Source of the DNA: a virus
Strand: one strand, 5' to 3'
Length of the DNA stretch: 64,000 bases
Virus record (IMG/VR): IMGVR_UViG_3300009184_000033
Coordinates: 62,001 to 126,000 of that record
Shown: one piece after another, positions 1-64,000 of the stretch
How positions within the stretch are numbered: position 1 is the stretch's first letter
Layout of the letters: each line of letters opens with the position of its first letter
Notes under the pieces: generated by a model
What the model was told of the DNA's origin: nothing
What the model saw: the letters and a program-made list of their open reading frames with translations, nothing else
Databases searched by the model: none
Program-made: the position numbers and the translations under genes

Positions 1-643
1 TGTGGTGAGTCATCTGATTGAAGACTTTCCAGACTAGATCGACAACTGATTCGCTTCTAGCGACTCTCTCAGGGTGCGCAAAAGTATCGTGCTCGTGTCT
101 GGTGTTCCTTACTCTTATGCTGTCAAAGCATACCTGCTTGTTCGGCGCAATCTTGTTGCCCAAATACTGGCAGAATAAGCTGACTCCGCCGCTTGCGTGG
201 CAAACAAATGGAAAGACATTCTCCATGAACGACCGGTGATAGACATTAGTCTGTTGGTCGTAGTCGGTGATGCAGAACGCCTCTTTGCCTTCTGGATTTT
301 CATAAACAATTTTTCCGCTACTGACTTCTTGGAAAGTAGCGCAAAGTGGCTTCCACTTCTCGAGGCAACGAAGAATCTCGCTGGCAGGATCTTCAGTGAT
401 GAATTCCGTGTCATCATCTATGAAGATGTAGTACTCGTAGTTCTTCTGGACCACATCGTACAAGAATGTCCGACCCTCAGAAAATAGAAGCTTAGACTGG
501 TAGAAGTCCGACGCAGGATCTTCAGGGGTGCTCCAGTTCAGTCTATAGAAGTCGCAAAAGTCACGCGTGAATAGCTCGCGCTTTTGGACTGACAGAGGGT
601 CATTGACGTACCTTCCCTGCTCGAGTATGCAGAACTTTTTCAT
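1..643 (-). CDS. Glycosyltransferase-like protein, 3' end cut by window edge
   Basis: The reading frame opens at an ATG at 643 and stays open to base 1, so about 214 residues are seen and the C-terminus is missing. Around residues 75-80 it carries FIDDDTEF, an acidic DDD cluster typical of the metal/nucleotide-sugar site of GT-A glycosyltransferases. The start overlaps the stop of the upstream oxygenase gene in an ATGA, which supports translational coupling. It is the last visible member of the glycan cluster. The GT assignment rests only on the acidic motif and the neighbours; an unrelated acidic protein is possible. Confidence 0.6.
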   Translation of the reverse strand, partial: MKKFCILEQGRYVNDPLSVQKRELFTRDFCDFYRLNWSTPEDPASDFYQSKLLFSEGRTFLYDVVQKNYEYYIFIDDDTEFITEDPASEILRCLEKWKPLCATFQEVSSGKIVYENPEGKEAFCITDYDQQTNVYHRSFMENVFPFVCHASGGVSLFCQYLGNKIAPNKQVCFDSIRVRNTRHEHDTFAHPERVARSESVVDLVWKVFNQMTHH

Positions 644-1311
644 CGAGAAAACTCAGAGTAGTAGCCTCCAACCTTGAAATCTGTTCCCTTGGTGACTGAG
701 GTGAGGTTTCTCTCTGGAAAGTATTTGTCTCTTGGCAGGATTCTAAAGTCCAAGCTCACGCGAGTGAGACCAGTCTCATTGATCTTGTTTCCGTGCGTGA
801 GCTTGTTTCCATTGAAGCAGACCAGTTGGCCAGGATGACAGTTCATGGGCTTATAGTCTCCGAGTCCTGGTACGCTCTCGCACCAAGTAGCGCTGGTCCC
901 ATACATCACTGTGAGAGGGATCTGGAAATTGATTTCTCCATCAGGGTGCCTGTGGTCTATATCGCTATCATAGTGCCACTTGTAAGTGGCCTTGTAGTTT
1001 GGAACATGGACTCTGAACGAAGGAAATGTCTGATAGATAAATTCCTTGTTGACGAGGGGAGAAACGACTTCACGCAAGATGCCGTGATAAGCATCGATGA
1101 TTTCAGTCCAAGAGAATGGACCATCATGGTTCAGCCTCTTATAGAAAGCAGAGTGATACTCAGTCTTGCTCTCATTGCTACTGTCAAGGTTATCGAACAT
1201 GAGGTCGCTTCTCTGGACATGCAGAAGCTCTAAAGCAGTCACGCCGAACAGATCTTGCACGTGGCTTCTGATCGGAAATTTGGTCTCATCGTAGTCAAGA
1301 ATTACCGGCAT
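640..1311 (-). CDS. 2-oxoglutarate/Fe(II) oxygenase, StrG-like
   Basis: A 223-residue protein with a double-stranded beta-helix oxygenase signature. The HxD iron ligands lie in WHYDSD (about residue 118), followed by GEINFQIPLT, and a distal His lies in LTHGNK with Arg in TRVSLDF as the likely 2-oxoglutarate ligand. The pattern resembles the streptomycin-biosynthesis StrG-like and phytanoyl-CoA-type group. Such enzymes hydroxylate small molecules or sugars; the substrate here is unknown. A GGAG sits 5 bases before the ATG. Lying between glycosyltransferases and a sulfotransferase, it probably tailors a sugar or an acceptor. Confidence 0.75.
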   Translation of the reverse strand: MPVILDYDETKFPIRSHVQDLFGVTALELLHVQRSDLMFDNLDSSNESKTEYHSAFYKRLNHDGPFSWTEIIDAYHGILREVVSPLVNKEFIYQTFPSFRVHVPNYKATYKWHYDSDIDHRHPDGEINFQIPLTVMYGTSATWCESVPGLGDYKPMNCHPGQLVCFNGNKLTHGNKINETGLTRVSLDFRILPRDKYFPERNLTSVTKGTDFKVGGYYSEFSR

Positions 1312-1319
1312 GGAGTCTC

Positions 1320-2024
1320 CTATCTTAGTCCCGCAAATTGCTCTCTGATGATTGAATCGTAAGCGACCCTGAACCTCTCTCTGGTGTTCTCATAGACTTC
1401 GGGGGCTTGGACGGCTTCAGCACTTAACGCGGCTGGATCATGAGGAGTCACAGACTTAGTGAGGCTCTTGTTGCACTTCTCATATACGGCAAGAATTTTG
1501 GTGGTATCTACTTCCCTACCGAGGAATCTAAGAACGTGGGCCATGGATTCGACTGGATTTGACTTGAGCTCTTCATAAGAGAGGCTGATCATCGACTCAA
1601 TGTCAGAATTATCCCTAGTCCACCTGGAGAGGTGCGCTCTGTATTCTTCAACTAGAGACTGAACCTGATCGTCAAGCCACTGATTCCTCTCGCCGTTCCA
1701 GTTGCTGGCAATAGTGTGATCGTAGCGTAACTGGGAATAAATCGTGTCTACTGGGTCTCTGTGGAGGTAGATCACCTTCTTGAGGCCAGCGGTGAGACCC
1801 TCAGAGGGTTCGTAATTTCCCACGCGCCGATCATGAATGTGGAATCCCCAGAACGACTTTGGATTAGGGTCAAAGAAGCTCTGGACATAAGACGGCTCTC
1901 CGAGATATGACTCGAGCAGAATTCTGAGCCAGTGAGAACCAGTCCTCGGATAAGAGACTAGCCGTGGAAATTCCGGATTGTTCTTGACTCCATCCCTATC
2001 TAACATAGCGGTAATGTCATACAT
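1320..2024 (-). CDS. Sulfotransferase
   Basis: A cytosolic-type PAPS-dependent sulfotransferase. SYPRTGSHWLR near residue 25 matches the 5'-phosphosulfate loop, and LHRDPVDTIYS matches the 3'-phosphate loop (R plus S). The enzyme would move sulfate from PAPS to a sugar or protein hydroxyl. I place the start at the ATG at 2024 because a GAGG lies 6 bases before it, giving 234 residues; a longer frame to 2102 would overlap deeply with the upstream gene. With the chosen start the overlap with the fucosyltransferase stop is 8 bases. It lies inside the glycan cluster, so a sulfated glycan is the likely product. Confidence 0.85.
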   Translation of the reverse strand: MYDITAMLDRDGVKNNPEFPRLVSYPRTGSHWLRILLESYLGEPSYVQSFFDPNPKSFWGFHIHDRRVGNYEPSEGLTAGLKKVIYLHRDPVDTIYSQLRYDHTIASNWNGERNQWLDDQVQSLVEEYRAHLSRWTRDNSDIESMISLSYEELKSNPVESMAHVLRFLGREVDTTKILAVYEKCNKSLTKSVTPHDPAALSAEAVQAPEVYENTRERFRVAYDSIIREQFAGLR

Positions 2025-2796
2025 CGATAACCTCGTAGTGTTCTGGAAGAAGATCCTGAGTGTCTTTTGGTCCAGAGGGTCCGAACCAATTTTTCGGAGC
2101 AATCACGACTTGCTCACTTGAGCTGGCCAGCCAAGATCCCCACCAGCTGAAAGAGCTATTTGCGATGATGTGGTGTTCACAGCTTGACATGGCACACAGG
2201 TCTTCAATGTTAGAGAGGCCTTCATACACCGTTGCTTCAGCAATATTTTGCCGGCACCACTCTCTGTCGTCCGAGAAAGCAATGAAGTCAACGCTACCAA
2301 GCCTCTTCCTGAGTATATCAATCGCCGCTCGATAGTAATCAACGCTTAGCGGTGGATGAGTGTCTCTGAGCTTGACATAGTCTCCCCTCCTTACGTGGAT
2401 AGCGACTCTCTGCTTACCAACAGGTAGCTTGTCTTTAGTGGCGTTTCTCAGCGTCTCTTCAAACTGGAAGATCTTTCGTACATGCTCTGGATCGGTGATG
2501 TACTTCCAAGACTGTAGATAGCCGACAACATCGCAGTTCCCAGGTATCAAAGCCATCTCTCGAGAATGGGAGAACCCGGGTTCATTCCACCTATATTTTA
2601 TGAACTGCGCAGTCTGCTCGTTCAGATCAACGGCTGGAATCTTGAAGTGATTTCTAATCTCTGCTCTGCTCTCATCAGGCAGGATAAGCTGGAGATTTCT
2701 ATCTTTTGCAAGGCAAGACACAGCCGCGACCTGGAACATTTGATTGCAGAGCCGACCGTAGCTTCCCAGCATGGAGAAGCTCACATACTCACTCAA
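2017..2796 (-). CDS. Alpha-1,2-fucosyltransferase-like, GT11 family
   Basis: A 259-residue protein with the GT11 hallmark HVRRGDY (about residue 133), the N-terminal GRLCNQMFQVAA segment matching the family GRLGNQMFQ motif, and the C-terminal ANSSFSWWGSWL motif. These enzymes transfer fucose from GDP-fucose to galactose in surface glycans. The length is typical. It overlaps both neighbours by 8 bases. Together with the following GT10 gene this makes two different fucosyltransferases side by side. Confidence 0.88.
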   Translation of the reverse strand: MSEYVSFSMLGSYGRLCNQMFQVAAVSCLAKDRNLQLILPDESRAEIRNHFKIPAVDLNEQTAQFIKYRWNEPGFSHSREMALIPGNCDVVGYLQSWKYITDPEHVRKIFQFEETLRNATKDKLPVGKQRVAIHVRRGDYVKLRDTHPPLSVDYYRAAIDILRKRLGSVDFIAFSDDREWCRQNIAEATVYEGLSNIEDLCAMSSCEHHIIANSSFSWWGSWLASSSEQVVIAPKNWFGPSGPKDTQDLLPEHYEVIDV

Positions 2797-3631
2797 CTCC
2801 GAATCTCCTGCTCAGGATATCAGCCACGATGTTGTCAATGCTGTAGTAATCGAGGCTCTTTGCGTGATTTGCCTCTATGGGATCTAGCATTGACAGGTAG
2901 AGGTCTTCATTTAGCTTTGGAATGATCTGCATGAGGTCCATTGCGCTCTCAAAGACAATGATGCCCTTCTGGTCAAAATGCTCAAATACGGTTGGATCTC
3001 CCCAGTACACTGGTACCGTGCGGCAAGCAAAGCAGTCTAGTATCTTTTCAGTGTGGTAGTTTGGCGCCCTGTTGTTCTCGATCGATATCGAGAATCGATA
3101 CGGCAATAGGGCTTCGGCTTTTCTGTCGATTGGATTGCAGCCTCGACCGTAGAAATCGACATCATATCCAGCCTTCCGAATGTGGTGCGCAATGTCATGC
3201 CTCAACCTGTGACCTTCAAGGATTCTCTTGTCAGAGAATATGTGAGAGCAGTCTCTTGACTTGGCATGCTTGTCGTGAATCGCTGGCGTATCAACAAAGA
3301 TCCCATCTGCAGGCATGTAAGCCGCTTTTTCGGGATACATGTCGAGAAGCTTCTGGTCGTGGGTCAAGATTAGGTCAAAGCTAGATCCAATCTGCTCGAG
3401 GATCTGGTAAGACTGAGGCTCAAAAGCCCTGGGCTCCATGATCCAAGCAACGTTCTTCTTTGTGTTTACCCTCCCAACAAATTGCGTCATCCTGCCTGTG
3501 AAGATTGTGATGCCGTCGTACTCTGAGAGCATCTTGACGTAGGAGATTTTTTCAGGGATTCTCCCACGCTCAAGCGTCTCGTCATAGGAGTCGGCATGCG
3601 AGATGTTCTCGTCTATCAAGTTCACAATCAT
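2789..3631 (-). CDS. Alpha-1,3-fucosyltransferase-like, GT10 family
   Basis: A 280-residue protein whose C-terminal half carries FSISIENNRAPNYHTEKIL followed by VPVYWGDP, the nucleotide-binding signature of GT10 fucosyltransferases. The N-terminal acceptor domain is poorly conserved, as expected. The likely donor is GDP-fucose. It overlaps the next gene by 8 bases and the previous one by 4, so it sits in one transcription unit. No GDP-fucose synthesis genes are seen in the window, so the donor would come from the host or elsewhere in the genome. Confidence 0.8.
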   Translation of the reverse strand: MIVNLIDENISHADSYDETLERGRIPEKISYVKMLSEYDGITIFTGRMTQFVGRVNTKKNVAWIMEPRAFEPQSYQILEQIGSSFDLILTHDQKLLDMYPEKAAYMPADGIFVDTPAIHDKHAKSRDCSHIFSDKRILEGHRLRHDIAHHIRKAGYDVDFYGRGCNPIDRKAEALLPYRFSISIENNRAPNYHTEKILDCFACRTVPVYWGDPTVFEHFDQKGIIVFESAMDLMQIIPKLNEDLYLSMLDPIEANHAKSLDYYSIDNIVADILSRRFGVE

Positions 3632-4218
3632 CTGAGCGCTGGCCTATTTCTCTTTGAGAGCATGTGGCCCTCGATGACTTCCTTGTCGAGCCTGCCCAAG
3701 TCCAAGAGTCCATCTAGACCGAGGAAATGTGTGTTGGTGAACCCCAGCCTCTCGAGGTGCTGCTCAAGTGGGTACTTTGCGGCATTGAAGTTATTCCTGC
3801 CCAAGAGGTAACCGCCTTGGACCACGTTCTTTGCTGCCCAGTCCTGACCAGCCCACTTGGCGACTGGCGTGGTCGGGAACGAGCCTATGTCGTTGTGGAC
3901 AAAGGCGATCTCAAAATTGTCATCAGGAGATAGGTCAAGGGAGTTCTTGATCCTCACTCTGTCGTGGTTCTTCGGGTTTGCGATGTCAAATCCAATACAG
4001 CGATCCCTGCCAAAGAACTCACACAGCATGTCAAACCCAACGCAGTTGTTGGTCCCCATCAGGAGGATGAATCCATGCTTTGGAATGTCAGAAATCTTGA
4101 AGACCACGTCTTCATAGATCTTGCAAGCGTAGTAGTCCCTGCTGTAGTTGTCAACATCACCGTGGAGATGGACTTGCTCAAACCAGAACTTTTGGCTGTA
4201 GTAATCAGACTCTTTCAT
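3628..4218 (-). CDS. SAM-dependent methyltransferase-like (Rossmann) protein
   Basis: A 196-residue protein with a Rossmann-like order: ILLMGTNNCVGFDML resembles methyltransferase motif I, CIGFDIANP resembles the acidic motif after strand 2, and EIAFVHNDIG resembles strand 4. It lacks the usual GxGxG loop, so it is divergent. The product could methylate a sugar, or it may be a non-catalytic relative. It overlaps the GT10 gene by 4 bases. Moderate confidence in the fold, low in the function. Confidence 0.5.
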   Translation of the reverse strand: MKESDYYSQKFWFEQVHLHGDVDNYSRDYYACKIYEDVVFKISDIPKHGFILLMGTNNCVGFDMLCEFFGRDRCIGFDIANPKNHDRVRIKNSLDLSPDDNFEIAFVHNDIGSFPTTPVAKWAGQDWAAKNVVQGGYLLGRNNFNAAKYPLEQHLERLGFTNTHFLGLDGLLDLGRLDKEVIEGHMLSKRNRPALR

Positions 4219-4224
4219 GGAACC

Positions 4225-4971
4225 TCAGCTGATCCTGCTATATTTTGGTCGGGTCCTGATCAGCCTATCAACTCTACCCTGATCGGCAGAATTGATAACA
4301 TCGTCGCTCAAAGGATTCCAACGATTATAGACATAGAGAGCGTTCGGAATGAAAGCGTGGCGCTCTCCAGCCATCTCAAGCATTGGAATCATGAAAGAAA
4401 CGTCCCAGCCAGTCTTGAAGTACGTTCCGTCAACGTCCCTCAGATCCTCGTCCCTTATCGCGTTCCAGATCCTGCTCTTGAACGTGCGTAGGTGGCTGGA
4501 GATGAACTTATAATCTCTGTAGGAGTTACTCCTGACAACATCATCGGGAAATGGCTCGCAGTTTGTTCGGGTCTGGCCAGTTGGCCAATGAATATGATTT
4601 CCGTAGGTCAAGAGGACGCGAAAGTCTCGGTACACATTGCTGACAATCGCAAGAGAGAACTCAGAGAACAGGAAATCGTCTCCATCGATGACCATAAGAA
4701 CTGACTCAGGATCTTTGTCAGTCTCGAGGAGCTTGAAGCCTTCGACAATGTTGTGCAGCGCCTTCCTGTTCTCGGTGTTGTGGACTACTGTGAACCTGGC
4801 GTCTGGAAATTCCGCAAAATGCTTGTCAATTGCTGCCCCAGTGTTATCGGTGCTGGCGTCATTATAGACAATGCACCGAAAATCAGTGTGGCTCTGCGAC
4901 TGGATGGAGTGCAAGCACCTGGAGATCCAGTGCTCTGTGTTGTAGGTTGGTACGACAATATTGAATCGCAT
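4225..4971 (-). CDS. GT2 family glycosyltransferase
   Basis: A 248-residue single-domain GT-A enzyme. It starts with FNIVVPTYNTEHWISRCL, has YNDASTDNT for nucleotide binding and VIDGDDF as the DxD-type metal motif. Acceptor and donor are unknown. The ATG at 4971 shares one base with the upstream stop (GTGATG), and I prefer it over the GTG one codon earlier. No membrane segments are seen, so it acts in the cytosol. Confidence 0.9.
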   Translation of the reverse strand: MRFNIVVPTYNTEHWISRCLHSIQSQSHTDFRCIVYNDASTDNTGAAIDKHFAEFPDARFTVVHNTENRKALHNIVEGFKLLETDKDPESVLMVIDGDDFLFSEFSLAIVSNVYRDFRVLLTYGNHIHWPTGQTRTNCEPFPDDVVRSNSYRDYKFISSHLRTFKSRIWNAIRDEDLRDVDGTYFKTGWDVSFMIPMLEMAGERHAFIPNALYVYNRWNPLSDDVINSADQGRVDRLIRTRPKYSRIS

Positions 4972-5711
4972 CACTTGTCCTGATTGTTCGTAGATGTGTT
5001 CCTGCGGTAACAGTACTGGCGCTCAGCAAGAATCGAAGTCTTTCCCAAGAGGGCTGTCGCTCTGAAGTTAAAGTCGCTGTCCTCACTGTTCAGCACACGG
5101 AGGCCGACACCGGGAGGATTGAACCTGAGCCCATATCCGAACAGCGCTCGGTGGAACATTGCAGAGACTCCGGCAGTCTCAAACCTTCCAGTCGAGTAGT
5201 GGTTCACTCCTGGCGTGTGGAATCCACCCAGGACAAGCTTCGAGACTGTTTCCTGCTCCATCACAGTTAGTTCTTCTCCGAGAGCAGGCAGTGACATCGC
5301 TTGATCCACGTCATCTTCGTCATAACAGTGGTAGAAACCACAGAGATTGTGCAGCGTATTTGTCTCAAAGAGGCATCTGAGCTGACGGAAGATCCTATCA
5401 GGAAGCGAGATGTCATCGGAGTCGTGGGACGTGAAGAAGTCACATTCGCTATTTGACATCACGTAGTTGAGGGCATGCCACTTTCCGTGATTATCTTCGA
5501 ACTTGTGGTACTTGACGCGCAGATCTTCCTTTGCGAGCTCGCTAACAATCTCATCGATCCCTTGGTCAGGGCTCGAGCCGTCATTAACGACGGCAATTTC
5601 GAGGTTCTTCCACGTCTGATTTTGGATGCTCTGGACGCTCTGCTTGAGATACCTTCCGTGATTGTAGCACGCAATCACGACCAGAACCTTCGGCTCTTTC
5701 TCACTTATCAT
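4971..5711 (-). CDS. GT2 family glycosyltransferase
   Basis: A 246-residue GT-A enzyme. VLVVIACYNHGRYLKQSV is the family start motif, VVNDGSSPDQG the nucleotide-binding loop and TSHDSDDISLPDR the metal-binding region. It is a second, distinct GT2 enzyme directly before the one at 4.2-5.0 kb, with only about 25% apparent similarity by eye. The start lies 11 bases inside the end of the large bidomain glycosyltransferase, consistent with coupled translation. Confidence 0.9.
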   Translation of the reverse strand: MISEKEPKVLVVIACYNHGRYLKQSVQSIQNQTWKNLEIAVVNDGSSPDQGIDEIVSELAKEDLRVKYHKFEDNHGKWHALNYVMSNSECDFFTSHDSDDISLPDRIFRQLRCLFETNTLHNLCGFYHCYDEDDVDQAMSLPALGEELTVMEQETVSKLVLGGFHTPGVNHYSTGRFETAGVSAMFHRALFGYGLRFNPPGVGLRVLNSEDSDFNFRATALLGKTSILAERQYCYRRNTSTNNQDK

Positions 5712-7608
5712 TCATGACTCCGGGCTGTGGCTTAGGCGGGTTCAGGTGAGGAGTCTTTCTGCTCCAGTCGATTTTCTGGTGGAAGATCCATCCACCCATC
5801 TCACTAGAGAGCTTATTGGCTAGCTCGCGGATGTCCGCGTCAGTGACCTCTGACCAAGGCTTGTCGAAGAACATGTTGTTTTCAGATGTATCGACCTGCG
5901 GGATATTGTACATGCTCTGCCAGTGCTTTGACCAGTAGTCACGGTAGGTCCTGATCTTGCGTTCCATATCAAACCACGAGTAGTGGTGCACTGAAGGGAG
6001 GCCATCGGTCGCGGCGTAGAACCAGTTCTGGTAAGCTTCAAGGGCAGCAGAGTTTCCATTGAGTCCCGCAATCCTGGCACCGTGGACATTGTCATCGTAG
6101 AAGTTGGCAAACTTGATGAAATCACCAGTCTCAGCGTCGACATAGTCACAACCATCAGATCCCGGCTTAGAGTAAGTGCCGCCATCCTCATCGGTGACCC
6201 TAAAGACTCCAGGAATCCCGTGGGTGATGTTTGGTCTGTTGCGGCTCAAGCGCCACTTCCAGGGATTTATGTCAGCGCGGACCTTGCTTGGACCTCCCCA
6301 GTACTCGATCACCGGCAGCGCGAGGAGGTCAACCCCAGCTGGGAACCTCTTACAAAGCTGCTGGACCTTGGAGTAGTCGTCCTCATGGACGACCTCATCG
6401 GCGTCCTGTTGCCACAGGAATTCGAGCTTACATCGCCGGCGGGACTCGGCCTTCTGGGCGCCATCGAACACCGCAAACCGGGGGTGGTTCCAGTCTCTGG
6501 CGACCTGGTGGACGTCGAGCTTTGGCTCCAGCTTGGCCCACTCCTGAAGCTCCTCCCAAGTACCATCCTTGCTACCGCCGTCGACCACCACGACTTGCCC
6601 GCAGAATCCCAGCAGGGAAGTTATGCTTTCCCGCCAAGGATAACTGTGCCTTATGCAGTCGAGTGTCGTCGTGTACCCAGAGATTCCCACGACTGGGGTC
6701 CTTGAGCTGAGGATGGAGTTCCAGAACTTGCCCCTCGCAGCGTAGAGATAGGATTCAGTGAGACCTGCGTCATCAGTCGCAAACCACTCCTCCTTGGCAT
6801 GCTCGACGTTGTCGTTGGTTACGACCTCGCAGCCGAGCAGCTTCGCCTCGATGACCATTCGGGGGCAGGTGTCGCCACCGAGCGGGAGGTAGACGAAACC
6901 CTCTGCGGTGGACATGCGCTCGAGGACCTGCTCATACCTCCAGCCGCTGATGACCTCGTACTCCTTCCCGTTGTCCTCGCACCACTTCACGGCGTCGGCA
7001 AAGCCCTTGATCCAGGAATCAGAACCGAGGACGAGCCACTTTGTTCGAGGCTTTCCAGCAGCGCGCTCCCTGAGGAACTTCACTGACGCAAAGAACTGGT
7101 CGTCAAAGACCGAAGACAGGACCCAGTTCTCTCTCTCGAGCAGGAACGGGAAACGCTTGGTATACCTCTCCTGCTGGCGCTCAGACATGAACCAGAGGGA
7201 CTGAGCACCGTACATGAACGCTGATACGAGCTTGCCGTGATCCTCGTTGTTGCAATTGCAGTGCTTGCCTTCGGCAGCCTCATGCTTCTCGGGAGAGCGG
7301 TACCTGCAGAACTTGTAGTCGTACTCAAGGATGGAGTACTTGATATTTGCAGCGATCGACGGGATCAGATTGAGATCCATCTGTGCAAAGTTTCCGAAGA
7401 TCCAGTACTTGTCCTTGCCCTCTTCGAGGAGCTCGTGCGAAACGTCCCTGGAGTGGAGCTTCAGGATAGGCAAGGGAGCTGAGCTGATCAGGGCACCAGA
7501 GGTGAGCTCCGCACCTCCGAGATACTCCTCCTGGAACAGGTCAGCTACGAAGATGATCTCGCACTCCTGAGGGATGCTGAGCTTCTTACCAAAGGGACTG
7601 TCGAACAT
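5701..7608 (-). CDS. Bidomain glycosyltransferase (GT4-like plus GT2-like)
   Basis: A 635-residue protein with two parts. Residues 1-300 resemble a GT-B enzyme: an N-terminal FVADLFQEEYLGGAEL, then LGSDSWIKGFADAVKWCEDN, and PRMVIEAKLLGCEVV, close to the GT4 donor-site pattern. Residues 300-635 resemble a GT-A enzyme: VVGISGYTTTLDCI, VVVVDGGSKDGTWEEL and the metal motif QQDADEVV. Such fusions build repeated glycans. The ATG is preceded by GAGGAGTGAAAA. It is the first gene of the glycan operon after the fibre cluster. Confidence 0.8.
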   Translation of the reverse strand: MFDSPFGKKLSIPQECEIIFVADLFQEEYLGGAELTSGALISSAPLPILKLHSRDVSHELLEEGKDKYWIFGNFAQMDLNLIPSIAANIKYSILEYDYKFCRYRSPEKHEAAEGKHCNCNNEDHGKLVSAFMYGAQSLWFMSERQQERYTKRFPFLLERENWVLSSVFDDQFFASVKFLRERAAGKPRTKWLVLGSDSWIKGFADAVKWCEDNGKEYEVISGWRYEQVLERMSTAEGFVYLPLGGDTCPRMVIEAKLLGCEVVTNDNVEHAKEEWFATDDAGLTESYLYAARGKFWNSILSSRTPVVGISGYTTTLDCIRHSYPWRESITSLLGFCGQVVVVDGGSKDGTWEELQEWAKLEPKLDVHQVARDWNHPRFAVFDGAQKAESRRRCKLEFLWQQDADEVVHEDDYSKVQQLCKRFPAGVDLLALPVIEYWGGPSKVRADINPWKWRLSRNRPNITHGIPGVFRVTDEDGGTYSKPGSDGCDYVDAETGDFIKFANFYDDNVHGARIAGLNGNSAALEAYQNWFYAATDGLPSVHHYSWFDMERKIRTYRDYWSKHWQSMYNIPQVDTSENNMFFDKPWSEVTDADIRELANKLSSEMGGWIFHQKIDWSRKTPHLNPPKPQPGVMNDK

Positions 7609-7774
7609 TTTTCACTCCTCAAAATTGAACACTTCAACTTCTGGAGGTACTAGTTTTAAGAGAAAAGAGAACAGAGACTAGTAACGACCAGTAGAACAAC
7701 TAGTAGATTCTACTGAGCAGAAAAAATAGATAAAAGACTCTATTGAGGAAGCTTCTCATCTTGAAGAAGTTTCT
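7609..7774. other. Intergenic spacer between fibre and glycan genes
   Basis: A 166-base A/T-rich gap with no convincing gene. Reading the minus strand, a weak hairpin (CTTCT/AGAAG) right after the adhesin stop is followed by T-rich sequence (TCTTTTATCTATTTTTTC), which may be a poor terminator. ACTAGT-type words occur three times. A ribosome-binding GAGGAG for the glycosyltransferase lies at the left end. A promoter for the glycan operon would be expected here, but I cannot define one. Confidence 0.4.
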
Positions 7775-8806
7775 CTAGAAACCTCTTGTTGCTGGGCTAT
7801 AGAAGACCTTTCCTGTTACAGTCGTCGTCTTGCCGATTGTTGCAGTCGAGTGGCTGAAGGTCATGATATCACCACCGCCATTCTCACCGAACTGGAACCT
7901 GACCGGATAGTAGACTCCAGCAGTGAGTGATGCTGTTCCTGATACCTCAACTGGACCATGGAGACCGCCGTTGTTGATAGTCGCATTAGTTGTTGAGAAT
8001 CCGGAGACTGCGTTACTTCCTATCCACATGTAAGATGCGTCGTCAGAATTCAGATAGAAAGTGTAGGTCTCTGTGGTCGTAGGAACAAAGTATCCAAGCC
8101 ACTGCCTGCTGAAGCTCTCGCCTTCTTCTGCGCTGGAATCTTCAATGACCGTTGTCTGCACATTAGTGGCCGTAGCCGTCGCAGTTGCGAACCAGCTCAC
8201 AGCATCTGCGAAGTATCCAGAGTACGTTGTGCGATAGAGACCAGCAAGGTAAGGGCTCGATCCTCTTGTGATGTAGAAGATCTGTGTTGCCGTTATCCTG
8301 CTGGTGGTGATTGAGGCGTCTGTCGACTGGACATAGATTACCGTCCATGACGAGGCATCATTGCTTCCCTCCAGAATCCACTGGACTGGATCACGACCGT
8401 TGACATCGGCACCCGTAATATACCTAAAACCGTCAACTGTTCTTCTGGAACCAAAGTCAATCTGTAGGACCCAGGACTTGGTGACACCGGTCACATTGCC
8501 ACTCACAGTTCCGTTTCCAGACCAGTCGAGGAAAACGGTTCCGGTGTTGTTGTCGATCGCCTTGCTCGCGTCCTGACCGGCTGGGTTGACTCCGCTTGGA
8601 TTGGTCGCAGTTGCTCCTGTGTAGTCAACACGAGTGCCCATGAATGTGAGATGGAATTCAGCCATCTGCATCATCCCGACGGGGTAGGTCGGATCCTGCG
8701 TGATGTCGCGTACCTTGGTGACAGCGAATCTGAAGTAACGGAATGTTTGGTTTGTCACGTTTCTGGGAGCGAGTGAGCCAGCGAATGAAGAAACTCTAGA
8801 AAACAT
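7775..8806 (-). CDS. Discoidin/PA14-like adhesin, probable fibre-associated protein
   Basis: A 343-residue protein. Residues 25-190 resemble an F5/8 type C (discoidin) carbohydrate-binding domain (FRYFRFAVTKV near the start, LQIDFGSRRTVDGFRY, LEGSNDASSWTVIY). Residues 195-343 resemble PA14: TYTFYLNSDDASYMWIG and AGVYYPVRFQFGENGGG. Both bind sugars, so this is a likely receptor-binding component. Its start MFSRVSSFAG is nearly the same as that of the next upstream gene (MYGRFSNFAG), suggesting a shared attachment tag. Its ATG shares one base with that gene's stop. Confidence 0.7.
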   Translation of the reverse strand: MFSRVSSFAGSLAPRNVTNQTFRYFRFAVTKVRDITQDPTYPVGMMQMAEFHLTFMGTRVDYTGATATNPSGVNPAGQDASKAIDNNTGTVFLDWSGNGTVSGNVTGVTKSWVLQIDFGSRRTVDGFRYITGADVNGRDPVQWILEGSNDASSWTVIYVQSTDASITTSRITATQIFYITRGSSPYLAGLYRTTYSGYFADAVSWFATATATATNVQTTVIEDSSAEEGESFSRQWLGYFVPTTTETYTFYLNSDDASYMWIGSNAVSGFSTTNATINNGGLHGPVEVSGTASLTAGVYYPVRFQFGENGGGDIMTFSHSTATIGKTTTVTGKVFYSPATRGF

Positions 8807-9555
8807 TAGACACCGTACCTGCTGCGACCAGCCTGGAAGTTAGTTGAGACCTGCCCTGCCGAGAGTGCTATGTTGTACACTTGGAATGCGCCAAGTCTCA
8901 TGTTGGAGAAAGTTCCGTCTCCCAGGTTCGTTGCGTCTGTGTGGGCGATGGCGTAGTGTAACGGTAGGTTGCCACCATCGTTGTAGGGAGTCGAACGTGT
9001 TATAGTGGAGGATGTAACGGCAAGCGCACCGTTGACATATCCTCGCAGGACCGATCCATCGAACGTGAAACCTGCGTAGTACCAGGCACTCAGCGGGGTC
9101 GATATCGTCGATGAAAATCCTGGCTGGTTGCTCCAGACAGAGAACTTCATTGTTCCGGCAACCATCTCAATCTGAGAGTCGTGCCAGGCAGAATTTGGAG
9201 TAGTCTGGCCCATCTCCTGGACAATGACACCGTTGTCCATGGGATAGACCCAGGTGAATATGGAAATCACTGTCGAAGTGTTTGCCGGAGACAGCTTCGA
9301 GTTGAGGCTGGTGTTGGTCGTGAGGTACTGGTTGGTGCCGTTGAACGTGAGGTAGCCGGATGCGTATGTCGGGGTGTTGAAAAGAGAGGCATTGCTGCTG
9401 GCCTGAAGATCTGTGACAGTCGCGCCGGATCCCGGATAGGAGGACGCATTACCGATGTCGTAGTTGAGGATGAGCCCTGTTGACACGATTGAGCTACCGC
9501 TCGTGAAAGGGCGGGTTGAGATAGGTCCTGCAAAATTTGAGAACCTGCCATACAT
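8806..9555 (-). CDS. LamG/concanavalin-like lectin adhesin, probable fibre-associated protein
   Basis: A 249-residue protein with a laminin-G-like jelly roll: GLILNYDIGNASSYPGSG, YLTFNGTNQYLTT, FTWVYPMDN, WYYAGFTFDGSVLRGYVNG and LGAFQVYNIALSAGQV, the usual order in phage and secreted lectin domains. It starts MYGRFSNFAG, matching the tag in the discoidin/PA14 gene. It probably binds a host glycan at the distal end of the virion. Confidence 0.75.
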   Translation of the reverse strand: MYGRFSNFAGPISTRPFTSGSSIVSTGLILNYDIGNASSYPGSGATVTDLQASSNASLFNTPTYASGYLTFNGTNQYLTTNTSLNSKLSPANTSTVISIFTWVYPMDNGVIVQEMGQTTPNSAWHDSQIEMVAGTMKFSVWSNQPGFSSTISTPLSAWYYAGFTFDGSVLRGYVNGALAVTSSTITRSTPYNDGGNLPLHYAIAHTDATNLGDGTFSNMRLGAFQVYNIALSAGQVSTNFQAGRSRYGV

Positions 9556-9559
9556 TAGA

Positions 9560-12500
9560 TCAACCGTATGTGCTCATCTGACCAAGGACCTTCCATGTGG
9601 ATCCTGATCTGATGAGGCTGAATCCAAAGACATCCTGCTTGCCTGCAGTTCCAGCTGGAGTAGTTCCGTTTGCCCAGTTGATTGTTTGAACTGCTGTGTC
9701 AATTTGGACTGCACTGACGATTCTTGCAGTGGCGCTCTGCGAGAGGATGACGGTGGGTGTGATAATTCTATTGTTGGTTGTTGGGACATTCGTAAAGTTT
9801 GCGGTGATGTCGCCTGTTGGTGCATTGGCATAGAATATGCTTGCAAGCGACAGGTCATAAGCAACTGTTCCCGTACCGCCGACTGATGGGACCATCTTCT
9901 CAGTGATTGATGAGAGTGTAGTCCTTCCGTCAACTTGTATTGCTCCCGTGAAGCTGCTCGTTGCCATTGTTCCACCAACCAAAATGGAGCTTGCCAAGGT
10001 TCCGAAGTTAAGCGTCCCAGTGAGTGCCGTTGTAAGAAGGTTATAAGTTGTAGTTGTTACAGTCTGTATTGAACTTCCGCTAACAACCAAACTTCCTGAT
10101 AGCTCGGCATTTCCGTTCTCACCGACAGAAAATTGGTCGATGTCCCTCCAATCCCGGACCGCAAACTTGTGCCCTTCAGCGCTATTATCAGTGTCAATCT
10201 TTGCGATGATATTTCCGCTGGAGATTAGCGTCATCACATTGTTGCCTGTCCCAGGCGCACCGATGATATTGCCCGTAGATGTTGCTAGGCTTCCTGTCAC
10301 CGTGAAGAGACCGTCGCCTCTCAGACTTGCGATCTCTGTTGTTCCTGCATACCACTTGAAGCGAGGCGTCGTAGTTGCAACATTGACACCAAACCACATG
10401 GCTTGGTTCTCCATTCCAATTGCCCAATCTGCGCTAGAAGCACCTATGCTTGGGTATAGAAGAAGTCGTGTACCGATAGATGAGTTTGTGAACGTGGGTG
10501 CGCCTAACGCCCCTCCACCAACTGGGAAGCTAATAAGGCTTCCGGCCGCATTTGTGAGAGCAATCTTGCCGCTACTTGCTGTAATAACACCATTTAACGT
10601 CATTACGCTGTTTGATGATCCTGATCCGATTGTAATGGCTGTTGCTGATCCGCCGATATTAAGTGTAGCAACAGACCCTGTTACTAGATTAAAAGTTGAT
10701 GATGTTGATGTTATATCACCACCGTTAACTGCAAGATCTCCACTTAGAAGTGCATTCGAACCTGTGATATTTCCTTGGAAAGTTGTTGAACCTCCCGAGG
10801 CTCCGGCTACAAGTGTTGTTGCAGCTCTCGCGAAATTGACGGTCGTCGCAGAGCCTGTCACCAGGTTAAATGTTGCTGCCGTTGTTGTGATGTCACCGCC
10901 ATTGACTGAAAGGTCACCGCTCAGCAACGCGTTCGATCCTGTGACGTTACCAGCAAATGTCGTTGCGCTTCCTGCAGCGCCGATGTTGACCGCAGAAGCG
11001 CCACCGCCCAAGTTGACTGTTGTCGCAGTTGAGTTCACCAGGTTGAAAGTACCTGCCGATGTGGTGATGTCCCCGCCGTTGACCGCTAGATCACCCGCTA
11101 TCGTCAGTGTGTCAGTCGTCTTGTCGTAGGTGAGTCCTGCGTCACCGCCGAATGTGGAACCACCATCATTGAACTGGACGTAGGTGTCTAAGCCAGCAGC
11201 GCTAGTTGCTCCGACCGCTACACCACCTCCACCACCAGCACCTGCTCCGCGAGATACACCAGCTTGGATAAATCTTGCTTGTGCTGTGTTAGATAAGTTT
11301 GTGGCATTTCCAAGTGCAAGGATGTAACCAACTAAAATAGCAGCACCAGCCGTATTTTCACCCTCTACAAAGTTCTCTGATGCAATGCTCTGCTGTGCAA
11401 CGTCAAGCGCGTTTGTACCTCCGGGTGGATTTGCGTAGACATCAGAACCATAATAGACGGTGAAAGCACGGGAAACAGTATTAGGATACCAGTAAACTCT
11501 TTGAATTGATGCGTCTGATGCTCCAACTGATGCAAGTGTTCCGTTGTTATTATATTGGGCTGGATTGATAGTGGTGTAACCTGCGTTGTTTACACCCGTA
11601 TCTAATCTGAGTGTGGAACCAGATACATAAGCCCTGTAAATCTTAGAAACCGTGACGGCAGTATCGGTTGCAGATGAGATGTTGTTGGGATTATTTGGGT
11701 CTGTGGTATAGTTTTTTCCAATAACATAGGAATCACCAGCGGTCTTTGTGATTCCGAGCGTGGAACCGCTGGCTGCTAGTATGTGACCAGAAACTTTGAG
11801 AGGACCAAATGCGCGCATGAAGTCGTCTTGCCAATGATTGTTTCCGTAAGATACAATGGGTTGTGTAGAAACACCATTTGTTACAGAACCAGATTGATGC
11901 AGAACCCTACCGATTGTAATGTAGTCAGAGTCGGTGGTAAGTGTGAAGGGTGAGGTCTGCTGGATTATTCCACCCGTTGAATTGATTCCGATGTAGGTAG
12001 TGAGGGAGGAAGTAACGTAAGTAAGAGATTGGCTAACGTAGGCAGGCCACTGGACGAAATTGATAGTCGGGTAGGGATCGGTAGTCAACGTGGCATTGTA
12101 GGAGAGTATGATGCCCGAACCGGATGTGATCGAGAATGTTGTGGAACCAGTAGCAGTTGAAAGGACACCGCCGTGAAGGAGACCCGTGGTGAGCATACCT
12201 TCCAACCAGCGGAGACGGGTGGTGTTCGTGTAGGGACCCGAGTACTGGGTGAAGTAGAGGTCGTTCGTACTTCCTGAGGTGTAGATGTAGCTCGCGGTGG
12301 TGTTGGTGGGAATCCGGAGGGTGTTGACCGGCTTCATCTGGAAGTAGCTGTCAGTTCCGAAAGCTCCGGAGACGAAGGTGTCACCTCCGAAGATCGCATT
12401 GGGGGTGTCGGCACCGAGCTGTGTCTTGTTGCCTGAGACAAAGAGCTTCACACCTGAAGCCAGCGTTGGAAAGCTAGATGGTGCTGCATCCGCTATGATT

Positions 12501-12577
12501 AGCGTTCCTGATACTGCAGTGGTGGAAGTCAGTGCGCCAGAGCTCACACTTCCAGAGATTGTTCCTATTAGCGCCAT
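9560..12577 (-). CDS. Long repetitive tail-fibre protein (1005 residues)
   Basis: Low-complexity fibre protein rich in S, T, G, A and N. The start MALIGTISGS matches that of the next upstream fibre. A central YVQFNDGGSTFGGDAGLTYD motif is common in phage fibres. It is followed by three near-repeats built on GDLxVNGGDIT and TFNLV (about 10.64-11.1 kb). The C-terminus (TWKVLGQMSTYG) is a typical fibre end. No enzyme motifs were seen. Likely trimeric beta-structure on the virion. A GAGG precedes the ATG by about 10 bases. Confidence 0.8.
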   Translation of the reverse strand: MALIGTISGSVSSGALTSTTAVSGTLIIADAAPSSFPTLASGVKLFVSGNKTQLGADTPNAIFGGDTFVSGAFGTDSYFQMKPVNTLRIPTNTTASYIYTSGSTNDLYFTQYSGPYTNTTRLRWLEGMLTTGLLHGGVLSTATGSTTFSITSGSGIILSYNATLTTDPYPTINFVQWPAYVSQSLTYVTSSLTTYIGINSTGGIIQQTSPFTLTTDSDYITIGRVLHQSGSVTNGVSTQPIVSYGNNHWQDDFMRAFGPLKVSGHILAASGSTLGITKTAGDSYVIGKNYTTDPNNPNNISSATDTAVTVSKIYRAYVSGSTLRLDTGVNNAGYTTINPAQYNNNGTLASVGASDASIQRVYWYPNTVSRAFTVYYGSDVYANPPGGTNALDVAQQSIASENFVEGENTAGAAILVGYILALGNATNLSNTAQARFIQAGVSRGAGAGGGGGVAVGATSAAGLDTYVQFNDGGSTFGGDAGLTYDKTTDTLTIAGDLAVNGGDITTSAGTFNLVNSTATTVNLGGGASAVNIGAAGSATTFAGNVTGSNALLSGDLSVNGGDITTTAATFNLVTGSATTVNFARAATTLVAGASGGSTTFQGNITGSNALLSGDLAVNGGDITSTSSTFNLVTGSVATLNIGGSATAITIGSGSSNSVMTLNGVITASSGKIALTNAAGSLISFPVGGGALGAPTFTNSSIGTRLLLYPSIGASSADWAIGMENQAMWFGVNVATTTPRFKWYAGTTEIASLRGDGLFTVTGSLATSTGNIIGAPGTGNNVMTLISSGNIIAKIDTDNSAEGHKFAVRDWRDIDQFSVGENGNAELSGSLVVSGSSIQTVTTTTYNLLTTALTGTLNFGTLASSILVGGTMATSSFTGAIQVDGRTTLSSITEKMVPSVGGTGTVAYDLSLASIFYANAPTGDITANFTNVPTTNNRIITPTVILSQSATARIVSAVQIDTAVQTINWANGTTPAGTAGKQDVFGFSLIRSGSTWKVLGQMSTYG
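10640..11110 (-). repeat. Triplicated fibre module
   Basis: Three tandem copies of a roughly 45-residue unit inside the 1005-residue fibre. Each contains GDL(A/S)VNGGDIT, TFNLV(T/N) and a Val/Asn-rich strand. Copies differ by a few residues, so they are older than the population but still clearly homologous. Such modules probably set fibre length. Confidence 0.65.
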
Positions 12578-12598
12578 GTGCTTACCTCAGATGTAAAT

Positions 12599-12626
12599 AT
12601 CGCCTCCACCCGGAAGTGGAGGCGAT
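12599..12626 (-). terminator. Hairpin between two fibre genes
   Basis: A perfect stem (ATCGCCTCCAC / GTGGAGGCGAT) with a 6-base loop lies between the stop at 12661 and the next start at 12577. On the minus strand it is followed by ATATTTACATC, a weak T tract. It may end the upstream fibre transcript or separate it from a new start. Stem quality is high; terminator function is inferred. Confidence 0.6.
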
Positions 12627-12660
12627 ATGCTCCACTGGGAGCTAGCTCTTGACTAGATTA

Positions 12661-15270
12661 TCACAGTTCCTGGAGTACGAACTTGTAGCGCTTGCCGCTG
12701 ATGTTGTTCGTGATCGAGAGGTATTCCTCTTCCTCGATGATGGTCCAGTTGCCGCGATCGTTGCGGAGGTGCAAGTCTCCGGTGTAGACGTTGGCCCATC
12801 GCCTCTGCGGCGAACCGAGGCTCGCTCCTGAGTCTGAGCTCGGGAAGAGTCCAGTGATTCCATCCACCGTCTGACCGGCCACCGCAAAGGCCGCTCCATC
12901 CTTCTTGAAGGTGACGCCAGAAAGAACACTGGCATTGAGCTCAACCGCACTTCCACTCATTATAAGAGTCGTTGTTCCAAGTCCAGAGGCCAGAGTAACG
13001 CTCTGGCTTGCTGATCCAGACAGTGTTGTCGTTGTACCGGCTGCATTGATGTGAAGCTCTGGAGATCCTCCATCTTTCTGGAAGACGAATCCACCTGAAC
13101 CAGCGTTTGCTACAACTGTGCTGCCGCTGAGAGTAAGAGTGGTTGCACCAGTTCCTGAACCAAGAGTGACGTTGGCGCTAGTGCCACCGAGTATATTGGC
13201 ATTGTTGCTCGAGTTCTGGACCGTGAGGAACGTTGTGTTGGAGCTGTTCTTGTATAGGACCTCGTCGCCAGCAGGCTTCAGGATGATGTCCTGCAGCGCG
13301 CTGAACAGTGAGTCTCCAGGGCCATCTGACAAGATCGTAAGGTGGTCTCCATCAGCGCCTTCCTTCCTGAATGTGTAACCATTGGTTCCGTGTATCGAGC
13401 GAATGCCATTTGCGCCGCTGAGCGAGAGAAGAACTCCGCTCTCAGTTCCTAGCGTCAGAGTGTTTGCTCCATACGTCATCGAACCGCGGTTAGTACCGAC
13501 AAACCTGTACTCGATGCCCTGAGTGTTGGCACCAAGCACGAGGGATGATCCAGTCAGGACCAGCTGCCTTGCGGTTCCAACTCCACCTGCGCCTGGACTC
13601 TGCGCGGTTAGGGTGAGGCTCGTGTTTGCAGCGCCGGTGAATCTTCCGACCTCGATGCCACCGCTGTACATCTTCAAGGCCTGGTTGCCGCCGCTTCCAT
13701 GTCCAATGTTGACGCTGGTGCCTGAGAGCCAGAGGCTTCCAAGGCTTGTGCCGTTCATGCCCTTGATCTCGCCCTCTCCTGTACCGGCGATGTCTCCGAA
13801 CTGGATCCTGGTCGTACCGTTCTGCGAGAATGAAGCCGTTGCAGAGGTGGCCACCGCTAGATTTACTGACTGGCCGTCAGAAGATGATAGGAATACGTTG
13901 ATTCCACCGCCAAGCTCGAACTTTCCAGCCCTCAGGTTAGAGTAGTCAGTTACGGTGATTGGTGAACCAGTTGCAGTGCCTGAAGTGGTCCTGATCGCCG
14001 CAAACCCACCCTCAGATTGATCCCAGATGAATGCCGCGTTGTTGACTCCGTTGAGTCCACCGATGAATCCTCTGTCTCCGACCGACACCGCCGTCGAGCC
14101 GCTGGTGAATCCGAGCCCGATGACTGGATCTTCCATCTCAATCGTGGTCGCGTCGACCGTTAGCGTGGTTCCCTGGATTGTGAGGTCACCAGGGATGATA
14201 ACGTTGCCACCCGAGAGCGTGATTGCAGTGGCGCCAGTGCTGGACTTGATGTCGTTGCCTGTGACCGTGAGGTCGCCTGCGACTGTGACATCACCGCTTG
14301 CTCCAAGCGTGAGGTTTAGGCCTGCTGAACCTGAGATGTAGTTGCTGTTGACCTGGAGGTCTCCAGCCGTCGTGACCTTTGTGCCGGCAAGAGTGATTGC
14401 AGTTGTTCCACCGGAGGACTTTATGTCGTTTCCTGTGACCGTGAGATCACCAGTTACTGCAACGTCTCCTGTTCCAGAGAACGTGATGGCGGTGGTTCCA
14501 CCGTTCATCTTAATGTCATTACCACCGACAGTGATGTCACCGCTCAGTGTAACGTCGCCAACCAGATTCGAAGTTCCTGCAATAGTGAGATTTCCACCAG
14601 CCTGGAGGTTGCTGGAACCGCTGATTGCGCCGCCTCTTGTGAGGTCTACCGCAGTAGAACCATCTGTTGCTACGATGCGTACAAAGGAGCCAGAGGCAAT
14701 GACAGGACCACCGAATAGAGATACCTTGTTGTTTGCACCACCGGCGTTGCTGCCTGAGACGAAGAAGAATACATCGGCGCCATTGGCATCTGCGGTGGCC
14801 GCAGTTCCAATTGCAATGGAGCTTGTGGTGTATGCCTCTGAAGCGTTTGCGGCAGTGAAAATTGCGTCGCCGCCACCACCACCTGAAGCTAGCTCTGAAA
14901 GCGTCTTACCAGAGGTGTTGTTGCCGTCGAAGAACTTGAGGTCTGATCCAACGAGAGAGACCCTGTTTGCCGCAGTTCCGAACTGTACGTGACCTGTGCT
15001 TCCAATTCGAATGTCATTTGACGTGACCACGATCGAGCCTGAGCCGACCGTGAGGGCGCCTGAGACCACCATGTCGCCGCCAAATACGGCAACGTTACGT
15101 GTAGCACCGCCCTTACCGCCAACTGAGCCAGAGACAAAGAACTGAACATCAGCTCCAGGTAGGCTTGATGGGAAAGATCCAGCTGGATTGTTTGAGAAGA
15201 TTACTGAACCGGTGACGCCAATCAGTGAGTTGGCGCTCGATGAACCTGATATGTTGCCGACTAAAGCCAT
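12661..15270 (-). CDS. Long repetitive tail-fibre protein (869 residues)
   Basis: Fibre protein starting MALVGNISGS, matching the downstream 1005-residue fibre. Residues 230-400 contain several copies of GDLTVTGNDIKSS..AITLSG units. The C-terminus has a conserved module: LGSPQRRWANVYTGDLHLRN, then an EEEEYL stretch and GKRYKFVLQEL. The same module ends the 576-residue fibre next door. I know it from other marine phage fibres, where it probably caps the trimer or acts as an assembly domain. Confidence 0.8.
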   Translation of the reverse strand: MALVGNISGSSSANSLIGVTGSVIFSNNPAGSFPSSLPGADVQFFVSGSVGGKGGATRNVAVFGGDMVVSGALTVGSGSIVVTSNDIRIGSTGHVQFGTAANRVSLVGSDLKFFDGNNTSGKTLSELASGGGGGDAIFTAANASEAYTTSSIAIGTAATADANGADVFFFVSGSNAGGANNKVSLFGGPVIASGSFVRIVATDGSTAVDLTRGGAISGSSNLQAGGNLTIAGTSNLVGDVTLSGDITVGGNDIKMNGGTTAITFSGTGDVAVTGDLTVTGNDIKSSGGTTAITLAGTKVTTAGDLQVNSNYISGSAGLNLTLGASGDVTVAGDLTVTGNDIKSSTGATAITLSGGNVIIPGDLTIQGTTLTVDATTIEMEDPVIGLGFTSGSTAVSVGDRGFIGGLNGVNNAAFIWDQSEGGFAAIRTTSGTATGSPITVTDYSNLRAGKFELGGGINVFLSSSDGQSVNLAVATSATASFSQNGTTRIQFGDIAGTGEGEIKGMNGTSLGSLWLSGTSVNIGHGSGGNQALKMYSGGIEVGRFTGAANTSLTLTAQSPGAGGVGTARQLVLTGSSLVLGANTQGIEYRFVGTNRGSMTYGANTLTLGTESGVLLSLSGANGIRSIHGTNGYTFRKEGADGDHLTILSDGPGDSLFSALQDIILKPAGDEVLYKNSSNTTFLTVQNSSNNANILGGTSANVTLGSGTGATTLTLSGSTVVANAGSGGFVFQKDGGSPELHINAAGTTTTLSGSASQSVTLASGLGTTTLIMSGSAVELNASVLSGVTFKKDGAAFAVAGQTVDGITGLFPSSDSGASLGSPQRRWANVYTGDLHLRNDRGNWTIIEEEEYLSITNNISGKRYKFVLQEL

Positions 15271-15339
15271 GGGATTACCTCTGCTAGCTGTTTCTAACTA
15301 TTACGTACTAGACGACATTTAACTTTCTAGACGACTCAA

Positions 15340-17070
15340 TCACTTGATTTCATCAAATTCTGGAGCGCGCTCCAGAACAAACCTGTACCTCTTTCCATTC
15401 TTGTTGAACCTCACCGTGAGGCAGTCCTCTTCCTCGATGAGGGTGTAGTCTCCACGCTCGTTTCTTAGGTGGAGGTCTCCAGTAAATATGTTTGCAAATC
15501 TTGCGGTGTCTGAGCCGAGATTCCTGGTCCTATTTCCATCTGGTATGATGTCGGAAGCCAGAAGAGAGTTGACCACGAGCGTGTCAGTGGAATCGGTGCC
15601 GAGATGAGCTGAGCCTGAGACTACTGCGTCACCACCAAACACGGAAGCACCGCGGGTGATTCCTCCCTTTGCTCCCCTCTTGCCTGATACAAAGAAAGTC
15701 GTGTCGTTCGATGAGAAGGGGTTGGCAGGACCAGCATACAATCCAGAGAATATCGACATCACTGATCCGGTGGCGGCGCCGTTAGGCCTGACCTCCAGAT
15801 AGTTTACGGTGTTTCCGATAGAGGTGTTCACTGAGGCGAGGAATGTCCCACCCAAGGTCCTGTTCCTGATGCTGAGCTCTCCGCCAGAGCTCATGTTGAA
15901 GATTGAGTAGCCTGTTGCGCCGTCAATGTACAGCGTACCTGAGACTAGAGTATCACCACCAAACACCGACATGCCAGAAGATGGCTTTGCAGAAAGTGTT
16001 CCCTTTGAACCGGAGACAAAGAAGAAGACCTCTGAACCGACATTTGCCGTGGTGTAGCTGGCGCCCAGCGCTCCTGCCAGTGCAAGGGATCCAGTGGAGT
16101 TTAGCTTTCCCGCTGATGGATCTGTGAAGAATGAAGTTCCACTTCCGCCACCAGCTGCAGAGATAGTGATTGCACCGCTGGAGCCCGTGGTGATTGTGAT
16201 GTTGGAACCAGCTATGAGATAAGAAGATCCATCTGAGAGCTTAGTTAGAGATCCCGATATTCCTCGAACTGCAGCTATTGTTCCTGATATGACAAGGTCG
16301 CCACCAAAGACTGATGTTCCTCTGGTAGTGCTGCTCCTCGTGCCTGGAATTCCTTCGACATAGAAGTTTGTGTCTTGAGACACAGTTGGATTTGCAGCAA
16401 CTGAGCTGGGAAGCGTCCCTGAGCTGATTAGCGTTACGCTTTGGCCATTATTTCTTGGATAGATTCTGATGACGTTGGCGCCGATACCATTTGGCGCAGT
16501 AACACTCAGCCAAAGCTCGCCACCAGACTTTGAGTTTGTGACATAGTAGTTCCCATCTGAGTAGTAAGAGTGGTCTACTCTACCTGCGCTTGAGCTCAGG
16601 ACTAGTTGCGGCCTATCAACATTATCGTCTTTGACCGTGAGAGATCCGGTTACTCCAGCTGATCCCGACAGGATCATCGCACCCTTTATGTACGATGAAC
16701 CGGTTAGGGTCAGGTTGTTGCTGGAGAAAGTTAGGTTGCTGCTTCCAGCAAAGGAGCCTGCGTTATTGTACTGAATGCTATTTGTCGGAAGACCTGGCGT
16801 AGTTGACGAGACTCCGAATAGAGATCCAGAGATGTATACGTCACCACCGAAGGTGACTCTGTCGTTGCCACCAGCTGATCCAGATATAAACAGCCATGTG
16901 TCTGATCCAGTGCCGGCAAGCACTAGATTGCTGGTATCGACGTTGACACCTTCGTTTCCAGAGGCTCCACTGCCGATCAGCAAAAGCCTCGGATTCGCAG
17001 AGCTACCAGATGCTATGATCCTCTCGGCTCTTATGCCAGATGCTTTGAAGTCTGATGGTTTCTGTGCCAT
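15340..17070 (-). CDS. Repetitive tail-fibre protein with conserved C-terminal cap (576 residues)
   Basis: The N-terminus MAQKPSDFKASGIRAERII differs from the other fibres, but the body has the same FVSGSxGxxxxxxxxxSVFGGDxxVSG units. These match units in the 869-residue fibre, at least three copies. The C-terminus ends in LGSDTARFANIFTGDLHLRN, an EEED acidic run and GKRYRFVLER, the shared cap module. The start shares one base with the stop of the small virion-like gene upstream. Confidence 0.8.
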   Translation of the reverse strand: MAQKPSDFKASGIRAERIIASGSSANPRLLLIGSGASGNEGVNVDTSNLVLAGTGSDTWLFISGSAGGNDRVTFGGDVYISGSLFGVSSTTPGLPTNSIQYNNAGSFAGSSNLTFSSNNLTLTGSSYIKGAMILSGSAGVTGSLTVKDDNVDRPQLVLSSSAGRVDHSYYSDGNYYVTNSKSGGELWLSVTAPNGIGANVIRIYPRNNGQSVTLISSGTLPSSVAANPTVSQDTNFYVEGIPGTRSSTTRGTSVFGGDLVISGTIAAVRGISGSLTKLSDGSSYLIAGSNITITTGSSGAITISAAGGGSGTSFFTDPSAGKLNSTGSLALAGALGASYTTANVGSEVFFFVSGSKGTLSAKPSSGMSVFGGDTLVSGTLYIDGATGYSIFNMSSGGELSIRNRTLGGTFLASVNTSIGNTVNYLEVRPNGAATGSVMSIFSGLYAGPANPFSSNDTTFFVSGKRGAKGGITRGASVFGGDAVVSGSAHLGTDSTDTLVVNSLLASDIIPDGNRTRNLGSDTARFANIFTGDLHLRNERGDYTLIEEEDCLTVRFNKNGKRYRFVLERAPEFDEIK

Positions 17071-17312
17071 TATCTAGAGCTCACAATCAAGTAGTTCACG
17101 GCAGAGACCTCATCTTGTGTGGCGTTTATGAGGTACACCTCTTCGTCGACCGTGTGGATCGAGATGTTTGTGTTCTCATCTGGGGTTGCCACTATCGCAG
17201 TAGTTGACGTCTCAAGCTCAGTATTGGTGACCAAGAGCGGCGCAATGCCACCCGTGGTCACAGATGTCTTCCCAAACTGGATTTGGACGTTGTGTACTCC
17301 GAACCAGCTCAT
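17070..17312 (-). CDS. Small virion-like protein, 80 residues
   Basis: No family recognised. The protein is rich in T, V and N with alternating hydrophobic residues, consistent with a small beta-sheet domain. It overlaps the gene before it by 4 bases and the fibre after it by 1. The position inside the fibre operon suggests a structural or fibre-attachment role. Confidence 0.6.
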   Translation of the reverse strand: MSWFGVHNVQIQFGKTSVTTGGIAPLLVTNTELETSTTAIVATPDENTNISIHTVDEEVYLINATQDEVSAVNYLIVSSR

Positions 17313-17623
17313 GTATTCACCACCACGACTGAGGCTGCGCTATTGTTTGGTATGCTTGCCCCAATCTGCACCTGAGTCGTGGAGATTGATAGAACAAATA
17401 CGCTAAAAGATTCATCTAGAGATGTGGCCACGACATTTGGGACTGACGTATACTCATTCTCAAAGAGATAAGTTACTGTCGAGCCGCCGTTGAAGTTCAG
17501 CGTGGCACTCTCTAGGGCAAATGGCTCCTCGGTCGTGTACACGTTACGAGCAGCCCACCTGACGCCTGGGTAGGTCTTTCTATATCTGTTTAGGTCTCTA
17601 GACTTGAGAACGACTCTTCCCAT
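17309..17623 (-). CDS. Small virion-like beta protein, 104 residues
   Basis: The sequence VTYLFENEYTSVPNVVATSL followed by alternating VFVLSIS and VQIGASIPN strands resembles small phage tail or lectin-like beta domains (the F-x-vP-x-Vvat pattern), but I cannot name the family. The start has GAGGG seven bases upstream. Before it, on the minus strand, TATAAT and CTATTTACGTC lie in the gap after phoH, so a promoter may drive this fibre block. Confidence 0.6.
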   Translation of the reverse strand: MGRVVLKSRDLNRYRKTYPGVRWAARNVYTTEEPFALESATLNFNGGSTVTYLFENEYTSVPNVVATSLDESFSVFVLSISTTQVQIGASIPNNSAASVVVVNT

Positions 17624-17656
17624 GGAACCCTCTGACGTAAATAGGCGTCTTTGGGA

Positions 17657-18973
17657 TTATAGTTCTCTGCTTGCCAAAGTTGCAAGAGGAGAACGTTCGC
17701 CACGGTCAAGCTTTATGTGTCCAAACAGCTCGTTGCCCTTCAGCTTCTCGATTGCAATTGCGAGGCCGTTTGAGTGGCGGTCGAGGTACGGAGTGTCAAC
17801 CTGGTCAGTGTCACCAAGCAGGACAATCTTTGTCCCTGCGCCACATCGAGTCACAATTGTCTTGATCTCATGGATGCTCAGATTCTGAGACTCATCGACA
17901 ATCACATAACAATTGTTGAAGCTTCTTCCTCTGATGTAGCTTACCGGCGAGATTTCGATGTTTCCCTTCTGGCGCATCATCTCAAAGTAGGACGGGTCAT
18001 GGAATGCGCTCCTGAAGTTGTCAATGATGGGCATCAGCCACGGTGCCATCTTGTCGTCGATAGTGCCGGGTAGGAATCCGAGGTCGCGACCGACAGGTTC
18101 GATGGACCTCGTGATCACAATCCTGTCGTACACCTTGGCGTTGAGACCTGACATGCCGGCAACAAGAGCCAAGAAAGTCTTTCCAGAGCCGGCTAGCCCC
18201 GTGAGGCTTACCAGTGGAATGTCCTTGTTGGTGAGCAGGTGGAGCGCCGCGGTCTGCTCCTTGCTTCTCGGCTTCACGCCGATCGACTGCTCCATGAACA
18301 TCTTCGGCTTCACTACCTTTCCCTTGTTGTAGATGCCGATGAATCCCTTCTGCGGATCAATGTCGCTAGTCGCATGGACCAGCTGGTTCTCATAGAGCAC
18401 CACCTCTGGATCAATGAGCTCGACCTCTCCGTCTCGGTAGAAGTCATCCACATCTCTTGTGGTCACGTCGATTGAGCACTGACCAGTGTATGCCTCTGAT
18501 CCGTCTCGATAAGCCTTGGGGATGTCCGTGTAGTAGTCCTCGGCGCGGACACCGAGGGCATCGCACTTGACTCTGAGATTTATGTCCTTGGAGATGACTC
18601 TGACTTCTCGGTCAGGATTCTGCGACTTGATGGCCAGTGCGACAGCGACGATCTTGTTGTCGCCCTTCTCGATAGGAAACTCGACTGGCGTGGCATCTTC
18701 CTCGACAGGAACCCGCTCGACTCTGATCACAATGTCGGTGTTTGGAACCTGGACTCCGTCATGCAAGCTGCCAATCTTACGGAGCGAGTCGAGGAATCTA
18801 TTGACCTCTCTCGCGGCAGATCCAATCTGCTCCTTCTTCTCCTTGAAGCGGTCGAGCTCTTCCAGAACGATCAGGGGAATGATAACATCGTTCCCGTGGA
18901 AGAACTTTAGCGAATTCGGATCGTACAGCATCACACTAGTGTCGATTACTAGAAGCTTTCTCTGGTTCAACAT
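17657..18973 (-). CDS. phoH: PIN-PhoH family ATPase/RNase
   Basis: A 438-residue fusion. Residues 5-150 are a PIN nuclease domain: LLVIDTSVMLYDP at the start, VLEELDRFK, and later conserved acids near VISKDINLRVK. Residues 230-438 are a PhoH ATPase with Walker A TGLAGSGKTFLA, Walker B YVIVDESQNL and the sensor LLGDTDQVD. The same order occurs in bacterial YlaK/PhoH2 proteins, which unwind and cut RNA. PhoH proteins are common in marine phages. It stands among fibre genes but is functionally separate. Confidence 0.92.
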   Translation of the reverse strand: MLNQRKLLVIDTSVMLYDPNSLKFFHGNDVIIPLIVLEELDRFKEKKEQIGSAAREVNRFLDSLRKIGSLHDGVQVPNTDIVIRVERVPVEEDATPVEFPIEKGDNKIVAVALAIKSQNPDREVRVISKDINLRVKCDALGVRAEDYYTDIPKAYRDGSEAYTGQCSIDVTTRDVDDFYRDGEVELIDPEVVLYENQLVHATSDIDPQKGFIGIYNKGKVVKPKMFMEQSIGVKPRSKEQTAALHLLTNKDIPLVSLTGLAGSGKTFLALVAGMSGLNAKVYDRIVITRSIEPVGRDLGFLPGTIDDKMAPWLMPIIDNFRSAFHDPSYFEMMRQKGNIEISPVSYIRGRSFNNCYVIVDESQNLSIHEIKTIVTRCGAGTKIVLLGDTDQVDTPYLDRHSNGLAIAIEKLKGNELFGHIKLDRGERSPLATLASREL

Positions 18974-19025
18974 GTCTCCCTTGACAATCTTATCTTATTG
19001 GCTTCAGCTGCAGATGATACAGAGA

Positions 19026-21089
19026 TCAATCCAGTGTCGGCACTAATCCACCGCACACTGCGTACCAACCGTTGTCATTTCCACCGGCAACAAACTTTGC
19101 AACTAGCTCGACCCACTGCCTCTGCGTGGGGAGCGTCACAGATCCAAGGCCTGAAGTGCCAAGAACAATAACATTCTCGGTGCCATCTGGCTTGATTGTT
19201 CCAGTGCCACCTGCAAATATCATGTTGGAAATTGTCAGCACCCTACCGTGGATCGACTCAGAAAGAGCAGGAAGAGCTAAATCTGCTGTTGCCGTGAACC
19301 TTATGTAGCGTGCAGTGCTGCTTACTCCAACATTGGATGAAACAACTTGAATGTCGCTTGCGTAGAAGTCGCCATTGTACTCGAATGATCCGCTGACAGT
19401 TGTCTTTCCGCCTTGTGCAGTGCCGAGATTGATTACTGTCTTTGAGCCGCTTGCATTTCCTGTACCAATGTTGACTGTCTTGTCATTACCAGAAGTTGAA
19501 GTTCCTGTGCCAATGTTGTAGGTTGAAGCGCCTGTCGAACCACCGCCTATTGTCACCGTCTGGGCTGCAGAAGCGCCGCCGATGTTGAGAGTGGTAGCAG
19601 TTCCAGCAAAACTTACCGTTGTCGCAATCGTGTTCAGGACGTTGACACTGGTGAATCCTGTCGAGGGTATCAAATCACCGTTGAAGTAGGTCCTGCCGCG
19701 GTGCTCAGTGTCTGCGCTTGATAGCCTTATTGCAACTGCACCCGATGATGACTGGATGTCGTTGCCAGAGATGTTGACGCCGTTGTAGACGCCCATCTGG
19801 GCACCAACAATAAGCTTTGAGAAGTTTACCTGTCCAATGGTGAGGGTGTTGTTTCCAAGCGTCGGGAATAGATTTATGTCTTTGGTCGAAGGTATGTCGA
19901 TCGTGTTTGCACTGCCAATGACTAACGCGCCCGAGAGATAGAGGTTGTTCCCGTTTGAAGTGTACCAGAGCCCACCGCTTCCGCTGAATGCGCTTCCAGC
20001 CGCATTTGCCAGCTGTATCTGGTTTCCAGCGCCGCCTGGAGTTCCTCCACCTGTAGCTCCAATAGTCCACTGACCGTTTGTGGCATTGTAACTGACCGTT
20101 GCGTTTCCACTCTGTGCCAAGAATGCCGTGGAGCCATCGACAGTGCCAATCGATCCGGTCATGTTTCTGGCCATGAACGAGCCAGTGACGGCTGTCAGGT
20201 CAGAGGAGTCATTGCCAAGCAGAGACGTACCAGAGACAATCAAGTTTCCTGAGACCGCGACATTGCTTCCAGTTGTCTGGATTGCCACAGCTCCGGCGCT
20301 TGACTTGATTTCATTTCCCTTGAGCTGGAAGTTTGTGGCCGTGATTGTGCCTGAGACATACAGGTTGTTTCCGTTCGAAGTGAACCAAAGCCCGCCGCTT
20401 CCGCTGAAAGCCGTGCCTGCTGAGTCCGCTAGCTGTACCTGATTGGAAGCTCCACCTGGAGTTCCACCACCACCCGATGCGCCGATTGTCCACTGCCCAG
20501 TGGCACTGTTGAAGCTCACGGTAGCATTTCCACTCTGTGCAAGAAATGGCGTAGATCCATCGACCGATGAGATCGAGCCAGTGATGTTTCTAGAGAGCAG
20601 AGATCCAGTTATGGTAGTCTTGTTCGAAGAATTCTGTCCAAGAGTAGAGTTTCCTGAGGTGTAGACACCACCCGAGACGTACAGGTTGTTTCCATTTGAC
20701 GTGAACCAAAGTCCAGAGCTGGCACTCATGGCACTAGCGCCGGCATTCGCCATCTGGATCTGGTTCACAAATCCCGCAGGAGTTCCTCCGCCACTGGCAC
20801 CAATCGTCCACTGTCCACTTGCGGCATTGTAGCTTACTGTGGCGCCAGAACCCTGGGTCAGGAAAGCCGTGGAGCCATCGACAGTGCCAATGGATCCAGT
20901 CATGCTCCGCGCCTTGAACGATCCAGTGACCTGCACCTGGTCAGCCAGCGTGTCTCCCATGTAGGAAGATCCGCTCACGATCAGGTTGTTGTTCACAGAA
21001 TTGATGGAGCCAAGAAGCAGTGAGTAGCTTCCATCAGATCCGCTGTATGTGTATGTGGTCCCAGGGACTAGCGACAATTTGCTGGCCAA
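19026..21089 (-). CDS. Repetitive tail-fibre protein with triplicated module (687 residues)
   Basis: A fibre protein with three copies of a roughly 85-residue unit, a set of NIGTGTxxSGNxxTVNIGTG strands near residue 530, and a C-terminal domain (ADLALPALSESIHGRVLTIS to WYAVCGG) of the kind seen at many phage fibre ends. The start is a TTG: GGAG lies 6 bases before TTG-GCC-AGC, and no better ATG is in frame. A TGATACTTA element lies 23 bases upstream. Confidence 0.78.
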   Translation of the reverse strand: MASKLSLVPGTTYTYSGSDGSYSLLLGSINSVNNNLIVSGSSYMGDTLADQVQVTGSFKARSMTGSIGTVDGSTAFLTQGSGATVSYNAASGQWTIGASGGGTPAGFVNQIQMANAGASAMSASSGLWFTSNGNNLYVSGGVYTSGNSTLGQNSSNKTTITGSLLSRNITGSISSVDGSTPFLAQSGNATVSFNSATGQWTIGASGGGGTPGGASNQVQLADSAGTAFSGSGGLWFTSNGNNLYVSGTITATNFQLKGNEIKSSAGAVAIQTTGSNVAVSGNLIVSGTSLLGNDSSDLTAVTGSFMARNMTGSIGTVDGSTAFLAQSGNATVSYNATNGQWTIGATGGGTPGGAGNQIQLANAAGSAFSGSGGLWYTSNGNNLYLSGALVIGSANTIDIPSTKDINLFPTLGNNTLTIGQVNFSKLIVGAQMGVYNGVNISGNDIQSSSGAVAIRLSSADTEHRGRTYFNGDLIPSTGFTSVNVLNTIATTVSFAGTATTLNIGGASAAQTVTIGGGSTGASTYNIGTGTSTSGNDKTVNIGTGNASGSKTVINLGTAQGGKTTVSGSFEYNGDFYASDIQVVSSNVGVSSTARYIRFTATADLALPALSESIHGRVLTISNMIFAGGTGTIKPDGTENVIVLGTSGLGSVTLPTQRQWVELVAKFVAGGNDNGWYAVCGGLVPTLD
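19920..20935 (-). repeat. Three copies of an 85-residue fibre unit
   Basis: Each copy runs through R(N/S)(M/I)TGSI..VDGST.FL, ATVS(Y/F)N....GQWTIGA and a Gly-rich turn to SGGLW(F/Y)TSNGNNLY. Approximate spans on the minus strand are 20933-20670, 20600-20340 and 20170-19920. The copies are separated by different spacer strands. Protein identity is high, so they are likely recent duplications or kept alike by recombination. Confidence 0.8.
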
Positions 21090-21112
21090 TCTACGCTCCA
21101 GTTCTCACTGAC

Positions 21113-21121
21113 TAAGTATCA
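21113..21121 (-). promoter_or_regulatory. TGATACTTA element before fibre gene
   Basis: The minus strand reads TGATACTTA 23 bases before the TTG start of the 687-residue fibre. The same nine bases lie before the yhbH-like gene and before the 841-residue plus-strand gene. It may be a phage (late) promoter core. Function is inferred from position and recurrence. Confidence 0.45.
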
Positions 21122-21184
21122 CTCTCTAGAGCCGCGCCACTGATGACAAAATGAACATAGCGTTTTGGACTCTTATAGTATCTC

Positions 21185-21448
21185 ATGGCGGAGATCATGA
21201 AAGACACTGTAATACCTGAGACCACTTGCTTTGAGGAGCACAAGAAGCGCTCACTGACCTGCGAGAAGTCGAGCTGCAGAAACTGGATGAAGTGCGGTGA
21301 GCACCTCAATTGCGCGATTCTTGCGGCTGATACTGGACCCTGGATCCTTCAGGACATTGGTGACATCTTTGGCGTCACCAGGATGAGAATCTGCCAGATC
21401 GAGAAGGACATCATCGGGAAGCTGGCAAAGACTGAGCTCGGTACATAG
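21185..21448 (+). CDS. Small Cys-rich protein with sigma-70 region 4-like HTH
   Basis: An 87-residue protein. Residues 52-80 (WILQDIGDIFGVTRMRICQIEK) match the helix-turn-helix of sigma-70 region 4, which reads the -35 box. Residues 15-44 hold five Cys (C15, C26, C31, C37 and C43 approximately) that may bind a metal. There are no regions 2 or 3, so it cannot be a full sigma factor; phages use such small proteins as late or accessory sigma factors. The ATG at 21185 has no clear ribosome site; an internal ATG (MKDTV) follows GGAG closely and may be the true start. It is divergent from the fibre gene. Confidence 0.72.
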   Translation: MAEIMKDTVIPETTCFEEHKKRSLTCEKSSCRNWMKCGEHLNCAILAADTGPWILQDIGDIFGVTRMRICQIEKDIIGKLAKTELGT

Positions 21449-21450
21449 AG

Positions 21451-21476
21451 AAATCGCCGGCCTCTCGACCGGCGAT
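21451..21476 (-). terminator. Terminator between convergent genes
   Basis: The stem ATCGCCGG / CCGGCGAT with an 8-base loop lies between the end of the sigma-like gene and the end of the histone-like gene. On the minus strand it is followed by TTTCTCT, so it best ends the minus-strand transcript; it may also work for the plus strand. Confidence 0.7.
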
Positions 21477-21495
21477 GCGCCTCTGCCTGAGGAAT

Positions 21496-21693
21496 TTACT
21501 CCTCAGTCTTTCGATCCTTCTCGACCTCGAGGCTCTCCTTCACCAGGGCGGCAACCTCGGTCTTCAGGAGGCGAAGTCCCTTTCGGGCTCGAATGCCAGC
21601 ACTGGCATTTCCATTCTCCTGCTTTGCAATGTCGAGGTCCAAGCTATCGACCAGGACCTTGATCTCTTCCCACTTGCTCTTTAGATTTGCCAT
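21496..21693 (-). CDS. Histone H1-like DNA-binding protein, Hc1 type
   Basis: A 65-residue basic/acidic helical protein. EIKVLVDSLDLDIAK, then the core ENGNASAGIRARKGLRLLK, matches the bacterial and chlamydial Hc1-like family, in which GNxxAGxRxRKGLxxLK is the signature. Such proteins bind and compact DNA. Length is normal for short Hc1 relatives outside Chlamydia; it lacks the long Lys/Ala tail. The genome also encodes a SET-domain methyltransferase, which in Chlamydia is reported to act on Hc1. Confidence 0.72.
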   Translation of the reverse strand: MANLKSKWEEIKVLVDSLDLDIAKQENGNASAGIRARKGLRLLKTEVAALVKESLEVEKDRKTEE

Positions 21694-21703
21694 GTTGTCT
21701 CTC

Positions 21704-21943
21704 CTAAGTTATGATTGGACTGGAACTCTGAGCCTCGTCGAGTCCATCGAGCAGAGGCTTCACGACTTCCACGACGCCCTCAAGAGCGTCTCTATCTTCT
21801 AGCTCAAGGGCTAGCAAGTAGATTATCTTTGTGATCTGATACTGAGAAACTCCAAACTTGAGTATCTCTTGCGTAATCTCGCGAGACTTGATCGACTCTT
21901 CGACCCTCTTCTCGCCCTCAATCTGACCGTATAGCTTTGTCAC
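21704..21943 (-). CDS. Hypothetical protein, 79 residues
   Basis: No family recognised. It is mostly helical and charged (EKRVEESIKSREITQEIL, then LLALELEDRDALEGVVEVVK), with no membrane segment. The start overlaps the upstream gene by 4 bases and the stop is 10 bases before the histone-like gene, so it is part of that transcript. Confidence 0.6.
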   Translation of the reverse strand: MTKLYGQIEGEKRVEESIKSREITQEILKFGVSQYQITKIIYLLALELEDRDALEGVVEVVKPLLDGLDEAQSSSPIIT

Positions 21944-22398
21944 ATATCCTCCGTGTTGAAGGGCTCGACCCTGAAGTTTGTCGGTCCATCAATCCGCAAG
22001 ATCTTCCCAGAAGTTCCGCCCTCAAGCTCTTCACGGACCAGCGTTGTCCATGTTCCCCACTTCTGGTTGTGGAAAGCAAACTGGACTAGCTGCCAGGTCG
22101 CCAGGTCGCACGAATAAGACTCAAGGACGTTGGACAGAGATGTCGGAAGCGTCAGCTTGATGTCTTTTTCAGTGATCATCGACCTGAGCTCGTCTTTGCC
22201 GATCATGATTTCAGACTTACAGACGTCAGTGATCTTGTGGACAGCCCCGCAATTATTGCACTGTGCATGGGCCTGCTGGACCTTTCCCTCGTCATCAATG
22301 ACACTGAAGACGACAAACTTGTGAAACACCTGATTCGGCTTGCCCTTTAGCTGGGGCAAGATGCACATACACTCGATCAGATGTTTTGTCCCCTCCAT
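21940..22398 (-). CDS. Hypothetical protein with CxxC knuckle, 152 residues
   Basis: The first half is beta-rich (VFHKFVVFSVIDDEG) and contains CNNCGAVHKITDVC, a probable metal-binding knuckle. The second half has LATWQLVQFAFHNQKWGTWTTLVREEL. I recall similar unnamed proteins from marine phages but cannot assign a function. The ATG is one base from the upstream gene's stop. Confidence 0.65.
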   Translation of the reverse strand: MEGTKHLIECMCILPQLKGKPNQVFHKFVVFSVIDDEGKVQQAHAQCNNCGAVHKITDVCKSEIMIGKDELRSMITEKDIKLTLPTSLSNVLESYSCDLATWQLVQFAFHNQKWGTWTTLVREELEGGTSGKILRIDGPTNFRVEPFNTEDM

Positions 22399-22399
22399 G

Positions 22400-22633
22400 T
22401 CAGTTGTACAGTCTCACCAGCTGGTCAAGAGCAACAGTGCGGCTCTTCTCGTTGCAGACTCGAAGAAGCTCTGCAATCCTCTGTACCGACTCATCATCGA
22501 GCTTCAGTAGGCGTCGATTCTCTAAGATTGCCGTAAGAGACTCGTTTCGATTGATCTCAAACACGTCATTGATCATCTGGCCAACCTGGCCCTGCTTCGG
22601 ACCAGAGGGCTGTGAACTTGCAGGCTTTAACAT
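22400..22633 (-). CDS. Hypothetical helical protein, 77 residues
   Basis: I start this at the ATG at 22633, with AGGAG ten bases upstream. The frame extends further upstream, but that would overlap the YkuK-like gene in a different frame without a ribosome site. The protein is helical and charged (VFEINRNESLTAILENRRLL, QRIAELLRVCNEKSR). Function unknown. Confidence 0.6.
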   Translation of the reverse strand: MLKPASSQPSGPKQGQVGQMINDVFEINRNESLTAILENRRLLKLDDESVQRIAELLRVCNEKSRTVALDQLVRLYN

Positions 22634-22664
22634 TTTTATTGTACTCCTGAGGAAGTCTAAGACA

Positions 22665-23171
22665 TTAAGCAGCGTTAGTAAATGCATTTTTGGTCTTTTT
22701 GTCCGCGAGACAGCTGGCAGCCCAAGACTCTGGCTTGATGATCGGCTTGAAACCCATTCCCTGGACATATGACTGGAGGCTCTTCTGGCAAACAGAAGAT
22801 CCAGCAGAAGGGTCACTGTTGCAGTCCAGGTGGACTGAGATGTCGAGGCTCTCATTTCTGTCGCGAAGTGTCTGGGCAACTTCAAGCGAGTGTGAAGTCT
22901 CGAGCTCCAGCCTCTTCCTGAGATTTGGCACAGAGCTCTTCATGATCTTCTCTCGAGACCAGAAGTACTTGCCACCACGTCCAGGTCGATAGAGGGCAAT
23001 CACAGTGACGAAAGAGACCTGCTTGCCCTTGGGGTCAGAGTCAGTTCCAACGTGGAGCTCAGCACCGCTCGAGATTTCTTCAAGGACCTGGTCGATGATT
23101 TCATTGAAGTCGTACTCGACCTGAGCTCCAGAAAACCAGTTTCTGTCCTGAATGTTCTTATCTGGTATCAT
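22665..23171 (-). CDS. RNase H-like protein, YkuK/DUF458 family
   Basis: A 168-residue protein with ELHVGTDSDPKGKQVSFVTV, the first acidic strand of the YkuK-type RNase H fold, then IALYRPGRGGKYFWSREKI and SVHLDCNSDP, a second Asp-bearing strand. The family occurs in spore-formers and phages; its substrate is not settled. The start overlaps the chaperonin-like gene by 14 bases. The order of acids suggests it could be catalytically active. Confidence 0.75.
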   Translation of the reverse strand: MIPDKNIQDRNWFSGAQVEYDFNEIIDQVLEEISSGAELHVGTDSDPKGKQVSFVTVIALYRPGRGGKYFWSREKIMKSSVPNLRKRLELETSHSLEVAQTLRDRNESLDISVHLDCNSDPSAGSSVCQKSLQSYVQGMGFKPIIKPESWAASCLADKKTKNAFTNAA

Positions 23172-24468
23172 TTGCGATCACAGCTCCTATCTTTCTCATG
23201 GAATCTGCCAGCTCAGTGCCAATCTTCATTCCACTAACCAGAGATCCAGCTGGCAAGGACCTAATTTTAGGTAGCAGATCAGAGGTGGAAATTCCCTCAA
23301 CGTCTCCTGCTGAGATTCTACCCGTCAAACAGAACCCGTTTACGATCCCAAGCGCAGAACGTATGCGGTCTTCGATAAGTCCAGACATCTCACCAACGCT
23401 GCGACCCAGCCAGATCTCAACAACGGCAGGGTTTAGGTTGGCCGCTCGATCCTCAAAGAGCTTACGCTTGTCTTCGACTTGCTCGCTTGCAGCCTGATCC
23501 AGAAGCCACCTGGCGTGTTCCCAGACGCTGTGGGAACGTTCAGGATTTTCGATAGTGCACTCTCTTACGCTAGACACGATCCTCTTGACGCTTGGAATTT
23601 CTTCTAGCTTTATGCTCGAGATCAGGTCGCCCTTGAGCGGCGAGACAGCCGAATGACCAATGCATACGCAAAGGTCACGGATCAAGTTTATCGTATCCAA
23701 GCTCGTGGGCACAATGTGCGGAATGACCCTCAGAGACCCTCTGAGGTAGTTCACTGCAAGTGTGTGGATTACTTCTGGTTCGAATCCCCGGGCAAACAGA
23801 AACAATCTGCGTTTGGTCTGTGAGTATGATTCGAGTATGTGGTTGATCTCTGAGACGGTGGTGACTACTCCATCGATTGCAGCAACGTCACAGTCGAGAA
23901 AATCAAAAGTCTTCTGGCCAGAGCCCTGGCAGAAATTTGGATCGACCCCAGCTCCAAACCTGTAGCCCTCGTGGACTTTGATTCTGATGTCGAACTCATC
24001 AGATCTCTTCAGGCGAATTGTGCCAGAACTTCCCGCGGCGGCAAGGGCTTGTCTAACCACCGCGGTGGTGATGGGGCATGATGAGACATGAGATAACGCG
24101 GCATTGAGCTCATCTATGTCCATGAACCTCGAAGTGTGGCTGATCTCATGCAGGTCCTTTTTACCAGATCCGAGATAAGATGACACGAATCCGCAGACCA
24201 CAAAATAGCTGGATCCTGGAATCTTCCTCTCGGCTGAGACAATCGCCTCAATGAGCGCAGCCCTACAAGACCTTGCTGACATTGAATTCGCACGCTGTTC
24301 GTGGACGACACGAAGGCAATCAAGGTACTCGAGCCTCTCAGCGCGATTTCCAAATGAGACTGTGAGATGGCCATCACGAAGCTTCTTCACCGAAGCCTCA
24401 AGAGACTCAACCCATGAACGGATCTCGTCGTGGTGCTGGTCTCCTGAGATGGGAAGGCTATTTTCCAT
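23158..24468 (-). CDS. Divergent GroEL-like chaperonin
   Basis: A 436-residue protein with a clear chaperonin pattern. About residues 165-290 hold KVHEGYRFGAG, then DGVVTTVSEINHILES, LFLFARGFEPEVIHTLAVNY and RGSLRVIPHIV, matching the GroEL apical domain. About residues 350-385 hold VVEIWLGRSVGEMSGLIEDR, matching the intermediate/equatorial region. The N-terminal third does not show the GDGTTT ATP loop, and the protein is about 110 residues shorter than GroEL. It may be a phage-specific folding subunit, perhaps inactive as an ATPase or mixing with host GroEL. The ATG shares a base with the upstream stop. Confidence 0.8.
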   Translation of the reverse strand: MENSLPISGDQHHDEIRSWVESLEASVKKLRDGHLTVSFGNRAERLEYLDCLRVVHEQRANSMSARSCRAALIEAIVSAERKIPGSSYFVVCGFVSSYLGSGKKDLHEISHTSRFMDIDELNAALSHVSSCPITTAVVRQALAAAGSSGTIRLKRSDEFDIRIKVHEGYRFGAGVDPNFCQGSGQKTFDFLDCDVAAIDGVVTTVSEINHILESYSQTKRRLFLFARGFEPEVIHTLAVNYLRGSLRVIPHIVPTSLDTINLIRDLCVCIGHSAVSPLKGDLISSIKLEEIPSVKRIVSSVRECTIENPERSHSVWEHARWLLDQAASEQVEDKRKLFEDRAANLNPAVVEIWLGRSVGEMSGLIEDRIRSALGIVNGFCLTGRISAGDVEGISTSDLLPKIRSLPAGSLVSGMKIGTELADSMRKIGAVIANDTR

Positions 24469-24734
24469 TAGTTGACGCTCTCGTTCTTGTTTTTGACAAA
24501 GCTCGAGAGATTTATCGCAGATCCACGCTCCGCAAGTTTAGAAGTCAATGATTCCACTGTCTTGCTGAGGATCTCTGCCTGATTCTTCTTCTCCTGAGAG
24601 ATGTAAGCAAGCCTGAGGAAAGATCCCGCAGATCCCACAGTGATGAGGGACCACCCAGGAATGACCTGACCAATCCCAAGCAGCGCAATACCGCCCGCAA
24701 CCATGATCTCAGGTACCCCAATTGTAATGTTCAT
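24468..24734 (-). CDS. Small membrane protein, 88 residues
   Basis: I choose the ATG at 24734 since AGGAG lies 5-6 bases upstream; a GTG two codons earlier has none. Residues 8-40 (EIMVAGGIALLGIGQVIPGW..) form one or two membrane segments, followed by a charged helical tail. Function unknown. It is coupled to the chaperonin-like gene by a TAATG overlap. Confidence 0.65.
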   Translation of the reverse strand: MNITIGVPEIMVAGGIALLGIGQVIPGWSLITVGSAGSFLRLAYISQEKKNQAEILSKTVESLTSKLAERGSAINLSSFVKNKNESVN

Positions 24735-24781
24735 TGACACTCCTCTTCACAATCTATATTGATTTCGAGAGTGTATAGAGC

Positions 24782-24812
24782 AAAAACTGAAATGGCCCGC
24801 CGAAGCGGGCCA
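24782..24812 (-). terminator. Terminator of the yhbH-spoVR-prkA operon
   Basis: The minus strand reads TGGCCCGC-TTCG-GCGGGCCA followed by TTTCAGTTTTT, 16 bases past the prkA-like stop. A stem of 8 pairs with a stable TTCG tetraloop and a T-rich tail is a strong intrinsic terminator. Confidence 0.85.
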
Positions 24813-24827
24813 GTCCAGGGCTAAATA

Positions 24828-26768
24828 TCAGCTATCGCGCCACAGGTTGTTGCTGGCAAAGGTAAGGACCTCTTCCGCAGACTCCGGGGTGTATCCGTAC
24901 TCGTCAACCATCGTGGTGATCATGTTGGAGTACTTCTTCTGCTGCTCGTCGTCCCTGGTCTTCGACTTGGTAACGATGCGCGCCATGTCCTTGACGGAGG
25001 CGATTAGGTAGCCCTCGATAGCCTCCTTGAGCGGCTCATAGGAGGTGTAGCTCACCTTCTCGTTGCGACGCATCTTGGCAAACATATAGGCGGTGACGTC
25101 TGACCTGAACCCGTCTCGAGAGGAAGCCACAATGCCGATCTGCTCCTCGATTGCTCGCATGAACTTCTCGTCAGGCTCACGCTCCTCTCTTGTGACTCGA
25201 TCCTTGATCTTCTGGCGAGTGGTGTGGGCCTCGGCATTGTCAAGGTAGTTGTCAAACAGGGACTGTGCTTGCTCCTCGTAGGCCGTCACAAACGCCTTTG
25301 CGATCTCGGTCTCGAGGATCTTCAGGTACTCCTCGCGGACGACCTTCTGGATGAGCTCAAGGCACCGGGTGCGGAACTCTTCGTCGATTACCTGCTCCTG
25401 CACCTGCTTGGTGACTGCGGACATCACCGAGATGGGCGTGATGAAGCTCTTTTCGGAATCAGAGAGCGCGTTGTCAATTGCCTTCATGATGAATCGGGTC
25501 GAGATGCCATTCATACCCTCATCACGGGACTCCTCACGGAGGTCCTTGATGTCGATCTTCTTGACCCTGCCCTTCTCGATCACTTCCTCACCGTTGTAGA
25601 TCTTCATCTTTGTCATGATGTCGCACTTCTGGGTCGGCTTCAGGCGGCTCATCACGGAGAACATCGAAGCGACCTTGATCGTGTGAGGGGCAATGTGCGC
25701 CTTGAAGTCAGACTTCTTGAGGATCTTCTCGTAGATCTTCATCTCCTGCGCCAGCTCGAGGACATAGGGGACGTTGATCTTGACGATTCGGTCGAGGATC
25801 GCCTCGTTGGTGTGCTGCGCGCGGAACCGGTTCCACTCGGCCTCGTTACAGTGCGCAAGGATCACACCATCGAAGTAGATCATGTCGTGCTTGCCAGGGG
25901 ACGGGACTCGCTTCTCCTGGGTGGCAGTGATGATAGTGTGGAGGAACTCGATCTCGTTCTTGAAGACTTCGACAAGCTCCACGATGCCACGGTTTCCGAC
26001 GTTGAACGCGCCGTTCAGGGACAGGATGCGGGGATCGTCCTCAGAGAACTTGTCAAGCTTTGAGATGTCCTCAGAGCCGATAAGGACCGATACGTCCTGC
26101 GAGTTTGCATCCATGGGCGGGACCACTGCAACACCACGACGAGCGCGCTGTGAGAACGTAGACTGTACGACCTGGAACTTCTCGTACTCGCCCTTGTACT
26201 TCTCGAGGAGGACGTGGCGGGCAACGGGACTGAGGTCACCCTCGATCTTCACGCCAAGCAGCTCTTCGAACTCTGGACGAAGGGAGCGGGGGATGAGCTG
26301 GAGAGGCTCTCCGCGCTGGGGGTCGTCCTTGAGGTGGTAGAACGGCTCAGCGTGCTCCACCGCCTTCTTTATGTGTTCTGCAAGGGCAGACTTGCCGGAA
26401 CCGACAGGACCCATGAGGAGCAGGACCTGGCGGCTCTCCTCACCCTTGAGGGATGCGGACTTCAGGAAGCGCATGATCTTTGCAATGACTCGCTCATGAC
26501 CAAAGAACTCGTCCTTGAAGTACTCGTAAAGCTTCAGGTTGTCACCGTCAAAGACCTTACGCTTGCGCGGGTCCTCATCCGGTATGATAGAGACTCCGAA
26601 ACCCTCGATGGTATCGTTGAGTCGCTTGTGGGCGTGCTTCACAACGCCCGGGTTATCACGGACCAGGTCGAGGTACTCAAGAAAGTTACCCTCGAACTTG
26701 GTGTCCGACTTGTTGTCCCTCTGGCTCTTGATGAGGTCGAGAAACTTGTTCTTGCTCTTATCCGACAT
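24828..26768 (-). CDS. prkA: PrkA-family serine protein kinase / AAA+ ATPase
   Basis: A 646-residue protein matching the PrkA/YeaG family across its length (family usual 630-645). Walker A is LLMGPVGSGKSALAEHI near residue 120; AHCNEAEWNRF and EAILDRIVKINVPY lie in the AAA core; the C-terminal half carries the PrkA-specific region. In bacteria PrkA acts with YhbH/YeaH and SpoVR/YcgB in stress, nitrogen starvation or sporulation. Both partners are upstream in the same operon. I start at the ATG at 26768 after AGAGG; the GTG two codons earlier is less likely. The operon ends in a strong terminator. Confidence 0.93.
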   Translation of the reverse strand: MSDKSKNKFLDLIKSQRDNKSDTKFEGNFLEYLDLVRDNPGVVKHAHKRLNDTIEGFGVSIIPDEDPRKRKVFDGDNLKLYEYFKDEFFGHERVIAKIMRFLKSASLKGEESRQVLLLMGPVGSGKSALAEHIKKAVEHAEPFYHLKDDPQRGEPLQLIPRSLRPEFEELLGVKIEGDLSPVARHVLLEKYKGEYEKFQVVQSTFSQRARRGVAVVPPMDANSQDVSVLIGSEDISKLDKFSEDDPRILSLNGAFNVGNRGIVELVEVFKNEIEFLHTIITATQEKRVPSPGKHDMIYFDGVILAHCNEAEWNRFRAQHTNEAILDRIVKINVPYVLELAQEMKIYEKILKKSDFKAHIAPHTIKVASMFSVMSRLKPTQKCDIMTKMKIYNGEEVIEKGRVKKIDIKDLREESRDEGMNGISTRFIMKAIDNALSDSEKSFITPISVMSAVTKQVQEQVIDEEFRTRCLELIQKVVREEYLKILETEIAKAFVTAYEEQAQSLFDNYLDNAEAHTTRQKIKDRVTREEREPDEKFMRAIEEQIGIVASSRDGFRSDVTAYMFAKMRRNEKVSYTSYEPLKEAIEGYLIASVKDMARIVTKSKTRDDEQQKKYSNMITTMVDEYGYTPESAEEVLTFASNNLWRDS

Positions 26769-26777
26769 TGACACCTC

Positions 26778-28088
26778 TCAGATTTCGAAGGGTTCGCCTT
26801 CCAAAGTTGTTAGGAGCTTGACTTCGCTCTTCCAGATTTTTGATACGTGGCCTATGACTTTTTCTGCGTAATTGATCTCTAGATCTCTGCCATCGTGCTC
26901 GTGGTGAAGCACAAGAACGTTTCCCTTGTCGATCGATTCAACATAGATCGTTGGTATCGTATTTGCGCCAACTTGCCTGATTAGGTTATGCTTCACCTCT
27001 TTCCAGCCCATCTCATCAGAGACATCCTCGACAACGTAGTTCTCCTTCTTCCTGCCGTAGGAGAAAAGGTTCAGCTCCTCGCACATCTCTTGGGTGAGGT
27101 AGTTTCTGATGAAGGACTCATCGTTGCACGCCTCTCTTGCGATGAAGCATTCCTCTAGTCCCATACGCTTCTCTATATCGTGAAACATGTGGAAGCCGAG
27201 GTGGTAAGGATTGATTGATCCGATCGCGGGTCTGATGACCTGGTTGTGCGACTTGATGAATGGAAGGTGAAGTTCAGGCGGGAGATTGAGCTCGTGGAGG
27301 ATCCGGTAGTGCCAGTAGCTGGCCCAGCCCTCGTTCATAATCTTGGTGCGGATCTGCGGCATGAAGTACTGTGACTCAGTCCTCACAATGTCGAGAACGT
27401 CCCTCTCCCAGTCTTCCATGTTTGCGTGCTCGCCCAGGAATCCCAGAACATCGTACTCCTTCTCCAGAGGAACCTTCTCGAGGCTGTCCATTGAGACCTT
27501 GAGTCCGCGTTCCTTCTGCTCCTTGAAGCGTAGTATCATCTCCTTCTTCTTCACAGAGTGAGGAATGTACTCCTTCGGGAAGCGGTAGGTCTGGAACTGG
27601 ATTGCGTGCGCAGAATCCAGTAGCTCCTCCACCTTGATGATTCCAATGCTTGGGTCCTCGATGTAGCCCTGGATGCGCTTTCTGGCATTCCTAAAGCGGT
27701 GCACAATGATGTCCGGCTGGGTGCTGGAGAACATCCTGTTGTTCTTGAAGAAGTCACTGTGGCCAACACAGTGCGCCATGATGAGCACCTGCAGGTACAG
27801 AGGATTCTCCCGCATCAGGTAAGCAATGCTGGGATTCGAGTTGATGATGAGCTCGTATGGAAGACCCTCAGCACCAATGTTATACATCTGCTGAGTGCGC
27901 TCGAAAGACTTTCCGAAAGACCAGTGCGGGTAGTGGCTCGGCATGCCGTGGTATGACATGTGGCCCATCATCTCGTAGTAGTCGCAGGTCTCGTACACAA
28001 TTGGAAACCAGTCGAGATTGTGGCTCTCTGCGATCTCAATGATCCTCTTATCGTATTCTTCCAGTTCCTTGAAGGTCCAATCTGACAT
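26778..28088 (-). CDS. spoVR: SpoVR/YcgB family protein
   Basis: A 436-residue protein with the SpoVR pattern: an N-terminal helix with DWFPIVYETCDYYEMMGHMS, GMPSHYPHWSFGKSFER, YELIINSNPSIAYL, AHCVGHSDFFKNN, and later MNEGWASYWHYRI. The family is usually 430-510 residues, and its biochemical role is unknown. In bacteria it is co-inherited with prkA and yhbH, as here. Its ATG shares one base with the yhbH-like stop and its stop is 9 bases before the prkA start. Confidence 0.93.
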   Translation of the reverse strand: MSDWTFKELEEYDKRIIEIAESHNLDWFPIVYETCDYYEMMGHMSYHGMPSHYPHWSFGKSFERTQQMYNIGAEGLPYELIINSNPSIAYLMRENPLYLQVLIMAHCVGHSDFFKNNRMFSSTQPDIIVHRFRNARKRIQGYIEDPSIGIIKVEELLDSAHAIQFQTYRFPKEYIPHSVKKKEMILRFKEQKERGLKVSMDSLEKVPLEKEYDVLGFLGEHANMEDWERDVLDIVRTESQYFMPQIRTKIMNEGWASYWHYRILHELNLPPELHLPFIKSHNQVIRPAIGSINPYHLGFHMFHDIEKRMGLEECFIAREACNDESFIRNYLTQEMCEELNLFSYGRKKENYVVEDVSDEMGWKEVKHNLIRQVGANTIPTIYVESIDKGNVLVLHHEHDGRDLEINYAEKVIGHVSKIWKSEVKLLTTLEGEPFEI

Positions 28089-29257
28089 TAAAGCTTCCCT
28101 CCAAAGAATGACTTGAATGCTGGCCAGATGTCTTTCGGCGTGTTGATGTTGGCGATCTTGAAGTTGCTGTCCTTGAGCGGCTGGAGCAAGTTTCCGAGCA
28201 TCGAGTCGTTGTGAGCCCAGCGCATCTTGTCCTTCTCAGGCTCAATCTCACAGTAGCCGTACAGCTGGCACAGTGGCTTTAGCACTCTGAGTCGCTCAAG
28301 GAGCTTTGGATTGTCGTTGGAGAAGTTGTCACCGTCGCTACACTGGAACGCATAGATGTTCCAGGCGGACTGGTGGTACCGCTTCTCAATGATCTGGCTC
28401 ACCATCTCGATTGCCGGCGAGACCGTGGTGCCGCCAGAGGATCCGCGCTTGAAGAACTGGTCTTCCGTGACCTCGTAGGCGGCGGTATCATGGGCAATGA
28501 ATACGATCTCGGTGTTCTCATACCGTGAGCGTACAAAGTGGTATAGCAGGAAGAAGAAGCTCCGTGCGAGATACTTCTTCTCATCGGTCATCGAGCCTGA
28601 CACGTCCATGATGAAGAAGATCACGGCGTTCGAAGAGGGCTGTGAGACCTGCTTGATGTGCTTGTAGCGCAGGTCGTCATCATTGAACGAGAAGCTCTCC
28701 TGCTCCTCTGGATCATAAGAGCCGCTCGACTTTGCCACGTTTCGCCGGCGGAGCATGCGCTTCACCGTCTCCTTCTTATCAAGCCTGGGCCTGATTCCCT
28801 CGTTCCTGTAGCCGTGGCGCTTTGGCTTCTCGGTGATGATCTGCTTTAGGGACTTCTTCTCCAGCTCGGGAAGCTCTAGGCTATCGAAAAGGTAGTGTGC
28901 GAGCTCTTCGAGCGTGATCTCGACCTCGTACACTTCCTCACCAGCATCCTCGCCGGCCTTTCCTGGCTTTCCCTTCTGGGGCTTTCCGGCACTGCCGACC
29001 GTCTGTCCCCTGGATACGTCCTTTCCTGGAGCAGAACCGACCTGGCGATTTCCATTATCGCCATAGACGAATCGATACTCCTTGATGCCCTTCACGGGAA
29101 TCTTGATCTTCTTCTTACCGTCCTGACCTATGATCGACTCATCCGCGACTATGTCGTGGATTCCGTCCTTGATTGCCCTATCGATCTTCTCTTTGTGACG
29201 TCGGCGGTCAGAAGCCGACCTGTCAGCGGAGGTCTTGTGCTCTTTGAAAACGGACAT
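28088..29257 (-). CDS. yhbH: YhbH/YeaH family (DUF444) protein with VWA-like domain
   Basis: A 389-residue protein. The start FKEHKTSADRSASDRRRHKEK and the GIKEYRFVYGD region match the YhbH/YeaH family. The C-terminal half carries FFIMDVSGSMTDEKK, a MIDAS metal site of the von Willebrand A type, and HDTAAYEVTEDQFF with GGTTVSPA. First gene of the trio. A TGATACTTA element ends only 5 bases before the ATG and there is no ribosome site, so the transcript may be leaderless. Confidence 0.92.
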   Translation of the reverse strand: MSVFKEHKTSADRSASDRRRHKEKIDRAIKDGIHDIVADESIIGQDGKKKIKIPVKGIKEYRFVYGDNGNRQVGSAPGKDVSRGQTVGSAGKPQKGKPGKAGEDAGEEVYEVEITLEELAHYLFDSLELPELEKKSLKQIITEKPKRHGYRNEGIRPRLDKKETVKRMLRRRNVAKSSGSYDPEEQESFSFNDDDLRYKHIKQVSQPSSNAVIFFIMDVSGSMTDEKKYLARSFFFLLYHFVRSRYENTEIVFIAHDTAAYEVTEDQFFKRGSSGGTTVSPAIEMVSQIIEKRYHQSAWNIYAFQCSDGDNFSNDNPKLLERLRVLKPLCQLYGYCEIEPEKDKMRWAHNDSMLGNLLQPLKDSNFKIANINTPKDIWPAFKSFFGGKL

Positions 29258-29262
29258 ACCAA

Positions 29263-29271
29263 TAAGTATCA
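29263..29271 (-). promoter_or_regulatory. TGATACTTA element directly before yhbH
   Basis: The minus strand reads TGATACTTA-TTGGT-ATG. A -10-like element five bases before the start codon is what a leaderless transcript would need. The same element lies before other genes in the window. Inferred. Confidence 0.5.
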
Positions 29272-29721
29272 GGTTCTGAGCGAGTATAAACTCTCGTTGC
29301 TCTTCAGTATGTCACGGGCCCAAACAACTGCTGGCTGAAGGTAGGGGTGAAACTTATCGTGGTCGGCCTCAAGATCAAGCCACTTGAGTCCGTGATGCTC
29401 GAGGATTCCGGTCTTCTCGTTCTTCTTGATCTTTGCGTCCTTGCTGGTCACCGCAATATAGAGAGTCAGGTGCTTGACTTTGAGGCTGAGATCTCCGAAT
29501 GGCATCTCGCCGTCTTCGATTAGGATGTCAGCCTCCTCAAAGCACTCTCTCTTTGCCGTGCTAAGAAGCGGCTCGCTGTTGGAGTCCACGCCACCCTTGG
29601 GTAGATCATAAGTGCTGTAGAACCTGAGCCCCAGCACTTTCCAGCCGTCATCAAACTTTCGCAGGACTACAAATCCTGCTCCAGGACGCCGCTCCCTCTT
29701 ATTGCTCCCGCGAGTAGTCAT
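29269..29721 (-). CDS. Nudix hydrolase
   Basis: A 150-residue protein with a Nudix box: GGVDSNSEP then STAKRECFEEADI. G, E, REC and EE are in register; the usual final Gly is Asp, a mild departure. It hydrolyses a nucleoside diphosphate linked to another group; the substrate is unknown. I start at the ATG at 29721, with GAGG seven bases before it, inside the end of the cupin gene. In T4-like phages Nudix proteins act on caps or dinucleotides. Confidence 0.82.
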   Translation of the reverse strand: MTTRGSNKRERRPGAGFVVLRKFDDGWKVLGLRFYSTYDLPKGGVDSNSEPLLSTAKRECFEEADILIEDGEMPFGDLSLKVKHLTLYIAVTSKDAKIKKNEKTGILEHHGLKWLDLEADHDKFHPYLQPAVVWARDILKSNESLYSLRT

Positions 29722-30040
29722 CTTCAAGCCTCACTACATCGTTGATTTCAGGGGTCGAGACTTCAATCAGCTGGACATCACCATCGTAAGCACAGAACCT
29801 GTGGACCGTCTTTGGAGTCACGTGAAACGTGCTTCCCTCAGTGTATTTCCACTTGTTCTCGCCCTTGGCTCCGACTTCGATTGTGAGAGTTCCACTGAGA
29901 ACCCTGATTGTCTCGTCCTTGATATTGTGGTACTGACGGCTCAGACGGTGGCCATTCTTGATCACCAGAATCTTTCCAAGGTACTTGGGGTTCTCAGCCC
30001 AAATCTCTTCGTGTCCCCATGGCTTATTTACGATTCTCAT
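29699..30040 (-). CDS. Cupin, mannose-6-phosphate isomerase type
   Basis: A 113-residue single cupin. It starts MRIVNKPWGHEEIWAE, the entry to type II phosphomannose isomerase cupins, followed by GHRLSRQYHNIKDETIRVLSG (cupin motif 1 with His/Glu ligands) and HRFCAYDGDVQLIEVSTP (motif 2). The start at 30040 overlaps the upstream stop and has AGGTGA before it. It may isomerise or sense a sugar phosphate. Confidence 0.75.
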   Translation of the reverse strand: MRIVNKPWGHEEIWAENPKYLGKILVIKNGHRLSRQYHNIKDETIRVLSGTLTIEVGAKGENKWKYTEGSTFHVTPKTVHRFCAYDGDVQLIEVSTPEINDVVRLEDDYSREQ

Positions 30041-30516
30041 TTCTTCACCTTTGAGACTAGATCTGATGACGACTGGATCTTGCCGCCGCCAATTCCAAAT
30101 ACCACATCGCACCCAATCTTTGAGCACAGCTCAAACTCTGGAACGTTCTGCGCCGTGTCTCGGTCTCCACCCTTTGTGAAATAGTTCGGCTTTAGAGCAT
30201 CAATTGCGCCAACCACGGTCTGTGATCCATCATCCCACGGTACAACATAGTCGACTCCTCGGACACCGTCGATTATCTCCATGCGCTCTTCATCGGGCAT
30301 GAAGGCATAACCCTTCTTCCTGAGGAGAAATCCGTCTCCGTTCACAATCACGACCGTTACGCCGCCCTCTTTGCTTGCCAGCCTGGCAGTGTCAAGAAGG
30401 CAACGAAGGTGTCCGACGTGCATGGGATCAAATCCGCCGCTCGTAGCCCAGACCTTCTGGTTTGGGTGGAATTCGCTGAGCACATCTCGCAGGTGCTCGA
30501 CATTCTTGCAGATCAT
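30037..30516 (-). CDS. Nucleotidyltransferase, HldE/TagD-like
   Basis: A 159-residue protein with SGGFDPMHVGHLRCL (HxGH nucleotide-binding motif), the middle KPNYFTKGGDR and the C-terminal KIQSSSDLV, matching the ISSS/T motif. These enzymes attach CMP or AMP to glycerol phosphate or heptose phosphate. The gene is coupled to the cupin downstream (ATGA) and the helicase upstream. Together with the cupin it may feed the glycan cluster. Confidence 0.85.
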   Translation of the reverse strand: MICKNVEHLRDVLSEFHPNQKVWATSGGFDPMHVGHLRCLLDTARLASKEGGVTVVIVNGDGFLLRKKGYAFMPDEERMEIIDGVRGVDYVVPWDDGSQTVVGAIDALKPNYFTKGGDRDTAQNVPEFELCSKIGCDVVFGIGGGKIQSSSDLVSKVKK

Positions 30517-32135
30517 TTTACGATAGACTCCCTGAAATCTTCTGGAAAGAACTTGGAGTTCTTCGAGTAAAATCTATCCCAGTCGCCATCGAGAATATAG
30601 GTCACTGCGTGGTCAGTCTCACTTCGGACAGATCGGCCCACAGACTGGACGATGGTCTTTGCGGTCTGGAGCGGGTACCACCAGGGCCAGCGGTGCATGC
30701 GCTTCTTCACGATCTTGTCACCGAGGTAGGGGTATGGGACCTTGCAGAGGATCTGGAAGCGGCTGGAATCGTCCTTGAGGTCCACACCTTCCGTCATCGA
30801 GGGTGACAGCAGAACCGTTGGCTGGGTCCCCGTGATGTGCTTGGACAGCGTCTCATCCCGGTCTGCGCTGCCATGGGTAAGGAGCCGGTTGGACTTCACG
30901 TTCTTCATGAGATAGTTCGCGATCTTGTAGGAGTGGCAGTGGATGATGCCCTTCTCATTCGGGTGATTGCGCAGAATCTCGGTAACGGCGGTGGCCAAAC
31001 GAGGCAGGGTCTGCTCGATCTTGTCCGCTGACATGCTGCCGACGGGGCTCACCAGGATCGGCTTGTTCTCGACCGGGAACGGTGACGGGATAGAGATGAA
31101 GGCGCAGTCCTCGGACTTGATTCCCAGGAGACCGCAGAAGCCCTCCTTGTCGAGAATCGTCGCCGACATCAGCAGGACCTTGTGACCGTGACGGAACAGG
31201 AACTCGTCCGCATAGTGGGAGACATCAACCGGCTTGAACTCGAGCTTGCGACCGGACTGCCCCTCGGCAGGAATCAGGTTGAAGATCCAGTTCTCGTCGT
31301 CGTAGATCTTCAGGAATCGGTGGACCTTGCAGATGTGCTTGTCGAGGAGCTCATACCGCTTTGCGATTGTAGTGAACTCCTTGAGTTTGTCCTTGAAGCC
31401 GACGTACTTCTCCATCATCTTTTCCATGTGCTTCACATGGGTATCAAGCTTGGGCTCGTACTCCTCGCGCAGCCACTTGATCGCCTGGAGCTGGGTCTTG
31501 ATCTCGGGCATCTCAAGCTTGAGGGCAGTGGATGCAAACCGCTCGCTGATGTCGATCTCGATGAACTTGCTGAGCTCCATGTCAGCATTGTGCGCCTCGT
31601 CGACCACCAGGAGCCGCCGGGGCTGGAGGCGGCCAGCGTACACCGTCTCAGCCAGGAAGTAGCTGAAGTTCGTCACGCTCTCCTCGCCATTGATGAACGC
31701 GTTCTTGGCCTGCCGGTAGACACAGTGGTGGGCACAGTTCTTGAAGAACGCAGAGGACTTGTCTGCGACCTTGAGTGCCCTGAGGCTGTCCGCGCAGGTG
31801 TTCGCCTTGTGGTAAGTGCACTGGAAGTTTGCTGAAGACTTCAGCGAGAGCATCGTGCCTTTCGGTGCCCCAAAGTCGCGCAGGTACTGGTCCTGCAGGA
31901 TCTTCTGGGTCGTGATGAAGTAGCCGCCCGGCTTGAAGTCTGCCGGGGCACTGTGACCGGACACGGTCCGGGAAAGCGCGAGACCGATCGCCGACTTGCC
32001 GACGCCGGTACCCGCCTCGATCACCACGAACTTCTTGTCTTCCTCGAAGAATGCCTTGAGCGCGAACTCGATTGCATCCTTCTGGGCGTCACGGATCTGA
32101 GAGAATGGGAAGTTGATCTCGTACTCGGGAATCAC
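30513..32135 (-). CDS. XPD/DinG-type superfamily 2 helicase
   Basis: A 540-residue helicase. Walker A is EAGTGVGKSAIGLA, motif II VVDEAHNADM, motif V SPSMTEGVDL and motif VI QSVGRSVRS. Four Cys between motifs I and II (FQC, NTC, KNC, HHC) match an iron-sulfur cluster site, as in XPD and DinG. It probably unwinds DNA with 5'-to-3' polarity in repair. The start is a GTG: I prefer 32135 (GTG-ATT-CCC), eight bases after GGAG, over 32144. A TTGAAA-N16-TATAAT promoter lies upstream. Confidence 0.88.
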   Translation of the reverse strand: MIPEYEINFPFSQIRDAQKDAIEFALKAFFEEDKKFVVIEAGTGVGKSAIGLALSRTVSGHSAPADFKPGGYFITTQKILQDQYLRDFGAPKGTMLSLKSSANFQCTYHKANTCADSLRALKVADKSSAFFKNCAHHCVYRQAKNAFINGEESVTNFSYFLAETVYAGRLQPRRLLVVDEAHNADMELSKFIEIDISERFASTALKLEMPEIKTQLQAIKWLREEYEPKLDTHVKHMEKMMEKYVGFKDKLKEFTTIAKRYELLDKHICKVHRFLKIYDDENWIFNLIPAEGQSGRKLEFKPVDVSHYADEFLFRHGHKVLLMSATILDKEGFCGLLGIKSEDCAFISIPSPFPVENKPILVSPVGSMSADKIEQTLPRLATAVTEILRNHPNEKGIIHCHSYKIANYLMKNVKSNRLLTHGSADRDETLSKHITGTQPTVLLSPSMTEGVDLKDDSSRFQILCKVPYPYLGDKIVKKRMHRWPWWYPLQTAKTIVQSVGRSVRSETDHAVTYILDGDWDRFYSKNSKFFPEDFRESIVK

Positions 32136-32155
32136 AGTTTGCACTCCAATACCCG

Positions 32156-32183
32156 ATTATACCACGCGTAAATCGCTTTTCAA
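32156..32183 (-). promoter_or_regulatory. Sigma-70-type promoter of the helicase operon
   Basis: On the minus strand TTGAAA (32183-32178), a 16-base spacer and TATAAT (32161-32156) stand just before the helicase start. The -10 box is perfect and the -35 box has one or two mismatches. The same two boxes and the same spacing recur at 60.1 kb. Likely read by host RNA polymerase early in infection. Confidence 0.75.
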
Positions 32184-32491
32184 CGCTCTTTTGCCATCTT
32201 ATCCCGTTTCATCTTCTCGAACTCGGTCCGGATCCACATCTTCGCTTGCTCTTCATCAGCAAACGTGCGGGTGTAGCTCTGCTTTCTGCCCTTGGTGGTG
32301 TCGGTGATGCTGGCAAACGTCTTGCCCTTCTCATCTGTGGAGATCTCGTACTCCATGTCTTCGTAGTCTTCCCAGGTGTACGGGTCAGTGTGGACGCTGT
32401 GGGCATTTCTACCGACACCGGGAGGGACCTGGGTCATCGAAGTTCCGAATCCAGTCTCAAAAAGCAGATCGACTAATTTCATTCTGTGCAT
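32180..32491 (-). CDS. Protein with capsid-targeting-like start MKLVDLLFE, 103 residues
   Basis: The first residues MHRMKLVDLLFE are nearly the same as those of the 642-residue HAD-type protein (MKRMKLVDLLFE), although the rest is unrelated. LFE followed by a small residue fits a prohead-protease site (L/I-x-E). The remaining body (YTWEDYEDMEYEIST, TFADEEQAKMWIRTEFEKMK) is a small alpha/beta domain of no known family. I infer that it is packaged in the head. Confidence 0.65.
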   Translation of the reverse strand: MHRMKLVDLLFETGFGTSMTQVPPGVGRNAHSVHTDPYTWEDYEDMEYEISTDEKGKTFASITDTTKGRKQSYTRTFADEEQAKMWIRTEFEKMKRDKMAKER

Positions 32492-32506
32492 GCTATAACT
32501 GTACGT

Positions 32507-32848
32507 CTAGTACACATCGTATTCCGTTAGCTTGTCAGCCACTTCCTCGAGGAAACTTTCAGGGATCCCAACGTAACCGATGTCCTTCGCGGCTCTCTTC
32601 AGCTTGCGAACGTTGGTCTCTGCCTTCCTGGAGGGGCGCATCTCAAGGTCCATCATGGCATCAATAAGCTCCTGCTCCAGGTCCGCCCAGTCAATCTCTT
32701 CACCCTGGGGTGTGACGTAGTACTCGGGAGGAGACATAGGAGGGGGTGCGAGCGTTGACATCTCTGAGATACGACGTGAACGTGTGAGCTTGGAAGCTTC
32801 CTCGCGGATGATCTGACGAAGTCTCGTCTCTGTGAGTCTGATTGCCAT
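32507..32848 (-). CDS. Protein with LRQIIREE-type start, 113 residues
   Basis: I start at the ATG at 32848, nine bases after AGGAG. The start RLTETRLRQIIREEASKL is one of several similar N-termini in the window. The body has a Pro-rich linker and two acidic helices (ADLEQELIDAMMDLEMRP, IPESFLEEVADKLTEY). Function unknown; probably virion-internal by analogy with T4 tagged proteins. It has its own promoter-like boxes directly after the hsp20 terminator. Confidence 0.68.
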   Translation of the reverse strand: MAIRLTETRLRQIIREEASKLTRSRRISEMSTLAPPPMSPPEYYVTPQGEEIDWADLEQELIDAMMDLEMRPSRKAETNVRKLKRAAKDIGYVGIPESFLEEVADKLTEYDVY

Positions 32849-32876
32849 TTGATGATTCTCCTGTGAGCTGTAACGA

Positions 32877-32905
32877 TAACTATCCTCTTTCGGGCATGTT
32901 TTCAA
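32877..32905 (-). promoter_or_regulatory. Possible sigma-70-type promoter after the hsp20 terminator
   Basis: The minus strand has TTGAAA (32905-32900), a 17-base spacer and TAGTTA (32882-32877). It sits between the hsp20 terminator and the next gene, where a new promoter is expected. The -10 box is weak. Confidence 0.45.
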
Positions 32906-32911
32906 TCTGAC

Positions 32912-32946
32912 AAAAAAAAAGCCGTCGAACCCAAGAGAACGACGGC
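32912..32946 (-). terminator. Intrinsic terminator of hsp20
   Basis: The minus strand reads GCCGTCG, a 12-base loop, CGACGGC, then nine T. This is a textbook intrinsic terminator 24 bases past the hsp20 stop. Confidence 0.92.
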
Positions 32947-32969
32947 ATCACAGAGCGGGTGATTGCTGA

Positions 32970-33353
32970 CTACTCGACGGAGATGATCCGCTTCACGCTC
33001 TTCTGGACGGGGACCTCGACATAGAGGATGCCGGCGTCATACCGCGCCGAGATTCCATCCTGCGCGACGTTCTCACCGAGAGTCCAGGACCGGGAGTATG
33101 TGGACTTGGTGCCGTTCACCTCACGGTTACCGGTGACGGTGAGGCTGTCGTGCTCGGTGGAGATCTCAATGTCGGAGCGGCTGAGGCCCGGCATCTCCAC
33201 GGCGATGGAGTAGCCCTTGTCGGTCTCATTGATCTGAGCACGCGGCATCAGGGCAGTCGTCTTACGAGCGTACCGGTCACTGCGCTCATCGAGGAACGAG
33301 TCGAGGAAGGTGTCGAAGCTGGCATAGGGGCTGCGATTCACGATGCTGAACAT
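32970..33353 (-). CDS. Small heat-shock protein, Hsp20 family
   Basis: A 127-residue protein with an alpha-crystallin domain at residues 35-125: YSIAVEMPGLSRSDIEIS, LTVTGNRE, a SRSWTL segment and AGILYVEVPVQ. It holds unfolded proteins in soluble form, and Hsp20 proteins occur in many T4-like marine phages. AAAGGAGAG lies 6-7 bases before the ATG. It is followed by a strong terminator, so it may be a single-gene transcript. Confidence 0.93.
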   Translation of the reverse strand: MFSIVNRSPYASFDTFLDSFLDERSDRYARKTTALMPRAQINETDKGYSIAVEMPGLSRSDIEISTEHDSLTVTGNREVNGTKSTYSRSWTLGENVAQDGISARYDAGILYVEVPVQKSVKRIISVE

Positions 33354-33436
33354 GTTTTCTCTCCTTTTGATCTACGGCGTCGTTGCCGTGTGAAGAAGAT
33401 AAGCACCAATGCTCATAAGAAAACGGCCTGAGAGAA

Positions 33437-33583
33437 CTATTTTTTCGCCTCGACGATGAGGTACTTCATGAGCTTCTCTATCTGGATTATCGCGCTGACT
33501 GACTGAGGGTCAGTGAACATGAACTTGCACTGGGATAGCAGGAGGGTGATCTTCTTGATCAGGTAGGCTTTCTGTTGGTCCAT
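33437..33583 (-). CDS. Small hypothetical protein, 48 residues
   Basis: A short frame starting with ATG at 33583, with GAGGA four to five bases upstream. The product starts MDQQKAYLIKKITLLL, has SVSAIIQIEKLMKYLIV near the end and is predicted to form two amphipathic helices. It fills an otherwise empty gap between the SET gene and hsp20. Function unknown. Confidence 0.55.
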   Translation of the reverse strand: MDQQKAYLIKKITLLLSQCKFMFTDPQSVSAIIQIEKLMKYLIVEAKK

Positions 33584-33600
33584 CGAGTCCTCGATACTAA

Positions 33601-34050
33601 CTAGACGTCGCTGAGCTTTCTCGCAACAAATCCGTCATCAAACCACAGCATTCCAGAGTCGGGAGAGTACTTGATGAGCACCTCTTCACCTGCCGCAATT
33701 GGCTTTCTGGTCCAGATCTGGATGGAGTAGGTGTCCTCACCTGTGCTCTCGTACTTCCAGAATGCATTTGGCTCGTGGTTGTGGTTGTAGATGCTCGCCC
33801 AGCCCAGCGCCACCAGCGCAATCCCATCCTTGTGCATGAAGACGTAGTCGTGGAGTATGTGCCGAGACTCATGCTCAACCATGTACTCCTTGAGGATCGA
33901 GCGACCGAACGCGATCGTTGGCGAGACCTCGACGCAGTAGTGCTCAGGAAGGTCTTTGGTCGCAAAAACTCCGAGACCGTGGATTGTTGACCTACGGATC
34001 TCGACGTCGCGTATGAAGTACGATCCTGGCTTCTGTTTTTCCTTGAACAT
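33601..34050 (-). CDS. SET-domain protein lysine methyltransferase
   Basis: A 149-residue protein that is almost all SET domain. HGLGVFATKDLPEHY matches the entry strand (GxGxFA), YNHNHEPNAFW matches the SAM/pseudoknot motif (NHxxxPN), and ITAGEEV-like PIAAGEEVLIKY ends the core. It would methylate a protein lysine using SAM. The genome also encodes SAM synthetase, SAH hydrolase and an Hc1-type histone, a plausible substrate. The C-terminal Cys cluster of eukaryotic enzymes is missing, as in most bacterial and viral forms. Confidence 0.85.
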   Translation of the reverse strand: MFKEKQKPGSYFIRDVEIRRSTIHGLGVFATKDLPEHYCVEVSPTIAFGRSILKEYMVEHESRHILHDYVFMHKDGIALVALGWASIYNHNHEPNAFWKYESTGEDTYSIQIWTRKPIAAGEEVLIKYSPDSGMLWFDDGFVARKLSDV

Positions 34051-34068
34051 CAGTCAAGTTTAAAAACC

Positions 34069-34266
34069 TCAGCGCTGGCGTAAACGCCTGATGCCTTCCT
34101 TAATCCTCTTGATCGGCATGGCAAGGTTGTCTCCGCCTGCCCACAAATCTTCCTCTGCTTCGACATCGGAGGGGTGGTCGACCTCGATTGGTGTCGCCTC
34201 GCCAGAGTGCTCCTGGCTGAGAGCTTCGCGGATGATCTTACGGAGCTGACGTACGGTGACCCTCAT
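34069..34266 (-). CDS. Protein with LRKIIREAL-type start, 65 residues
   Basis: It starts MRVTVRQLRKIIREALSQE, one of the recurring capsid-targeting-like N-termini. The rest is a short acidic stretch and a basic end (PIKRIKEGIRRLRQR). Being mostly tag plus basic tail, it could be an internal head peptide. The ATG overlaps the upstream stop (ATGA). Confidence 0.65.
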   Translation of the reverse strand: MRVTVRQLRKIIREALSQEHSGEATPIEVDHPSDVEAEEDLWAGGDNLAMPIKRIKEGIRRLRQR

Positions 34267-34868
34267 CTTGAGTCCACCGCGGGAGGTCCTTCCTGCCCAT
34301 CTTCCTCTTCCTCTGGCTCTTCAGCGTCTTCGTCTTCTTCCTCGTAGTCTTCTTCCGAATCCTCGGCGTCATCATAGTCACTGATTTCGTACTCACCGGT
34401 GTCTGGGTCTTCCGTGTCTTCCTCGGAGTCCTCATAGTCCATGGAATCATCGGAGTCATCGTCCATGTCTTCCATGCCCTCACCACTCATGAGCGAAGAT
34501 AGCATGCTTGACATGTCGCCAGAGTCCATCTCGTCAGATTCCATGTCATCATCGCCATACTCGGAAGAGTAGTCTGCATCACCACCGCTTCGATCGATCT
34601 CGCCATGGAGGTAGTCTGACAGGCTCGTCATGTATGAGTCGGCGACAGCCATCTTGCTGAGAACCCAAGCTGGCAAGTCATCGCCATCCTCAAGCGCGTC
34701 GTGGAGCTTTGTTGCCCTCGCTGCGATGTTCTTCAGCTGTGTACGGGCCATGTCAGCATCACCTGAGTATCCAGGCGAGTGGTCGAAGTCCCGGCCCTGT
34801 TGGCCCTCAGCATGCTCACGAAGAGCTTTCCTGACAAAACTGCGGAGTGTGCTTATTCTAACTCTCAT
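34263..34868 (-). CDS. Acidic-tailed protein with LRSFVRKAL-type start, 201 residues
   Basis: It starts MRVRISTLRSFVRKALREH, a tag-like amphipathic helix. Residues 60-90 have LPAWVLSKMAVADSYMTSLS, a motif I know from unnamed proteins of T4-like marine phages. Residues 105-195 are extremely acidic (E, D, S, Y), as in proteins that bind basic partners or DNA-mimic tails. It is a candidate internal head protein. A TAATACTTA element lies 14 bases before the ATG. Confidence 0.68.
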   Translation of the reverse strand: MRVRISTLRSFVRKALREHAEGQQGRDFDHSPGYSGDADMARTQLKNIAARATKLHDALEDGDDLPAWVLSKMAVADSYMTSLSDYLHGEIDRSGGDADYSSEYGDDDMESDEMDSGDMSSMLSSLMSGEGMEDMDDDSDDSMDYEDSEEDTEDPDTGEYEISDYDDAEDSEEDYEEEDEDAEEPEEEEDGQEGPPAVDSR

Positions 34869-34882
34869 AGTATCCTCGCCAT

Positions 34883-34891
34883 TAAGTATTA
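34883..34891 (-). promoter_or_regulatory. TAATACTTA element before the acidic-tailed gene
   Basis: The minus strand reads TAATACTTA, differing by one base from the elements before yhbH and the fibre gene. GAGG follows between it and the ATG. Confidence 0.4.
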
Positions 34892-34897
34892 GGCGGG

Positions 34898-35167
34898 CTA
34901 CGAAAGTTCAACCTTGATTAGGTTGGCCTCGTCGCACCATGTCGTTAGCTCGAACTCAGTTGACATAATCAGGGCACGACCACGCTTTGGTTCTGTTGAG
35001 ATGTAGGAGACGATTTTATCAGAGTTAGGGTCCCTGTAGGAGTGGATGCTGGTTCCACCCAGCACATCTGGCTCATACTCAAGCACTGTGACTAAGACCA
35101 GACGCTGCTCAGTAGTCCAGCCTCCCGTTCTATACAGGAATTGGACCAGATCACCCTTGCTCAGCAT
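34898..35167 (-). CDS. GDLV-family small protein, 89 residues
   Basis: I start at the ATG at 35167, right after the upstream stop (TAAGATG). MLSKGDLVQFLYRTGG followed by LVLVTVLEYEPD and a C-terminal strand (ALIMSTEFELTTW) matches the layout of the (K)PGDLV proteins between 39 and 46 kb: a small SH3-like barrel with an entry GDLV turn. Function unknown. Confidence 0.6.
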   Translation of the reverse strand: MLSKGDLVQFLYRTGGWTTEQRLVLVTVLEYEPDVLGGTSIHSYRDPNSDKIVSYISTEPKRGRALIMSTEFELTTWCDEANLIKVELS

Positions 35168-35168
35168 C

Positions 35169-35609
35169 TTAGTTCTTCCAGCAGATTTCGGCGCAGTAGA
35201 GCTTATCGCTCTTGGAGCGGAGCATCGGGGCGCCGCACCGGTTGCAGGCCTGACCCTCACGGCAGCGCTTCCAGGTCTCCCGAGCGCGCTCGATCATGCG
35301 GTCCTTGATCGCCTCGATCTCGCCGGTGCGATTGACCCGGGTGTTCGAGATCAGTCCGCGCTTGCCCTTGGAGTTCTCGTAGAGGCCTACCACGCGGATC
35401 GCATCGGCGCCAGAATCGCGGACCTGGTCACCCTGGATCGAGGTGTAGACCTGGATGAAGAAGGGCGTGTCTTCAACTGGGCGGGACCAGATCTCCTCCT
35501 CGGCCTCGTGGGACTTGGGGAGCTTCTGGAAGCCAGCCGTGTGCAGCGCGACCTGAAGGGTCGTCGCGAGGAACTTCCGCTGCCAGTCGTGGTGGGGATC
35601 GTAGCTCAT
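35169..35609 (-). CDS. Hypothetical protein with C-terminal zinc knuckle, 146 residues
   Basis: I start at the ATG at 35609, after AGAGGA. Residues 1-100 form an alpha/beta domain (HHDWQRKFLATTLQVALHTA, PFFIQVYTSI, AIRVVGLYE). Residues 120-143 hold CNRCGAPM and a YCAEICW tail, a four-Cys zinc site like those in topoisomerases. It may bind nucleic acid. Function unknown. Confidence 0.65.
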   Translation of the reverse strand: MSYDPHHDWQRKFLATTLQVALHTAGFQKLPKSHEAEEEIWSRPVEDTPFFIQVYTSIQGDQVRDSGADAIRVVGLYENSKGKRGLISNTRVNRTGEIEAIKDRMIERARETWKRCREGQACNRCGAPMLRSKSDKLYCAEICWKN

Positions 35610-35698
35610 CGCTTTTCCTCTCCGTAGATCGAATATAATACATCGCACCCTCAGTGGGAACAACTTTACCGCCCTCTGAAGCACTTTTATGTTTTGAC

Positions 35699-35707
35699 TG
35701 ATACTTA
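35699..35707 (+). promoter_or_regulatory. TGATACTTA element before the 841-residue gene
   Basis: The plus strand reads TTGACTGATACTTA about 25 bases before the ATG. It is the only plus-strand copy with coding orientation that I found, and it precedes a plus-strand gene, which supports a directional promoter element. Confidence 0.5.
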
Positions 35708-35731
35708 CAAAGGTCGCGGAGTACTTGGAAT

Positions 35732-38257
35732 ATGAGAATGTCACCGGCAGCGAGAGAGCAGAGGATTGACCAGCTGGCGCAGCTTATCAGAGAGGGCGCA
35801 GATTACCGCTGGGAGAACGAGACTGAGCGCCACATCTGGACCCAGGTCGCAGCAGAGTTTCTCAGCGAGCACCTAGATGGCAGGAAGTCTCTGGTCTCTG
35901 AAGCGTGCTTCAGAGCGCACGTGAACAAGAATGACGTGCTCCTTGCTGAGTCTGCTGCCCGTCTAAACGAAGGTTTCTTCGGTGGACTCAAAGACATGCT
36001 CGGAGGCGGGCTCGCCAAGACTTTCGGTAAGGCATTCGGCGGTGTGAAGTCGAGAAACTGGTGGATCTTCGGGGGTGGAGGCGAGAAGGAGACGGCAAAG
36101 TATCGTCAGGCCTACATTGATGCTACCGAAGAGAACCAGGAAGTGTTTGCAAAGCTGGGTCAGACTACTCTGAAGACATTGGTCGACCAGATCAAGGGTA
36201 TGATCGAGGAATGGCCCAACGGCGGTAGCGTCAAGGAATTCACAGATGCGATGGCCAAGTTCGACCAGTTCTATCAGTCGGTCAGGACCGCCGCCGGTGC
36301 CGGCACGACGGATGGAACTCCGCCACCCCAGGGCGTTGCACCAAAGCTCAGCGTCGAAGACGCTAACGCAATCATCAAGAAGCTTCGCCAGGCGATGCAG
36401 TTCTTCGACAGGGAACTCAAGGACAGGTACACTTACAATCTCGAGAGCCGCACTCGTAGGGTTCCAACGCTGGTTGAGGCCCTGCTTCTTGAGGCGGGTG
36501 AGGATGATGACATAGGTGCGGAGGGCAGAAAGACCTCAGGCATGAAGGGTCTTGAGAGCAACCTTGCACCAGGAATATTAGCCGCCCTTGGACTTGGAGG
36601 AATTGCAGCTGGACTTCTTGCGCAGTCTGACTGGTTCATCAAGCTCACCTCGGTAATGAAAGAATCGCCGCCAACGGAAATTGTCCAGAACACCACAAAG
36701 TTTGTGGAAGAAACTCTAGGAACAGTGAAAGACGGCCAGGGCTGGATGTGGAGCATGAACAATCTCACACCCGGAGGACCAAACATCACGGGCGCATCTC
36801 CGATGTCAGACGTCGTCAAGAAGATTGCCATGGCTGGCGGTGGAGATTTTTCCAAGGGCGTCCAGGCATACACCAGCGGTGATCCTCCGTTCCTGATGGG
36901 TGGGCAAAAGACTGCTGAGATGCTCATGAAGCTCAAGGACAATCCAAACGCTTATGGAAAAACGATGATGGACCTTCTTGGGCACACCGGAACAGGCACA
37001 GGCAAGAAGATTGGGGATCTTGTCTGGGTCAAGTCAGGCGCCCAACTAAAGGGACTGGTGATGAAGCCTGTTCAAGAGGTCATTAAGTCTGCGGGATCTA
37101 AGGTGCTGACTCAAACAGCGCTTGGTGCCAAGATCACGGCGCTCGGTCCGTGGGGAGTAGGAATTGGCGCTGGACTAATCGCCGCCGCCGCCTCGATCAA
37201 GGCTCTCAGAGACTACGGCGCAAAGAACAGCAGAACTACTTACTTCCAGGCAGCCGTCGACCTGTTCAAGGACATTAAGCCCGACGAGGTGAAGGGAGCT
37301 ACCACGATTCCTGACAATCCTCCAGAAGTCGACCCGCCTCAGGCAGGGAAAGTCCTGGTAACTCTCGACAATACAAACACAATGGTATCAGTACCAAAAG
37401 ATGTCGTTGCGTCTCAAGGATTTGAGATTCCCAAAGCCTACACCCTAGAAGAGATACCGCTTAACGATAAGGAGGAGACAAAGAAAGAGGTTATTGCATA
37501 CCTCGAGTCTCCTCCGGGTAAGGCGGGAGTCCAGATGGCAGATGGCAAGTCCGCAAAGGATCTGGAGGGTCTAGAGTTTGAAGTTACAGACAAGCGCAAG
37601 AAGTCCAGAGGAAGCTCGACAGAGCCTGGCAAGGGGGCAGTATCAGTGGTTTCGATCAAAGATTGGAAGATGCCGTCTCTCGCATCAGTGCTATTCGAAT
37701 CCACCGATGAGTCTGCAGATGTAAGAGTCGCTGGCGCAGACGCCAAGAAGAGCAAGACCTACAAGGAGCTCAAGAAGAAGTTCAAGAATGATCCGAAGAA
37801 CTTGCCGCTCCCATCGGGCGTCTCCACAAGAGAAGATGACGTAATAAAAGACACCATGAAGCTCACTGACGACGACTTCGATCTCAGGGCTACATCGAAG
37901 GACGGCGATGTCCAGCAGGGACTCAATGCCCTTCGCAAGAAGGCAAAGAGTGGTAACGTCATCCTCACCTTCAGCAACAAGGCGCACGAAAAGCTGGCAA
38001 CACAGTTCCAGATGTCAGAAGATGACATAAAGAAGTTGTTGGCAATATACTCCAAGAAGCCCGAGTCTGCGCCAAAAATAGAAGCCTACAAGTCCATCTT
38101 GAGCAAGATTAAGGATGACGCGAAGAAGAAGGAGCTGAGGCAGTTCATAGTCGACATGGGTATGGCGGTATCTAAGCCGAAAAAGAATGAAGCGCTCGAT
38201 GCGGGTTCTGAGAACCTCATCATCGAGCGCTGGTCGAAGCTGGCAGGACTGCTCTAG
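35732..38257 (+). CDS. Large probable virion-internal protein with several protease-type sites (841 residues)
   Basis: No overall family recognised. The start QRIDQLAQLIREGADY resembles the tag helices of the other putative head proteins. The protein holds several (L/I)xE contexts next to acidic runs: LLAESAARLNEG (about 70-81), LVEALLLEAGEDDD (about 250) and LASVLFESTDESAD (about 650). It ends in IIERWSKLAGLL, shared with the HAD-type protein. Residues 280-310 and 465-490 include Gly/Ala-rich hydrophobic stretches that may cross or enter a membrane. It could be a polyprotein cut during head maturation or an ejection protein. It is convergent with the lipoprotein gene (2 bases apart). Confidence 0.65.
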   Translation: MRMSPAAREQRIDQLAQLIREGADYRWENETERHIWTQVAAEFLSEHLDGRKSLVSEACFRAHVNKNDVLLAESAARLNEGFFGGLKDMLGGGLAKTFGKAFGGVKSRNWWIFGGGGEKETAKYRQAYIDATEENQEVFAKLGQTTLKTLVDQIKGMIEEWPNGGSVKEFTDAMAKFDQFYQSVRTAAGAGTTDGTPPPQGVAPKLSVEDANAIIKKLRQAMQFFDRELKDRYTYNLESRTRRVPTLVEALLLEAGEDDDIGAEGRKTSGMKGLESNLAPGILAALGLGGIAAGLLAQSDWFIKLTSVMKESPPTEIVQNTTKFVEETLGTVKDGQGWMWSMNNLTPGGPNITGASPMSDVVKKIAMAGGGDFSKGVQAYTSGDPPFLMGGQKTAEMLMKLKDNPNAYGKTMMDLLGHTGTGTGKKIGDLVWVKSGAQLKGLVMKPVQEVIKSAGSKVLTQTALGAKITALGPWGVGIGAGLIAAAASIKALRDYGAKNSRTTYFQAAVDLFKDIKPDEVKGATTIPDNPPEVDPPQAGKVLVTLDNTNTMVSVPKDVVASQGFEIPKAYTLEEIPLNDKEETKKEVIAYLESPPGKAGVQMADGKSAKDLEGLEFEVTDKRKKSRGSSTEPGKGAVSVVSIKDWKMPSLASVLFESTDESADVRVAGADAKKSKTYKELKKKFKNDPKNLPLPSGVSTREDDVIKDTMKLTDDDFDLRATSKDGDVQQGLNALRKKAKSGNVILTFSNKAHEKLATQFQMSEDDIKKLLAIYSKKPESAPKIEAYKSILSKIKDDAKKKELRQFIVDMGMAVSKPKKNEALDAGSENLIIERWSKLAGLL

Positions 38258-38259
38258 TC

Positions 38260-39408
38260 CTAGCGGCAGGCACCAGAGAGGCTCGTAGTGGAGCCGCCCG
38301 GAACGTCAACTTCGACAAATGGCTCATAGCAGCCTTCGGAGTTGACGTTACGCGTATCAGTCCACACCATGACACCACCGAGGTAGACGTTCACAGTGAC
38401 ATCATTGCGTCCCGAGTAGACGGAACCAGGGTAGTCATGGACATAGACAGTGTACGTCCCACGTGCGGGAGAGTCGATATTGATATTCTCCGGACCAGTT
38501 CCCGGGATGTCATCGAGGTCGAGGATGGGATCATCCGTTGGACCACCAGCCCCCCAGTTGAGTCCGCCCCAAGTGCAATTCGCATAGTAACAGTCAGAAT
38601 CAGTTGTCAGGACGCCGCCATCATCGAGGAGGTGGAGGTCCATGTCATCGCCGGAGTATGTCCAGAACATCTCCACCCAGAGCCCGTCACCGGCTGTCGC
38701 CTCCAGGGTCGCGAGGCAGGGCTCAGAGACGAGACCGTCGTTATCAGTGACCACCAGCTGGCCGACGTACTCGCCTGCTACGTCCGGAGTGAAACCCCGA
38801 CGATTTGCGGTGCCACCAGGCATTGTGGAGGTGGCACCAGCCGGCTCAGAGATGAGAGTCCAGTCGTATGAGACGATCGATCCGTCATCGTACGAGGCGC
38901 TGCCAATCCAGTCCGCTGACTCATGGATGGCGAGGACGGACGTGGGATCGACCGAGCATACCGCAACTGGCTGGGAGAGTGGAGGCGCGGTGTCCCCAGT
39001 GTCTCCGGTGTCGACTATGACCTCCGCACCGGCTAGCAGAGGCACAGTAAGGTTAGGACTAGCAGGATCGTTAGAAAGAATCTGAAGGTCACCGGTTGTC
39101 TCGCTCCCATCGGAGGTGTATGTGATCGTGAGCTCAGCGAAGGAATCAGGTTCGAAAGAACCGACAATGGGCTCGAGGAGAGTGAATGTCTCACGTCCGT
39201 TGCCGATCTGCATTGCGGTCACGTTGAGGTTTGCGTCTCCGAGCGATGACATGGTGATGATCTGCGCCGAGCTCTCACCGGCTGGGACGATCCCAAAGTC
39301 GACAGGGCTGGGGTCGACCTGAATACGCGGTGCGCCATCAGTGGGTGGATCCTTGATGGAAGTGATCGTATTGTCCATGCATGCGACCGTGAGTAAGAAT
39401 AACACCAT
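38260..39408 (-). CDS. Secreted lipoprotein with ASH/HYDIN-, PKD- and DUF2135-like domains
   Basis: A 382-residue protein starting MVLFLLTVACMD; TVAC fits a lipobox, although the signal peptide is unusually short. Residues 25-130 resemble an ASH domain (VDFGIVPAGESSAQIITMSS). A DTGDTGDTAPP linker follows, typical of Myxococcota proteins. Residues 145-240 resemble a PKD fold (SYDWTLISEPAGATSTMPGG). Residues 240-380 resemble DUF2135 (DMDLHLLDDGG, NINIDSPARGTYTVYVHDYP). It probably sits on the host surface. GGAGG lies before the ATG. Likely acquired from a host. Confidence 0.75.
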   Translation of the reverse strand: MVLFLLTVACMDNTITSIKDPPTDGAPRIQVDPSPVDFGIVPAGESSAQIITMSSLGDANLNVTAMQIGNGRETFTLLEPIVGSFEPDSFAELTITYTSDGSETTGDLQILSNDPASPNLTVPLLAGAEVIVDTGDTGDTAPPLSQPVAVCSVDPTSVLAIHESADWIGSASYDDGSIVSYDWTLISEPAGATSTMPGGTANRRGFTPDVAGEYVGQLVVTDNDGLVSEPCLATLEATAGDGLWVEMFWTYSGDDMDLHLLDDGGVLTTDSDCYYANCTWGGLNWGAGGPTDDPILDLDDIPGTGPENINIDSPARGTYTVYVHDYPGSVYSGRNDVTVNVYLGGVMVWTDTRNVNSEGCYEPFVEVDVPGGSTTSLSGACR

Positions 39409-39469
39409 TGGGCCTCCGTTAACCTCAACAGTATGTATACTCAGATGCTCTCAGATGTACAGAGCTACA

Positions 39470-39721
39470 TCAAGATGTGGAAACACTCATCGCTGACTGG
39501 ACCTTCCCAGAATCAATCTGAGTGTCTTCCGACACCAGCTCTAGCCAGTCGGTCGGATAGGTCTCGACCCGACCGTCATTGAGCACCTCTGACCTGTTCT
39601 CCCAGTACACGCCACTGCCCTCTCCTGTGGAGACCTCGACAAGCTCGGTGCTTATGACTATCATGAAGCCACGCGGTAACAGCATGGACCAGTGGAACTT
39701 TACGAGACTACCTGGTGCCAT
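39470..39721 (-). CDS. (K)PGDLV-family small protein, 83 residues
   Basis: It starts MAPGSLVKFHWSMLLPRGF, then MIVISTELVEV, a YWENRSEVLNDGRVETYP hairpin and WLELVSEDT, the layout of the small barrel family found throughout 39-46 kb. No function known. A 24-residue frame (39708-39782) ends inside its start and may be a leader. Confidence 0.6.
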   Translation of the reverse strand: MAPGSLVKFHWSMLLPRGFMIVISTELVEVSTGEGSGVYWENRSEVLNDGRVETYPTDWLELVSEDTQIDSGKVQSAMSVSTS

Positions 39722-39787
39722 CTCTCTTCGACCATATCCGTTCGAGAGCCCTCAGGAGCTCAAATGAGAAGTTTCCAAACATGACAG

Positions 39788-39796
39788 TAAGTATGT
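39788..39796 (-). promoter_or_regulatory. ACATACTTA element
   Basis: The minus strand reads ACATACTTA, then five bases, then an ATG that opens a 24-codon frame (39782-39708) running into the PGSLV gene. The five-base spacing equals that before yhbH. It lies directly after the stop of the upstream gene. Confidence 0.4.
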
Positions 39797-39994
39797 TCAG
39801 TCTCCGTTTCCGAGACCACTCCACAGCGGGACTGCCAGCGTCATCTTCTTGTGCTCGTGCGCGTGGTGCTCGATCTCCTCGATGAGCCGGATGATGTCTC
39901 CCGCATTCACGTCCAGCGAGTGGTCGATCCTGTGCCGGCACCGCTCGATCACCTTCTCAATTGGCTCCAATGTCTTCTCGCCTCCACCTGCCAT
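39797..39994 (-). CDS. Small helical protein, 65 residues
   Basis: The start has AGAGG three to four bases before the ATG. The protein is a single charged helix-rich domain (EPIEKVIERCRHRID, AGDIIRLIEEIEHHAHEHKK) with a His cluster. No family recognised. The first 38 bases overlap the end of the membrane protein gene. Confidence 0.5.
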   Translation of the reverse strand: MAGGGEKTLEPIEKVIERCRHRIDHSLDVNAGDIIRLIEEIEHHAHEHKKMTLAVPLWSGLGNGD

Positions 39995-40184
39995 TTCCCT
40001 CTCCGCAGAGACACTGCTCGTGAAAATCGATCACGGGTGTGAGCGCGGGCTGGTCGCTGCACCTCGCCTCGCATGCCTTCTGGAAGCTCAGTGAGTCGGA
40101 GCAGACCCAGATCAGCAGGAGAAATCCAACTGCAAGAGAAATCATGGTCACAAACTTTTCGATCTGCTGGTCAGAAAAATTCAT
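39957..40184 (-). CDS. Small single-pass membrane protein, 75 residues
   Basis: GAGGGG precedes the ATG. Residues 11-29 (FVTMISLAVGFLLLIWVCS) form one membrane helix. The outer part has Cys-rich spacing (ACEARCSD and EQCLCGEG), which could form disulfides in the periplasm. It might be a small lysis or envelope protein, but nothing proves this. Confidence 0.55.
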   Translation of the reverse strand: MNFSDQQIEKFVTMISLAVGFLLLIWVCSDSLSFQKACEARCSDQPALTPVIDFHEQCLCGEGNGRWRREDIGAN

Positions 40185-40199
40185 CTACCCCTCCAGGTT

Positions 40200-40964
40200 C
40201 TACCAGTCTCCCTCGTGATTTCCATCGACAACTTTTCCACGGACTCGCCGTCCCTTCTTGTTATAGAGGGTCACCTTCTCCTGCAGCATCTGGACCTCCC
40301 ATCGATCGCTACTGACCTGCTTCAGGCTAAAGGGCCCGTAGCCATCGATCCCGAGGAACTCATCGTGCCCATAGTGGATGTTGGCGAGCTCCTTCTTGCC
40401 AACTACATTTGCGCACCGTGTCACTTCTTCCTGCAAGCCTGCGTTGGCCCTGTGAAGCTCACTGTTCTCTTTTAGAAGTTCCCGGATACGATCGCCAGTC
40501 GCCTCTTTGAGATCGTCACATTCTTCCTTCAGAGTCCGAATGTCCTCACAGAGGGTATTGAGCTCATCGCGAGCGTCATCCCTCTCAGAGAGGGTTTGCT
40601 TCAGTGCTTCCTGGAGATAGTCCCTCTCAGCAACCACCTTCTCCGCGTAGACAGACCAGCTTCCCTGCCCAACGAATCCGGGACCACGCTCGGACTCAGG
40701 TGGGACAAGCTTCTCAAGGCGCTCGGCCTTCAGAAGGATCTCCTTCATTCGCTGGGCCTGCTCGGCGTTCTCCTTTCGCAGCTGGTCATTCTCTTTGTCG
40801 ATGTCCAGTCCAGCCTGATGTGCCTCGTAGCACTCCTTCCGAAGACTATCGATCTCATCGAGGAGGACCCTTGCCTGCTCACTGTTGAGCAGTGTACCAC
40901 CGGCATTGATGTGCTCACGGATTGAATCCTCGGTCAACCAATCTTGTTCAGCACGCTGGTTCAT
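40200..40964 (-). CDS. Coiled-coil protein, 254 residues
   Basis: Residues 25-190 are heptad-rich (ARVLLDEIDSLRKECYEA, KENDQLRKENAEQAQRMKEI, DIRTLKEECDDLKEATGD), predicting a long coiled coil. The last 50 residues form a small beta domain (FSLKQVSSDRWEVQMLQEKV). No catalytic motif. Possibly a structural or scaffold-like protein. The ATG overlaps the upstream stop by 4 bases. Confidence 0.65.
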   Translation of the reverse strand: MNQRAEQDWLTEDSIREHINAGGTLLNSEQARVLLDEIDSLRKECYEAHQAGLDIDKENDQLRKENAEQAQRMKEILLKAERLEKLVPPESERGPGFVGQGSWSVYAEKVVAERDYLQEALKQTLSERDDARDELNTLCEDIRTLKEECDDLKEATGDRIRELLKENSELHRANAGLQEEVTRCANVVGKKELANIHYGHDEFLGIDGYGPFSLKQVSSDRWEVQMLQEKVTLYNKKGRRVRGKVVDGNHEGDW

Positions 40965-41200
40965 GGGTTCTCCTTCTTCATGATGTTCTGGATCTTGCTG
41001 TCACGTTCCTGGACCAACTGTGACCAGCGTGCGGCATGCTCATCCGACCGTCGCTTGATCTCATCTGGATCTGTCGACTTGAACTCGTACTCCTTGCTCA
41101 TCTCCAGGAGTCTCAGGGAGTAATCGATCTCAAGCTCAAGCACATCGGACTTACCGGCCGAAGAGAGCGAGGCGAACTGTTCAGGTGTAAGGGCACTCAT
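40961..41200 (-). CDS. Small helical protein, 79 residues
   Basis: Charged and helical (LTPEQFASLSS, VLELEIDYSLRLLEMSKEY, ARWSQLVQERDSKIQNIM). No family recognised. Coupled at both ends by 4-base overlaps in a run of small genes. Confidence 0.6.
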   Translation of the reverse strand: MSALTPEQFASLSSAGKSDVLELEIDYSLRLLEMSKEYEFKSTDPDEIKRRSDEHAARWSQLVQERDSKIQNIMKKENP

Positions 41201-41604
41201 TCTGTCTCCTTGTTGTCAATGTCTCTACACTCTGCGATGATGGCTTCTCGATTCTTCTCATTGTAGTCGAGAAGTTCCTGGACAATCGCGAGGAGATCGC
41301 CGTTTTCACCCTTTTCGAGGGTCTCATTAGCTTTATCAGCAAGGTTCTTGAAGTCTCTAATGTGCTTGTAATCAGTCATGGGTGCTCCTTCCTGCAAACC
41401 ATACGGGCTGCGATTCTCGTTTACAAACCGGCGATACTTCTCAAGAGCGGGATGCGACCCGTCTCTATCGCTTGGATGTCGTGTCGCATCAATCATCTTA
41501 ACGTGCCGTTCGAGGACATCCCACAGCTCGATGATCGCTTTGTCGCGATCCTGGATGTCCTCATCTCGAATGTCAGCCAGGTCGATCTCACCCCAGTTTC
41601 TCAT
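41197..41604 (-). CDS. Hypothetical acidic protein, 135 residues
   Basis: Contains DEDIQDRDKAIIELWDVLER and LADKANETLEKGENGDLLAI; mostly helical and acidic. No known motif. An ATG overlaps the upstream small gene stop. Confidence 0.6.
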   Translation of the reverse strand: MRNWGEIDLADIRDEDIQDRDKAIIELWDVLERHVKMIDATRHPSDRDGSHPALEKYRRFVNENRSPYGLQEGAPMTDYKHIRDFKNLADKANETLEKGENGDLLAIVQELLDYNEKNREAIIAECRDIDNKETE

Positions 41605-41771
41605 GCGTTCTCCTTCTCCCTGCGAAGCTCCTGAAGACTCTCCTTCAGGACGGCTGCAAACTTCTCCATCTCCTCTGGGGTCAGGCTATCGAGCTTCTCG
41701 ATAATCGTGGGATCCGTGATGGGAAAGCTGGCCCCTTCGGGGACCTCATTGTCTACGTGCTCGTTGCTCAT
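41601..41771 (-). CDS. Small hypothetical protein, 56 residues
   Basis: A short frame with ATG at 41771, coupled to both neighbours by ATGA overlaps. It contains DPTIIEKLDSLTPEEMEKFA and ESLQELRREKEN. The pattern (LTPEEMxxFxxxLKES) is that of a small helical regulator, but no function is known. Confidence 0.58.
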   Translation of the reverse strand: MSNEHVDNEVPEGASFPITDPTIIEKLDSLTPEEMEKFAAVLKESLQELRREKENA

Positions 41772-42022
41772 TGATTCTCCTTGACCTTTCGCGGTGGAAG
41801 GCCGACCATCTCACGGACCTCATCCTCGTAGGGCTTCCCTTTCAGGAGACTGAAGTCGATAAGATGGCGAATCCGGTGATCAACGACAGGAATGTCTCCC
41901 TCAGGATCATCGTACTCACTGATGAAAGCAAAGATGTTGTTAGGTACTGTTCCCTTCTCAAAGATGTGCGGGTTCTTCACGTTGGCAAGATGAAGCTGAA
42001 AGATTTTGCCGCTTTCTGTCAT
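41768..42022 (-). CDS. Hypothetical protein, 84 residues
   Basis: Mixed alpha/beta, with IFQLHLANVKNPHIFEKG and a charged end (YEDEVREMVGLPPRKV). Ribosome site GAGAAGGAATC precedes the ATG. No family recognised. Confidence 0.58.
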   Translation of the reverse strand: MTESGKIFQLHLANVKNPHIFEKGTVPNNIFAFISEYDDPEGDIPVVDHRIRHLIDFSLLKGKPYEDEVREMVGLPPRKVKENQ

Positions 42023-42183
42023 GATTCCTTCTCCTCATTTCCGTTTTTAGCCGTATCTCTTTCCTTGTACGCTCTCTCGAGAATCGACCAGAAGTAATCT
42101 GTCATCCTCGTCGCATTATACCCCTCATCCATTCTTGCTTCGATTTCCTCAAAGAGTTCATCTCTCGTAAAATCCCAGCTCAT
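42019..42183 (-). CDS. Small hypothetical protein, 54 residues
   Basis: A short frame with ATG at 42183, ending in an ATGA overlap with the next gene. It contains FTRDELFEEIEARMDEGY and TDYFWSILERAYKERD, two helices. No family recognised. Confidence 0.55.
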   Translation of the reverse strand: MSWDFTRDELFEEIEARMDEGYNATRMTDYFWSILERAYKERDTAKNGNEEKES

Positions 42184-42398
42184 TCTGTCTCCTTGTCTCT
42201 ATCATAACCATCGGTGTCGTCGTTTACAAGGTCGACTTCGCGAGGTTTGAACCAAGCGATACCGACCGGCGTGTGGACTCTCAATGGGTTCGGGTTGGTC
42301 CCGACTTCAATGATGAGACCGATCTGTTCCCAGTATTTCTCGGCATAATCCTTGTCGTATTCCGGTCTGCGGATCCTGACGAGATCACCGGGTTTCAC
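42180..42398 (-). CDS. KPGDLV-family small protein, 72 residues
   Basis: The start is a GTG at 42398, supported by a near-perfect ribosome site (GGAGGTGATC) just upstream. (M)KPGDLVRIRRPEYD, then WEQIGLIIEVGTNPN, a short hairpin and AWFKPREVDLV: the shared layout of a small SH3-like barrel. Function unknown. Confidence 0.65.
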   Translation of the reverse strand: MKPGDLVRIRRPEYDKDYAEKYWEQIGLIIEVGTNPNPLRVHTPVGIAWFKPREVDLVNDDTDGYDRDKETE

Positions 42399-42594
42399 TG
42401 ATCACCTCCAGATTCTCCTCCGCCCAGGGCTGCATCTCACCGTCGATCAGGACCCACCAGTCGCACCAACTGTTGATGGGATGGCCGTCCTCGAGTGTGA
42501 CGGGTTCGACGATCACTCCGGTGTGACCGAGGATATCGTCAGGGAGTTTCTCTTCGGATGAGTGGACAATCCTAACGAGGTCACCGGGTTTCAT
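42385..42594 (-). CDS. KPGDLV-family small protein, 69 residues
   Basis: I start at the ATG at 42594 (MKPGDLVRIVHSS); the frame extends upstream without a matching motif. It follows with LGHTGVIVEPVTLEDG, WWVLIDGEMQPW and AEENLEVISE, the same order as its neighbour, so the two are tandem paralogues overlapping by 14 bases. Confidence 0.65.
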   Translation of the reverse strand: MKPGDLVRIVHSSEEKLPDDILGHTGVIVEPVTLEDGHPINSWCDWWVLIDGEMQPWAEENLEVISETR

Positions 42595-42745
42595 CAAACT
42601 CCGACTCATCATCGAATCCTGCAAGACTGGCAATCTCACGCCAGGCGGCGGTGATCTCTGGTGGGTCCCGGTAGTCGGTTGCTGGATTGTAGTGCCACTC
42701 GTAGAGGAGCCTGAGGGTGTCGATGCTGATTGTGACCTCGTTCAT
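42581..42745 (-). CDS. Small hypothetical protein, 54 residues
   Basis: Short frame from ATG at 42745, with an AAGAGGAAGA ribosome-site region upstream. It contains TLRLLYEWHYNPATDYRDPP and TAAWREIASLAGF. No family recognised. It overlaps both neighbours. Confidence 0.52.
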   Translation of the reverse strand: MNEVTISIDTLRLLYEWHYNPATDYRDPPEITAAWREIASLAGFDDESEFDETR

Positions 42746-42906
42746 TCTTCCTCTTCAGGGCGGCGATCGGGATTGTTTCGGTACCACTCCTCCCGCATCC
42801 GCATGTTTTCCTCATGCGTGTACGCCGTGTACCATGGTGGGCCGATGTCTGGACACTTGCACTGGCTGTGTAAGAATCTGCAGTCATCGCAGTGGTGGAT
42901 GCTCAT
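42742..42906 (-). CDS. Small zinc-ribbon-like protein, 54 residues
   Basis: Short frame from ATG at 42906. It starts MSIHHCDDCRFLHSQCKCPD with CxxC and CxC spacing plus His, a likely zinc site. The tail ends in EEEE. Coupled to the next gene by ATGA. Confidence 0.52.
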   Translation of the reverse strand: MSIHHCDDCRFLHSQCKCPDIGPPWYTAYTHEENMRMREEWYRNNPDRRPEEEE

Positions 42907-42920
42907 GATTCACTCCATTC

Positions 42921-43142
42921 TCAAGGTAGTTGGATGTCCCATTCTCGCTGAAGATCTTTCAACACGCTTACTCTCCACTCACATACCCGGCAGGGATTGT
43001 CATGCCTACACTCGTAGGTGAGCTCACCTGGGTGGGAGACGAGGCACGGAGCATTTCGAACGTGGTTGAGGAGGTCTTCGATGATCTCCTTCAGTCTTTC
43101 GTTCTCGAATGGTAGGTACTGGAGTTTCAGGCCTTCGTGCAT
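42921..43142 (-). CDS. Small Cys-rich protein, 73 residues
   Basis: I start at the ATG at 43142 (MHEGLKLQYLPFENERLKEI), overlapping the phosphoesterase stop by 16 bases. It has Cys at APCLVSHPG, YECRHDNPCRVCEW, a possible metal site. No family recognised. Confidence 0.52.
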   Translation of the reverse strand: MHEGLKLQYLPFENERLKEIIEDLLNHVRNAPCLVSHPGELTYECRHDNPCRVCEWRVSVLKDLQREWDIQLP

Positions 43143-43816
43143 GGGATATCCAGGATGTTGCCGTGGCTCGTGATCACGCCCCATTTGCCATCATCCACGC
43201 AAGACGCGTTGCTGAACACCGTGCGCATACCGTGCACGGTCCGGGTCCCTGAGTTCCGGACATCACGGAAGCTGTGCACATGACCAAAGCACATGAGCTG
43301 GGGGTCGACCCGCTTCACCGCCTTGAACAGGGCGGAGTCGCCACAGAGGTCATACTCATTGTCGCGACGGATAGTGGCATCAAGCACACTGAACGGCGGT
43401 CCGTGCGTGATCACCACGTCAACACCCTCAGGAATGGTGTCCCACACACGGTTGATCGTGCCACGGTCCTTCATGTAGGACCAGTCTCCATACTTGGGTG
43501 TGAAGGGAGATCCCCAGAACCGCAGTCCAGAGATCTCCCTCTCCTCGGTGAGGAGGAGGTTGATGCCGCGGCTCTCTATGAGTTCACGGCTGACCAGCCC
43601 CTTCTCTACCGAGGTGTCATGATTTCCGGGGACGAACACCTTGGTCGGAATCGGGATGCATGCAAACCAGTCGATGAACGCCCGCATCTCTGGCTCATTC
43701 CGGTACGGGTCCCGGTAGTTTGATGCATCTCCAGAGTGGATGACGATGTCAACGCCCTCAGGCACAACAAGCTGCCCGTGATTCATATGCGTATCAGAGA
43801 TGTGCCAGACTTTCAT
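43127..43816 (-). CDS. Calcineurin-like metallophosphoesterase
   Basis: A 229-residue protein with the full motif set: ISDTHMNHG, VIHSGDASN, FVPGNHDTS, VVITHGPPF and CFGHVHS. The layout fits the MPPED/YfcE-type group, which acts on cyclic nucleotides or nucleic acid phosphates. The substrate is unknown. It lies inside the array of small KPGDLV proteins. Confidence 0.9.
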   Translation of the reverse strand: MKVWHISDTHMNHGQLVVPEGVDIVIHSGDASNYRDPYRNEPEMRAFIDWFACIPIPTKVFVPGNHDTSVEKGLVSRELIESRGINLLLTEEREISGLRFWGSPFTPKYGDWSYMKDRGTINRVWDTIPEGVDVVITHGPPFSVLDATIRRDNEYDLCGDSALFKAVKRVDPQLMCFGHVHSFRDVRNSGTRTVHGMRTVFSNASCVDDGKWGVITSHGNILDIPCTKA

Positions 43817-44046
43817 GTTTTTCCGGTTTCTTGAGAAGGAAGGTTGATGATTGTCATCAAATGGGTCCAGTCTCCATTGAAATAGAAGATGTTCCCGTCA
43901 AGTAAGTAGTGGAAGCCAGTGCTGACAGGTTCGATGACAAGCATCGTTCGATTGGCAATGTTCTCAAGGACCCATTGACGATCACTACGTGAGATATCTG
44001 TTCGCACATTATGCTCCCGGAGAACAACGAGATCTCCGGGCTTCAT
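43813..44046 (-). CDS. KPGDLV-family small protein, 77 residues
   Basis: ATG at 44046, MKPGDLVVLREHNVRTD, then NRTMLVIEPVSTGFHYLLDG and IFYFNGDWTHLMTI. Same layout as the other family members. It overlaps the phosphoesterase ATG by 4 bases. Confidence 0.62.
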   Translation of the reverse strand: MKPGDLVVLREHNVRTDISRSDRQWVLENIANRTMLVIEPVSTGFHYLLDGNIFYFNGDWTHLMTIINLPSQETGKT

Positions 44047-44261
44047 TTGGACTCCTTGACTTTGCGGCACCACGTACTGGGAACCGACCACCTCTCACCC
44101 TCGTGCAGTACCAGCAGCTCATCCCCGTACTTCGCATCACCCGGACGCGACATGGTGGTCTGGATGATGAGGCCGATTCGGGCCCTCTCCCAGTCCATGG
44201 GGTCATCGACGCGAGACAGGGATTCAGGCCACACAAACATGATGAGGTCGCCGGGTTTCAT
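44043..44261 (-). CDS. KPGDLV-family small protein, 72 residues
   Basis: MKPGDLIMFVWPESLS, then WERARIGLIIQTTMSRPG, DELLVLHEGERWSVP. Same layout as its neighbour, overlapping by 4 bases, so a tandem paralogue. Confidence 0.62.
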   Translation of the reverse strand: MKPGDLIMFVWPESLSRVDDPMDWERARIGLIIQTTMSRPGDAKYGDELLVLHEGERWSVPSTWCRKVKESK

Positions 44262-44268
44262 TTAAGCC

Positions 44269-45417
44269 CTAGAAGTCAGAGGCGCCGATCTGGTAATTGG
44301 GGCGACCCTTCGCCTCTTCTGTGAAGACAATGCGGAACTTGCTTCCATAGTCCTCGACATCGAAGACGTAGGTCCCCGAGAACGGATCGATACGCGTGAG
44401 ATTGTCGGTGTGGAGCTCGAGATAGAGCGTCTCGTCAGAATCGTAGTCGTCCTCATCTTCCTCATCTCGGGACTTGGCTCGCTTGGCGACAACTTCCTTG
44501 ATCCGCACCGAAATGCAGTTGTCGTACCGATCGGAAGAGATCATGTGGAGAGGAGAAGCATCGAGCTGGGACGGAGACTCAACCTCCCACTTGCGACCCT
44601 TCTCGCCGGGAGTGGATACAGAGGTCTTCCACTTCGACTTCCCGCCGTGACCAATGGGCTTCACGTTGAGGATCTCAACGCATTCCTCGAAGGGCCCACC
44701 GTAGCGGTTGAGCTCATCTACTAGGACCTGCAGCATGTCGAAATTGAACTCATCGCAGGTAGCGCTGAGACCGATGATGGGATCTGTGAAGCTTTGGTCA
44801 TCCAGACAGTCCTCGCAGTACTCCTTGATGAAGGAGGCATCGAGACCGCTGAAGGCGATCGCGTACCGGAGCCGGCTGGGGCGATTGTGGAAGAAGCCCT
44901 GCACCGAGTACTTGTCGTTGCAGGTGATGACCATGATCTTGTTCCGCGCCGTGTAGACGCCGTCAAAGAGGGTGAGAATCGACTCCTGCGCCTCCCGGTC
45001 ATAGAGCTTCTCAAACTCGTCAAAGATGACAATCGCCGGCTGCTCGATTCCCTGGATCGTCCGCATGAAGCGCTCGTCCGAGAAGGGAGTGTTGACGATG
45101 ATGACCGGAAGACCAGAGTTCACCGAGACCTGCTTCGCGAGGAGGGTCTTGCCGGAGCCCTTCACGCCACTGAGGAACACGCCCACCTGGGTCCCAGGCT
45201 GGCGATTCTCGAAGGTCTCGAGGATTCGATCCGCGTACCGGTTGGTCTTCCCGTAGAGCTTCTTGGGGAGGGTGAAGGGCTCGCTCTCCTCGAGGAAATA
45301 CTCCTTCGTCAGGGGATTCTGGCAGACTGTGTAGTTTCCCGGCGGAAGCCTGTCGCGGACATCGAGACGGGCATCAGGAGTGAGGGACCAGGCGTTGTCA
45401 TTCTTGAGGAACTTCAT
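44269..45417 (-). CDS. AAA+ ATPase, single domain
   Basis: A 382-residue protein. Walker A is LSGVKGSGKTLLAKQV near residue 80, Walker B VIFDEFEKLYD near 127, sensor 1 VITCNDKYS, and an arginine finger in NRPSRLRYAI. The C-terminal 130 residues have an acidic hinge (RDEEDEDDYDSDE) and a beta domain. Resembles phage-encoded AAA+ proteins with unknown clients. GAGAAAATC precedes the ATG. Confidence 0.85.
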   Translation of the reverse strand: MKFLKNDNAWSLTPDARLDVRDRLPPGNYTVCQNPLTKEYFLEESEPFTLPKKLYGKTNRYADRILETFENRQPGTQVGVFLSGVKGSGKTLLAKQVSVNSGLPVIIVNTPFSDERFMRTIQGIEQPAIVIFDEFEKLYDREAQESILTLFDGVYTARNKIMVITCNDKYSVQGFFHNRPSRLRYAIAFSGLDASFIKEYCEDCLDDQSFTDPIIGLSATCDEFNFDMLQVLVDELNRYGGPFEECVEILNVKPIGHGGKSKWKTSVSTPGEKGRKWEVESPSQLDASPLHMISSDRYDNCISVRIKEVVAKRAKSRDEEDEDDYDSDETLYLELHTDNLTRIDPFSGTYVFDVEDYGSKFRIVFTEEAKGRPNYQIGASDF

Positions 45418-45443
45418 GATTTTCTCTTTGTTGGAGTTTGAGT

Positions 45444-45683
45444 CTATTCTACTGAGTTGTAATTTTCAACTGAGATTAGTGTCCAGTGGTCAGTATCTAG
45501 AAATTTGATGCTTCCCTTCGCCAGGACTTCATAGTGACACCTGTTTGACCTGAGCCTGTGGTGCTCGACAACGTCGTGTGGTAGCGAGAACTGCTTGTGC
45601 ATCTCTATCAGGATGCAGGGTTCATGAAACTCGCCGCTCTCATCCAGCGGTAGGAACAGCTTGCCCTTGTCAGCTTCACGCAT
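45444..45683 (-). CDS. GDLV-like small barrel protein, 79 residues
   Basis: The N-terminus (MREADKGKLFLPLDES) lacks the PGDLV turn, but the C-terminal part (HYEVLAKGSIKFLDTDHWTL) has the hairpin and strand of the family. No other family recognised. The start overlaps the upstream stop by 8 bases. Confidence 0.5.
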   Translation of the reverse strand: MREADKGKLFLPLDESGEFHEPCILIEMHKQFSLPHDVVEHHRLRSNRCHYEVLAKGSIKFLDTDHWTLISVENYNSVE

Positions 45684-45879
45684 CTGATATCAACCTCGTG
45701 AGACTGCGTATCGATTCCTCAGTCATCTCGCTGGTGTGTCCACCATTGAACATGACCGTCCATGTGCCTCTGGACTCTGAGATCAGCAACATCATCTCAA
45801 AGCCCTCGCCTGGAGGTGTGAGCTTAAAGTACTTTTCCTTCCAGGTTCGGAGCTGTCCTGCCGACGTGTTGTTATGCAA
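45676..45879 (-). CDS. Small barrel-like protein, 67 residues
   Basis: The frame starts with TTG at 45879, with GGAGG as ribosome site, which is also the 3' arm of the upstream hairpin. It contains MMLLISESRGTWTVMFNGGH and SEMTEESIRSLTRLI, the family strands. A shorter start at two ATGs after GAGGG (39 residues) is possible. Function unknown. Confidence 0.45.
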   Translation of the reverse strand: MHNNTSAGQLRTWKEKYFKLTPPGEGFEMMLLISESRGTWTVMFNGGHTSEMTEESIRSLTRLISDA

Positions 45880-45880
45880 G

Positions 45881-45916
45881 AAGCCTCCAAACCAGTGTAA
45901 TACTGATCTGGAGGCT
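45881..45916 (-). terminator. Hairpin/terminator before the small barrel gene
   Basis: AGCCTCCA and TGGAGGCT pair, with an inner CAGT/ACTG, then TTCTTGC on the minus strand. It closely resembles the stem at 49.72-49.76 kb. The 3' arm contains GGAGG, the presumed ribosome site of the next gene, so the structure may also mask translation. Confidence 0.7.
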
Positions 45917-45936
45917 GTTCAAGCTCTTTTAGAATT

Positions 45937-46227
45937 TCAGGACTGCAACTTGTGCAGGAACCTCACTGGGATGCTGAGCTTCTGACCATTGATCAAGACC
46001 ACATAATGGGTGTCAAAGTCATTCACGCCGAGGTGGTCCAGCTCAATTACCAGTCCAGAAACTCCGGGGATCAGCTTCTTCCTGGAGATCTTCGTGGCAT
46101 AGCTTTTGTTGCTTTCCATGACTCTCTTTCTCTCATCGCCTGAAGTCCATCCCCACGGAGGCTCAATACCCTCACAGTCCCACGGCTCGATTGACACGAG
46201 GTCACCGCCCTGAAGCTTCTCGCTCAT
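45937..46227 (-). CDS. GDLV-family small protein, 96 residues
   Basis: MSEKLQGGDLVSIEPWDCEG starts it, then LIPGVSGLVIELDHLGVNDF, YVVLINGQKLSIPVRF. Same layout as the KPGDLV proteins, with a longer first loop. Followed by the hairpin at 45.9 kb. Confidence 0.6.
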   Translation of the reverse strand: MSEKLQGGDLVSIEPWDCEGIEPPWGWTSGDERKRVMESNKSYATKISRKKLIPGVSGLVIELDHLGVNDFDTHYVVLINGQKLSIPVRFLHKLQS

Positions 46228-46230
46228 GTC

Positions 46231-47724
46231 TCAGTACCGGTACTGATTCGACTTGTAGGGACCTTCGACGTCGACTCCAATGTAGCTTGCCTGACTCTCG
46301 GTAAGCTTCGTGAGCTTTGCACCGAACTTATCGAGGTGAAGTCGGGCAACCATCTCATCGAGGTGCTTCGGAAGCGTGACCACGCTCACATTGAGATCAG
46401 GAAGCTTGATGCGATTATGACCGTAGAGCTCAGAGAACTTGTGGAGGTCGATCTGGGCGAGCACCTGATTCGTGAAACTGTTGCTCATCACAAGGCTCGG
46501 GTGACCGGTCGCGCATCCAAGATTCACGAGTCGACCCTCGGCGAGGATCAGGATCTTTCGACCCGTGTCGTCAAACTCCCACTCGTGGACGCCTGGCTTC
46601 ACTTCGGTCTTAGTAACCAGCCGATCACGGCGCATGCGCTCGAGGCCTGCCATGTCGATCTCATTGTCGAAGTGGCCAATGTTACAGACGATGGCTCCGT
46701 CCTTCATCTGGGACATGTGCTCGGCGTTAATGATGTTCTTGTTCCCAGTTGCGGTCACAAAGATGTCAGTGTGCGGGAGCGCATCCTCGACCGTAGTGAC
46801 CTCGAGGCCCATCATACATGCCTGGAGCGCACAGATCGGGTCAATCTCAGTGACTGCAACTCTGGCATACTGGCCTCGGAGGCTATCTACTGAACCCTTA
46901 CCCACGTCACCGTAGCCACAGACCAGGACCCGCTTGCCTGAGACCAGCACGTCCGTAGCACGATTGATGGCATCGACGAGAGAGTGGCGGCAACCATAGA
47001 GGTTGTCGAACTTCGACTTGGTCACCGAATCGTTGACGTTGATCGCCGGGAACAAGAGGGTGCCGGCATCGCGCATCTCGTAGAGCCGGTGCACGCCAGT
47101 AGTAGTCTCTTCAGAGACACCCTTGATGTTCGCCGCCAGAGGAGTCCAGAAGTTGTTACCCTTCTCCCTGCGGACATCATGGATGAGCTGGAAGATGACG
47201 GCTTCCTCCTCCGAAGATGCAGTAGCTAGGTCTGGCAGCGTATCATTCTTCTCGTGCTGGTAGCCGAGATGAACTAGAAGGGTCGCATCACCGCCATCAT
47301 CGAGGAGGAGCGTGGGACCAGAACCATCAGGCCAGGCGAGCGCCTGAAGGGTGCACCACCAGTACTCCTCGAGGGTCTCACCAGCCCATGCAAAGACCCG
47401 GGTGCCGGTGGAAGCAATAGCTGATGCCGCGTGGTCCTGCGTCGAGAAGATGTTACAGCTCACCCACTGCACATCTGCGCCGAGGTCTTTAAGGGTCTCG
47501 ATCAGCACAGCCGTCTGGATAGTCATGTGGAGTGAACCCATGATCCGGGCGCCCTGCAGGGGCTTCTCATCCTTGAAGCGATTGCGCACGGACATGAGCC
47601 CGGGCATCTCCTTCTGGGCGAGCTCAATCTCCTTCCGACCCCACGTCGTCGTCTTGTCAGAATTGTCCTTGACTCTGCTCTGCATGCCCGAGAAAAGCTC
47701 GAGGCCAGTATTCATGAATTTCAT
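46231..47724 (-). CDS. ahcY: S-adenosylhomocysteine hydrolase
   Basis: A 497-residue protein of the long bacterial type. [24 protein letters not shown] region, [11 protein letters not shown], the NAD site [20 protein letters not shown] and the C-terminal YKSNQYRY are present. It splits S-adenosylhomocysteine to adenosine and homocysteine, removing the inhibitor of methyltransferases. The start at 47724 has GGAG and shares one base with the metK stop (TAATG). About 50 residues longer than short forms because of the insert after WCTLQAL, which is normal in this class. Confidence 0.96.
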
Positions 47725-48890
47725 TAGATCTCCAGGTAACGCTTGATTGTTGTAACCATGTCCAACTTCTCCCAAGTGAATTCGCCTCGCCCAAAGTGGC
47801 CATACGCGGCGGTGCGCTGGTATCCCGGCTTGCGCAGGTCCAGGCGCTCAATGATTCCCTTCGGCTTCAGCGGGAAGACGTCCTTGACGCAGCGAATGAT
47901 CTGATCCTCGCTTACCCTGTTGGTGCCGAAAGTATCGACCATCACGCTCACCGGTTCTGCGACGCCAATCGCATAGGAGAGCTGGACCAGCGCTCGAGAG
48001 CAGGCTCCGGAAGCGACGAGGTTCTTTGCGATGTACCGACCCATGTAAGCCGCCGAACGGTCAACCTTGCTGGGATCCTTGCCCGAGAAGGCGCCACCGC
48101 CGTGGGCACCGTGGCCACCGTAGGTGTCGACGATGATCTTGCGACCCGTGAGACCCGAGTCTCCCATCGGTCCGCCGATCTCAAACTTGCCCGTGGGGTT
48201 GACATAGAACTTCGTCTTGTTGTCGATCATGTCAGAGGGCAGGTACCGCTTGATGAGACCAGAGACGACCTGCTCATAGATCTCGCCGTGGGCACGGGGC
48301 TCGTGCTGGGTAGACAGGACGACGGTATCGATGCGTGAGATCCTCGAGTCTCGGTACTCCACCGTCACCTGGGCCTTGCTGTCCGGACGGACCCAGGACC
48401 AGTCGCTGTCGGTCTTGCGGAGCTTCGAGAGGTTCCGCATCAGGTCGTGGCTCCACTGGATCGACGCCGGCATGAGCTCTGGCGTCTCAAGGACTGCGTA
48501 GCCGAACATCATGCCCTGGTCGCCAGCACCCATCTCAGAGAACAGGCCAGAGCCCTCATCGACGCCCTGCGCAATATCGGGAGACTGCTCCTCGAGGGCG
48601 ACCATGACGGCGCAGGTGTTGCCGTCGAATCCCTTGTCAGAGTGGTTGAATCCGATGTCGTTGATCGTCTTCCTCACCACCTTTGCGATGTCGACCTTGA
48701 CTTCAGACGGCACGGTGATCTCTCCAGCTACAACGACCAAGCCGGTCTTCACGAGGGTCTCGCAGGCCACCCTCGAGTTAGGATACTGCTGGAGGTAAGA
48801 ATCCAACACAGCGTCAGAGATCTGGTCACAGATCTTATCTGGGTGCCCCTCTGATACGGACTCAGATGTAAACAGGTAGTTCTTCGGCAT
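47724..48890 (-). CDS. metK: S-adenosylmethionine synthetase
   Basis: A 388-residue protein, typical length. [52 protein letters not shown] and [17 protein letters not shown] are the ATP/methionine motifs. It makes SAM from ATP and methionine. The start ATG at 48890 follows AGGAG; an upstream in-frame region is excluded. Directly coupled to ahcY, so SAM supply and SAH removal are co-expressed. Confidence 0.97.
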
Positions 48891-48891
48891 G

Positions 48892-49302
48892 TTACCACTC
48901 CTCCCCAAGACCGACCCAGTCCTTGTACTTCTCTTCTCCGCCGCGGGTCTTCCAGTCAGAGTCGATTGTGAGCTTCGAGCTGATTCCACCTCGAGGATTG
49001 AACACCATCACGACCCGGAGCCGGTCTGGCTCGTACGCTGCCATGAGATCGTCGTAGACGACATTGATCAGCCGCTCATAGGAGATGATCTTCTCGCGGA
49101 ACTGGTGGAGATAGTACTTCAGAGACTTGAGCTCCACCACCTTGGAATTCGGATAGATGGTGATGAAGAGGTCTGCGAAATCTGGCTGGTCCTTGACACC
49201 GAGAAACGTTACCTCGGGTGACTTGATCTTGACCTCGTAGCCCTTGCTCGAGGGATTGGGAATTGCCTTCAGGATAGAAGGGTCGCTCCAGACTCTTGAC
49301 AA
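48892..49302 (-). CDS. QueF-like T-fold protein without the catalytic cysteine
   Basis: A 136-residue protein. ELKSLKYY (residues 58-65) is the QueF NADPH motif; QPDFA (39-43) and FNPRGGIS (101-108) also match QueF. The residue at the Cys position, five before QPDF, is Leu in this protein ([10 protein letters not shown]), so the normal nitrile reductase chemistry is not expected. The start is TTG at 49302, four bases after AAGGAGG; the upstream GTG has no ribosome site. It might bind preQ0 or a pterin-like ligand. It is not followed by other queuosine genes in this window. Confidence 0.75.
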
Positions 49303-49354
49303 TTGTCCTCCTTGATTTGACACTATAATCGCTGCGTGGGAATCTTATAGAGAT

Positions 49355-49693
49355 TCAGCCCAGCTCGCTCCAAGTTCCGTCTTCGAGCTCGATGTTATTG
49401 TTGCCGAGAAAGTTCACGAGCGCGTCCCAAGCCTCGCCACTCTCCTCGTCATCGAACAGGACATAGGTGGAGCCATCGGCAAAACCAGACAGGCCGCTGA
49501 TCTCACCACCTTTCTGCTCATAGAACTTGACGACTCGCCAAGGCGTCACACCGTACTTCTCCTCGAACTCGTACCCGAATTCGCTGTCATACTGCTCGCC
49601 ATCCCACTCCTCCCACTGCTCGAGGAGCCCCAGCTTCTCAGCGACGCTGGAATCGATCTCAAAACCAACAGCACTCTTTGGATAGTAACGCAT
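49355..49693 (-). CDS. Hypothetical acidic protein, 112 residues
   Basis: ATG at 49693, after AGGAGG. MRYYPKSAVGFEIDSS, a Trp/Glu-rich stretch (WEEWDGEQYDSEFGYEFEEK), then YVLFDDEESGEAWDALVNFL. No family recognised. Confidence 0.6.
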   Translation of the reverse strand: MRYYPKSAVGFEIDSSVAEKLGLLEQWEEWDGEQYDSEFGYEFEEKYGVTPWRVVKFYEQKGGEISGLSGFADGSTYVLFDDEESGEAWDALVNFLGNNNIELEDGTWSELG

Positions 49694-49718
49694 CTTCCCT
49701 CCTGGAGGCTGAGACAAG

Positions 49719-49760
49719 AAAGCCTCCGGTACCAGAATCTAACTGGAGACCGGAGGCTTT
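49719..49760 (-). terminator. Intrinsic terminator, probably bidirectional
   Basis: AAAGCCTCCGGT and ACCGGAGGCTTT pair perfectly around an 18-base loop. The minus strand has TTTCTTG after the stem, and the stem ends are symmetric, so both directions could be stopped. The sequence is close to the stem at 45.9 kb. Confidence 0.8.
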
Positions 49761-49774
49761 ACATCGCGGGAAGA

Positions 49775-49960
49775 TTAGTCTATCGCATCCTTGGCAAGCT
49801 GGAGCGCCATCCTCGTGATGAGCGCCTTGATAGCCTTACCCTCTTCAGGTGTGATTCTGACCTTTCCGTCGTCATCTTTCTTCAGCGCCTTGTTAAGGAG
49901 CTCAACGAGCTTGGCAGCGTCTGGTGCGATGGCAAGCAATTCTTCTGGTTTTAGAGCCAT
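49775..49960 (-). CDS. Small helical protein, 61 residues
   Basis: I start at the second ATG (49960), nine bases after AGGGAGG; the first ATG sits on the ribosome site. MALKPEELLAIAPDAAKL, LLNKALKKDDDGKVRITPEE and IKALITRMALQLAKDAID: two helices with an acidic turn. No family recognised. Confidence 0.55.
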   Translation of the reverse strand: MALKPEELLAIAPDAAKLVELLNKALKKDDDGKVRITPEEGKAIKALITRMALQLAKDAID

Positions 49961-50020
49961 TGTAAACATCCTCCCTTAGCAGATCCGATCTGCTAGTGAT
50001 AAATATGTTGGAGGGTCAAC

Positions 50021-50509
50021 ATGGATACACCAGCAGAGATAGTAAATCACGAAATTGCAACACCGGCGATTGGGCCTGAGGCACCGCCAGAAATGATTGC
50101 TGCACAGCCAGCGGTCGAAACTACCGAAATAGTCGAAGCGCCTGTTACGACTGGAGCGAAAGTTTATCCAAGCCTGTATGACACTATTCCGACAACAATT
50201 GCGGCGATCGCGATCGGTATTGGAATCATCGGCGGAATCCAGTGGACGGTAAGGAAGATCTTCTCTTCGGAAAAGATGGAGCACAAGGCGCTCACGCAGT
50301 TCGTAACTGCGATGTTCGCCCTTATTGTTGGCGTCTGGATAGCAGACAAGCTCATTGCAGGTCCCTCTACCGAACTGCTTCTTCCTGAAGAAAGCACACA
50401 ACTGCTTACGTTCATCAAGGACATCACGCTCATGGTGTTCAGCTACTACTTTGGCACTAAGGCACAGGTTCCTTCTGACGTTGTCGAGAGCGAGGTGATC
50501 GATGGCTGA
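50021..50509 (+). CDS. Holin-like membrane protein, 162 residues
   Basis: A Pro/Ala-rich N-terminal region (about 1-50) is followed by three hydrophobic segments: TIAAIAIGIGIIGGIQW, ALTQFVTAMFALIVGVWIAD and a third near ITLMVFSYYFGTKA. The FSYYFGTKA end resembles three-segment phage holins. GGAGGG precedes the ATG; GATAAATATG lies before that. A lysis role is inferred, since no endolysin is seen nearby. Confidence 0.55.
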   Translation: MDTPAEIVNHEIATPAIGPEAPPEMIAAQPAVETTEIVEAPVTTGAKVYPSLYDTIPTTIAAIAIGIGIIGGIQWTVRKIFSSEKMEHKALTQFVTAMFALIVGVWIADKLIAGPSTELLLPEESTQLLTFIKDITLMVFSYYFGTKAQVPSDVVESEVIDG

Positions 50510-50972
50510 TCCATTAGCACAGATCCTGGAAGCATCAGGCGGTGGAAATGTCTGGGCAGTGCTTGGACTTGCGGTCTCCGGTGGTCTAGGCAAGTACGCC
50601 TGGGACTTCTACAAGAAGAAGGCAGACCTCAATTTCAAGGCCAACGACAATGTCCGTAAGGACGTCAAGGAAGAGAAGCTCCTCGATCGCAAGGAACGGA
50701 ACGAGTTCAAAGACGACCTGAAGGAGCGCGTCGCCGCTCTTGAAGTGAAGCTCGAGGCGGCTGTGAAGGCAAAGGAGGACCTCCTCGAGCAGGTTGGTGA
50801 GCTTCGCGCAAAGCTGGCCAAGATTGAGACAAAGCTCGAGATCCTCCTTGCAGGTGGAAAGGTAGCACCAGAGCCACCAGCTCCAGAGCCTCCGCCAAAG
50901 AAGACTGCTGCAAAGGCAAATCCGGCATCAAAGCCAGCGGCAAAGGCCGCAAAGCCAAAGAAGAATGCCTGA
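50502..50972 (+). CDS. Membrane-anchored coiled-coil protein, 156 residues
   Basis: Residues 13-32 (GGGNVWAVLGLAVSGGLGKY) make one membrane segment; 33-115 are a charged coiled coil (LKERVAALEVKLEAAVKAKE); 116-156 are a Pro/Lys/Ala-rich basic tail. The layout suggests an envelope tether. Starts 8 bases before the stop of the holin-like gene. Confidence 0.55.
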   Translation: MADPLAQILEASGGGNVWAVLGLAVSGGLGKYAWDFYKKKADLNFKANDNVRKDVKEEKLLDRKERNEFKDDLKERVAALEVKLEAAVKAKEDLLEQVGELRAKLAKIETKLEILLAGGKVAPEPPAPEPPPKKTAAKANPASKPAAKAAKPKKNA

Positions 50973-51603
50973 CTGCACAATCAAGTCTGGGGAAATTGTC
51001 AGCCTCGAAGACCTGAGGCTGAATGACCCCAACTGCACAATCGAGGCTGGGGTCATAATCAGGCCACCTTTAGCTCCAGAAGTTGAGTCTGTCGATAAGA
51101 AGGCAGAAACAAAGCCTGCCAAAGTCAAGAAACAGGCAGAAATCAAAAAGACAGAAGCAAAGCCTGAAGAAGTTGTTGCAAATGTAGAGGCGCCGAAAGT
51201 GGCGCCACAGAAGAAAGTGGTCACCAAAGAGGTGATCGAAGTGCCGCAGCCTGTCATCAACAATGGGCTGTCTTCAAGTGAAATTGCTGCCGGTGCGGCG
51301 GTGCTTGGTGTTGCCGCCATAGGTGCCGCAGCGGCAACTTCTGCCGCAGGAGGAATTTCATCGATACAAGCCAAGATCGCATCGATGTTCGGCTCTAAGG
51401 GCGCAATTGCTGGCGCGGCAGCGGTAACCGCTGGTACGATCGTGGCAGTCAAGGCACTGGAATCAAAGATGGGCAAGCTTGAGCAGGATATGTCAAAAAT
51501 GAAAGAGGAGGTCGGTGGTGCCGCCTCCTCTATCGATAAGATTGACGAGCTACTTGACCGGCTCAGCAGAGACGGTAACGACAAACTCGACCCGCCTGTT
51601 TAG
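50965..51603 (+). CDS. Hypothetical protein with basic repeats and Gly/Ala-rich membrane segments, 212 residues
   Basis: Starts MPDCTIKSGEIVSLEDLRLN with a DCTI/NCTI repeat. Residues 45-85 are Lys/Val/Glu-rich (KKQAEIKKTEAKPEEVV). Residues 105-160 have two Ala/Gly-rich hydrophobic stretches (AAGAAVLGVAAIGAAAA, GAIAGAAAVTAGTIVAVKAL), then a coiled coil. Could belong with the two genes before it as an envelope-acting set. Its end overlaps the OmpA-like gene on the other strand by 54 bases. Confidence 0.55.
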   Translation: MPDCTIKSGEIVSLEDLRLNDPNCTIEAGVIIRPPLAPEVESVDKKAETKPAKVKKQAEIKKTEAKPEEVVANVEAPKVAPQKKVVTKEVIEVPQPVINNGLSSSEIAAGAAVLGVAAIGAAAATSAAGGISSIQAKIASMFGSKGAIAGAAAVTAGTIVAVKALESKMGKLEQDMSKMKEEVGGAASSIDKIDELLDRLSRDGNDKLDPPV

Positions 51604-54600
51604 GGCCTTGCCAGCTGGCGTTCCAGAGGAATCGATCGGAGACTCATCACCCTTGCCCTCGATCGAGATCCTCTCGGTCGAGATTCCTTTTCCAGCGAGA
51701 TAGTCGGCGGCAACCTTTGCCCTCTCGTATGAGAGCTCGTCAGGATGCTTGTACTCAATCTCAGAGGAATCAGCATAACCAACTACCTTGACTCCAAATC
51801 CAGGTCGAGAGTTCAAGATAACCCAAACGCCATCGAGTGTTGCTTGTCCCCTGGCGTTCAGCTTGGAATCTCCAGCCTTGAAACCTATGCCGATCTCTTG
51901 CTTCGGAGCCGTGACCGCGTCTGGCGCAGCTGGAACAACTATCACTATCGGCTGCTCGTACACGGTGACTGACTTGCAGTCGCATGCTGGAGCTGGTGGG
52001 GGTATGACCAGAGCTGGGGCTGGAATTACTTCAGGTTTATCATCAGAGCCAAAGGTCAACTGAGCTGATAGTTGCCAGTCGGGGTCTCCTGGCTGGCGGA
52101 TGATTCCCTTGCTTCCCGCGACTCCCACGGAGAAGTTTCCTATTGTCCAGTCGAGTGATGTCCCCACAAAGAGCGAGGAAACTGGTCTCTCACCGATGTT
52201 GTAGTAGGCTTGCGTATCGACGCCAACCGTGAAGTTACCAAGACCGTAGGCAGCTAGAGCGTTAAGGTAAGGACCGTCTCCGAGCTCGTAACCCTCGAGA
52301 TCAATTTCTGGGTAAACAAGGTAACCACCACCAGCTGTAAAGCTTAGATCCCCGACCTGTCCCTCGGCACCGGCCTCGACCTGCATCACTGTGTTCGGGT
52401 GCGCGACCCCGAGCCCAACGCCAGTGGGAACAACGACCGCGAGATCGCCGTAAGCTCCCCAGCCGTCCTCTCCGAATGCCTTTGTATATCCACGAGCTCC
52501 ACCCCAGGCGTCTCCGATTCTTGGTACACCATCCTGCATAATAGATCCCGGGAGACCCACATCGAAGGAGAAGTGATCGAAAGTGTACCTATTTGTCGTC
52601 CAGCCCCAGAAGGTGTCACCGATGACGACCGTCTCAGTGCCGTCTGGATTCACATAGGAGAGCGGGTCAGTAACGATACCGCCGACCACTGCCGATTCCT
52701 CACCCTTGAATACCGAGGCTCCCCTCGGAGGAAGAGGAACCACGCTCATCTCTGGGACCTCACCGCCTGAAGCGCCCATCAATAGTGGAGTACCCAGGAT
52801 AGCAGCCATGAGACCGAGGCCACGTCGCCTCACCGAGGCGAGGAGGGCAGCTCCAAGCAAGATGATTCCACCTGATGGTCCACCACCTGTCGTTGAGCAT
52901 CCGCCAGGAACGTACTTACCCACAGCTGGCTTGACTGGATCTTCTACGGGGTCTGTGTCGGTATCAACTGCTGTGTCGATGCCTGAATCAATCCCCGAGT
53001 CTATTCCGGAATCGATCCCTGAGTCGATGGCAGTATCGACTGCTGTGTCACCAGTATCTACTGGTCTGTCGTCCACTGGGTCGCATGCGTCTCCGATTCC
53101 GTCACCGTCAATATCCGTCTGATCATTAGGCTCACCGAAGCAGTTGTCGCTGTCGTCGGCGTATGTGTCACCGTCAGCATCAGAGTCACAGAAATCTCCA
53201 ATACCGTCGTGATCGAAGTCTAGCTGCTCGTCGTTCGGATAGTCAGGGCAGTTGTCGGCAAGTCCGCAGACTCCGTCAGAATCGACATCGTTCGATGGAT
53301 CTCCGAGGCAAGTGTCCGATCCATCGCAGACTCCATCACCATCGGCGTCGTTGAACGGATCGTATGGGCATGGGTCTATGTCAGCGCACTTGTCGTCAGA
53401 GTCGACGTCATCTTCCGGATCAAGGGGGCATGCGTCGCATCCGTCAGGGACAGTGTCGAGGTCAGAGTCGACAAGGTCATCAGAGCCTGCGCAGATGTCG
53501 ATATCTCCACAGACTCCGTCCGCGTCCGAATCATTCTCAGCATCAGCTGGGCAGATGTCGACGTCTCCACAGTTTCCGTCCTCATCAGCATCGTTCATGG
53601 GATCAAGCGGGCAAGTGTCTGCCGATTCGCAGAGTCCATCGCTGTCACGGTCATCGAGCGCGTCCGATGGACAGGCGTCGACGTCTCCGCACACCCCATC
53701 ATCATCTGCATCGTTCAGCTCATCGAGCGGACAGGCATCACAGTCATCAGAAAGACCATCAGAGTCTACGTCCGCGACGTCGTCGAAGCCAGGGCAGATG
53801 TCTGCAGAGTCGCAGGAGCCGTCTCCATCAGAGTCATCTGCTGAGTCGGTCGGGCAGGTGTCGCATCCGTTCGGAACAGAGTCGCCGTCGACGTCAAGCA
53901 GGTCATCGGCGCCTGGGCAAATGTCGTCCGAATCACAAGAACCGTCAGCGTCAGAGTCATCAAGGGCGTCGAATGGACAGGTGTCACAACCATCTGGGAC
54001 AAAGTCCAAGTCGGTGTCCATCAGGTCATCAGACCCAGGACAGGCCTCGTTGTTTCCGCAGACAGTGTCCTCATCCTCATCGTCGAGAGGATCGTAGATG
54101 CAGATATCACATCCGTCTGGAGTTCCATCTGAGTCAGAGTCTACGATATCGCTAAACCCTGGGCATGTGTCGAAGTCACCGCAGATTCCATCTAGGTCTT
54201 CGTCATCGAGAGGATCATTAGGGCAAACATCGCATCCGTCAGGGGTAAGATCTGAATCTGCGTCAGCAAGGTCATCGTATCCAGGGCAAATGTCGGTATC
54301 GCCACAGATACCATCAGCATCCGCATCGTTTTCAGGATCGGTCGGGCAAGTGTCCTCAGTGTCAGGTATGCCGTCAGAATCTGCATCTGGAATCACGGGT
54401 GCCTCGGCACATTCCGTCGCAGCGGTGATCGCAGAGTCATCAAGTGCATAGACAACCCTGAATGTCTCAGACTGTCCAGGTATCATATCACCTATGCGGA
54501 CTGCAAGAGAGATTGCCTGATCTGCGGTGGTTGTGGATCCAACTGATGAGTTTAGTCCTGAGCCGTTCCAGATATTGGAACCGTCTGTGTTGCTGAATCC

Positions 54601-55332
54601 GCCGTGCGTGACCTTTGCGCGTGAGTCAGAGGCAAGAAGGTAGAGGTCAGACCCATCGCCTCCCGTGGCCTTCACCTCAGCGAGATCAGTTGAGGCATTT
54701 GGCTGGGAGATGATGGTGTTGGTCGTGCTGTAACCGTAACCAGTCATCACAGCGTTGTCAGGATCTACGTTCCTGAACCAGTACACGTCCGACAGGGTGC
54801 TCGATCCGTTGTTGGTGAGTGTGACGGTCATGACGATGTAGACGCCGTCATTCACAACGCCGTACTGCGTCTCAATACCAAGGTCTCCCCTGTTTCCGGT
54901 CCATGTCGCGGCCCCGCCGAGATTCCCACAGATGTCGACTTCACAGGCAGGGTCACCGAGGCTGCCTACAATGTTCTGGCTTCCGTTGAAGTTTGTGTAG
55001 GAAGTGCCGTTGACCTCGACTCCCCATCCCTCGAGAGGCGAACCGGGAGAGAAGAAGTCACCGTAGAATGATGCCCATCCGTTGGCTTGCGGGTTCGCGA
55101 CAAAACCCATCTGGCCCGTGTTGGAGCGATAGTGCCAGCCAGCAGGATACCCTCCCTCGCCAAAGGCACCTTCACTTCCAAGACCAAGCTCAACGTAGGA
55201 GTTGCGGATGAAGGCTGCGGACCCAGGATCGCTTACCTCACAGAATCCGGAGGCGTGTGCTACTCTGGGAGCTGAAGCGAACGCTGCTAAAAGAACAGGG
55301 AATAGAATTTGATTTAGACATAGTTTGCGCAT
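51550..55332 (-). CDS. Giant secreted protein: TSP3 repeats, MYXO-CTERM-like segment, barrel and OmpA domain (1260 residues)
   Basis: Signal peptide at 1-28 (ILFPVLLAAFASAPRVAHA). Residues 30-310 are a beta-rich secreted domain; about 315-745 carry thrombospondin type 3 calcium repeats; about 752-797 repeat DSGI and DT; about 808-835 hold GGCSTTGGG, a hydrophobic helix and RRRG, a MYXO-CTERM-like pattern. It continues, after a second signal-like LMAAILGTPLLMG, into a barrel-like region (848-1097) and an OmpA peptidoglycan-binding domain (1144-1260; LSYERAKVAADYLAGKG, LNRRVEF). It looks like two host proteins fused in frame. Outer membrane role likely. Probably acquired from a Myxococcota host. 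Confidence 0.85.
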   Translation of the reverse strand: MRKLCLNQILFPVLLAAFASAPRVAHASGFCEVSDPGSAAFIRNSYVELGLGSEGAFGEGGYPAGWHYRSNTGQMGFVANPQANGWASFYGDFFSPGSPLEGWGVEVNGTSYTNFNGSQNIVGSLGDPACEVDICGNLGGAATWTGNRGDLGIETQYGVVNDGVYIVMTVTLTNNGSSTLSDVYWFRNVDPDNAVMTGYGYSTTNTIISQPNASTDLAEVKATGGDGSDLYLLASDSRAKVTHGGFSNTDGSNIWNGSGLNSSVGSTTTADQAISLAVRIGDMIPGQSETFRVVYALDDSAITAATECAEAPVIPDADSDGIPDTEDTCPTDPENDADADGICGDTDICPGYDDLADADSDLTPDGCDVCPNDPLDDEDLDGICGDFDTCPGFSDIVDSDSDGTPDGCDICIYDPLDDEDEDTVCGNNEACPGSDDLMDTDLDFVPDGCDTCPFDALDDSDADGSCDSDDICPGADDLLDVDGDSVPNGCDTCPTDSADDSDGDGSCDSADICPGFDDVADVDSDGLSDDCDACPLDELNDADDDGVCGDVDACPSDALDDRDSDGLCESADTCPLDPMNDADEDGNCGDVDICPADAENDSDADGVCGDIDICAGSDDLVDSDLDTVPDGCDACPLDPEDDVDSDDKCADIDPCPYDPFNDADGDGVCDGSDTCLGDPSNDVDSDGVCGLADNCPDYPNDEQLDFDHDGIGDFCDSDADGDTYADDSDNCFGEPNDQTDIDGDGIGDACDPVDDRPVDTGDTAVDTAIDSGIDSGIDSGIDSGIDTAVDTDTDPVEDPVKPAVGKYVPGGCSTTGGGPSGGIILLGAALLASVRRRGLGLMAAILGTPLLMGASGGEVPEMSVVPLPPRGASVFKGEESAVVGGIVTDPLSYVNPDGTETVVIGDTFWGWTTNRYTFDHFSFDVGLPGSIMQDGVPRIGDAWGGARGYTKAFGEDGWGAYGDLAVVVPTGVGLGVAHPNTVMQVEAGAEGQVGDLSFTAGGGYLVYPEIDLEGYELGDGPYLNALAAYGLGNFTVGVDTQAYYNIGERPVSSLFVGTSLDWTIGNFSVGVAGSKGIIRQPGDPDWQLSAQLTFGSDDKPEVIPAPALVIPPPAPACDCKSVTVYEQPIVIVVPAAPDAVTAPKQEIGIGFKAGDSKLNARGQATLDGVWVILNSRPGFGVKVVGYADSSEIEYKHPDELSYERAKVAADYLAGKGISTERISIEGKGDESPIDSSGTPAGKALNRRVEFVVTVSAEPVK
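53095..54390 (-). repeat. Thrombospondin type 3 repeat array
   Basis: More than a dozen units of the type D-x-D-x-DG(I/V)xDxxDxCP, each 20-36 residues, coding for Asp-rich calcium loops. The DNA is repetitive but diverged, so it is a protein repeat array and not a DNA satellite. The plus strand gives long false reading frames here. Confidence 0.85.
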
Positions 55333-55443
55333 ACCTGTAATTATGCGCTGAGATTTTACATAATTCTTCCAAAATTTACTTTCTTAGATTGGCCATAACC
55401 AGAACACGACTAATGAACGCTTCTGGAAATTTTTATAATCTCT

Positions 55444-55713
55444 CTATTTGATCTCGTCGACTGATTGATCCATCTCTTGATTCCAATTTGTCCTGAGCTG
55501 GATGAGCGGATTGAAGCTCGCCTTCTTCCTCTCGAGGACTAGGGCGGACTGAGGCTTCTGGAGGATTCCCTCGATCTCAAGTTCCTCGAAATCGATCTCG
55601 GTCTTCTGCTTGTAGACGACCTTTCCATCCTCGTCCCCGTCTTCGCCCGCGTTGGCGTGGCCAGGTGCAAAAAGAAGTGCGACAAAGATTGCGATTCTGA
55701 TCATTCTACTCAT
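55444..55713 (-). CDS. Small secreted protein, Myxococcota-like, 89 residues
   Basis: I start at the ATG at 55713 after AGGAG. Residues 1-24 are a signal peptide (MIRIAIFVALLFAPGHANA). The mature part VVYKQKTEIDFEELEIEG, LQKPQSALVLERKKASFNPL, and the NQEMDQSVDEIK end resemble a small secreted family I associate with Myxococcota (near gliding or TonB-type genes), but I cannot name it firmly. It stands next to the OmpA-like giant, which supports a shared origin. Confidence 0.6.
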   Translation of the reverse strand: MSRMIRIAIFVALLFAPGHANAGEDGDEDGKVVYKQKTEIDFEELEIEGILQKPQSALVLERKKASFNPLIQLRTNWNQEMDQSVDEIK

Positions 55714-55721
55714 GATGGCTC

Positions 55722-55958
55722 CTATGCATTCTGGATTGTCTGGAGGAAACACTCGTCCACTCCAAGGATCTGGCCGCGATATAGCACGTCATACAGCGGC
55801 TCTCTGGCATCTTCCTCGAACTGATGGCACTCGATTATGGTACAGATGTCGCCCAGCTGTATCTCTAGTTCATCGCCCTCCTCATCGAAGAGAGTTATCG
55901 ATATTGCGTCGTGATAAGAGTCTGGAGCAATAAATTTGCAAAGAGAACCAGGGAACAT
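55722..55958 (-). CDS. PGSL-type small protein, 78 residues
   Basis: MFPGSLCKFIAPDSYHDAIS, then ELEIQLGDICTIIECHQFEE and LYDVLYRGQILGVDE. The order of strands matches the KPGDLV family. The ATG at 55958 has TATAGTACTG before it and no clear ribosome site. Confidence 0.55.
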   Translation of the reverse strand: MFPGSLCKFIAPDSYHDAISITLFDEEGDELEIQLGDICTIIECHQFEEDAREPLYDVLYRGQILGVDECFLQTIQNA

Positions 55959-56045
55959 GTCAGTACTATATCTTCTTGCGACCGCCTTTTCAGGCTGGCC
56001 CATCTGCCACAGCGTCATTGAAGATCCAACGCGCAGCAAATCTTG

Positions 56046-57974
56046 TCAGTACCCGTCCTGCTCTTGAGCATGCTCCAGCGCCGACTCAAGATCTTCCGCA
56101 ATCCGATTTGCATCCTGCTCGTCGATGTGCTCGCAGTCCCTGATTATCGAGATTGCTTCCCTGGTGAGAGGGATGATCATCGCGGTGGTGTAGTTGGGTC
56201 TCTCACGGGCGCTGTCTATCATGTCCATCAGCTCAAAGAGCGCGCCAAGCGCCACTGAGTCCTCTGGACAGCCGGCGTCCTCTAGATCCATCTCCGCCAT
56301 CTCAAGGGCGGCAAGTAGCTCGGATGTCTGCATCTGCTCGAGGTCCCTTCCTGCGAACATCTCTCCCGCCTCGGTGAGGCTCTTGCCGCGAACTCTTGAT
56401 TCGACCACGCCGCGCGGATCCAAGATCGCGAGGACGCGCCCAGTGGTGATCTTGCCACGGCTCCAGTTGTCGAAGATCTTCTTGAAGGTCTGCCTGGAGT
56501 GCGTGACGCTCTCTTCCCAGATGTCACGGTTTTCTGGTGATAGAGTTTGCTCGAGCTCGTCGAACTTGGACATCACTTTGTGCCTGAGCTTATTGAAAGC
56601 TCTTCCGGCCGGAGTCTGTATGTCACGTGCTAGATCAAAGTTAGTGTCCATGCTTGCATGCCTGTTCTGGGCGAGCTTGTAGTTCTCCCAGATCGCCTTG
56701 TACTCTGGTGTCATGTGAAGCGTGTTGAGGAACCTCTGATAGTCCTCTATCACCTCGTCGTCGCCAGCATTAATGAGCCGCTGCGCCTGGTTGGGTCCAA
56801 AGATCTCCTTGAAGATTCCGATCAGACCTGGGATGACAGACCATGGAGAGTTGAGAAATGAGTCAATTATTCCGTACTCGCGGAGCAATTTGCCTCGAAC
56901 AGTTGCCATGACCGCAGACTCACCAATGTCAAGGGTCTTTGGATAGCCCTTCTGACCCGGCTTCTTTCTTGGTAAGCCCTTCTTCCTGCGCTGGCGGATA
57001 TTGTGCCAGAGACCCTTTGGCTTCGCTTCGTTCAGTGGCTCAAGCCCAGCAAGCTTGTGCCAGCGCTCGAGGATGGGATCTTTGTCGTATCTACGACCTG
57101 AATTCTCTTGGCTCTTTGTGGTCTCTTCTTCAGCTGGCTCGAATGACTTGTTTGGTGTAGAAGGATTTGCCTCATTGTGAGCAAACTCACCTGGACCATA
57201 AATGTGCAGTTCTGCTGGAATCTGCTTTGCCATGTTCTTTTCTACGTCATTGGTGTTCTTACTGAGATCATCATAGAAGTGAACTTCCTCTGGCTTTTGC
57301 GCGGCTTTGTCAACAAAGTGATCTTTTATCTTCTTGCCCTTGTTTCCGCCTGAGACGCCGAAGACTCCAGAGTTTGGCTTCGCACCCTGCTTCTCCAAGA
57401 ACTCTTCCATGTCTTCAGCGTTCGTGGCGGTCAGCTTGTTGCCGTGAATGTCCTCCACCTGTCCACTGGCGGTCCTGGCAGTTACAACTGCCGTCTTGGA
57501 GCCAGCCGCGTTCGCCTTCTTGAGCTTATCAATGGTGGACGAGATTGGCTTGGTGGTATCCAGGTTTGTGCTGCTCGAGGGAGTGTAGTCTACCAACACC
57601 TCGTCTTGTCCAGAGGCTCCAGTTGGAACTCCGAATCCAGTCGCAAACTGTCTATCTGATGGTATCTGCGACTGAATCTTGGCAAGAGCAGCAGAATTCA
57701 CGTAGGCGGCATATGCTCCGTCTTTTTCGGAGATCGGTACGATGCCCGGATCAAGCAGCGCATTCGTGCTGACGCCGAGGCTCTTGAGCCAACCCTCGAC
57801 CTCCTGCTTAGACTTGTGGACTGGCTTTCCGTCTCGGTACAACATTACGGCATTCGCATTTGTAGTGACGCCAAGCGTGTCGTCAAAATCGAACAAGTGA
57901 ACTTGCTTCTCTGGAGGAGCGTCACCTGGTACTGCATCTTCGAACAATAGATCGACGAGTTTCATCCGCTTCAT
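56046..57974 (-). CDS. HAD-type polyprotein with MKLVDLLFE tag (642 residues)
   Basis: Starts MKRMKLVDLLFEDAVPG, the tag shared with the 103-residue gene. Residues 25-285 are HAD-like: FDFDDTLGV (29-33 core), TAVVTARTAS and VHFYDDLSKNTNDV. About 301-312 is ILERWHKLAGL, also at the end of the 841-residue protein, then GLWHNIRQRRKKGLPRKKPG, a basic phage motif. The rest is helical and acidic. It could be a packaged polyprotein cut at LFE and near ERWHKLAGL. The ATG overlaps the pilin-like stop. Confidence 0.72.
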   Translation of the reverse strand: MKRMKLVDLLFEDAVPGDAPPEKQVHLFDFDDTLGVTTNANAVMLYRDGKPVHKSKQEVEGWLKSLGVSTNALLDPGIVPISEKDGAYAAYVNSAALAKIQSQIPSDRQFATGFGVPTGASGQDEVLVDYTPSSSTNLDTTKPISSTIDKLKKANAAGSKTAVVTARTASGQVEDIHGNKLTATNAEDMEEFLEKQGAKPNSGVFGVSGGNKGKKIKDHFVDKAAQKPEEVHFYDDLSKNTNDVEKNMAKQIPAELHIYGPGEFAHNEANPSTPNKSFEPAEEETTKSQENSGRRYDKDPILERWHKLAGLEPLNEAKPKGLWHNIRQRRKKGLPRKKPGQKGYPKTLDIGESAVMATVRGKLLREYGIIDSFLNSPWSVIPGLIGIFKEIFGPNQAQRLINAGDDEVIEDYQRFLNTLHMTPEYKAIWENYKLAQNRHASMDTNFDLARDIQTPAGRAFNKLRHKVMSKFDELEQTLSPENRDIWEESVTHSRQTFKKIFDNWSRGKITTGRVLAILDPRGVVESRVRGKSLTEAGEMFAGRDLEQMQTSELLAALEMAEMDLEDAGCPEDSVALGALFELMDMIDSARERPNYTTAMIIPLTREAISIIRDCEHIDEQDANRIAEDLESALEHAQEQDGY

Positions 57975-58177
57975 CTTGTTGTACCTACCCTTCCAATTTT
58001 TCCATCTGAGAGTATCTTCTTGATATCCTTACCAAGATCGAGAACGCCCTGCTTGAACGGCTCGATGAATACATATGCTGCCGCCACGATGGCGATGACG
58101 ATCACGCTGATGAGGAGCATGTACTCGACAGTGGACTGTCCCTCGTCATCTGCAATGAGCTGCTTCAGTAGTTCCAT
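57971..58177 (-). CDS. Flp/type IVb pilin-like protein, 68 residues
   Basis: MELLKQLIADDEGQSTVEYM followed by LLISVIVIAIVAAAYVFI and a charged tail. GQSTVEYMLLI is the prepilin hallmark: cleavage after Gly and the Glu five residues on, then a long hydrophobic helix, as in Flp pilins. A phage-encoded pilin is unexpected. GAGG precedes the ATG, and TATAAGTATC lies before that. Coupled to the HAD-type gene. Confidence 0.8.
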   Translation of the reverse strand: MELLKQLIADDEGQSTVEYMLLISVIVIAIVAAAYVFIEPFKQGVLDLGKDIKKILSDGKIGRVGTTR

Positions 58178-58202
58178 GTGATACCTCAGATACTTATAAC
58201 TA

Positions 58203-58511
58203 TCAGCCTGATTTGACTGTAACGAGGTGACCTTGCTCAAAGTGCCACAGGTCTCCCCTGACAAGCACCAGCCAAATCTTGAGCTCACTGAAGGCAAACG
58301 GTCCATCCACCACGGTTCCAACGTCCTGCTCGGTGGTCCTACAGACATCTTTAAAGAGACGCGAAATGGGATCGACTTCCCTAGTGCCATCGGCGCACAG
58401 GGTGTCGACCCCAGTCTCTATCGGCACAAACCTTACCAGGTCGCCGATCCTGATTTCTGCGCGGTGCTCTACTTCTGCTTGTTGCACGTGTCGCACAGTG
58501 TCCGGATCCAT
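58203..58511 (-). CDS. GDLV-family small protein
   Basis: The core EIRIGDLVRFVPIETG, a middle loop and WLVLVRGDLWHFEQGHLVTV match the small barrel family. The start is unclear: the frame to 58511 overlaps the next gene by 43 bases; a GTG at codon 9 would cut this to 18. No ribosome site decides. Confidence 0.5.
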   Translation of the reverse strand: MDPDTVRHVQQAEVEHRAEIRIGDLVRFVPIETGVDTLCADGTREVDPISRLFKDVCRTTEQDVGTVVDGPFAFSELKIWLVLVRGDLWHFEQGHLVTVKSG

Positions 58512-58888
58512 CCGCCAGTGCGCTTGTGACCCCTGTTCCCACAGTTCTCACAGGTGCGATAGCTCACGGACTCTGCCATGGAGATCGCACCCTGGATGTA
58601 GTCGTCAGTGTTGTCCATGTAGAAGCGGAGCCCACCGAACTTCTCCTTCACCTGCGCTGCGACGGGCTGGTGTTCCTCATCGAACTCCCCGTCAGAGAGC
58701 TCAGGATGCTGGCGCCGCTTCCAGTCGACGTGGTTCTGGATGTTTGCGCAGAGGGATTCGACGATGTCGAACCAGCCGTCACCGTGCTCGAAACCCCAGT
58801 ACATGCAGGACTCCTGCATCGACTTGCCGCGATCTCGGAAGATCTTTGGGTACTTCTCACAGAGGAGCTTGTCGAGCTCGTCCCTCAC
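58469..58888 (-). CDS. Hypothetical protein with C-terminal zinc finger, 139 residues
   Basis: RDELDKLLCEKYPKIFRDRG begins it; VKEKFGGLRFYMDN and YIQGAISMAESVSYRTCENC follow, ending LCDTCNKQK. Two CxxC pairs suggest a zinc finger. The EKFGGLRFY motif is familiar from phage hypotheticals; no function is known. Confidence 0.65.
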   Translation of the reverse strand: MRDELDKLLCEKYPKIFRDRGKSMQESCMYWGFEHGDGWFDIVESLCANIQNHVDWKRRQHPELSDGEFDEEHQPVAAQVKEKFGGLRFYMDNTDDYIQGAISMAESVSYRTCENCGNRGHKRTGGWIRTLCDTCNKQK

Positions 58889-59091
58889 TTGGAGCCTCCC
58901 TTCACGAAATTGTTGATTGCTTCGATTACAAGAGCTTCAAATCCAGCCTCGTCGCCTGGCTGAAGACCGAACCTTACGAAGAATTCGTCACTGCGATCAT
59001 CATCGATTTCGAACACAAAGCGAGTCTTTCCATCAGCGTCAGTCTCTTCGTAGATCTGCTTCAGGCCTGGAATTTCACTCTGTGTTGCCAT
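58885..59091 (-). CDS. Hypothetical acidic protein, 68 residues
   Basis: ATG at 59091, AAGGA nine bases upstream. IPGLKQIYEETDADGKTRFV, DDRSDEFFVRFGLQPGDEAG. Small alpha/beta protein, overlaps the next gene by 17 bases. No family recognised. Confidence 0.55.
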   Translation of the reverse strand: MATQSEIPGLKQIYEETDADGKTRFVFEIDDDRSDEFFVRFGLQPGDEAGFEALVIEAINNFVKGGSK

Positions 59092-59413
59092 CTTGCTTGT
59101 TCCTTTCGTAGTCTTCGATCCACTTGATTGTGGATTCGAGATCAAGATTGATCTTCTCGTGGTCTCGGGACGGATCCTTGGCCCACTCGGATGCGAGCCA
59201 GCCCTCGACAATCTTGCGCCAGAGGGTCACGTCAATCCGGAGTCCAAGCTTCGGACGTGGTCCGTTGTCCTCCCGCCAGTCGACATTTGCTGTATCAAGA
59301 GATGCTGCCCATCCATCGCCGTCAAGCTGGAGATAGACGTTATCATTCTCGAAGCATTCTTGGTAGAAGTGGAAGTCTTTCTGATCGAAAGCGATCGTGC
59401 ATCGTGTACTCAC
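59075..59413 (-). CDS. Hypothetical protein, 112 residues
   Basis: MSTRCTIAFDQKDFHFYQEC, VYLQLDGDGWAASLDT, IDVTLWRKIVEGWLASEWAK. Mixed alpha/beta, Trp-rich. No family recognised. The ATG overlaps the upstream stop by 4 bases. Confidence 0.58.
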   Translation of the reverse strand: MSTRCTIAFDQKDFHFYQECFENDNVYLQLDGDGWAASLDTANVDWREDNGPRPKLGLRIDVTLWRKIVEGWLASEWAKDPSRDHEKINLDLESTIKWIEDYERNKQDGNTE

Positions 59414-60057
59414 TTTCCCTCCAGAGATTGGATTTTCAGAAGCGCAGACTCAACAGCTTGGGCGCGCATCTGATCGATATCGATAAGCTCTTCGACGGTC
59501 ACTGGCCTTTTCAGGAGGCGGTCCCAGAGCTTCAGCTTTCCAGACTTGACCGCGGGAACATACCTCTCCGTAAGTCCATCGAGGCGCTTTCCATGCCTCT
59601 TATCGAGGATCCCGAGCTTGCCAGTCTTTCCGTTTGGGAGCAGGACGGTGTCACACCTGGCGTCTAGAATCTCACCCACGCTCTCGATCAGCACCTGATC
59701 GCGGTGGTGAACGCCACGATCGAAGGCCTGAAATACTGCGGCCAAGATAGTCGGCTTAGTAATTCCCTTCTGCCACGGGTGCTCGACGTAAGGCTGACCC
59801 GCACGTCCGGTGCGCTTCCAATCCTTGAGTCCGATCTCACACCACCTGGAGCGCTCATGCCGGAGGATGCCCTCACCCATCTCCTGTGGAAGCTGAGGCA
59901 GTGCATGGAGCGCCCGATTGATCGGCATCCGGGCAGCTTCCCTCTCCTCTTCTGACTCGACGTGCGATGACCAAGATGCCTCAAGCACCGTGCACCACAG
60001 GCGCGCAGTGTACCAGAGGTTGTGGGAGAACCGCGGGTCTTCTCGGAAGTTCTGCAT
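59410..60057 (-). CDS. Hypothetical protein, 215 residues
   Basis: ATG at 60057, five bases after GAGG; a GTG two codons earlier is also possible. Contains LWYTARLWCTVLEASW, VLLPNGKTGKLGILDKRHGK and RPVTVEELIDIDQMRAQAVE. No family recognised. Preceded by a TTGAAA-N16-TATAAT promoter, so it starts a transcript. Confidence 0.62.
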   Translation of the reverse strand: MQNFREDPRFSHNLWYTARLWCTVLEASWSSHVESEEEREAARMPINRALHALPQLPQEMGEGILRHERSRWCEIGLKDWKRTGRAGQPYVEHPWQKGITKPTILAAVFQAFDRGVHHRDQVLIESVGEILDARCDTVLLPNGKTGKLGILDKRHGKRLDGLTERYVPAVKSGKLKLWDRLLKRPVTVEELIDIDQMRAQAVESALLKIQSLEGK

Positions 60058-60072
60058 CTGCACCTCAGTTAG

Positions 60073-60100
60073 ATTATAATCACTTCTGAGGAATTTTCAA
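60073..60100 (-). promoter_or_regulatory. Sigma-70-type promoter
   Basis: The minus strand has TTGAAA (60100-60095), a 16-base spacer and TATAAT (60078-60073), 16 bases before the start at 60057. The boxes and spacing are the same as before the helicase. Confidence 0.78.
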
Positions 60101-60104
60101 GCAA

Positions 60105-61130
60105 TTATGCAAGTACCGAGGCGTCTACACCAACGTCTGCATCTGCCCTATCGTACTTCTTCTTGATCCAGTCAGTTATTATCTTGTTGATGTTGATGTC
60201 TGCGATCGATTTATCTGGGCTGTCTTTAGCGATCTTCCTCAGCTCTCCAACATACCACTTGATGTACTCAGCTTCGAGCTTGTCATCAAGGACATCCTCG
60301 AGGTCATCATTGAGCTGTAGAGCCTTTCCAAACTTCCCAAGCTGATCATTGTCTGGTCCCTTTGCGATCTTCTCGGCAAAGTCAGCAAACTTCTCGTCGG
60401 GTGACTGTTGGGACTTCCTAAACGAGGCAAACAGAGACTTGATCTTGCCTCCGACCTCGACAGCCTTCTTGATCATCTGGTAGCCAGCAACAAGCTTGTC
60501 GCCATATGGGATGAGCTTAACGGCTTGCTCTACGAGCTTCTTGATTGCCTGCTTCAGCGCCGATGTGAAGACGGTGTCGACTAGCCCCTTGAACGTCTCG
60601 TTGCTTGTGTACAGGTCCTTGAGTCCCTTGAAGTGGTCTAGAACATCAGTTATCTGCTCTTTCTTGTTACCCCAAAGCCACTGGAGAGACTTCTTGATAT
60701 CGTCGTACTTCTTCTTAGCCTCTCTCCAGGCGCTCTGTAAATCGACGCCGTACTTCTTCAGGTCAGTGAACCATTCCAGCATCTCCTTCACGTCGTCCTT
60801 GTTAGAAGAAGCTAGCTCTGCCGCCTCTTTGGACTTTTTGATCATGGCGCTGATGTTCTCTGGCGCATATTCTTCGGCAAACTCAAGTGCTTCCTTGATG
60901 AAGTTTGCCATGGAATCATCCATGTCGCTAACGGTCTCGTCAAAGGAGGCTAGCAAATCTCCGACAGTCATGCCAGCCTCGAGCATCAGCATGTCGGTCT
61001 CGTGTTCAAGAATGACGATTCGAAGGTCTTCAGATCTCAGCACCTCTCTCACCAGGCGTGAGCTTCGGTGTGCTGGGCGAGAGTCCATAAGTTGCTCACG
61101 GATGAGAGCGCGAAGGTACTTCTCTTCCAC
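60105..61130 (-). CDS. Helical protein with LRALIREQL-type start, 341 residues
   Basis: Starts MEEKYLRALIREQLMDSR and has a second tag-like SSRLVREVLRSE at residues 23-35. The rest is long charged helices (AMIKKSKEAAELASSN, LDHFKGLKDLYTSN, DKLVAGYQMIKKAVEVGG) without enzyme motifs. Likely internal head or scaffold-like protein. Confidence 0.65.
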   Translation of the reverse strand: MEEKYLRALIREQLMDSRPAHRSSRLVREVLRSEDLRIVILEHETDMLMLEAGMTVGDLLASFDETVSDMDDSMANFIKEALEFAEEYAPENISAMIKKSKEAAELASSNKDDVKEMLEWFTDLKKYGVDLQSAWREAKKKYDDIKKSLQWLWGNKKEQITDVLDHFKGLKDLYTSNETFKGLVDTVFTSALKQAIKKLVEQAVKLIPYGDKLVAGYQMIKKAVEVGGKIKSLFASFRKSQQSPDEKFADFAEKIAKGPDNDQLGKFGKALQLNDDLEDVLDDKLEAEYIKWYVGELRKIAKDSPDKSIADININKIITDWIKKKYDRADADVGVDASVLA

Positions 61131-61137
61131 GATTCTC

Positions 61138-62376
61138 TTACCTCTTCTTCTTTGGCGGCAGGCTGACGCCTTTCCGGCGGCTGTATTTTATGGTGTAGTC
61201 GTCCTGCCACTCAGCGTCATAGAGCTGTGCTCTCATGGTTTTTATTGGATCATGTCCACGAACTGAACTCCATTTGCGGGGAGTCATATTCTTTAAGAGC
61301 TCAGGGTTGTCATTACCATAGTAGCCAAAATATGGCTCGCCAGAGAACTTGATGGCGCCAGACTCAGAGTCTCCCGTGACCTCCTTGTCAGACCATGGCA
61401 AGTCAAAATACACGTCTTCTGGATTCGACCTGTTGTATGAGTCTGCAAATGATGCAATCTCTCGCGGGACATCGCCCCACATCTGGTACACCTTGCAGGT
61501 GAGCTGTGCTCCAGATTTCACGATGACCTCTCCCTCACCGCCGTGCTCTGAGTTGACTTCGATGTTGTCGAAATCCACGATGGTGTCCTCTGGATTGACT
61601 ACAGCACCGATTATGTAGCCACCTTTCTCTGCGTAATTCTTACCAGACTTTGCTCTGGCGGCCCACTGCATCATTGCCTCGTACTCAGATCCGGCTGATG
61701 ACATCGTGGCAAAACGCTCTGCGACGCTCTTTGATTTCGTCCACGCGCTGGGCTTATCCTGCTGGAATGGGAACGGCCTCTTGCCATCTCCGTACTTTTC
61801 TGCAAAGTCGAGGAGGTCCACGACCTCCCTGAATCTGATGCCACGGTAGAGGACAGTGCGCTCCTGCATGCGGTACGGCTCGAGGTCAATTACGTACTCT
61901 GGCCTCGGCTCTGGCATGCCATAGCCGTTGGTGTTCTTCCACTGCCTGAGCCACTTCTTAGATCCGAGAGCAGGAGCACCACGACCCTTCTTCTTGCCGA
62001 CGGTGGAGCGGATCTTCAGCGCGCGCTTGATGATCGGCAACTTGTCATAGTTGTTCCTGACAAAGCCAAGCGGGTCCAGACTGCGATTCCATTCTATGCG
62101 AACTGCGACGTCAGGCTCGTTCATCAGCGCCTTGGCTTCCTGGCTGTTCTTGAAAGCCTCGAAAGCCGGCGCAAATTTCGCTGCCAGCTCTTTGTTGGAA
62201 TCTTCGAACTGTGGCGCCCACATGTGGCCTGCATCCACTCTCGTCAACATAGCCTTGAGCGCGGTAGCAGCCTCACCCGATCCGAACATCAGGTCGTAGA
62301 CTTCGCCGGCAGAGAGACCCTTGCTCTCTAACATGATCCTGTGGAGGATTCTCTCTATTAGCGTCTCTCTCATCAT
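61138..62376 (-). CDS. ADP-ribosyltransferase-like protein with capsid-targeting-like start (412 residues)
   Basis: Residues 2-17 (MRETLIERILHRIMLES) form a tag helix ending IMLE|S, an (L/I)xE site. Residues 170-290 have the R-S-E order of ADP-ribosyltransferases: LYRGIRF (R178), SAWTKSKSVAERFA (S210, S215) and HGGEGEVIV (E281-G-E283, an ExE motif). It would move ADP-ribose from NAD+ to arginine or a similar residue. T4 Alt is a packaged enzyme of this kind. The start ATGATG overlaps the upstream stop. Confidence 0.75.
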   Translation of the reverse strand: MMRETLIERILHRIMLESKGLSAGEVYDLMFGSGEAATALKAMLTRVDAGHMWAPQFEDSNKELAAKFAPAFEAFKNSQEAKALMNEPDVAVRIEWNRSLDPLGFVRNNYDKLPIIKRALKIRSTVGKKKGRGAPALGSKKWLRQWKNTNGYGMPEPRPEYVIDLEPYRMQERTVLYRGIRFREVVDLLDFAEKYGDGKRPFPFQQDKPSAWTKSKSVAERFATMSSAGSEYEAMMQWAARAKSGKNYAEKGGYIIGAVVNPEDTIVDFDNIEVNSEHGGEGEVIVKSGAQLTCKVYQMWGDVPREIASFADSYNRSNPEDVYFDLPWSDKEVTGDSESGAIKFSGEPYFGYYGNDNPELLKNMTPRKWSSVRGHDPIKTMRAQLYDAEWQDDYTIKYSRRKGVSLPPKKKR

Positions 62377-62654
62377 GATGCCTCTGGTGGCATCACATGG
62401 ACGCCGCCCGGAACTTTGTTGATGGTCCAGCCACGTTGGGTGAGCTGATTCACGAGAATTGGATTTGGGAGATCGATCGTGTATCCGCCAGTCTCTGCGA
62501 GATTCACAGCCTCGATAGCGCCTGCTGGATCCCACTGGGAGTATGCTTCGCGAAGGATGCCAAGGGTCCTGTCGGGATTGGGGTTGTATTCTCCATAAGA
62601 ACCCTCGCCAAGCAGGAATCCACGTGTCATGTCGCGGAACTGGTTGCTGTTCAT
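62373..62654 (-). CDS. Small protein with FRDMTRGFLLGE start, 93 residues
   Basis: ATG at 62654 after GAGGATAAG. The start NQFRDMTRGFLLGEGSYGEY has LLGE|G as a protease-type site. The C-terminal part (LVNQLTQRGWTINKVPGGVH) is a small alpha/beta domain. No known family. Coupled to the ADP-ribosyltransferase. Confidence 0.6.
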   Translation of the reverse strand: MNSNQFRDMTRGFLLGEGSYGEYNPNPDRTLGILREAYSQWDPAGAIEAVNLAETGGYTIDLPNPILVNQLTQRGWTINKVPGGVHVMPPEAS

Positions 62655-62661
62655 CTTATCC

Positions 62662-63177
62662 TCACTTTTTCTTCTTTGACTTCTTGACGACAGCCCAGGA
62701 CTTTGATGGGTTCGCAGAGTTGACCCTCGCCATGGCCCACTGGTGCTGTGACATTCCCTTCCGTGAGCCAGACCTCGCCCATGCCGCAAGTCCCTTCTCA
62801 TACTCAGTGTACACAGAACCTGGGGTCAGACCGCGTTTCTCTGCCTTCTTCTTCAGGGTCTCTTTGGTCTTCTTGGAGAGGGCTTCTACTACGATCTCTT
62901 GGATGAGATCAAGCAAGACCTCATGCCCCTCTTTCTGCGAGTCAGGTCGCGGCTTTGACTCGAACCCAGGCTTCTCGCGCTCCTTCTTCTCCATGCGCTC
63001 ACGGCGAGCATACGCCCGCTTGATCCTCTCTGGGTCACCAGACTCCAGATCAGCCTTCGTCATGTCAAGCTGCTTGTCCCGCTTGCTGCCCTCAGGAGCA
63101 TCATACTGCGGAGGATTTTTGGCCTCCAGCAGTTCTTCCTGTATGATCTCTCGCAGCCTGCTCTCTGTGATTTTCAT
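62662..63177 (-). CDS. Basic protein with LREIIQEELLE start, 171 residues
   Basis: Starts MKITESRLREIIQEELLEAK, a tag helix with LLE|A. Residues 110-171 have KRGLTPGSVYTEYEKGLAAW, RKGMSQHQWAMARVNSANPS and a poly-Lys end, a basic domain I know from marine phage hypotheticals. A packaged DNA-associated role is plausible. Confidence 0.68.
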   Translation of the reverse strand: MKITESRLREIIQEELLEAKNPPQYDAPEGSKRDKQLDMTKADLESGDPERIKRAYARRERMEKKEREKPGFESKPRPDSQKEGHEVLLDLIQEIVVEALSKKTKETLKKKAEKRGLTPGSVYTEYEKGLAAWARSGSRKGMSQHQWAMARVNSANPSKSWAVVKKSKKKK

Positions 63178-63188
63178 CGAGATTCCAC

Positions 63189-63833
63189 TCAGCCCGATGT
63201 ATCGATTTCATAGTAGGCGTAGATGCGACCTGAATCGGGGTCTCGGTACATCTCGAACTTCCACATAGGGGCGCCAGAGAACCTGCTCTGCAGCCACTTC
63301 ACCGCCTCTTCATCAGAGAGACCCTCTGGCGCGAAGGCAGTGCCGATATCGGTGTGACCATAGGTGGGACGACCGGCGCCGAGTCCATTCGGTGACATGT
63401 TCCTGATGATCATGCCGCCGACACGGAGCTTGTCATCAGCGCGCCGCTGCTCCTCAGCGCGGGCATTTTCTGCCGAAGTGTGGGAACTCACCGCATCGAT
63501 GAAGTCCTGGCCTGAGGGACAAGTCCCAGCCTTCGACATCTCACCAGCCTTCTGGACGTGGAATGCGATCGCATTGCGAGAGATGCCAGTGGCCTGGGAG
63601 ATCTGGTCGCAGATCTCGCCCTTGTTTCCACCGGCTCCGAAGACCAGACCTGCGCCCATCTCGCACATCATGTCCCAGGCCTTTGCGAGGTCTTGGTGGA
63701 GCTCCGTGTCGTTCGGGTGGAGCTTGAACTGTCGCAGCCAGCTTCGCGTGGTCATGTTTTTCTCGAGGTCCATGGGCGACTCCATGATAGTGCGCCTGAT
63801 GATCTGGCGAAGTTGCGACTCTGTGATTCTCAT
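63189..63833 (-). CDS. Protein with LRQIIRRTIMES start, 214 residues
   Basis: Starts MRITESQLRQIIRRTIMES, close to the upstream neighbour, with IME|S as a protease-type site. The body has WLRQFKLHPNDTELHQDLAK and a C-terminal KWLQSRFSGAPMWKFEMYRD domain. No family recognised. GGAG lies before the ATG. Confidence 0.66.
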   Translation of the reverse strand: MRITESQLRQIIRRTIMESPMDLEKNMTTRSWLRQFKLHPNDTELHQDLAKAWDMMCEMGAGLVFGAGGNKGEICDQISQATGISRNAIAFHVQKAGEMSKAGTCPSGQDFIDAVSSHTSAENARAEEQRRADDKLRVGGMIIRNMSPNGLGAGRPTYGHTDIGTAFAPEGLSDEEAVKWLQSRFSGAPMWKFEMYRDPDSGRIYAYYEIDTSG

Positions 63834-63841
63834 GAGATCTC

Positions 63842-64000
63842 CTATCGAGTGTAAATATACCCGCGTGCGGGTTCATTGTGAGCTTGTTCTCTGGCGCGCG
63901 TATCAGGTTCCTTGTACAGATCCTTTGATACACTGAGCGAGAAGCGGACACCCCCTGCGGAAACTATTGCGACTTTTAGAAGTCGCGGAGGTCTTCCCTG
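63842..64000 (-). CDS. Possible 3' end of a gene entering from the right edge
   Basis: One minus-strand frame is open from 64000 to a TAG at 63842 (52 residues, including KVAIVSAGGVRFSLSVSKDL). It ends two bases before the ribosome site of the next gene. An open frame this long can arise by chance. A hairpin (GCGACTT/AAGTCGC, about 63966-63986) lies inside it, which argues mildly against coding. Confidence 0.35.
   Translation of the reverse strand, partial: QGRPPRLLKVAIVSAGGVRFSLSVSKDLYKEPDTRAREQAHNEPARGYIYTR

Follow-up and report, generated by a model that had tools for sequence, protein, structure and literature searches.

Shared N-terminal tags on unrelated proteins of uncultured T4-like phages as candidate capsid-targeting propeptides

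This study investigated short N-terminal peptides that recur on otherwise unrelated proteins of a virus known from sequence. The DNA analyzed (the window) comprised 64,000 nucleotides, positions 62001-126000 of a 132,044-base IMG/VR virus record (G000). The results revealed that a tag is shared by sets of 5 to 18 otherwise unrelated proteins per phage in a group of uncultured T4-like phages; an alignment of 70 tagged proteins gave a sole clear consensus, MxITExxLRxIIREE. We estimate at nearly four chances in five that the tags are capsid-targeting propeptides, which would dock proteins onto the scaffold, be cut by an S77 protease, and lead to packaging of these proteins and their injection with the DNA. 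The tags most likely resemble those of phage T4 in function and would serve a cargo set that is larger, varies, and has ADP-ribosyltransferase-like proteins among its members.

The shared tag and its controls

The genes of G000 were called with a simple codon-bias script (149 genes, g001-g149), and the N-termini of the 142 called proteins of at least 50 amino acids were compared. A first-pass annotation had listed eleven start sites in the window whose proteins begin with amphipathic N-termini on unrelated bodies, and the encoded sequences were as described at all eleven. Aligning the N-termini all against all within G000 yielded 54 pairs with a score of at least 32, and twelve N-termini formed a single cluster. 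Internal 22-mers gave 5.6 such pairs on average, and N-termini after shuffling gave 3.0. BLAST detected no similarity among the bodies of the tagged proteins of G000, and duplicated genes with diverged bodies were ruled out as the source of the tag.

We then scored the N-termini with a tag profile trained on other contigs only (31 distinct tags, with the related phages G005 and G008 left out), using a threshold of at least 10 bits and an expectation taken from internal windows. Twelve of the 142 N-termini of G000 reached the threshold against 0.03 expected, as did 11 of 150 in G005 and 5 of 156 in G008. Seven of the positive genes in G000 start in the window, at 32848, 34266, 34868, 35732 (+), 61130, 63177, and 63833. 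Beyond it, the profile added four cargo genes (g140, g141, g142, and g145; record 126558-129162) and the head-module gene g012, so that the earlier "at least eleven" was an undercount. A second leader type, M-x-R-MKLVDLLFE, begins the proteins at 32491 and 57974, where 11 of 12 residues are identical on unrelated bodies and DNA identity is only 69%. The tag was therefore supported for nine of the eleven listed proteins, seven by the profile and two by this leader; the remaining two, at 62376 (IERILHRIMLES) and 62654 (RGFLLGEG), merely fit the description, with no demonstrable excess over chance. The features of the window are listed in Table 1.

Table 1. Tags, leaders, and related motifs in the window (window coordinates)
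Feature	Gene	Feature position (strand)	Gene position	Profile score	Remark
Leader MHRMKLVDLLFE	g083	32456..32491 (-)	32180-32491		Same leader as at 57974
N-terminal tag MAIRLTETRLRQIIRE	g084	32801..32848 (-)	32507-32848	26.8	
N-terminal tag MRVTVRQLRKIIRE	g088	34225..34266 (-)	34069-34266	25.6	
N-terminal tag MRVRISTLRSFVRKALRE	g089	34815..34868 (-)	34263-34868	12.7	Body homologous to h051 of G008
N-terminal tag ending ...QRIDQLAQLIRE	g092	35732..35794 (+)	35732-38257	11.4	
C-terminal RWSKLAGLL motif	g092	38228..38254 (+)	35732-38257		Like scaffold C-terminus
Leader MKRMKLVDLLFE	g126	57939..57974 (-)	56046-57974		HAD-like protein
Internal ERWHKLAGL motif	g126	57042..57068 (-)	56046-57974		Separates HAD-like part from second domain
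N-terminal tag MEEKYLRALIRE	g133	61095..61130 (-)	60105-61130	11.5	
Possible leader	g134	62326..62376 (-)	61138-62376		By eye, without profile support; ADP-ribosyltransferase-like by motif
Possible leader MNSNQFRDMTRGFLLGE	g135	62604..62654 (-)	62373-62654		By eye only
N-terminal tag MKITESRLREIIQEELLE	g136	63124..63177 (-)	62662-63177	23.6	DUF5824 protein
N-terminal tag MRITESQLRQIIRRTIME	g137	63780..63833 (-)	63189-63833	20.8	

Amphipathic N-termini are common, and the similarity could in principle be due to chance or composition, or to a start element shared at the DNA or RNA level instead of a peptide; on the controls, the probability of such an origin is negligible. A degenerate DNA pattern of the tag gave 29 matches in 27 IMG/VR contigs, whereas permuting the same codons gave 0; a reversed pattern was found nowhere in the T4-type records and LR756508 described below. 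Together with the shuffled and internal-window controls and the profile enrichment in G000, these results ruled out chance and composition. A start element in DNA or RNA was ruled out because codons vary and identity is lost beyond the tag. The codons at fixed tag residues differ (TCN and AGY for serine, CTN and TTR for leucine), and because they vary while the residues stay, selection acts on the peptide. In ITES-type tags, third codon positions were the least conserved, and DNA identity was 0.70 within the tag compared with 0.31 over the 60 bases preceding it and 0.37 directly after it.

The leaders had also been described as often carrying (L/I)xE, the type of site cut by the T4 prohead protease, and this observation held. 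Such a site lies within residues 8-32 of 32 of 33 tagged proteins compared with 32% of untagged proteins, a contrast that is partly circular since the tag core itself contains IRE. A small or acidic residue follows the site in 82% of tagged and 15% of untagged proteins. Many tags carry second sites beyond the core, such as ILRE/S, RLAE/S, LLE/A, and LRE/G (the slash marks the site).

Head module, protease, and spread among phages

The structural genes identify G000, by homology, as a T4-type phage. It encodes a gp23-type capsid protein (g008; phrog_138, E=6e-75), a portal (g017; phrog_213, E=4e-74), an S77/gp21-type protease (g015; phrog_207, E=7e-50; PF03420), and a head-tail adaptor (g005). 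Among annotated isolates, Flavobacterium phage immuto (NC_055915) is the closest, with 43.5% identity in the capsid protein and 45.3% in the protease. A 1260-aa protein encoded at 51550-55332 (-) combines thrombospondin-3 repeats, a GGC/transmembrane/RRR stretch resembling a MYXO-CTERM anchor, and an OmpA domain; it also weakly matches a MYXO-CTERM cohesion protein, which is a hint of a Myxococcota-like host.

The first-pass annotation suggested looking for a gp21-type prohead protease elsewhere in the genome and counted its absence against the proposal; an S77/gp21-type enzyme is present in G000 (E=6e-27), with the catalytic-type residues H78 and S131/S132 kept in an alignment with T4 gp21 and three others. 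The gene order in G000 is portal, g016, protease, g014, g013, g012, g011, g010, scaffold (g009), and capsid protein, and that in T4 is 20-67-68-21-22-23. Two small genes between the protease and the scaffold resemble the tagged set at their N-termini: g012 (LTPALLRKIVLEE) scores above the profile threshold and g013 scores weakly. Among 80 S77 loci of other viral contigs, 43 contained a tag-scoring N-terminus, nearly always that of the g012 homologue; homologues of g012 and g013 were present in 74 and 77 of these loci, respectively.

The scaffold carries a motif of its own at the opposite end. RWxxLAG sits 2-7 residues from the C-terminus in 54 of the 61 scaffold homologues found; most of the remainder are truncated at contig ends. 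The motif is also terminal in g092, h080, and G021_123, the last of which bears an N-terminal tag too, and in three long genomes it was terminal in 5 of 6 occurrences against 0.014 expected. LRxLIR likewise occurs near the C-terminus of the g010 homologues h138 and k050 and of some cargo proteins (k015, L009_006, and g138). Sites of the (L/I)xE type were found near residue 60 in all 53 capsid proteins examined, the T4 capsid propeptide being 65 residues long (PMC9026906), and the scaffold contains 16 such sites against 5.5 expected.

The capsid-targeting proposal of the first-pass annotation thus gained an independent link, in that the same kinds of tag occur on protease-adjacent genes and on the scaffold C-terminus; the docking partner, cleavage, packaging, injection, and effector roles are what we infer from sequence. 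The docking partner is putative and amphipathic helices are versatile, so the tag might instead gather proteins after expression at, for example, the tail, a membrane, or a host complex and not at the prohead. We regard this alternative as quite improbable, given that the same tag types are found on the protease-scaffold genes and the scaffold C-terminus in dozens of phages and that cut-type sites come after the tags.

At least one core gene (gp20, gp21, gp23, terminase, or baseplate) was present in 12 of the 27 tag-bearing contigs and in 0 of 13 random contigs, the latter searched for four of the five genes, without gp21 (Fisher p ~0.003, calculated by hand). None of the five was detected in the other 15 contigs. 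Four of these 15 are at least 60 kb long, with homologues in G000, G005, G008, or immuto for 34-65% of their genes; judged by this gene content they are fragments of the same clade, and two of them hold 12 and 15 tagged genes. The S77 protease alone co-occurs with the tag in 5 of 27 contigs, a weak association because most contigs are fragments. The exact tag pattern was absent from 13 other T4-type records (including T4, RB49, RM378, Mel-JY01, and cyanophages), and 10 matches were found in the 484-kb uncultured phage LR756508.

Comparison with known packaging systems and proposed role

In T4, a capsid-targeting sequence (CTS) is present on IPIII, gp24, and Alt (PMC9026906, PMC5694885, PMC12373910). 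Ten residues at the start of IPIII are enough for packaging, and the leader is removed by gp21; the leader is the only part common to the internal proteins of T4-related phages, and IPI-III, once injected, block GmrSD restriction enzymes (PMC9026906, PMC12373910, PMC3012670). The ADP-ribosyltransferase Alt is also packaged and injected, and is cut at its C-terminus as well (PMC9026906). The system described here shares with that of T4 a short N-terminal leader on unrelated proteins, a gp21/S77 protease, an (L/I)xE-type site, and a gp23/gp20-type head. It differs in its distinct leader consensus, in the number of tagged proteins (up to 15 in an 82-kb piece), and in its additional use of fused tag units and of RWxxLAG tags at C-termini, like that of the scaffold. 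The T4 leaders of gp24, gp67, gp22, and Alt scored below zero in the tag profile; by eye only, MKLVDLLFE resembles MELITELFDE of Alt, and LRxIIRE resembles INELLRE of gp24. We call the tag T4-CTS-like in function because the design matches in every feature that sequence can address, though the leader differs. T4 already shows the principle; new here are the leader itself, its use at both ends of proteins, and how large the suite is in an uncultured clade.

Two other comparisons were made. Ejection proteins of the phiKZ/SPN3US type carry propeptides cut at S/A-x-E (PMC5694885). As is proposed for the proteins described here, they are inner-head proteins that lose a propeptide to the prohead protease and are then ejected; however, their propeptides are mostly long (more than 100 residues), compared with 12-21 residues and one shared consensus here. 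Phage immuto has one clear tag gene, MKKSQLRQIIKEA, next to its terminase, but this is the only clear LRxIIREE-type tag in the 150 kb scanned. No description of the tag was found in the titles, abstracts, and passages covered, which lay outside subscription journals.

In the capsid-targeting reading, an amphipathic helix would dock cargo onto the prohead scaffold core, and both would become enclosed as the gp23-type shell forms. This helix would be LRxIIREE or MKLVDLLFE when N-terminal, and RWxxLAG or LRxLIR where it stands at a C-terminus, as in some proteins. The S77 protease would then cut after (L/I)xE, freeing the cargo and clearing the tags. DNA would enter the head thereafter, and the cargo would exit with it into the next host, probably to counter defences or modify host proteins. 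Because purified virions cannot be had from uncultured phages, most of the proteins that phages inject are unknown. Should the tag prove to be a packaging signal, sequence would reveal what a large clade injects, and dozens of proteins would at once become new candidates for counter-defence or host takeover; the tags would also provide new short signals for directing proteins into phage heads.

Tag modularity and cargo proteins

Tags and bodies appear in varied combinations. The g083 body carries MKLVDLLFE, whereas its homologue k127 in another phage carries LRNLIREE; likewise, one family bears an ITES tag in L010 and L025 and MNRKEWNILVESWNKYLNE in L019 and L027. The same body is tagged in L028 and untagged in h050. 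In L202, an extra domain is inserted between the tag and an ADP-ribosyltransferase (ART)-like domain, which directly follows the tag in L025. G022_071 and G022_072 (G022:C1:60249-61867, L170) each contain a second full tag in their interior, as if two tagged genes had been fused, and k005 contains an entire homologue of h092.

Few cargo domains were recognizable, namely P-loop kinase AAA_33, HAD/polynucleotide-kinase-like, OTU-like protease, LRV/HEAT repeats, and DUF5824; most cargo proteins had no recognizable domain. Homologues in the two long relatives exist for only three of the approximately 15 cargo proteins of G000: g083, g089, and, in part, g136. These results bear on whether the tagged proteins are scaffold-docked assembly proteins of the prohead core, which would shape the head and then be degraded or expelled instead of delivered. 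Such a role would suit the conserved g012 and g013, placed in the head module like T4 gp67 and gp68, and gp21 degrades T4 gp67, gp68, and gp22 (PMC9026906). However, the cargo set varies outside the head module, and its kinase, HAD, OTU-protease, and ADP-ribosyltransferase-like domains are unlike those of assembly proteins; we therefore consider an assembly role for the tagged set unlikely.

Capsid targeting, our preferred reading, can be extended to a broader proposal that we advance tentatively, at slightly less than even odds. A whole uncultured T4-like clade, possibly including the 484-kb huge phage, may use a packaging code that works from both protein ends, with LRxIIREE-type tags at the N- or C-terminus and RWxxLAG tags copied from the C-terminus of the scaffold itself. 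This code would serve to load at least a dozen injected effectors, an arsenal that changes fast, and some of them would be concatenated fusions of tags and cargo for the protease to separate.

The motifs of two proteins, g134 and g140, are suggestive of R-S-E ADP-ribosyltransferases, the class of T4 Alt, an assignment that is not established. In g134, YRG, WTKSKSVAERFA, and GEGEVIV were seen by eye only; in the relatives of g140, YYRG, SSSWSS, and EKE are invariant or nearly so. A structural model for these relatives (pLDDT 60.6, pTM 0.58) had ART enzymes as its best Foldseek matches, which were weak (E=0.027 at best). Sequence searches of the candidates against Pfam or PDB gave no match, no similarity was found between T4 Alt and g134, and the single-sequence fold of g134 was unusable (pLDDT 34.6). 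Further relatives of g134 comprised one identical copy in viral contigs and none in phages or genomes. A profile comparison of the g140 relatives with g134 was not significant, though the two S-x-S regions did align. In G000, the reading frame of g140/g139 (record 126446-127133, -; L006 1446-2133) breaks before the E-x-E part, and the G000 copy may therefore be inactive or misassembled.

Other genes of the window were also noted. Immediately upstream of g126, 57971-58177 (-) encodes a small Flp-type pilin-like protein (DEGQSTVEYMLL...) with a weak class III signal peptide match. A lipoprotein-like protein with choice-of-anchor D and PKD domains (38260-39408, -) is 81% identical to its counterpart in G005. 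Genes for S-adenosylhomocysteine hydrolase and S-adenosylmethionine synthetase lie side by side at 46231-48890 (-). Short genes stand in a row at 42180-44261 (-), several starting with MKPGDLV, and far more occur in one array of G008.

What the first reader, a model, noticed from the sequence alone, without database searches (positions are those of the whole stretch)
61138..62376. Packaged ADP-ribosyltransferase analogous to T4 Alt
Seen: a tag helix ending IMLES, then R178, S210/S215 and E281-G-E283 in the order of R-S-E transferases. Known: T4 Alt is packaged, injected and modifies host RNA polymerase. Inference: this protein does the same in a different host, with no visible sequence likeness to Alt outside the motifs.
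Basis: partly seen in the sequence, partly recalled or inferred. Interest (0 to 1): 0.76.

Follow-up and report, generated by a model that had tools for sequence, protein, structure and literature searches.

The report
Phage head-packed ADP-ribosyltransferase, probably injected
An uncultured T4-like phage encodes an enzyme of the ADP-ribosyltransferase fold carrying a short front-end address tag like those T4-type phages use to load proteins into their heads for injection; related phages carry up to ten such tagged enzymes, which suggests a reusable delivery label for injected host-modifying proteins.

Summary
No Pfam, PHROGs, NCBIfam or PDB sequence match exists, but the ART reading survives every test made. 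A distant homologue (L196, BLASTP 2e-8) keeps R, WTKSK and ExE. A profile of other phage ARTs ranks this protein first among non-members, with T4 ModB next. A model of the domain (pLDDT 78, pTM 0.66) finds ARTs as its first 29 PDB matches. Packaging is inferred. The phage has a T4-type head with a gp21-family protease. Neighbouring genes and many other phages share a tag (M[RK]ITESxLRxIIR...[IL]xE|S/A) ending in the protease's cleavage motif: 82% of 89 tagged proteins, against 7-17% in control windows. Tagged ARTs recur: ten full-length copies in one 257-kb phage, and a frame-broken second one beside this gene. Not supported: that the target is host RNA polymerase. Caveats: this protein's tag is divergent, and Ala211 sits where relatives have the invariant Ser. 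Best reading: a head-packaged, injected mono-ART, target unknown; not an Alt family member by sequence, but a new variant of the Alt kind.

The parts
61138..62376 (-). ADP-ribosyltransferase gene, 412 aa, ATG start at 62376
   Evidence: ORF and sequence; 100% identical copy in a second contig
62326..62376 (-). N-terminal tag, residues 1-17 (MMRETLIERILHRIMLE), predicted capsid-targeting propeptide cut after E17
   Evidence: ranks 15 of 3,004 starts in this genome with a tag matrix built from other phages; gapless resemblance to the neighbour's MRITESQLRQIIRRTIMES and to the tags of other ARTs
61900..62325 (-). residues 18-159, mostly helical linker or N-terminal domain of unknown role
   Evidence: helices in the single-sequence model, low confidence
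61480..61899 (-). ART catalytic domain, residues 160-299
   Evidence: AlphaFold2 with alignment, pLDDT 77.8, pTM 0.66; first 29 PDB fold matches are ARTs
61843..61845 (-). R178 of the L-Y-R-G motif (first ART motif)
   Evidence: conserved in L196 and in the tagged ART family
61732..61749 (-). S210-A-W-T-K-S215, second ART motif; Ala211 in the column of the invariant Ser
   Evidence: alignments
61528..61536 (-). E281-G-E283, third ART motif, E283 predicted catalytic Glu
   Evidence: aligned with E-x-E of T4 Alt by hhalign and of L196
62373..62654 (-). gene directly upstream, overlapping the ART start by ATGA; N-terminus MNSNQFRDMTRGFLLGEG also holds an L-x-E-like end
   Evidence: sequence; no family match
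62662..63177 (-). tagged neighbour MKITESRLREIIQEELLEA, 171 aa, with DUF5824
63189..63833 (-). tagged neighbour MRITESQLRQIIRRTIMES, 214 aa, unknown
60105..61130 (-). downstream gene, N-terminus MEEKYLRALIREQLMDS (tag-like by eye; not picked out by the tag matrix)
32507..32848 (-). tagged gene MAIRLTETRLRQIIREEASKLTRSRRISE, 113 aa
34263..34868 (-). weakly tagged gene MRVRISTLRSFVRKALREHAE, 201 aa
   Evidence: rank 10

Best explanation
The gene encodes a mono-ADP-ribosyltransferase of the R-S-E type. Its first ~17 residues are a capsid-targeting propeptide that binds the prohead core and is removed by the phage's gp21-family protease after E17. The mature enzyme is sealed in the head, injected with the DNA and modifies host proteins at the start of infection; E-x-E suggests arginine acceptors. 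Shown here: the gene, its motifs, homology to other phage ARTs, an ART-like model, the T4-type head and protease, the tag family with its protease motif. Inferred: recruitment, cleavage, packaging, injection, activity. Unknown: the target.
For: ART: homologue L196 (BLASTP 2e-8) with R, WTKSK, ExE conserved. Profile of tagged ARTs scores it 13.1 bits, best non-member, T4 ModB next at 8.0; 0 of 2,000 shuffles reach it, best 6.5. First of 703 segments against a T4 Alt profile. Domain model pLDDT 77.8, pTM 0.66; first 29 PDB matches are ARTs, best probability 0.99. Packaging: Peptidase_S77 E 8e-26 and Gp23 E 5e-80 in the same genome; portal and terminase. Tag family: [ILVM]xE in residues 13-22 of 82% of 89 tagged proteins against 7-17% in control windows. 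Tag-bearing contigs carry the S77 protease in 17 of 48, controls in 2 of 47, Fisher 2e-4. The ART sits in a run of tagged genes. The tag matrix also picks out two small genes beside the protease gene (ranks 11-13). Other tagged ARTs: ten full-length in one phage and others elsewhere. T4 precedent: propeptides of 10-19 residues, gp21 motif L/I-X-E, Alt packaged and cut (PMC9026906).
Against: This protein's tag scores only 4.8 bits (others 34-54) and its last site is M-L-E, not strictly L/I-X-E. Ala211 replaces the invariant Ser, so activity could be reduced or lost. The model needed an alignment I assembled from fragments around the motifs, so it is not wholly independent of them; the single-sequence model failed (pLDDT 34.6). 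No fold match reached E 0.001 in the PDB (best 0.0045). No virion proteomics or enzyme data were found for any phage of this group.
Confidence: 0.72

Rival explanations
1. Injected ART whose job is counter-defence: it ADP-ribosylates a host immune protein rather than RNA polymerase, as the phage ART AcrIF11 does to CRISPR complexes.
For: Tagged ARTs are amplified and divergent in related phages, ten in one genome, as expected of an arms race; T4 internal proteins loaded by the same route are anti-restriction proteins (PMC9026906; PMC3012670); AcrIF11 is a phage ART (PMC12421852, abstract).
Against: No defence gene, interaction or host is known here; amplification could equally reflect several housekeeping targets.
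Confidence: 0.35
2. Strict Alt functional analogue: it modifies host RNA polymerase to favour phage promoters.
For: Same fold, same E-x-E, T4-like phage, probably the same route into the cell.
Against: Only the E motif aligns with Alt; nothing here bears on the target.
Confidence: 0.2
3. The protein is an ART made in the infected cell and not packaged; the N-terminal helix is chance or serves another purpose.
For: The tag of this protein is a weak member of the tag family.
Against: It lies in a run of tagged genes, its homologues are tagged too, and the tag ends at a protease-like site in most members.
Confidence: 0.15
4. An inactive ART relative kept as an internal head protein, since the invariant Ser is Ala211.
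For: Ala211 in the Ser column.
Against: R178, W212, T213 and both glutamates are kept, with S210 and T213 adjacent; the second ART of the genome is broken while this one is intact.
Confidence: 0.12
5. Not an ART: motifs by chance in an orphan protein.
For: No family library hit.
Against: Homologue, profile ranking, model and fold search all agree.
Confidence: 0.04

Closest known systems
T4 Alt (NP_049811), packaged RNA polymerase ADP-ribosyltransferase
   Same: R-S-E order with E-x-E, T4-type head with gp21-family protease, short N-terminal propeptide, single-gene ART
   Different: No sequence likeness outside the E motif; 412 against 682 aa; different, longer tag; S motif S-A-W-T instead of STS; target unknown
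T4 internal proteins IPI-IPIII and their capsid targeting sequence
   Same: 10-19 residue N-terminal propeptide ending in L/I-X-E, many unrelated proteins sharing it
   Different: Tag sequence is a different family (M[RK]ITESxLRxIIR...), shared by about nine strong cases in this genome and hardly seen in the cultured-phage collection
Tagged ART family of other uncultured phages (L188, L189, L190, L192, L193) and L196
   Same: Tag, YRG, S-W-T/S...A..F, E-x-E; L196 is a true homologue
   Different: The five-locus family links to this protein only through a weak but top-ranking profile match; some members carry C-terminal LPxGLxVxGxL repeats
ART domains of phage polyvalent proteins (PMC5512222)
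   Same: Phage ARTs thought to be injected
   Different: Those are large multidomain proteins; this is a single tagged protein delivered, it is inferred, through the head-core route

Membership tests
ADP-ribosyltransferase superfamily (R-S-E clade) | Arg on the first core strand, here L-Y-R178-G | tested here: met
   conserved in L196 and tagged ARTs; strand 15-22 of the model
ADP-ribosyltransferase superfamily (R-S-E clade) | Ser of the S-T-S type motif on the second core strand | tested here: inconclusive
   S210-A-W-T213: motif present, but Ala211 occupies the invariant Ser column
ADP-ribosyltransferase superfamily (R-S-E clade) | E-x-E before a core strand | tested here: met
   E281-G-E283-VIV; aligned to the Alt E motif; strand 124-127 of the model
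ADP-ribosyltransferase superfamily (R-S-E clade) | ART fold | tested here: met
   pLDDT 77.8 model, first 29 PDB matches are ARTs, best probability 0.99; depends on an alignment I assembled
ADP-ribosyltransferase superfamily (R-S-E clade) | NAD+-dependent transfer to a protein | not testable with these tools
   needs purified protein
T4 Alt family | Sequence homology to Alt over the protein | tested here: not met
   no tblastn match to Alt among phage records; hhalign covers 18 columns only
T4 Alt family | Packaged in the head, injected, N-terminal propeptide removed by gp21 | not testable with these tools
   tag and protease present; no virion data
T4 Alt family | Modifies host RNA polymerase alpha | not tested
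   no data
T4-type capsid targeting sequence (as a class) | Short N-terminal peptide shared by unrelated proteins and ending in L/I-X-E, in a phage with a gp21-family protease | tested here: met
   82% of 89 tagged proteins against 7-17%; S77 protease; for this protein the last site is M-L-E
T4-type capsid targeting sequence (as a class) | Directs a protein into the prohead core and is cut there | not testable with these tools
   needs a fusion or virion mass spectrometry

The most novel reading that the evidence does not exclude
Uncultured T4-like phages share a distinct ~18-residue address-and-cleavage tag (M[RK]ITESxLRxIIRx..[IL]xE|S/A) that loads a modular, expandable set of proteins into the head for injection; ADP-ribosyltransferases are a repeated cargo, up to ten per phage, and this gene is one of them. 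Reading the tag would list the injected proteins of phages nobody has grown.
Probability: 0.6. Interest if true: 0.8.

Novelty: new variant of a known kind. Interest (0 to 1): 0.63.

Why it matters
T4's packaged proteins have been known for decades, but in environmental phages the injected set cannot be read from sequence because cargo proteins are orphans. A recognisable tag tied to the gp21-type protease would make it readable, and would turn a class of 'hypothetical' genes into candidate first-minute effectors. The repeated appearance of ARTs among them, ten in one genome, would make ADP-ribosylation a major and diversified arm of early takeover or counter-defence, not a T-even peculiarity.

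Tried and rejected
Family libraries (Pfam, PHROGs, NCBIfam) and PDB sequence search: nothing for this protein; the nanobody matches are chance. tblastn against cultured phages: nothing credible. Single-sequence AlphaFold2: pLDDT 34.6, useless, not counted against the ART reading. A DNA motif scan for GEGEVIV gave 83 contigs, nearly all chance, but among them L069 and L096 with the full R-S-E order. Whole-record search of 50 tag-bearing and ART-like contigs for this protein: only its own copy. A genome-collection scan with the two-sequence alignment, and one with a DNA motif: nothing. The E motif of the tagged ART family was at first misaligned by MAFFT onto PEDTIVDF; split fragments fixed it, and I state that dependence. 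L163:9973-10896 matched the loose R-S-E pattern but does not look like an ART. RNA families and promoters: nothing informative.

Full report
What is there. The window is bases 62001-126000 of a 132,044-base virus record. The finding lies on the minus strand: ATG at 62376, stop at 61138, 412 aa; its start overlaps the stop of the gene upstream. A second contig, IMGVR_UViG_3300009180_005974, carries an identical copy.

Is it an ADP-ribosyltransferase? No family library or PDB sequence matches and no cultured phage has a credible relative. I therefore looked for remote evidence. Against a profile of ten T4 Alt-type ART domains the protein ranks first of 703 segments (600 decoy segments, 100 shuffles, and three chosen ones), aligning exactly on the E motif, though at low absolute probability, 16%. 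Ranks 2, 4 and 7 of that same scan were proteins from other contigs that carry the same kind of N-terminal tag and, on inspection, the full order YRG, S-W-T/S...A..F, E-x-E. They belong to a family of tagged ARTs (alignment A1; further members). A profile of eleven of them scores our protein 13.1 bits, the best of all non-members among the ORFs searched, followed by T4 ModB at 8.0; of 2,000 shuffles none reaches it, the best being 6.5. A DNA scan for W-T-K-S...A..F-A then found L196:2640-3593, a homologue by BLASTP at 2e-8, with R, WTKSK and E-x-E conserved and a short N-terminus MKLSQILSE|A.

With an alignment of these proteins (A5) AlphaFold2 gave the domain, residues 160-299, at mean pLDDT 77.8 and pTM 0.66; the Arg, the S-A-W-T stretch and E-V-I-V fall on strands. 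Foldseek against the PDB lists ARTs in its first 29 places: the Rhs ART effectors TreX and TreTu (best probability 0.99, E 0.0045), then ART toxin subunits, ParT and NatT. Against viral models six matches are below 0.001, and a named phage ADP-ribosylase appears at rank 31. The best PDB E-value is only 0.0045, and the alignment was put together by me from fragments cut around the motifs, so the model is not fully independent evidence; the single-sequence run had failed. I put the fold at about 0.93.

Detail that matters for activity. In relatives the second motif is S-W-T/S with an invariant Ser. Our protein reads S210-A211-W-T213, so Ala211 sits in the Ser column. R178 and both glutamates are intact. 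Whether S210 or T213 takes over is unknown. E-x-E, as in Alt, suggests arginine as acceptor (established knowledge of the R-S-E clade).

Is it packaged? The genome has a T4-type head: Gp23 capsid protein (E 5e-80), gp21-family prohead protease Peptidase_S77 (E 8e-26), T4-type portal and terminase. T4 targets internal proteins with 10-19 residue N-terminal propeptides cut by gp21 after L/I-X-E, and Alt is packaged and cut (PMC9026906; PMC9958956). In this genome a tag matrix built only from other phages finds nine strong tags (34-54 bits), most of them in a run around and upstream of the ART gene, and gives moderate scores to two small genes next to the protease gene. Across 89 non-redundant proteins chosen only by their first twelve tag residues, [ILVM]xE occurs in residues 13-22 of 82%, against 7-17% in later windows, and with S/A/N/G after the E in 54% against 1-7%. 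Contigs found by the tag carry the S77 protease in 17 of 48, contigs found by an unrelated motif in 2 of 47 (Fisher 2e-4; for contigs of at least 80 kb 9 of 11 against 1 of 7). In a second tag set 4 of 7 large contigs have it. The control contigs were not matched for habitat. The tag of the ART itself is divergent: rank 15 of 3,004 starts, 4.8 bits, last site M-L-E; it resembles the tags of the other ARTs (MTQLLRSLIRQVLLE|S, MNDSTILQLIRHILLTE|A) more than the ITES type.

How general. One 257-kb phage (record G005) encodes ten full-length tagged ARTs, another record two, and others one each. In our own genome a second tagged ART lies at G000:126455-127133, just beyond the window; its E motif is in another reading frame, so it is broken, and pieces in two frames are also seen in the second contig. 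A 527-kb phage has a protein with a T4-like N-terminus MTFKEYMTLFEQ and an R-S-E order (L069). In the closest cultured relative by portal, Microcystis phage Mel-JY01, a 'hypothetical' head-module gene between protease and capsid gene (WWT39312) has YRA, YVSTT and ESEIILPR, the Alt pattern.

Mechanism. Most likely: the tag binds the prohead core, the protease removes it, the enzyme stays in the head, passes into the host with the DNA and ADP-ribosylates host proteins before phage genes are expressed. Sequence, fold, tag statistics and protease are shown; recruitment, cleavage, injection and activity are inferred. The target is open. The repeated amplification and divergence of tagged ARTs fits counter-defence or several targets better than a single fixed target such as RNA polymerase.

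Known or new. It works like T4 Alt but fails the Alt family test by sequence. The tag is not described in the open papers I could search and is hardly seen in the cultured-phage collection. I class it as a new variant of a known kind.

Noticed in passing
L188, L192, L193 (record G005, IMGVR_UViG_3300011113_000805, 257 kb): Ten full-length tagged ARTs in one phage, in three clusters; several carry C-terminal LPxGLxVxGxL repeats.
   Followed up: partly
L007:956-1634 (G000:126455-127133, just past the window's end): Second tagged ART of the same genome, MRITESQFRRIIREETEDME; the E motif lies in another frame, so the gene is broken, with pieces in two frames in the second contig as well.
   Followed up: partly
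L147:9341-10507 (Microcystis phage Mel-JY01, WWT39312): Head-module 'hypothetical protein' between prohead protease and capsid gene with an Alt-like YRA / YVSTT / ESEIILPR order.
   Followed up: no
L069:1424-2545 (527-kb record G049): Protein with T4-like N-terminus MTFKEYMTLFEQ and C-terminal ART-like R-S-E order, in a phage with an S77 protease.
   Followed up: partly
window 24828-29257: PrkA kinase, SpoVR and DUF444 (YeaH-like) genes side by side in a phage, as in the bacterial stress-response set.
   Followed up: no
window 46231-48989: S-adenosylmethionine synthetase and S-adenosylhomocysteine hydrolase adjacent, a phage SAM cycle.
   Followed up: no
window 57971-58390 and 51550-55332: Pilin-like protein with a class III signal-like stretch (weak match), near a 1,260-aa protein with thrombospondin repeats and a C-terminal OmpA domain.
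   Followed up: no
window 56046-57974 and 32180-32491: Two proteins begin near MKLVDLLFE, a shorter T4-like tag ending in L-F-E; the first has a weak HAD/DUF2608 match.
   Followed up: no
L003:13607-13879 and L003:13944-14411: Two small proteins beside the prohead protease gene have tag-like N-terminal helices (ranks 11-13 of 3,004 starts).
   Followed up: partly
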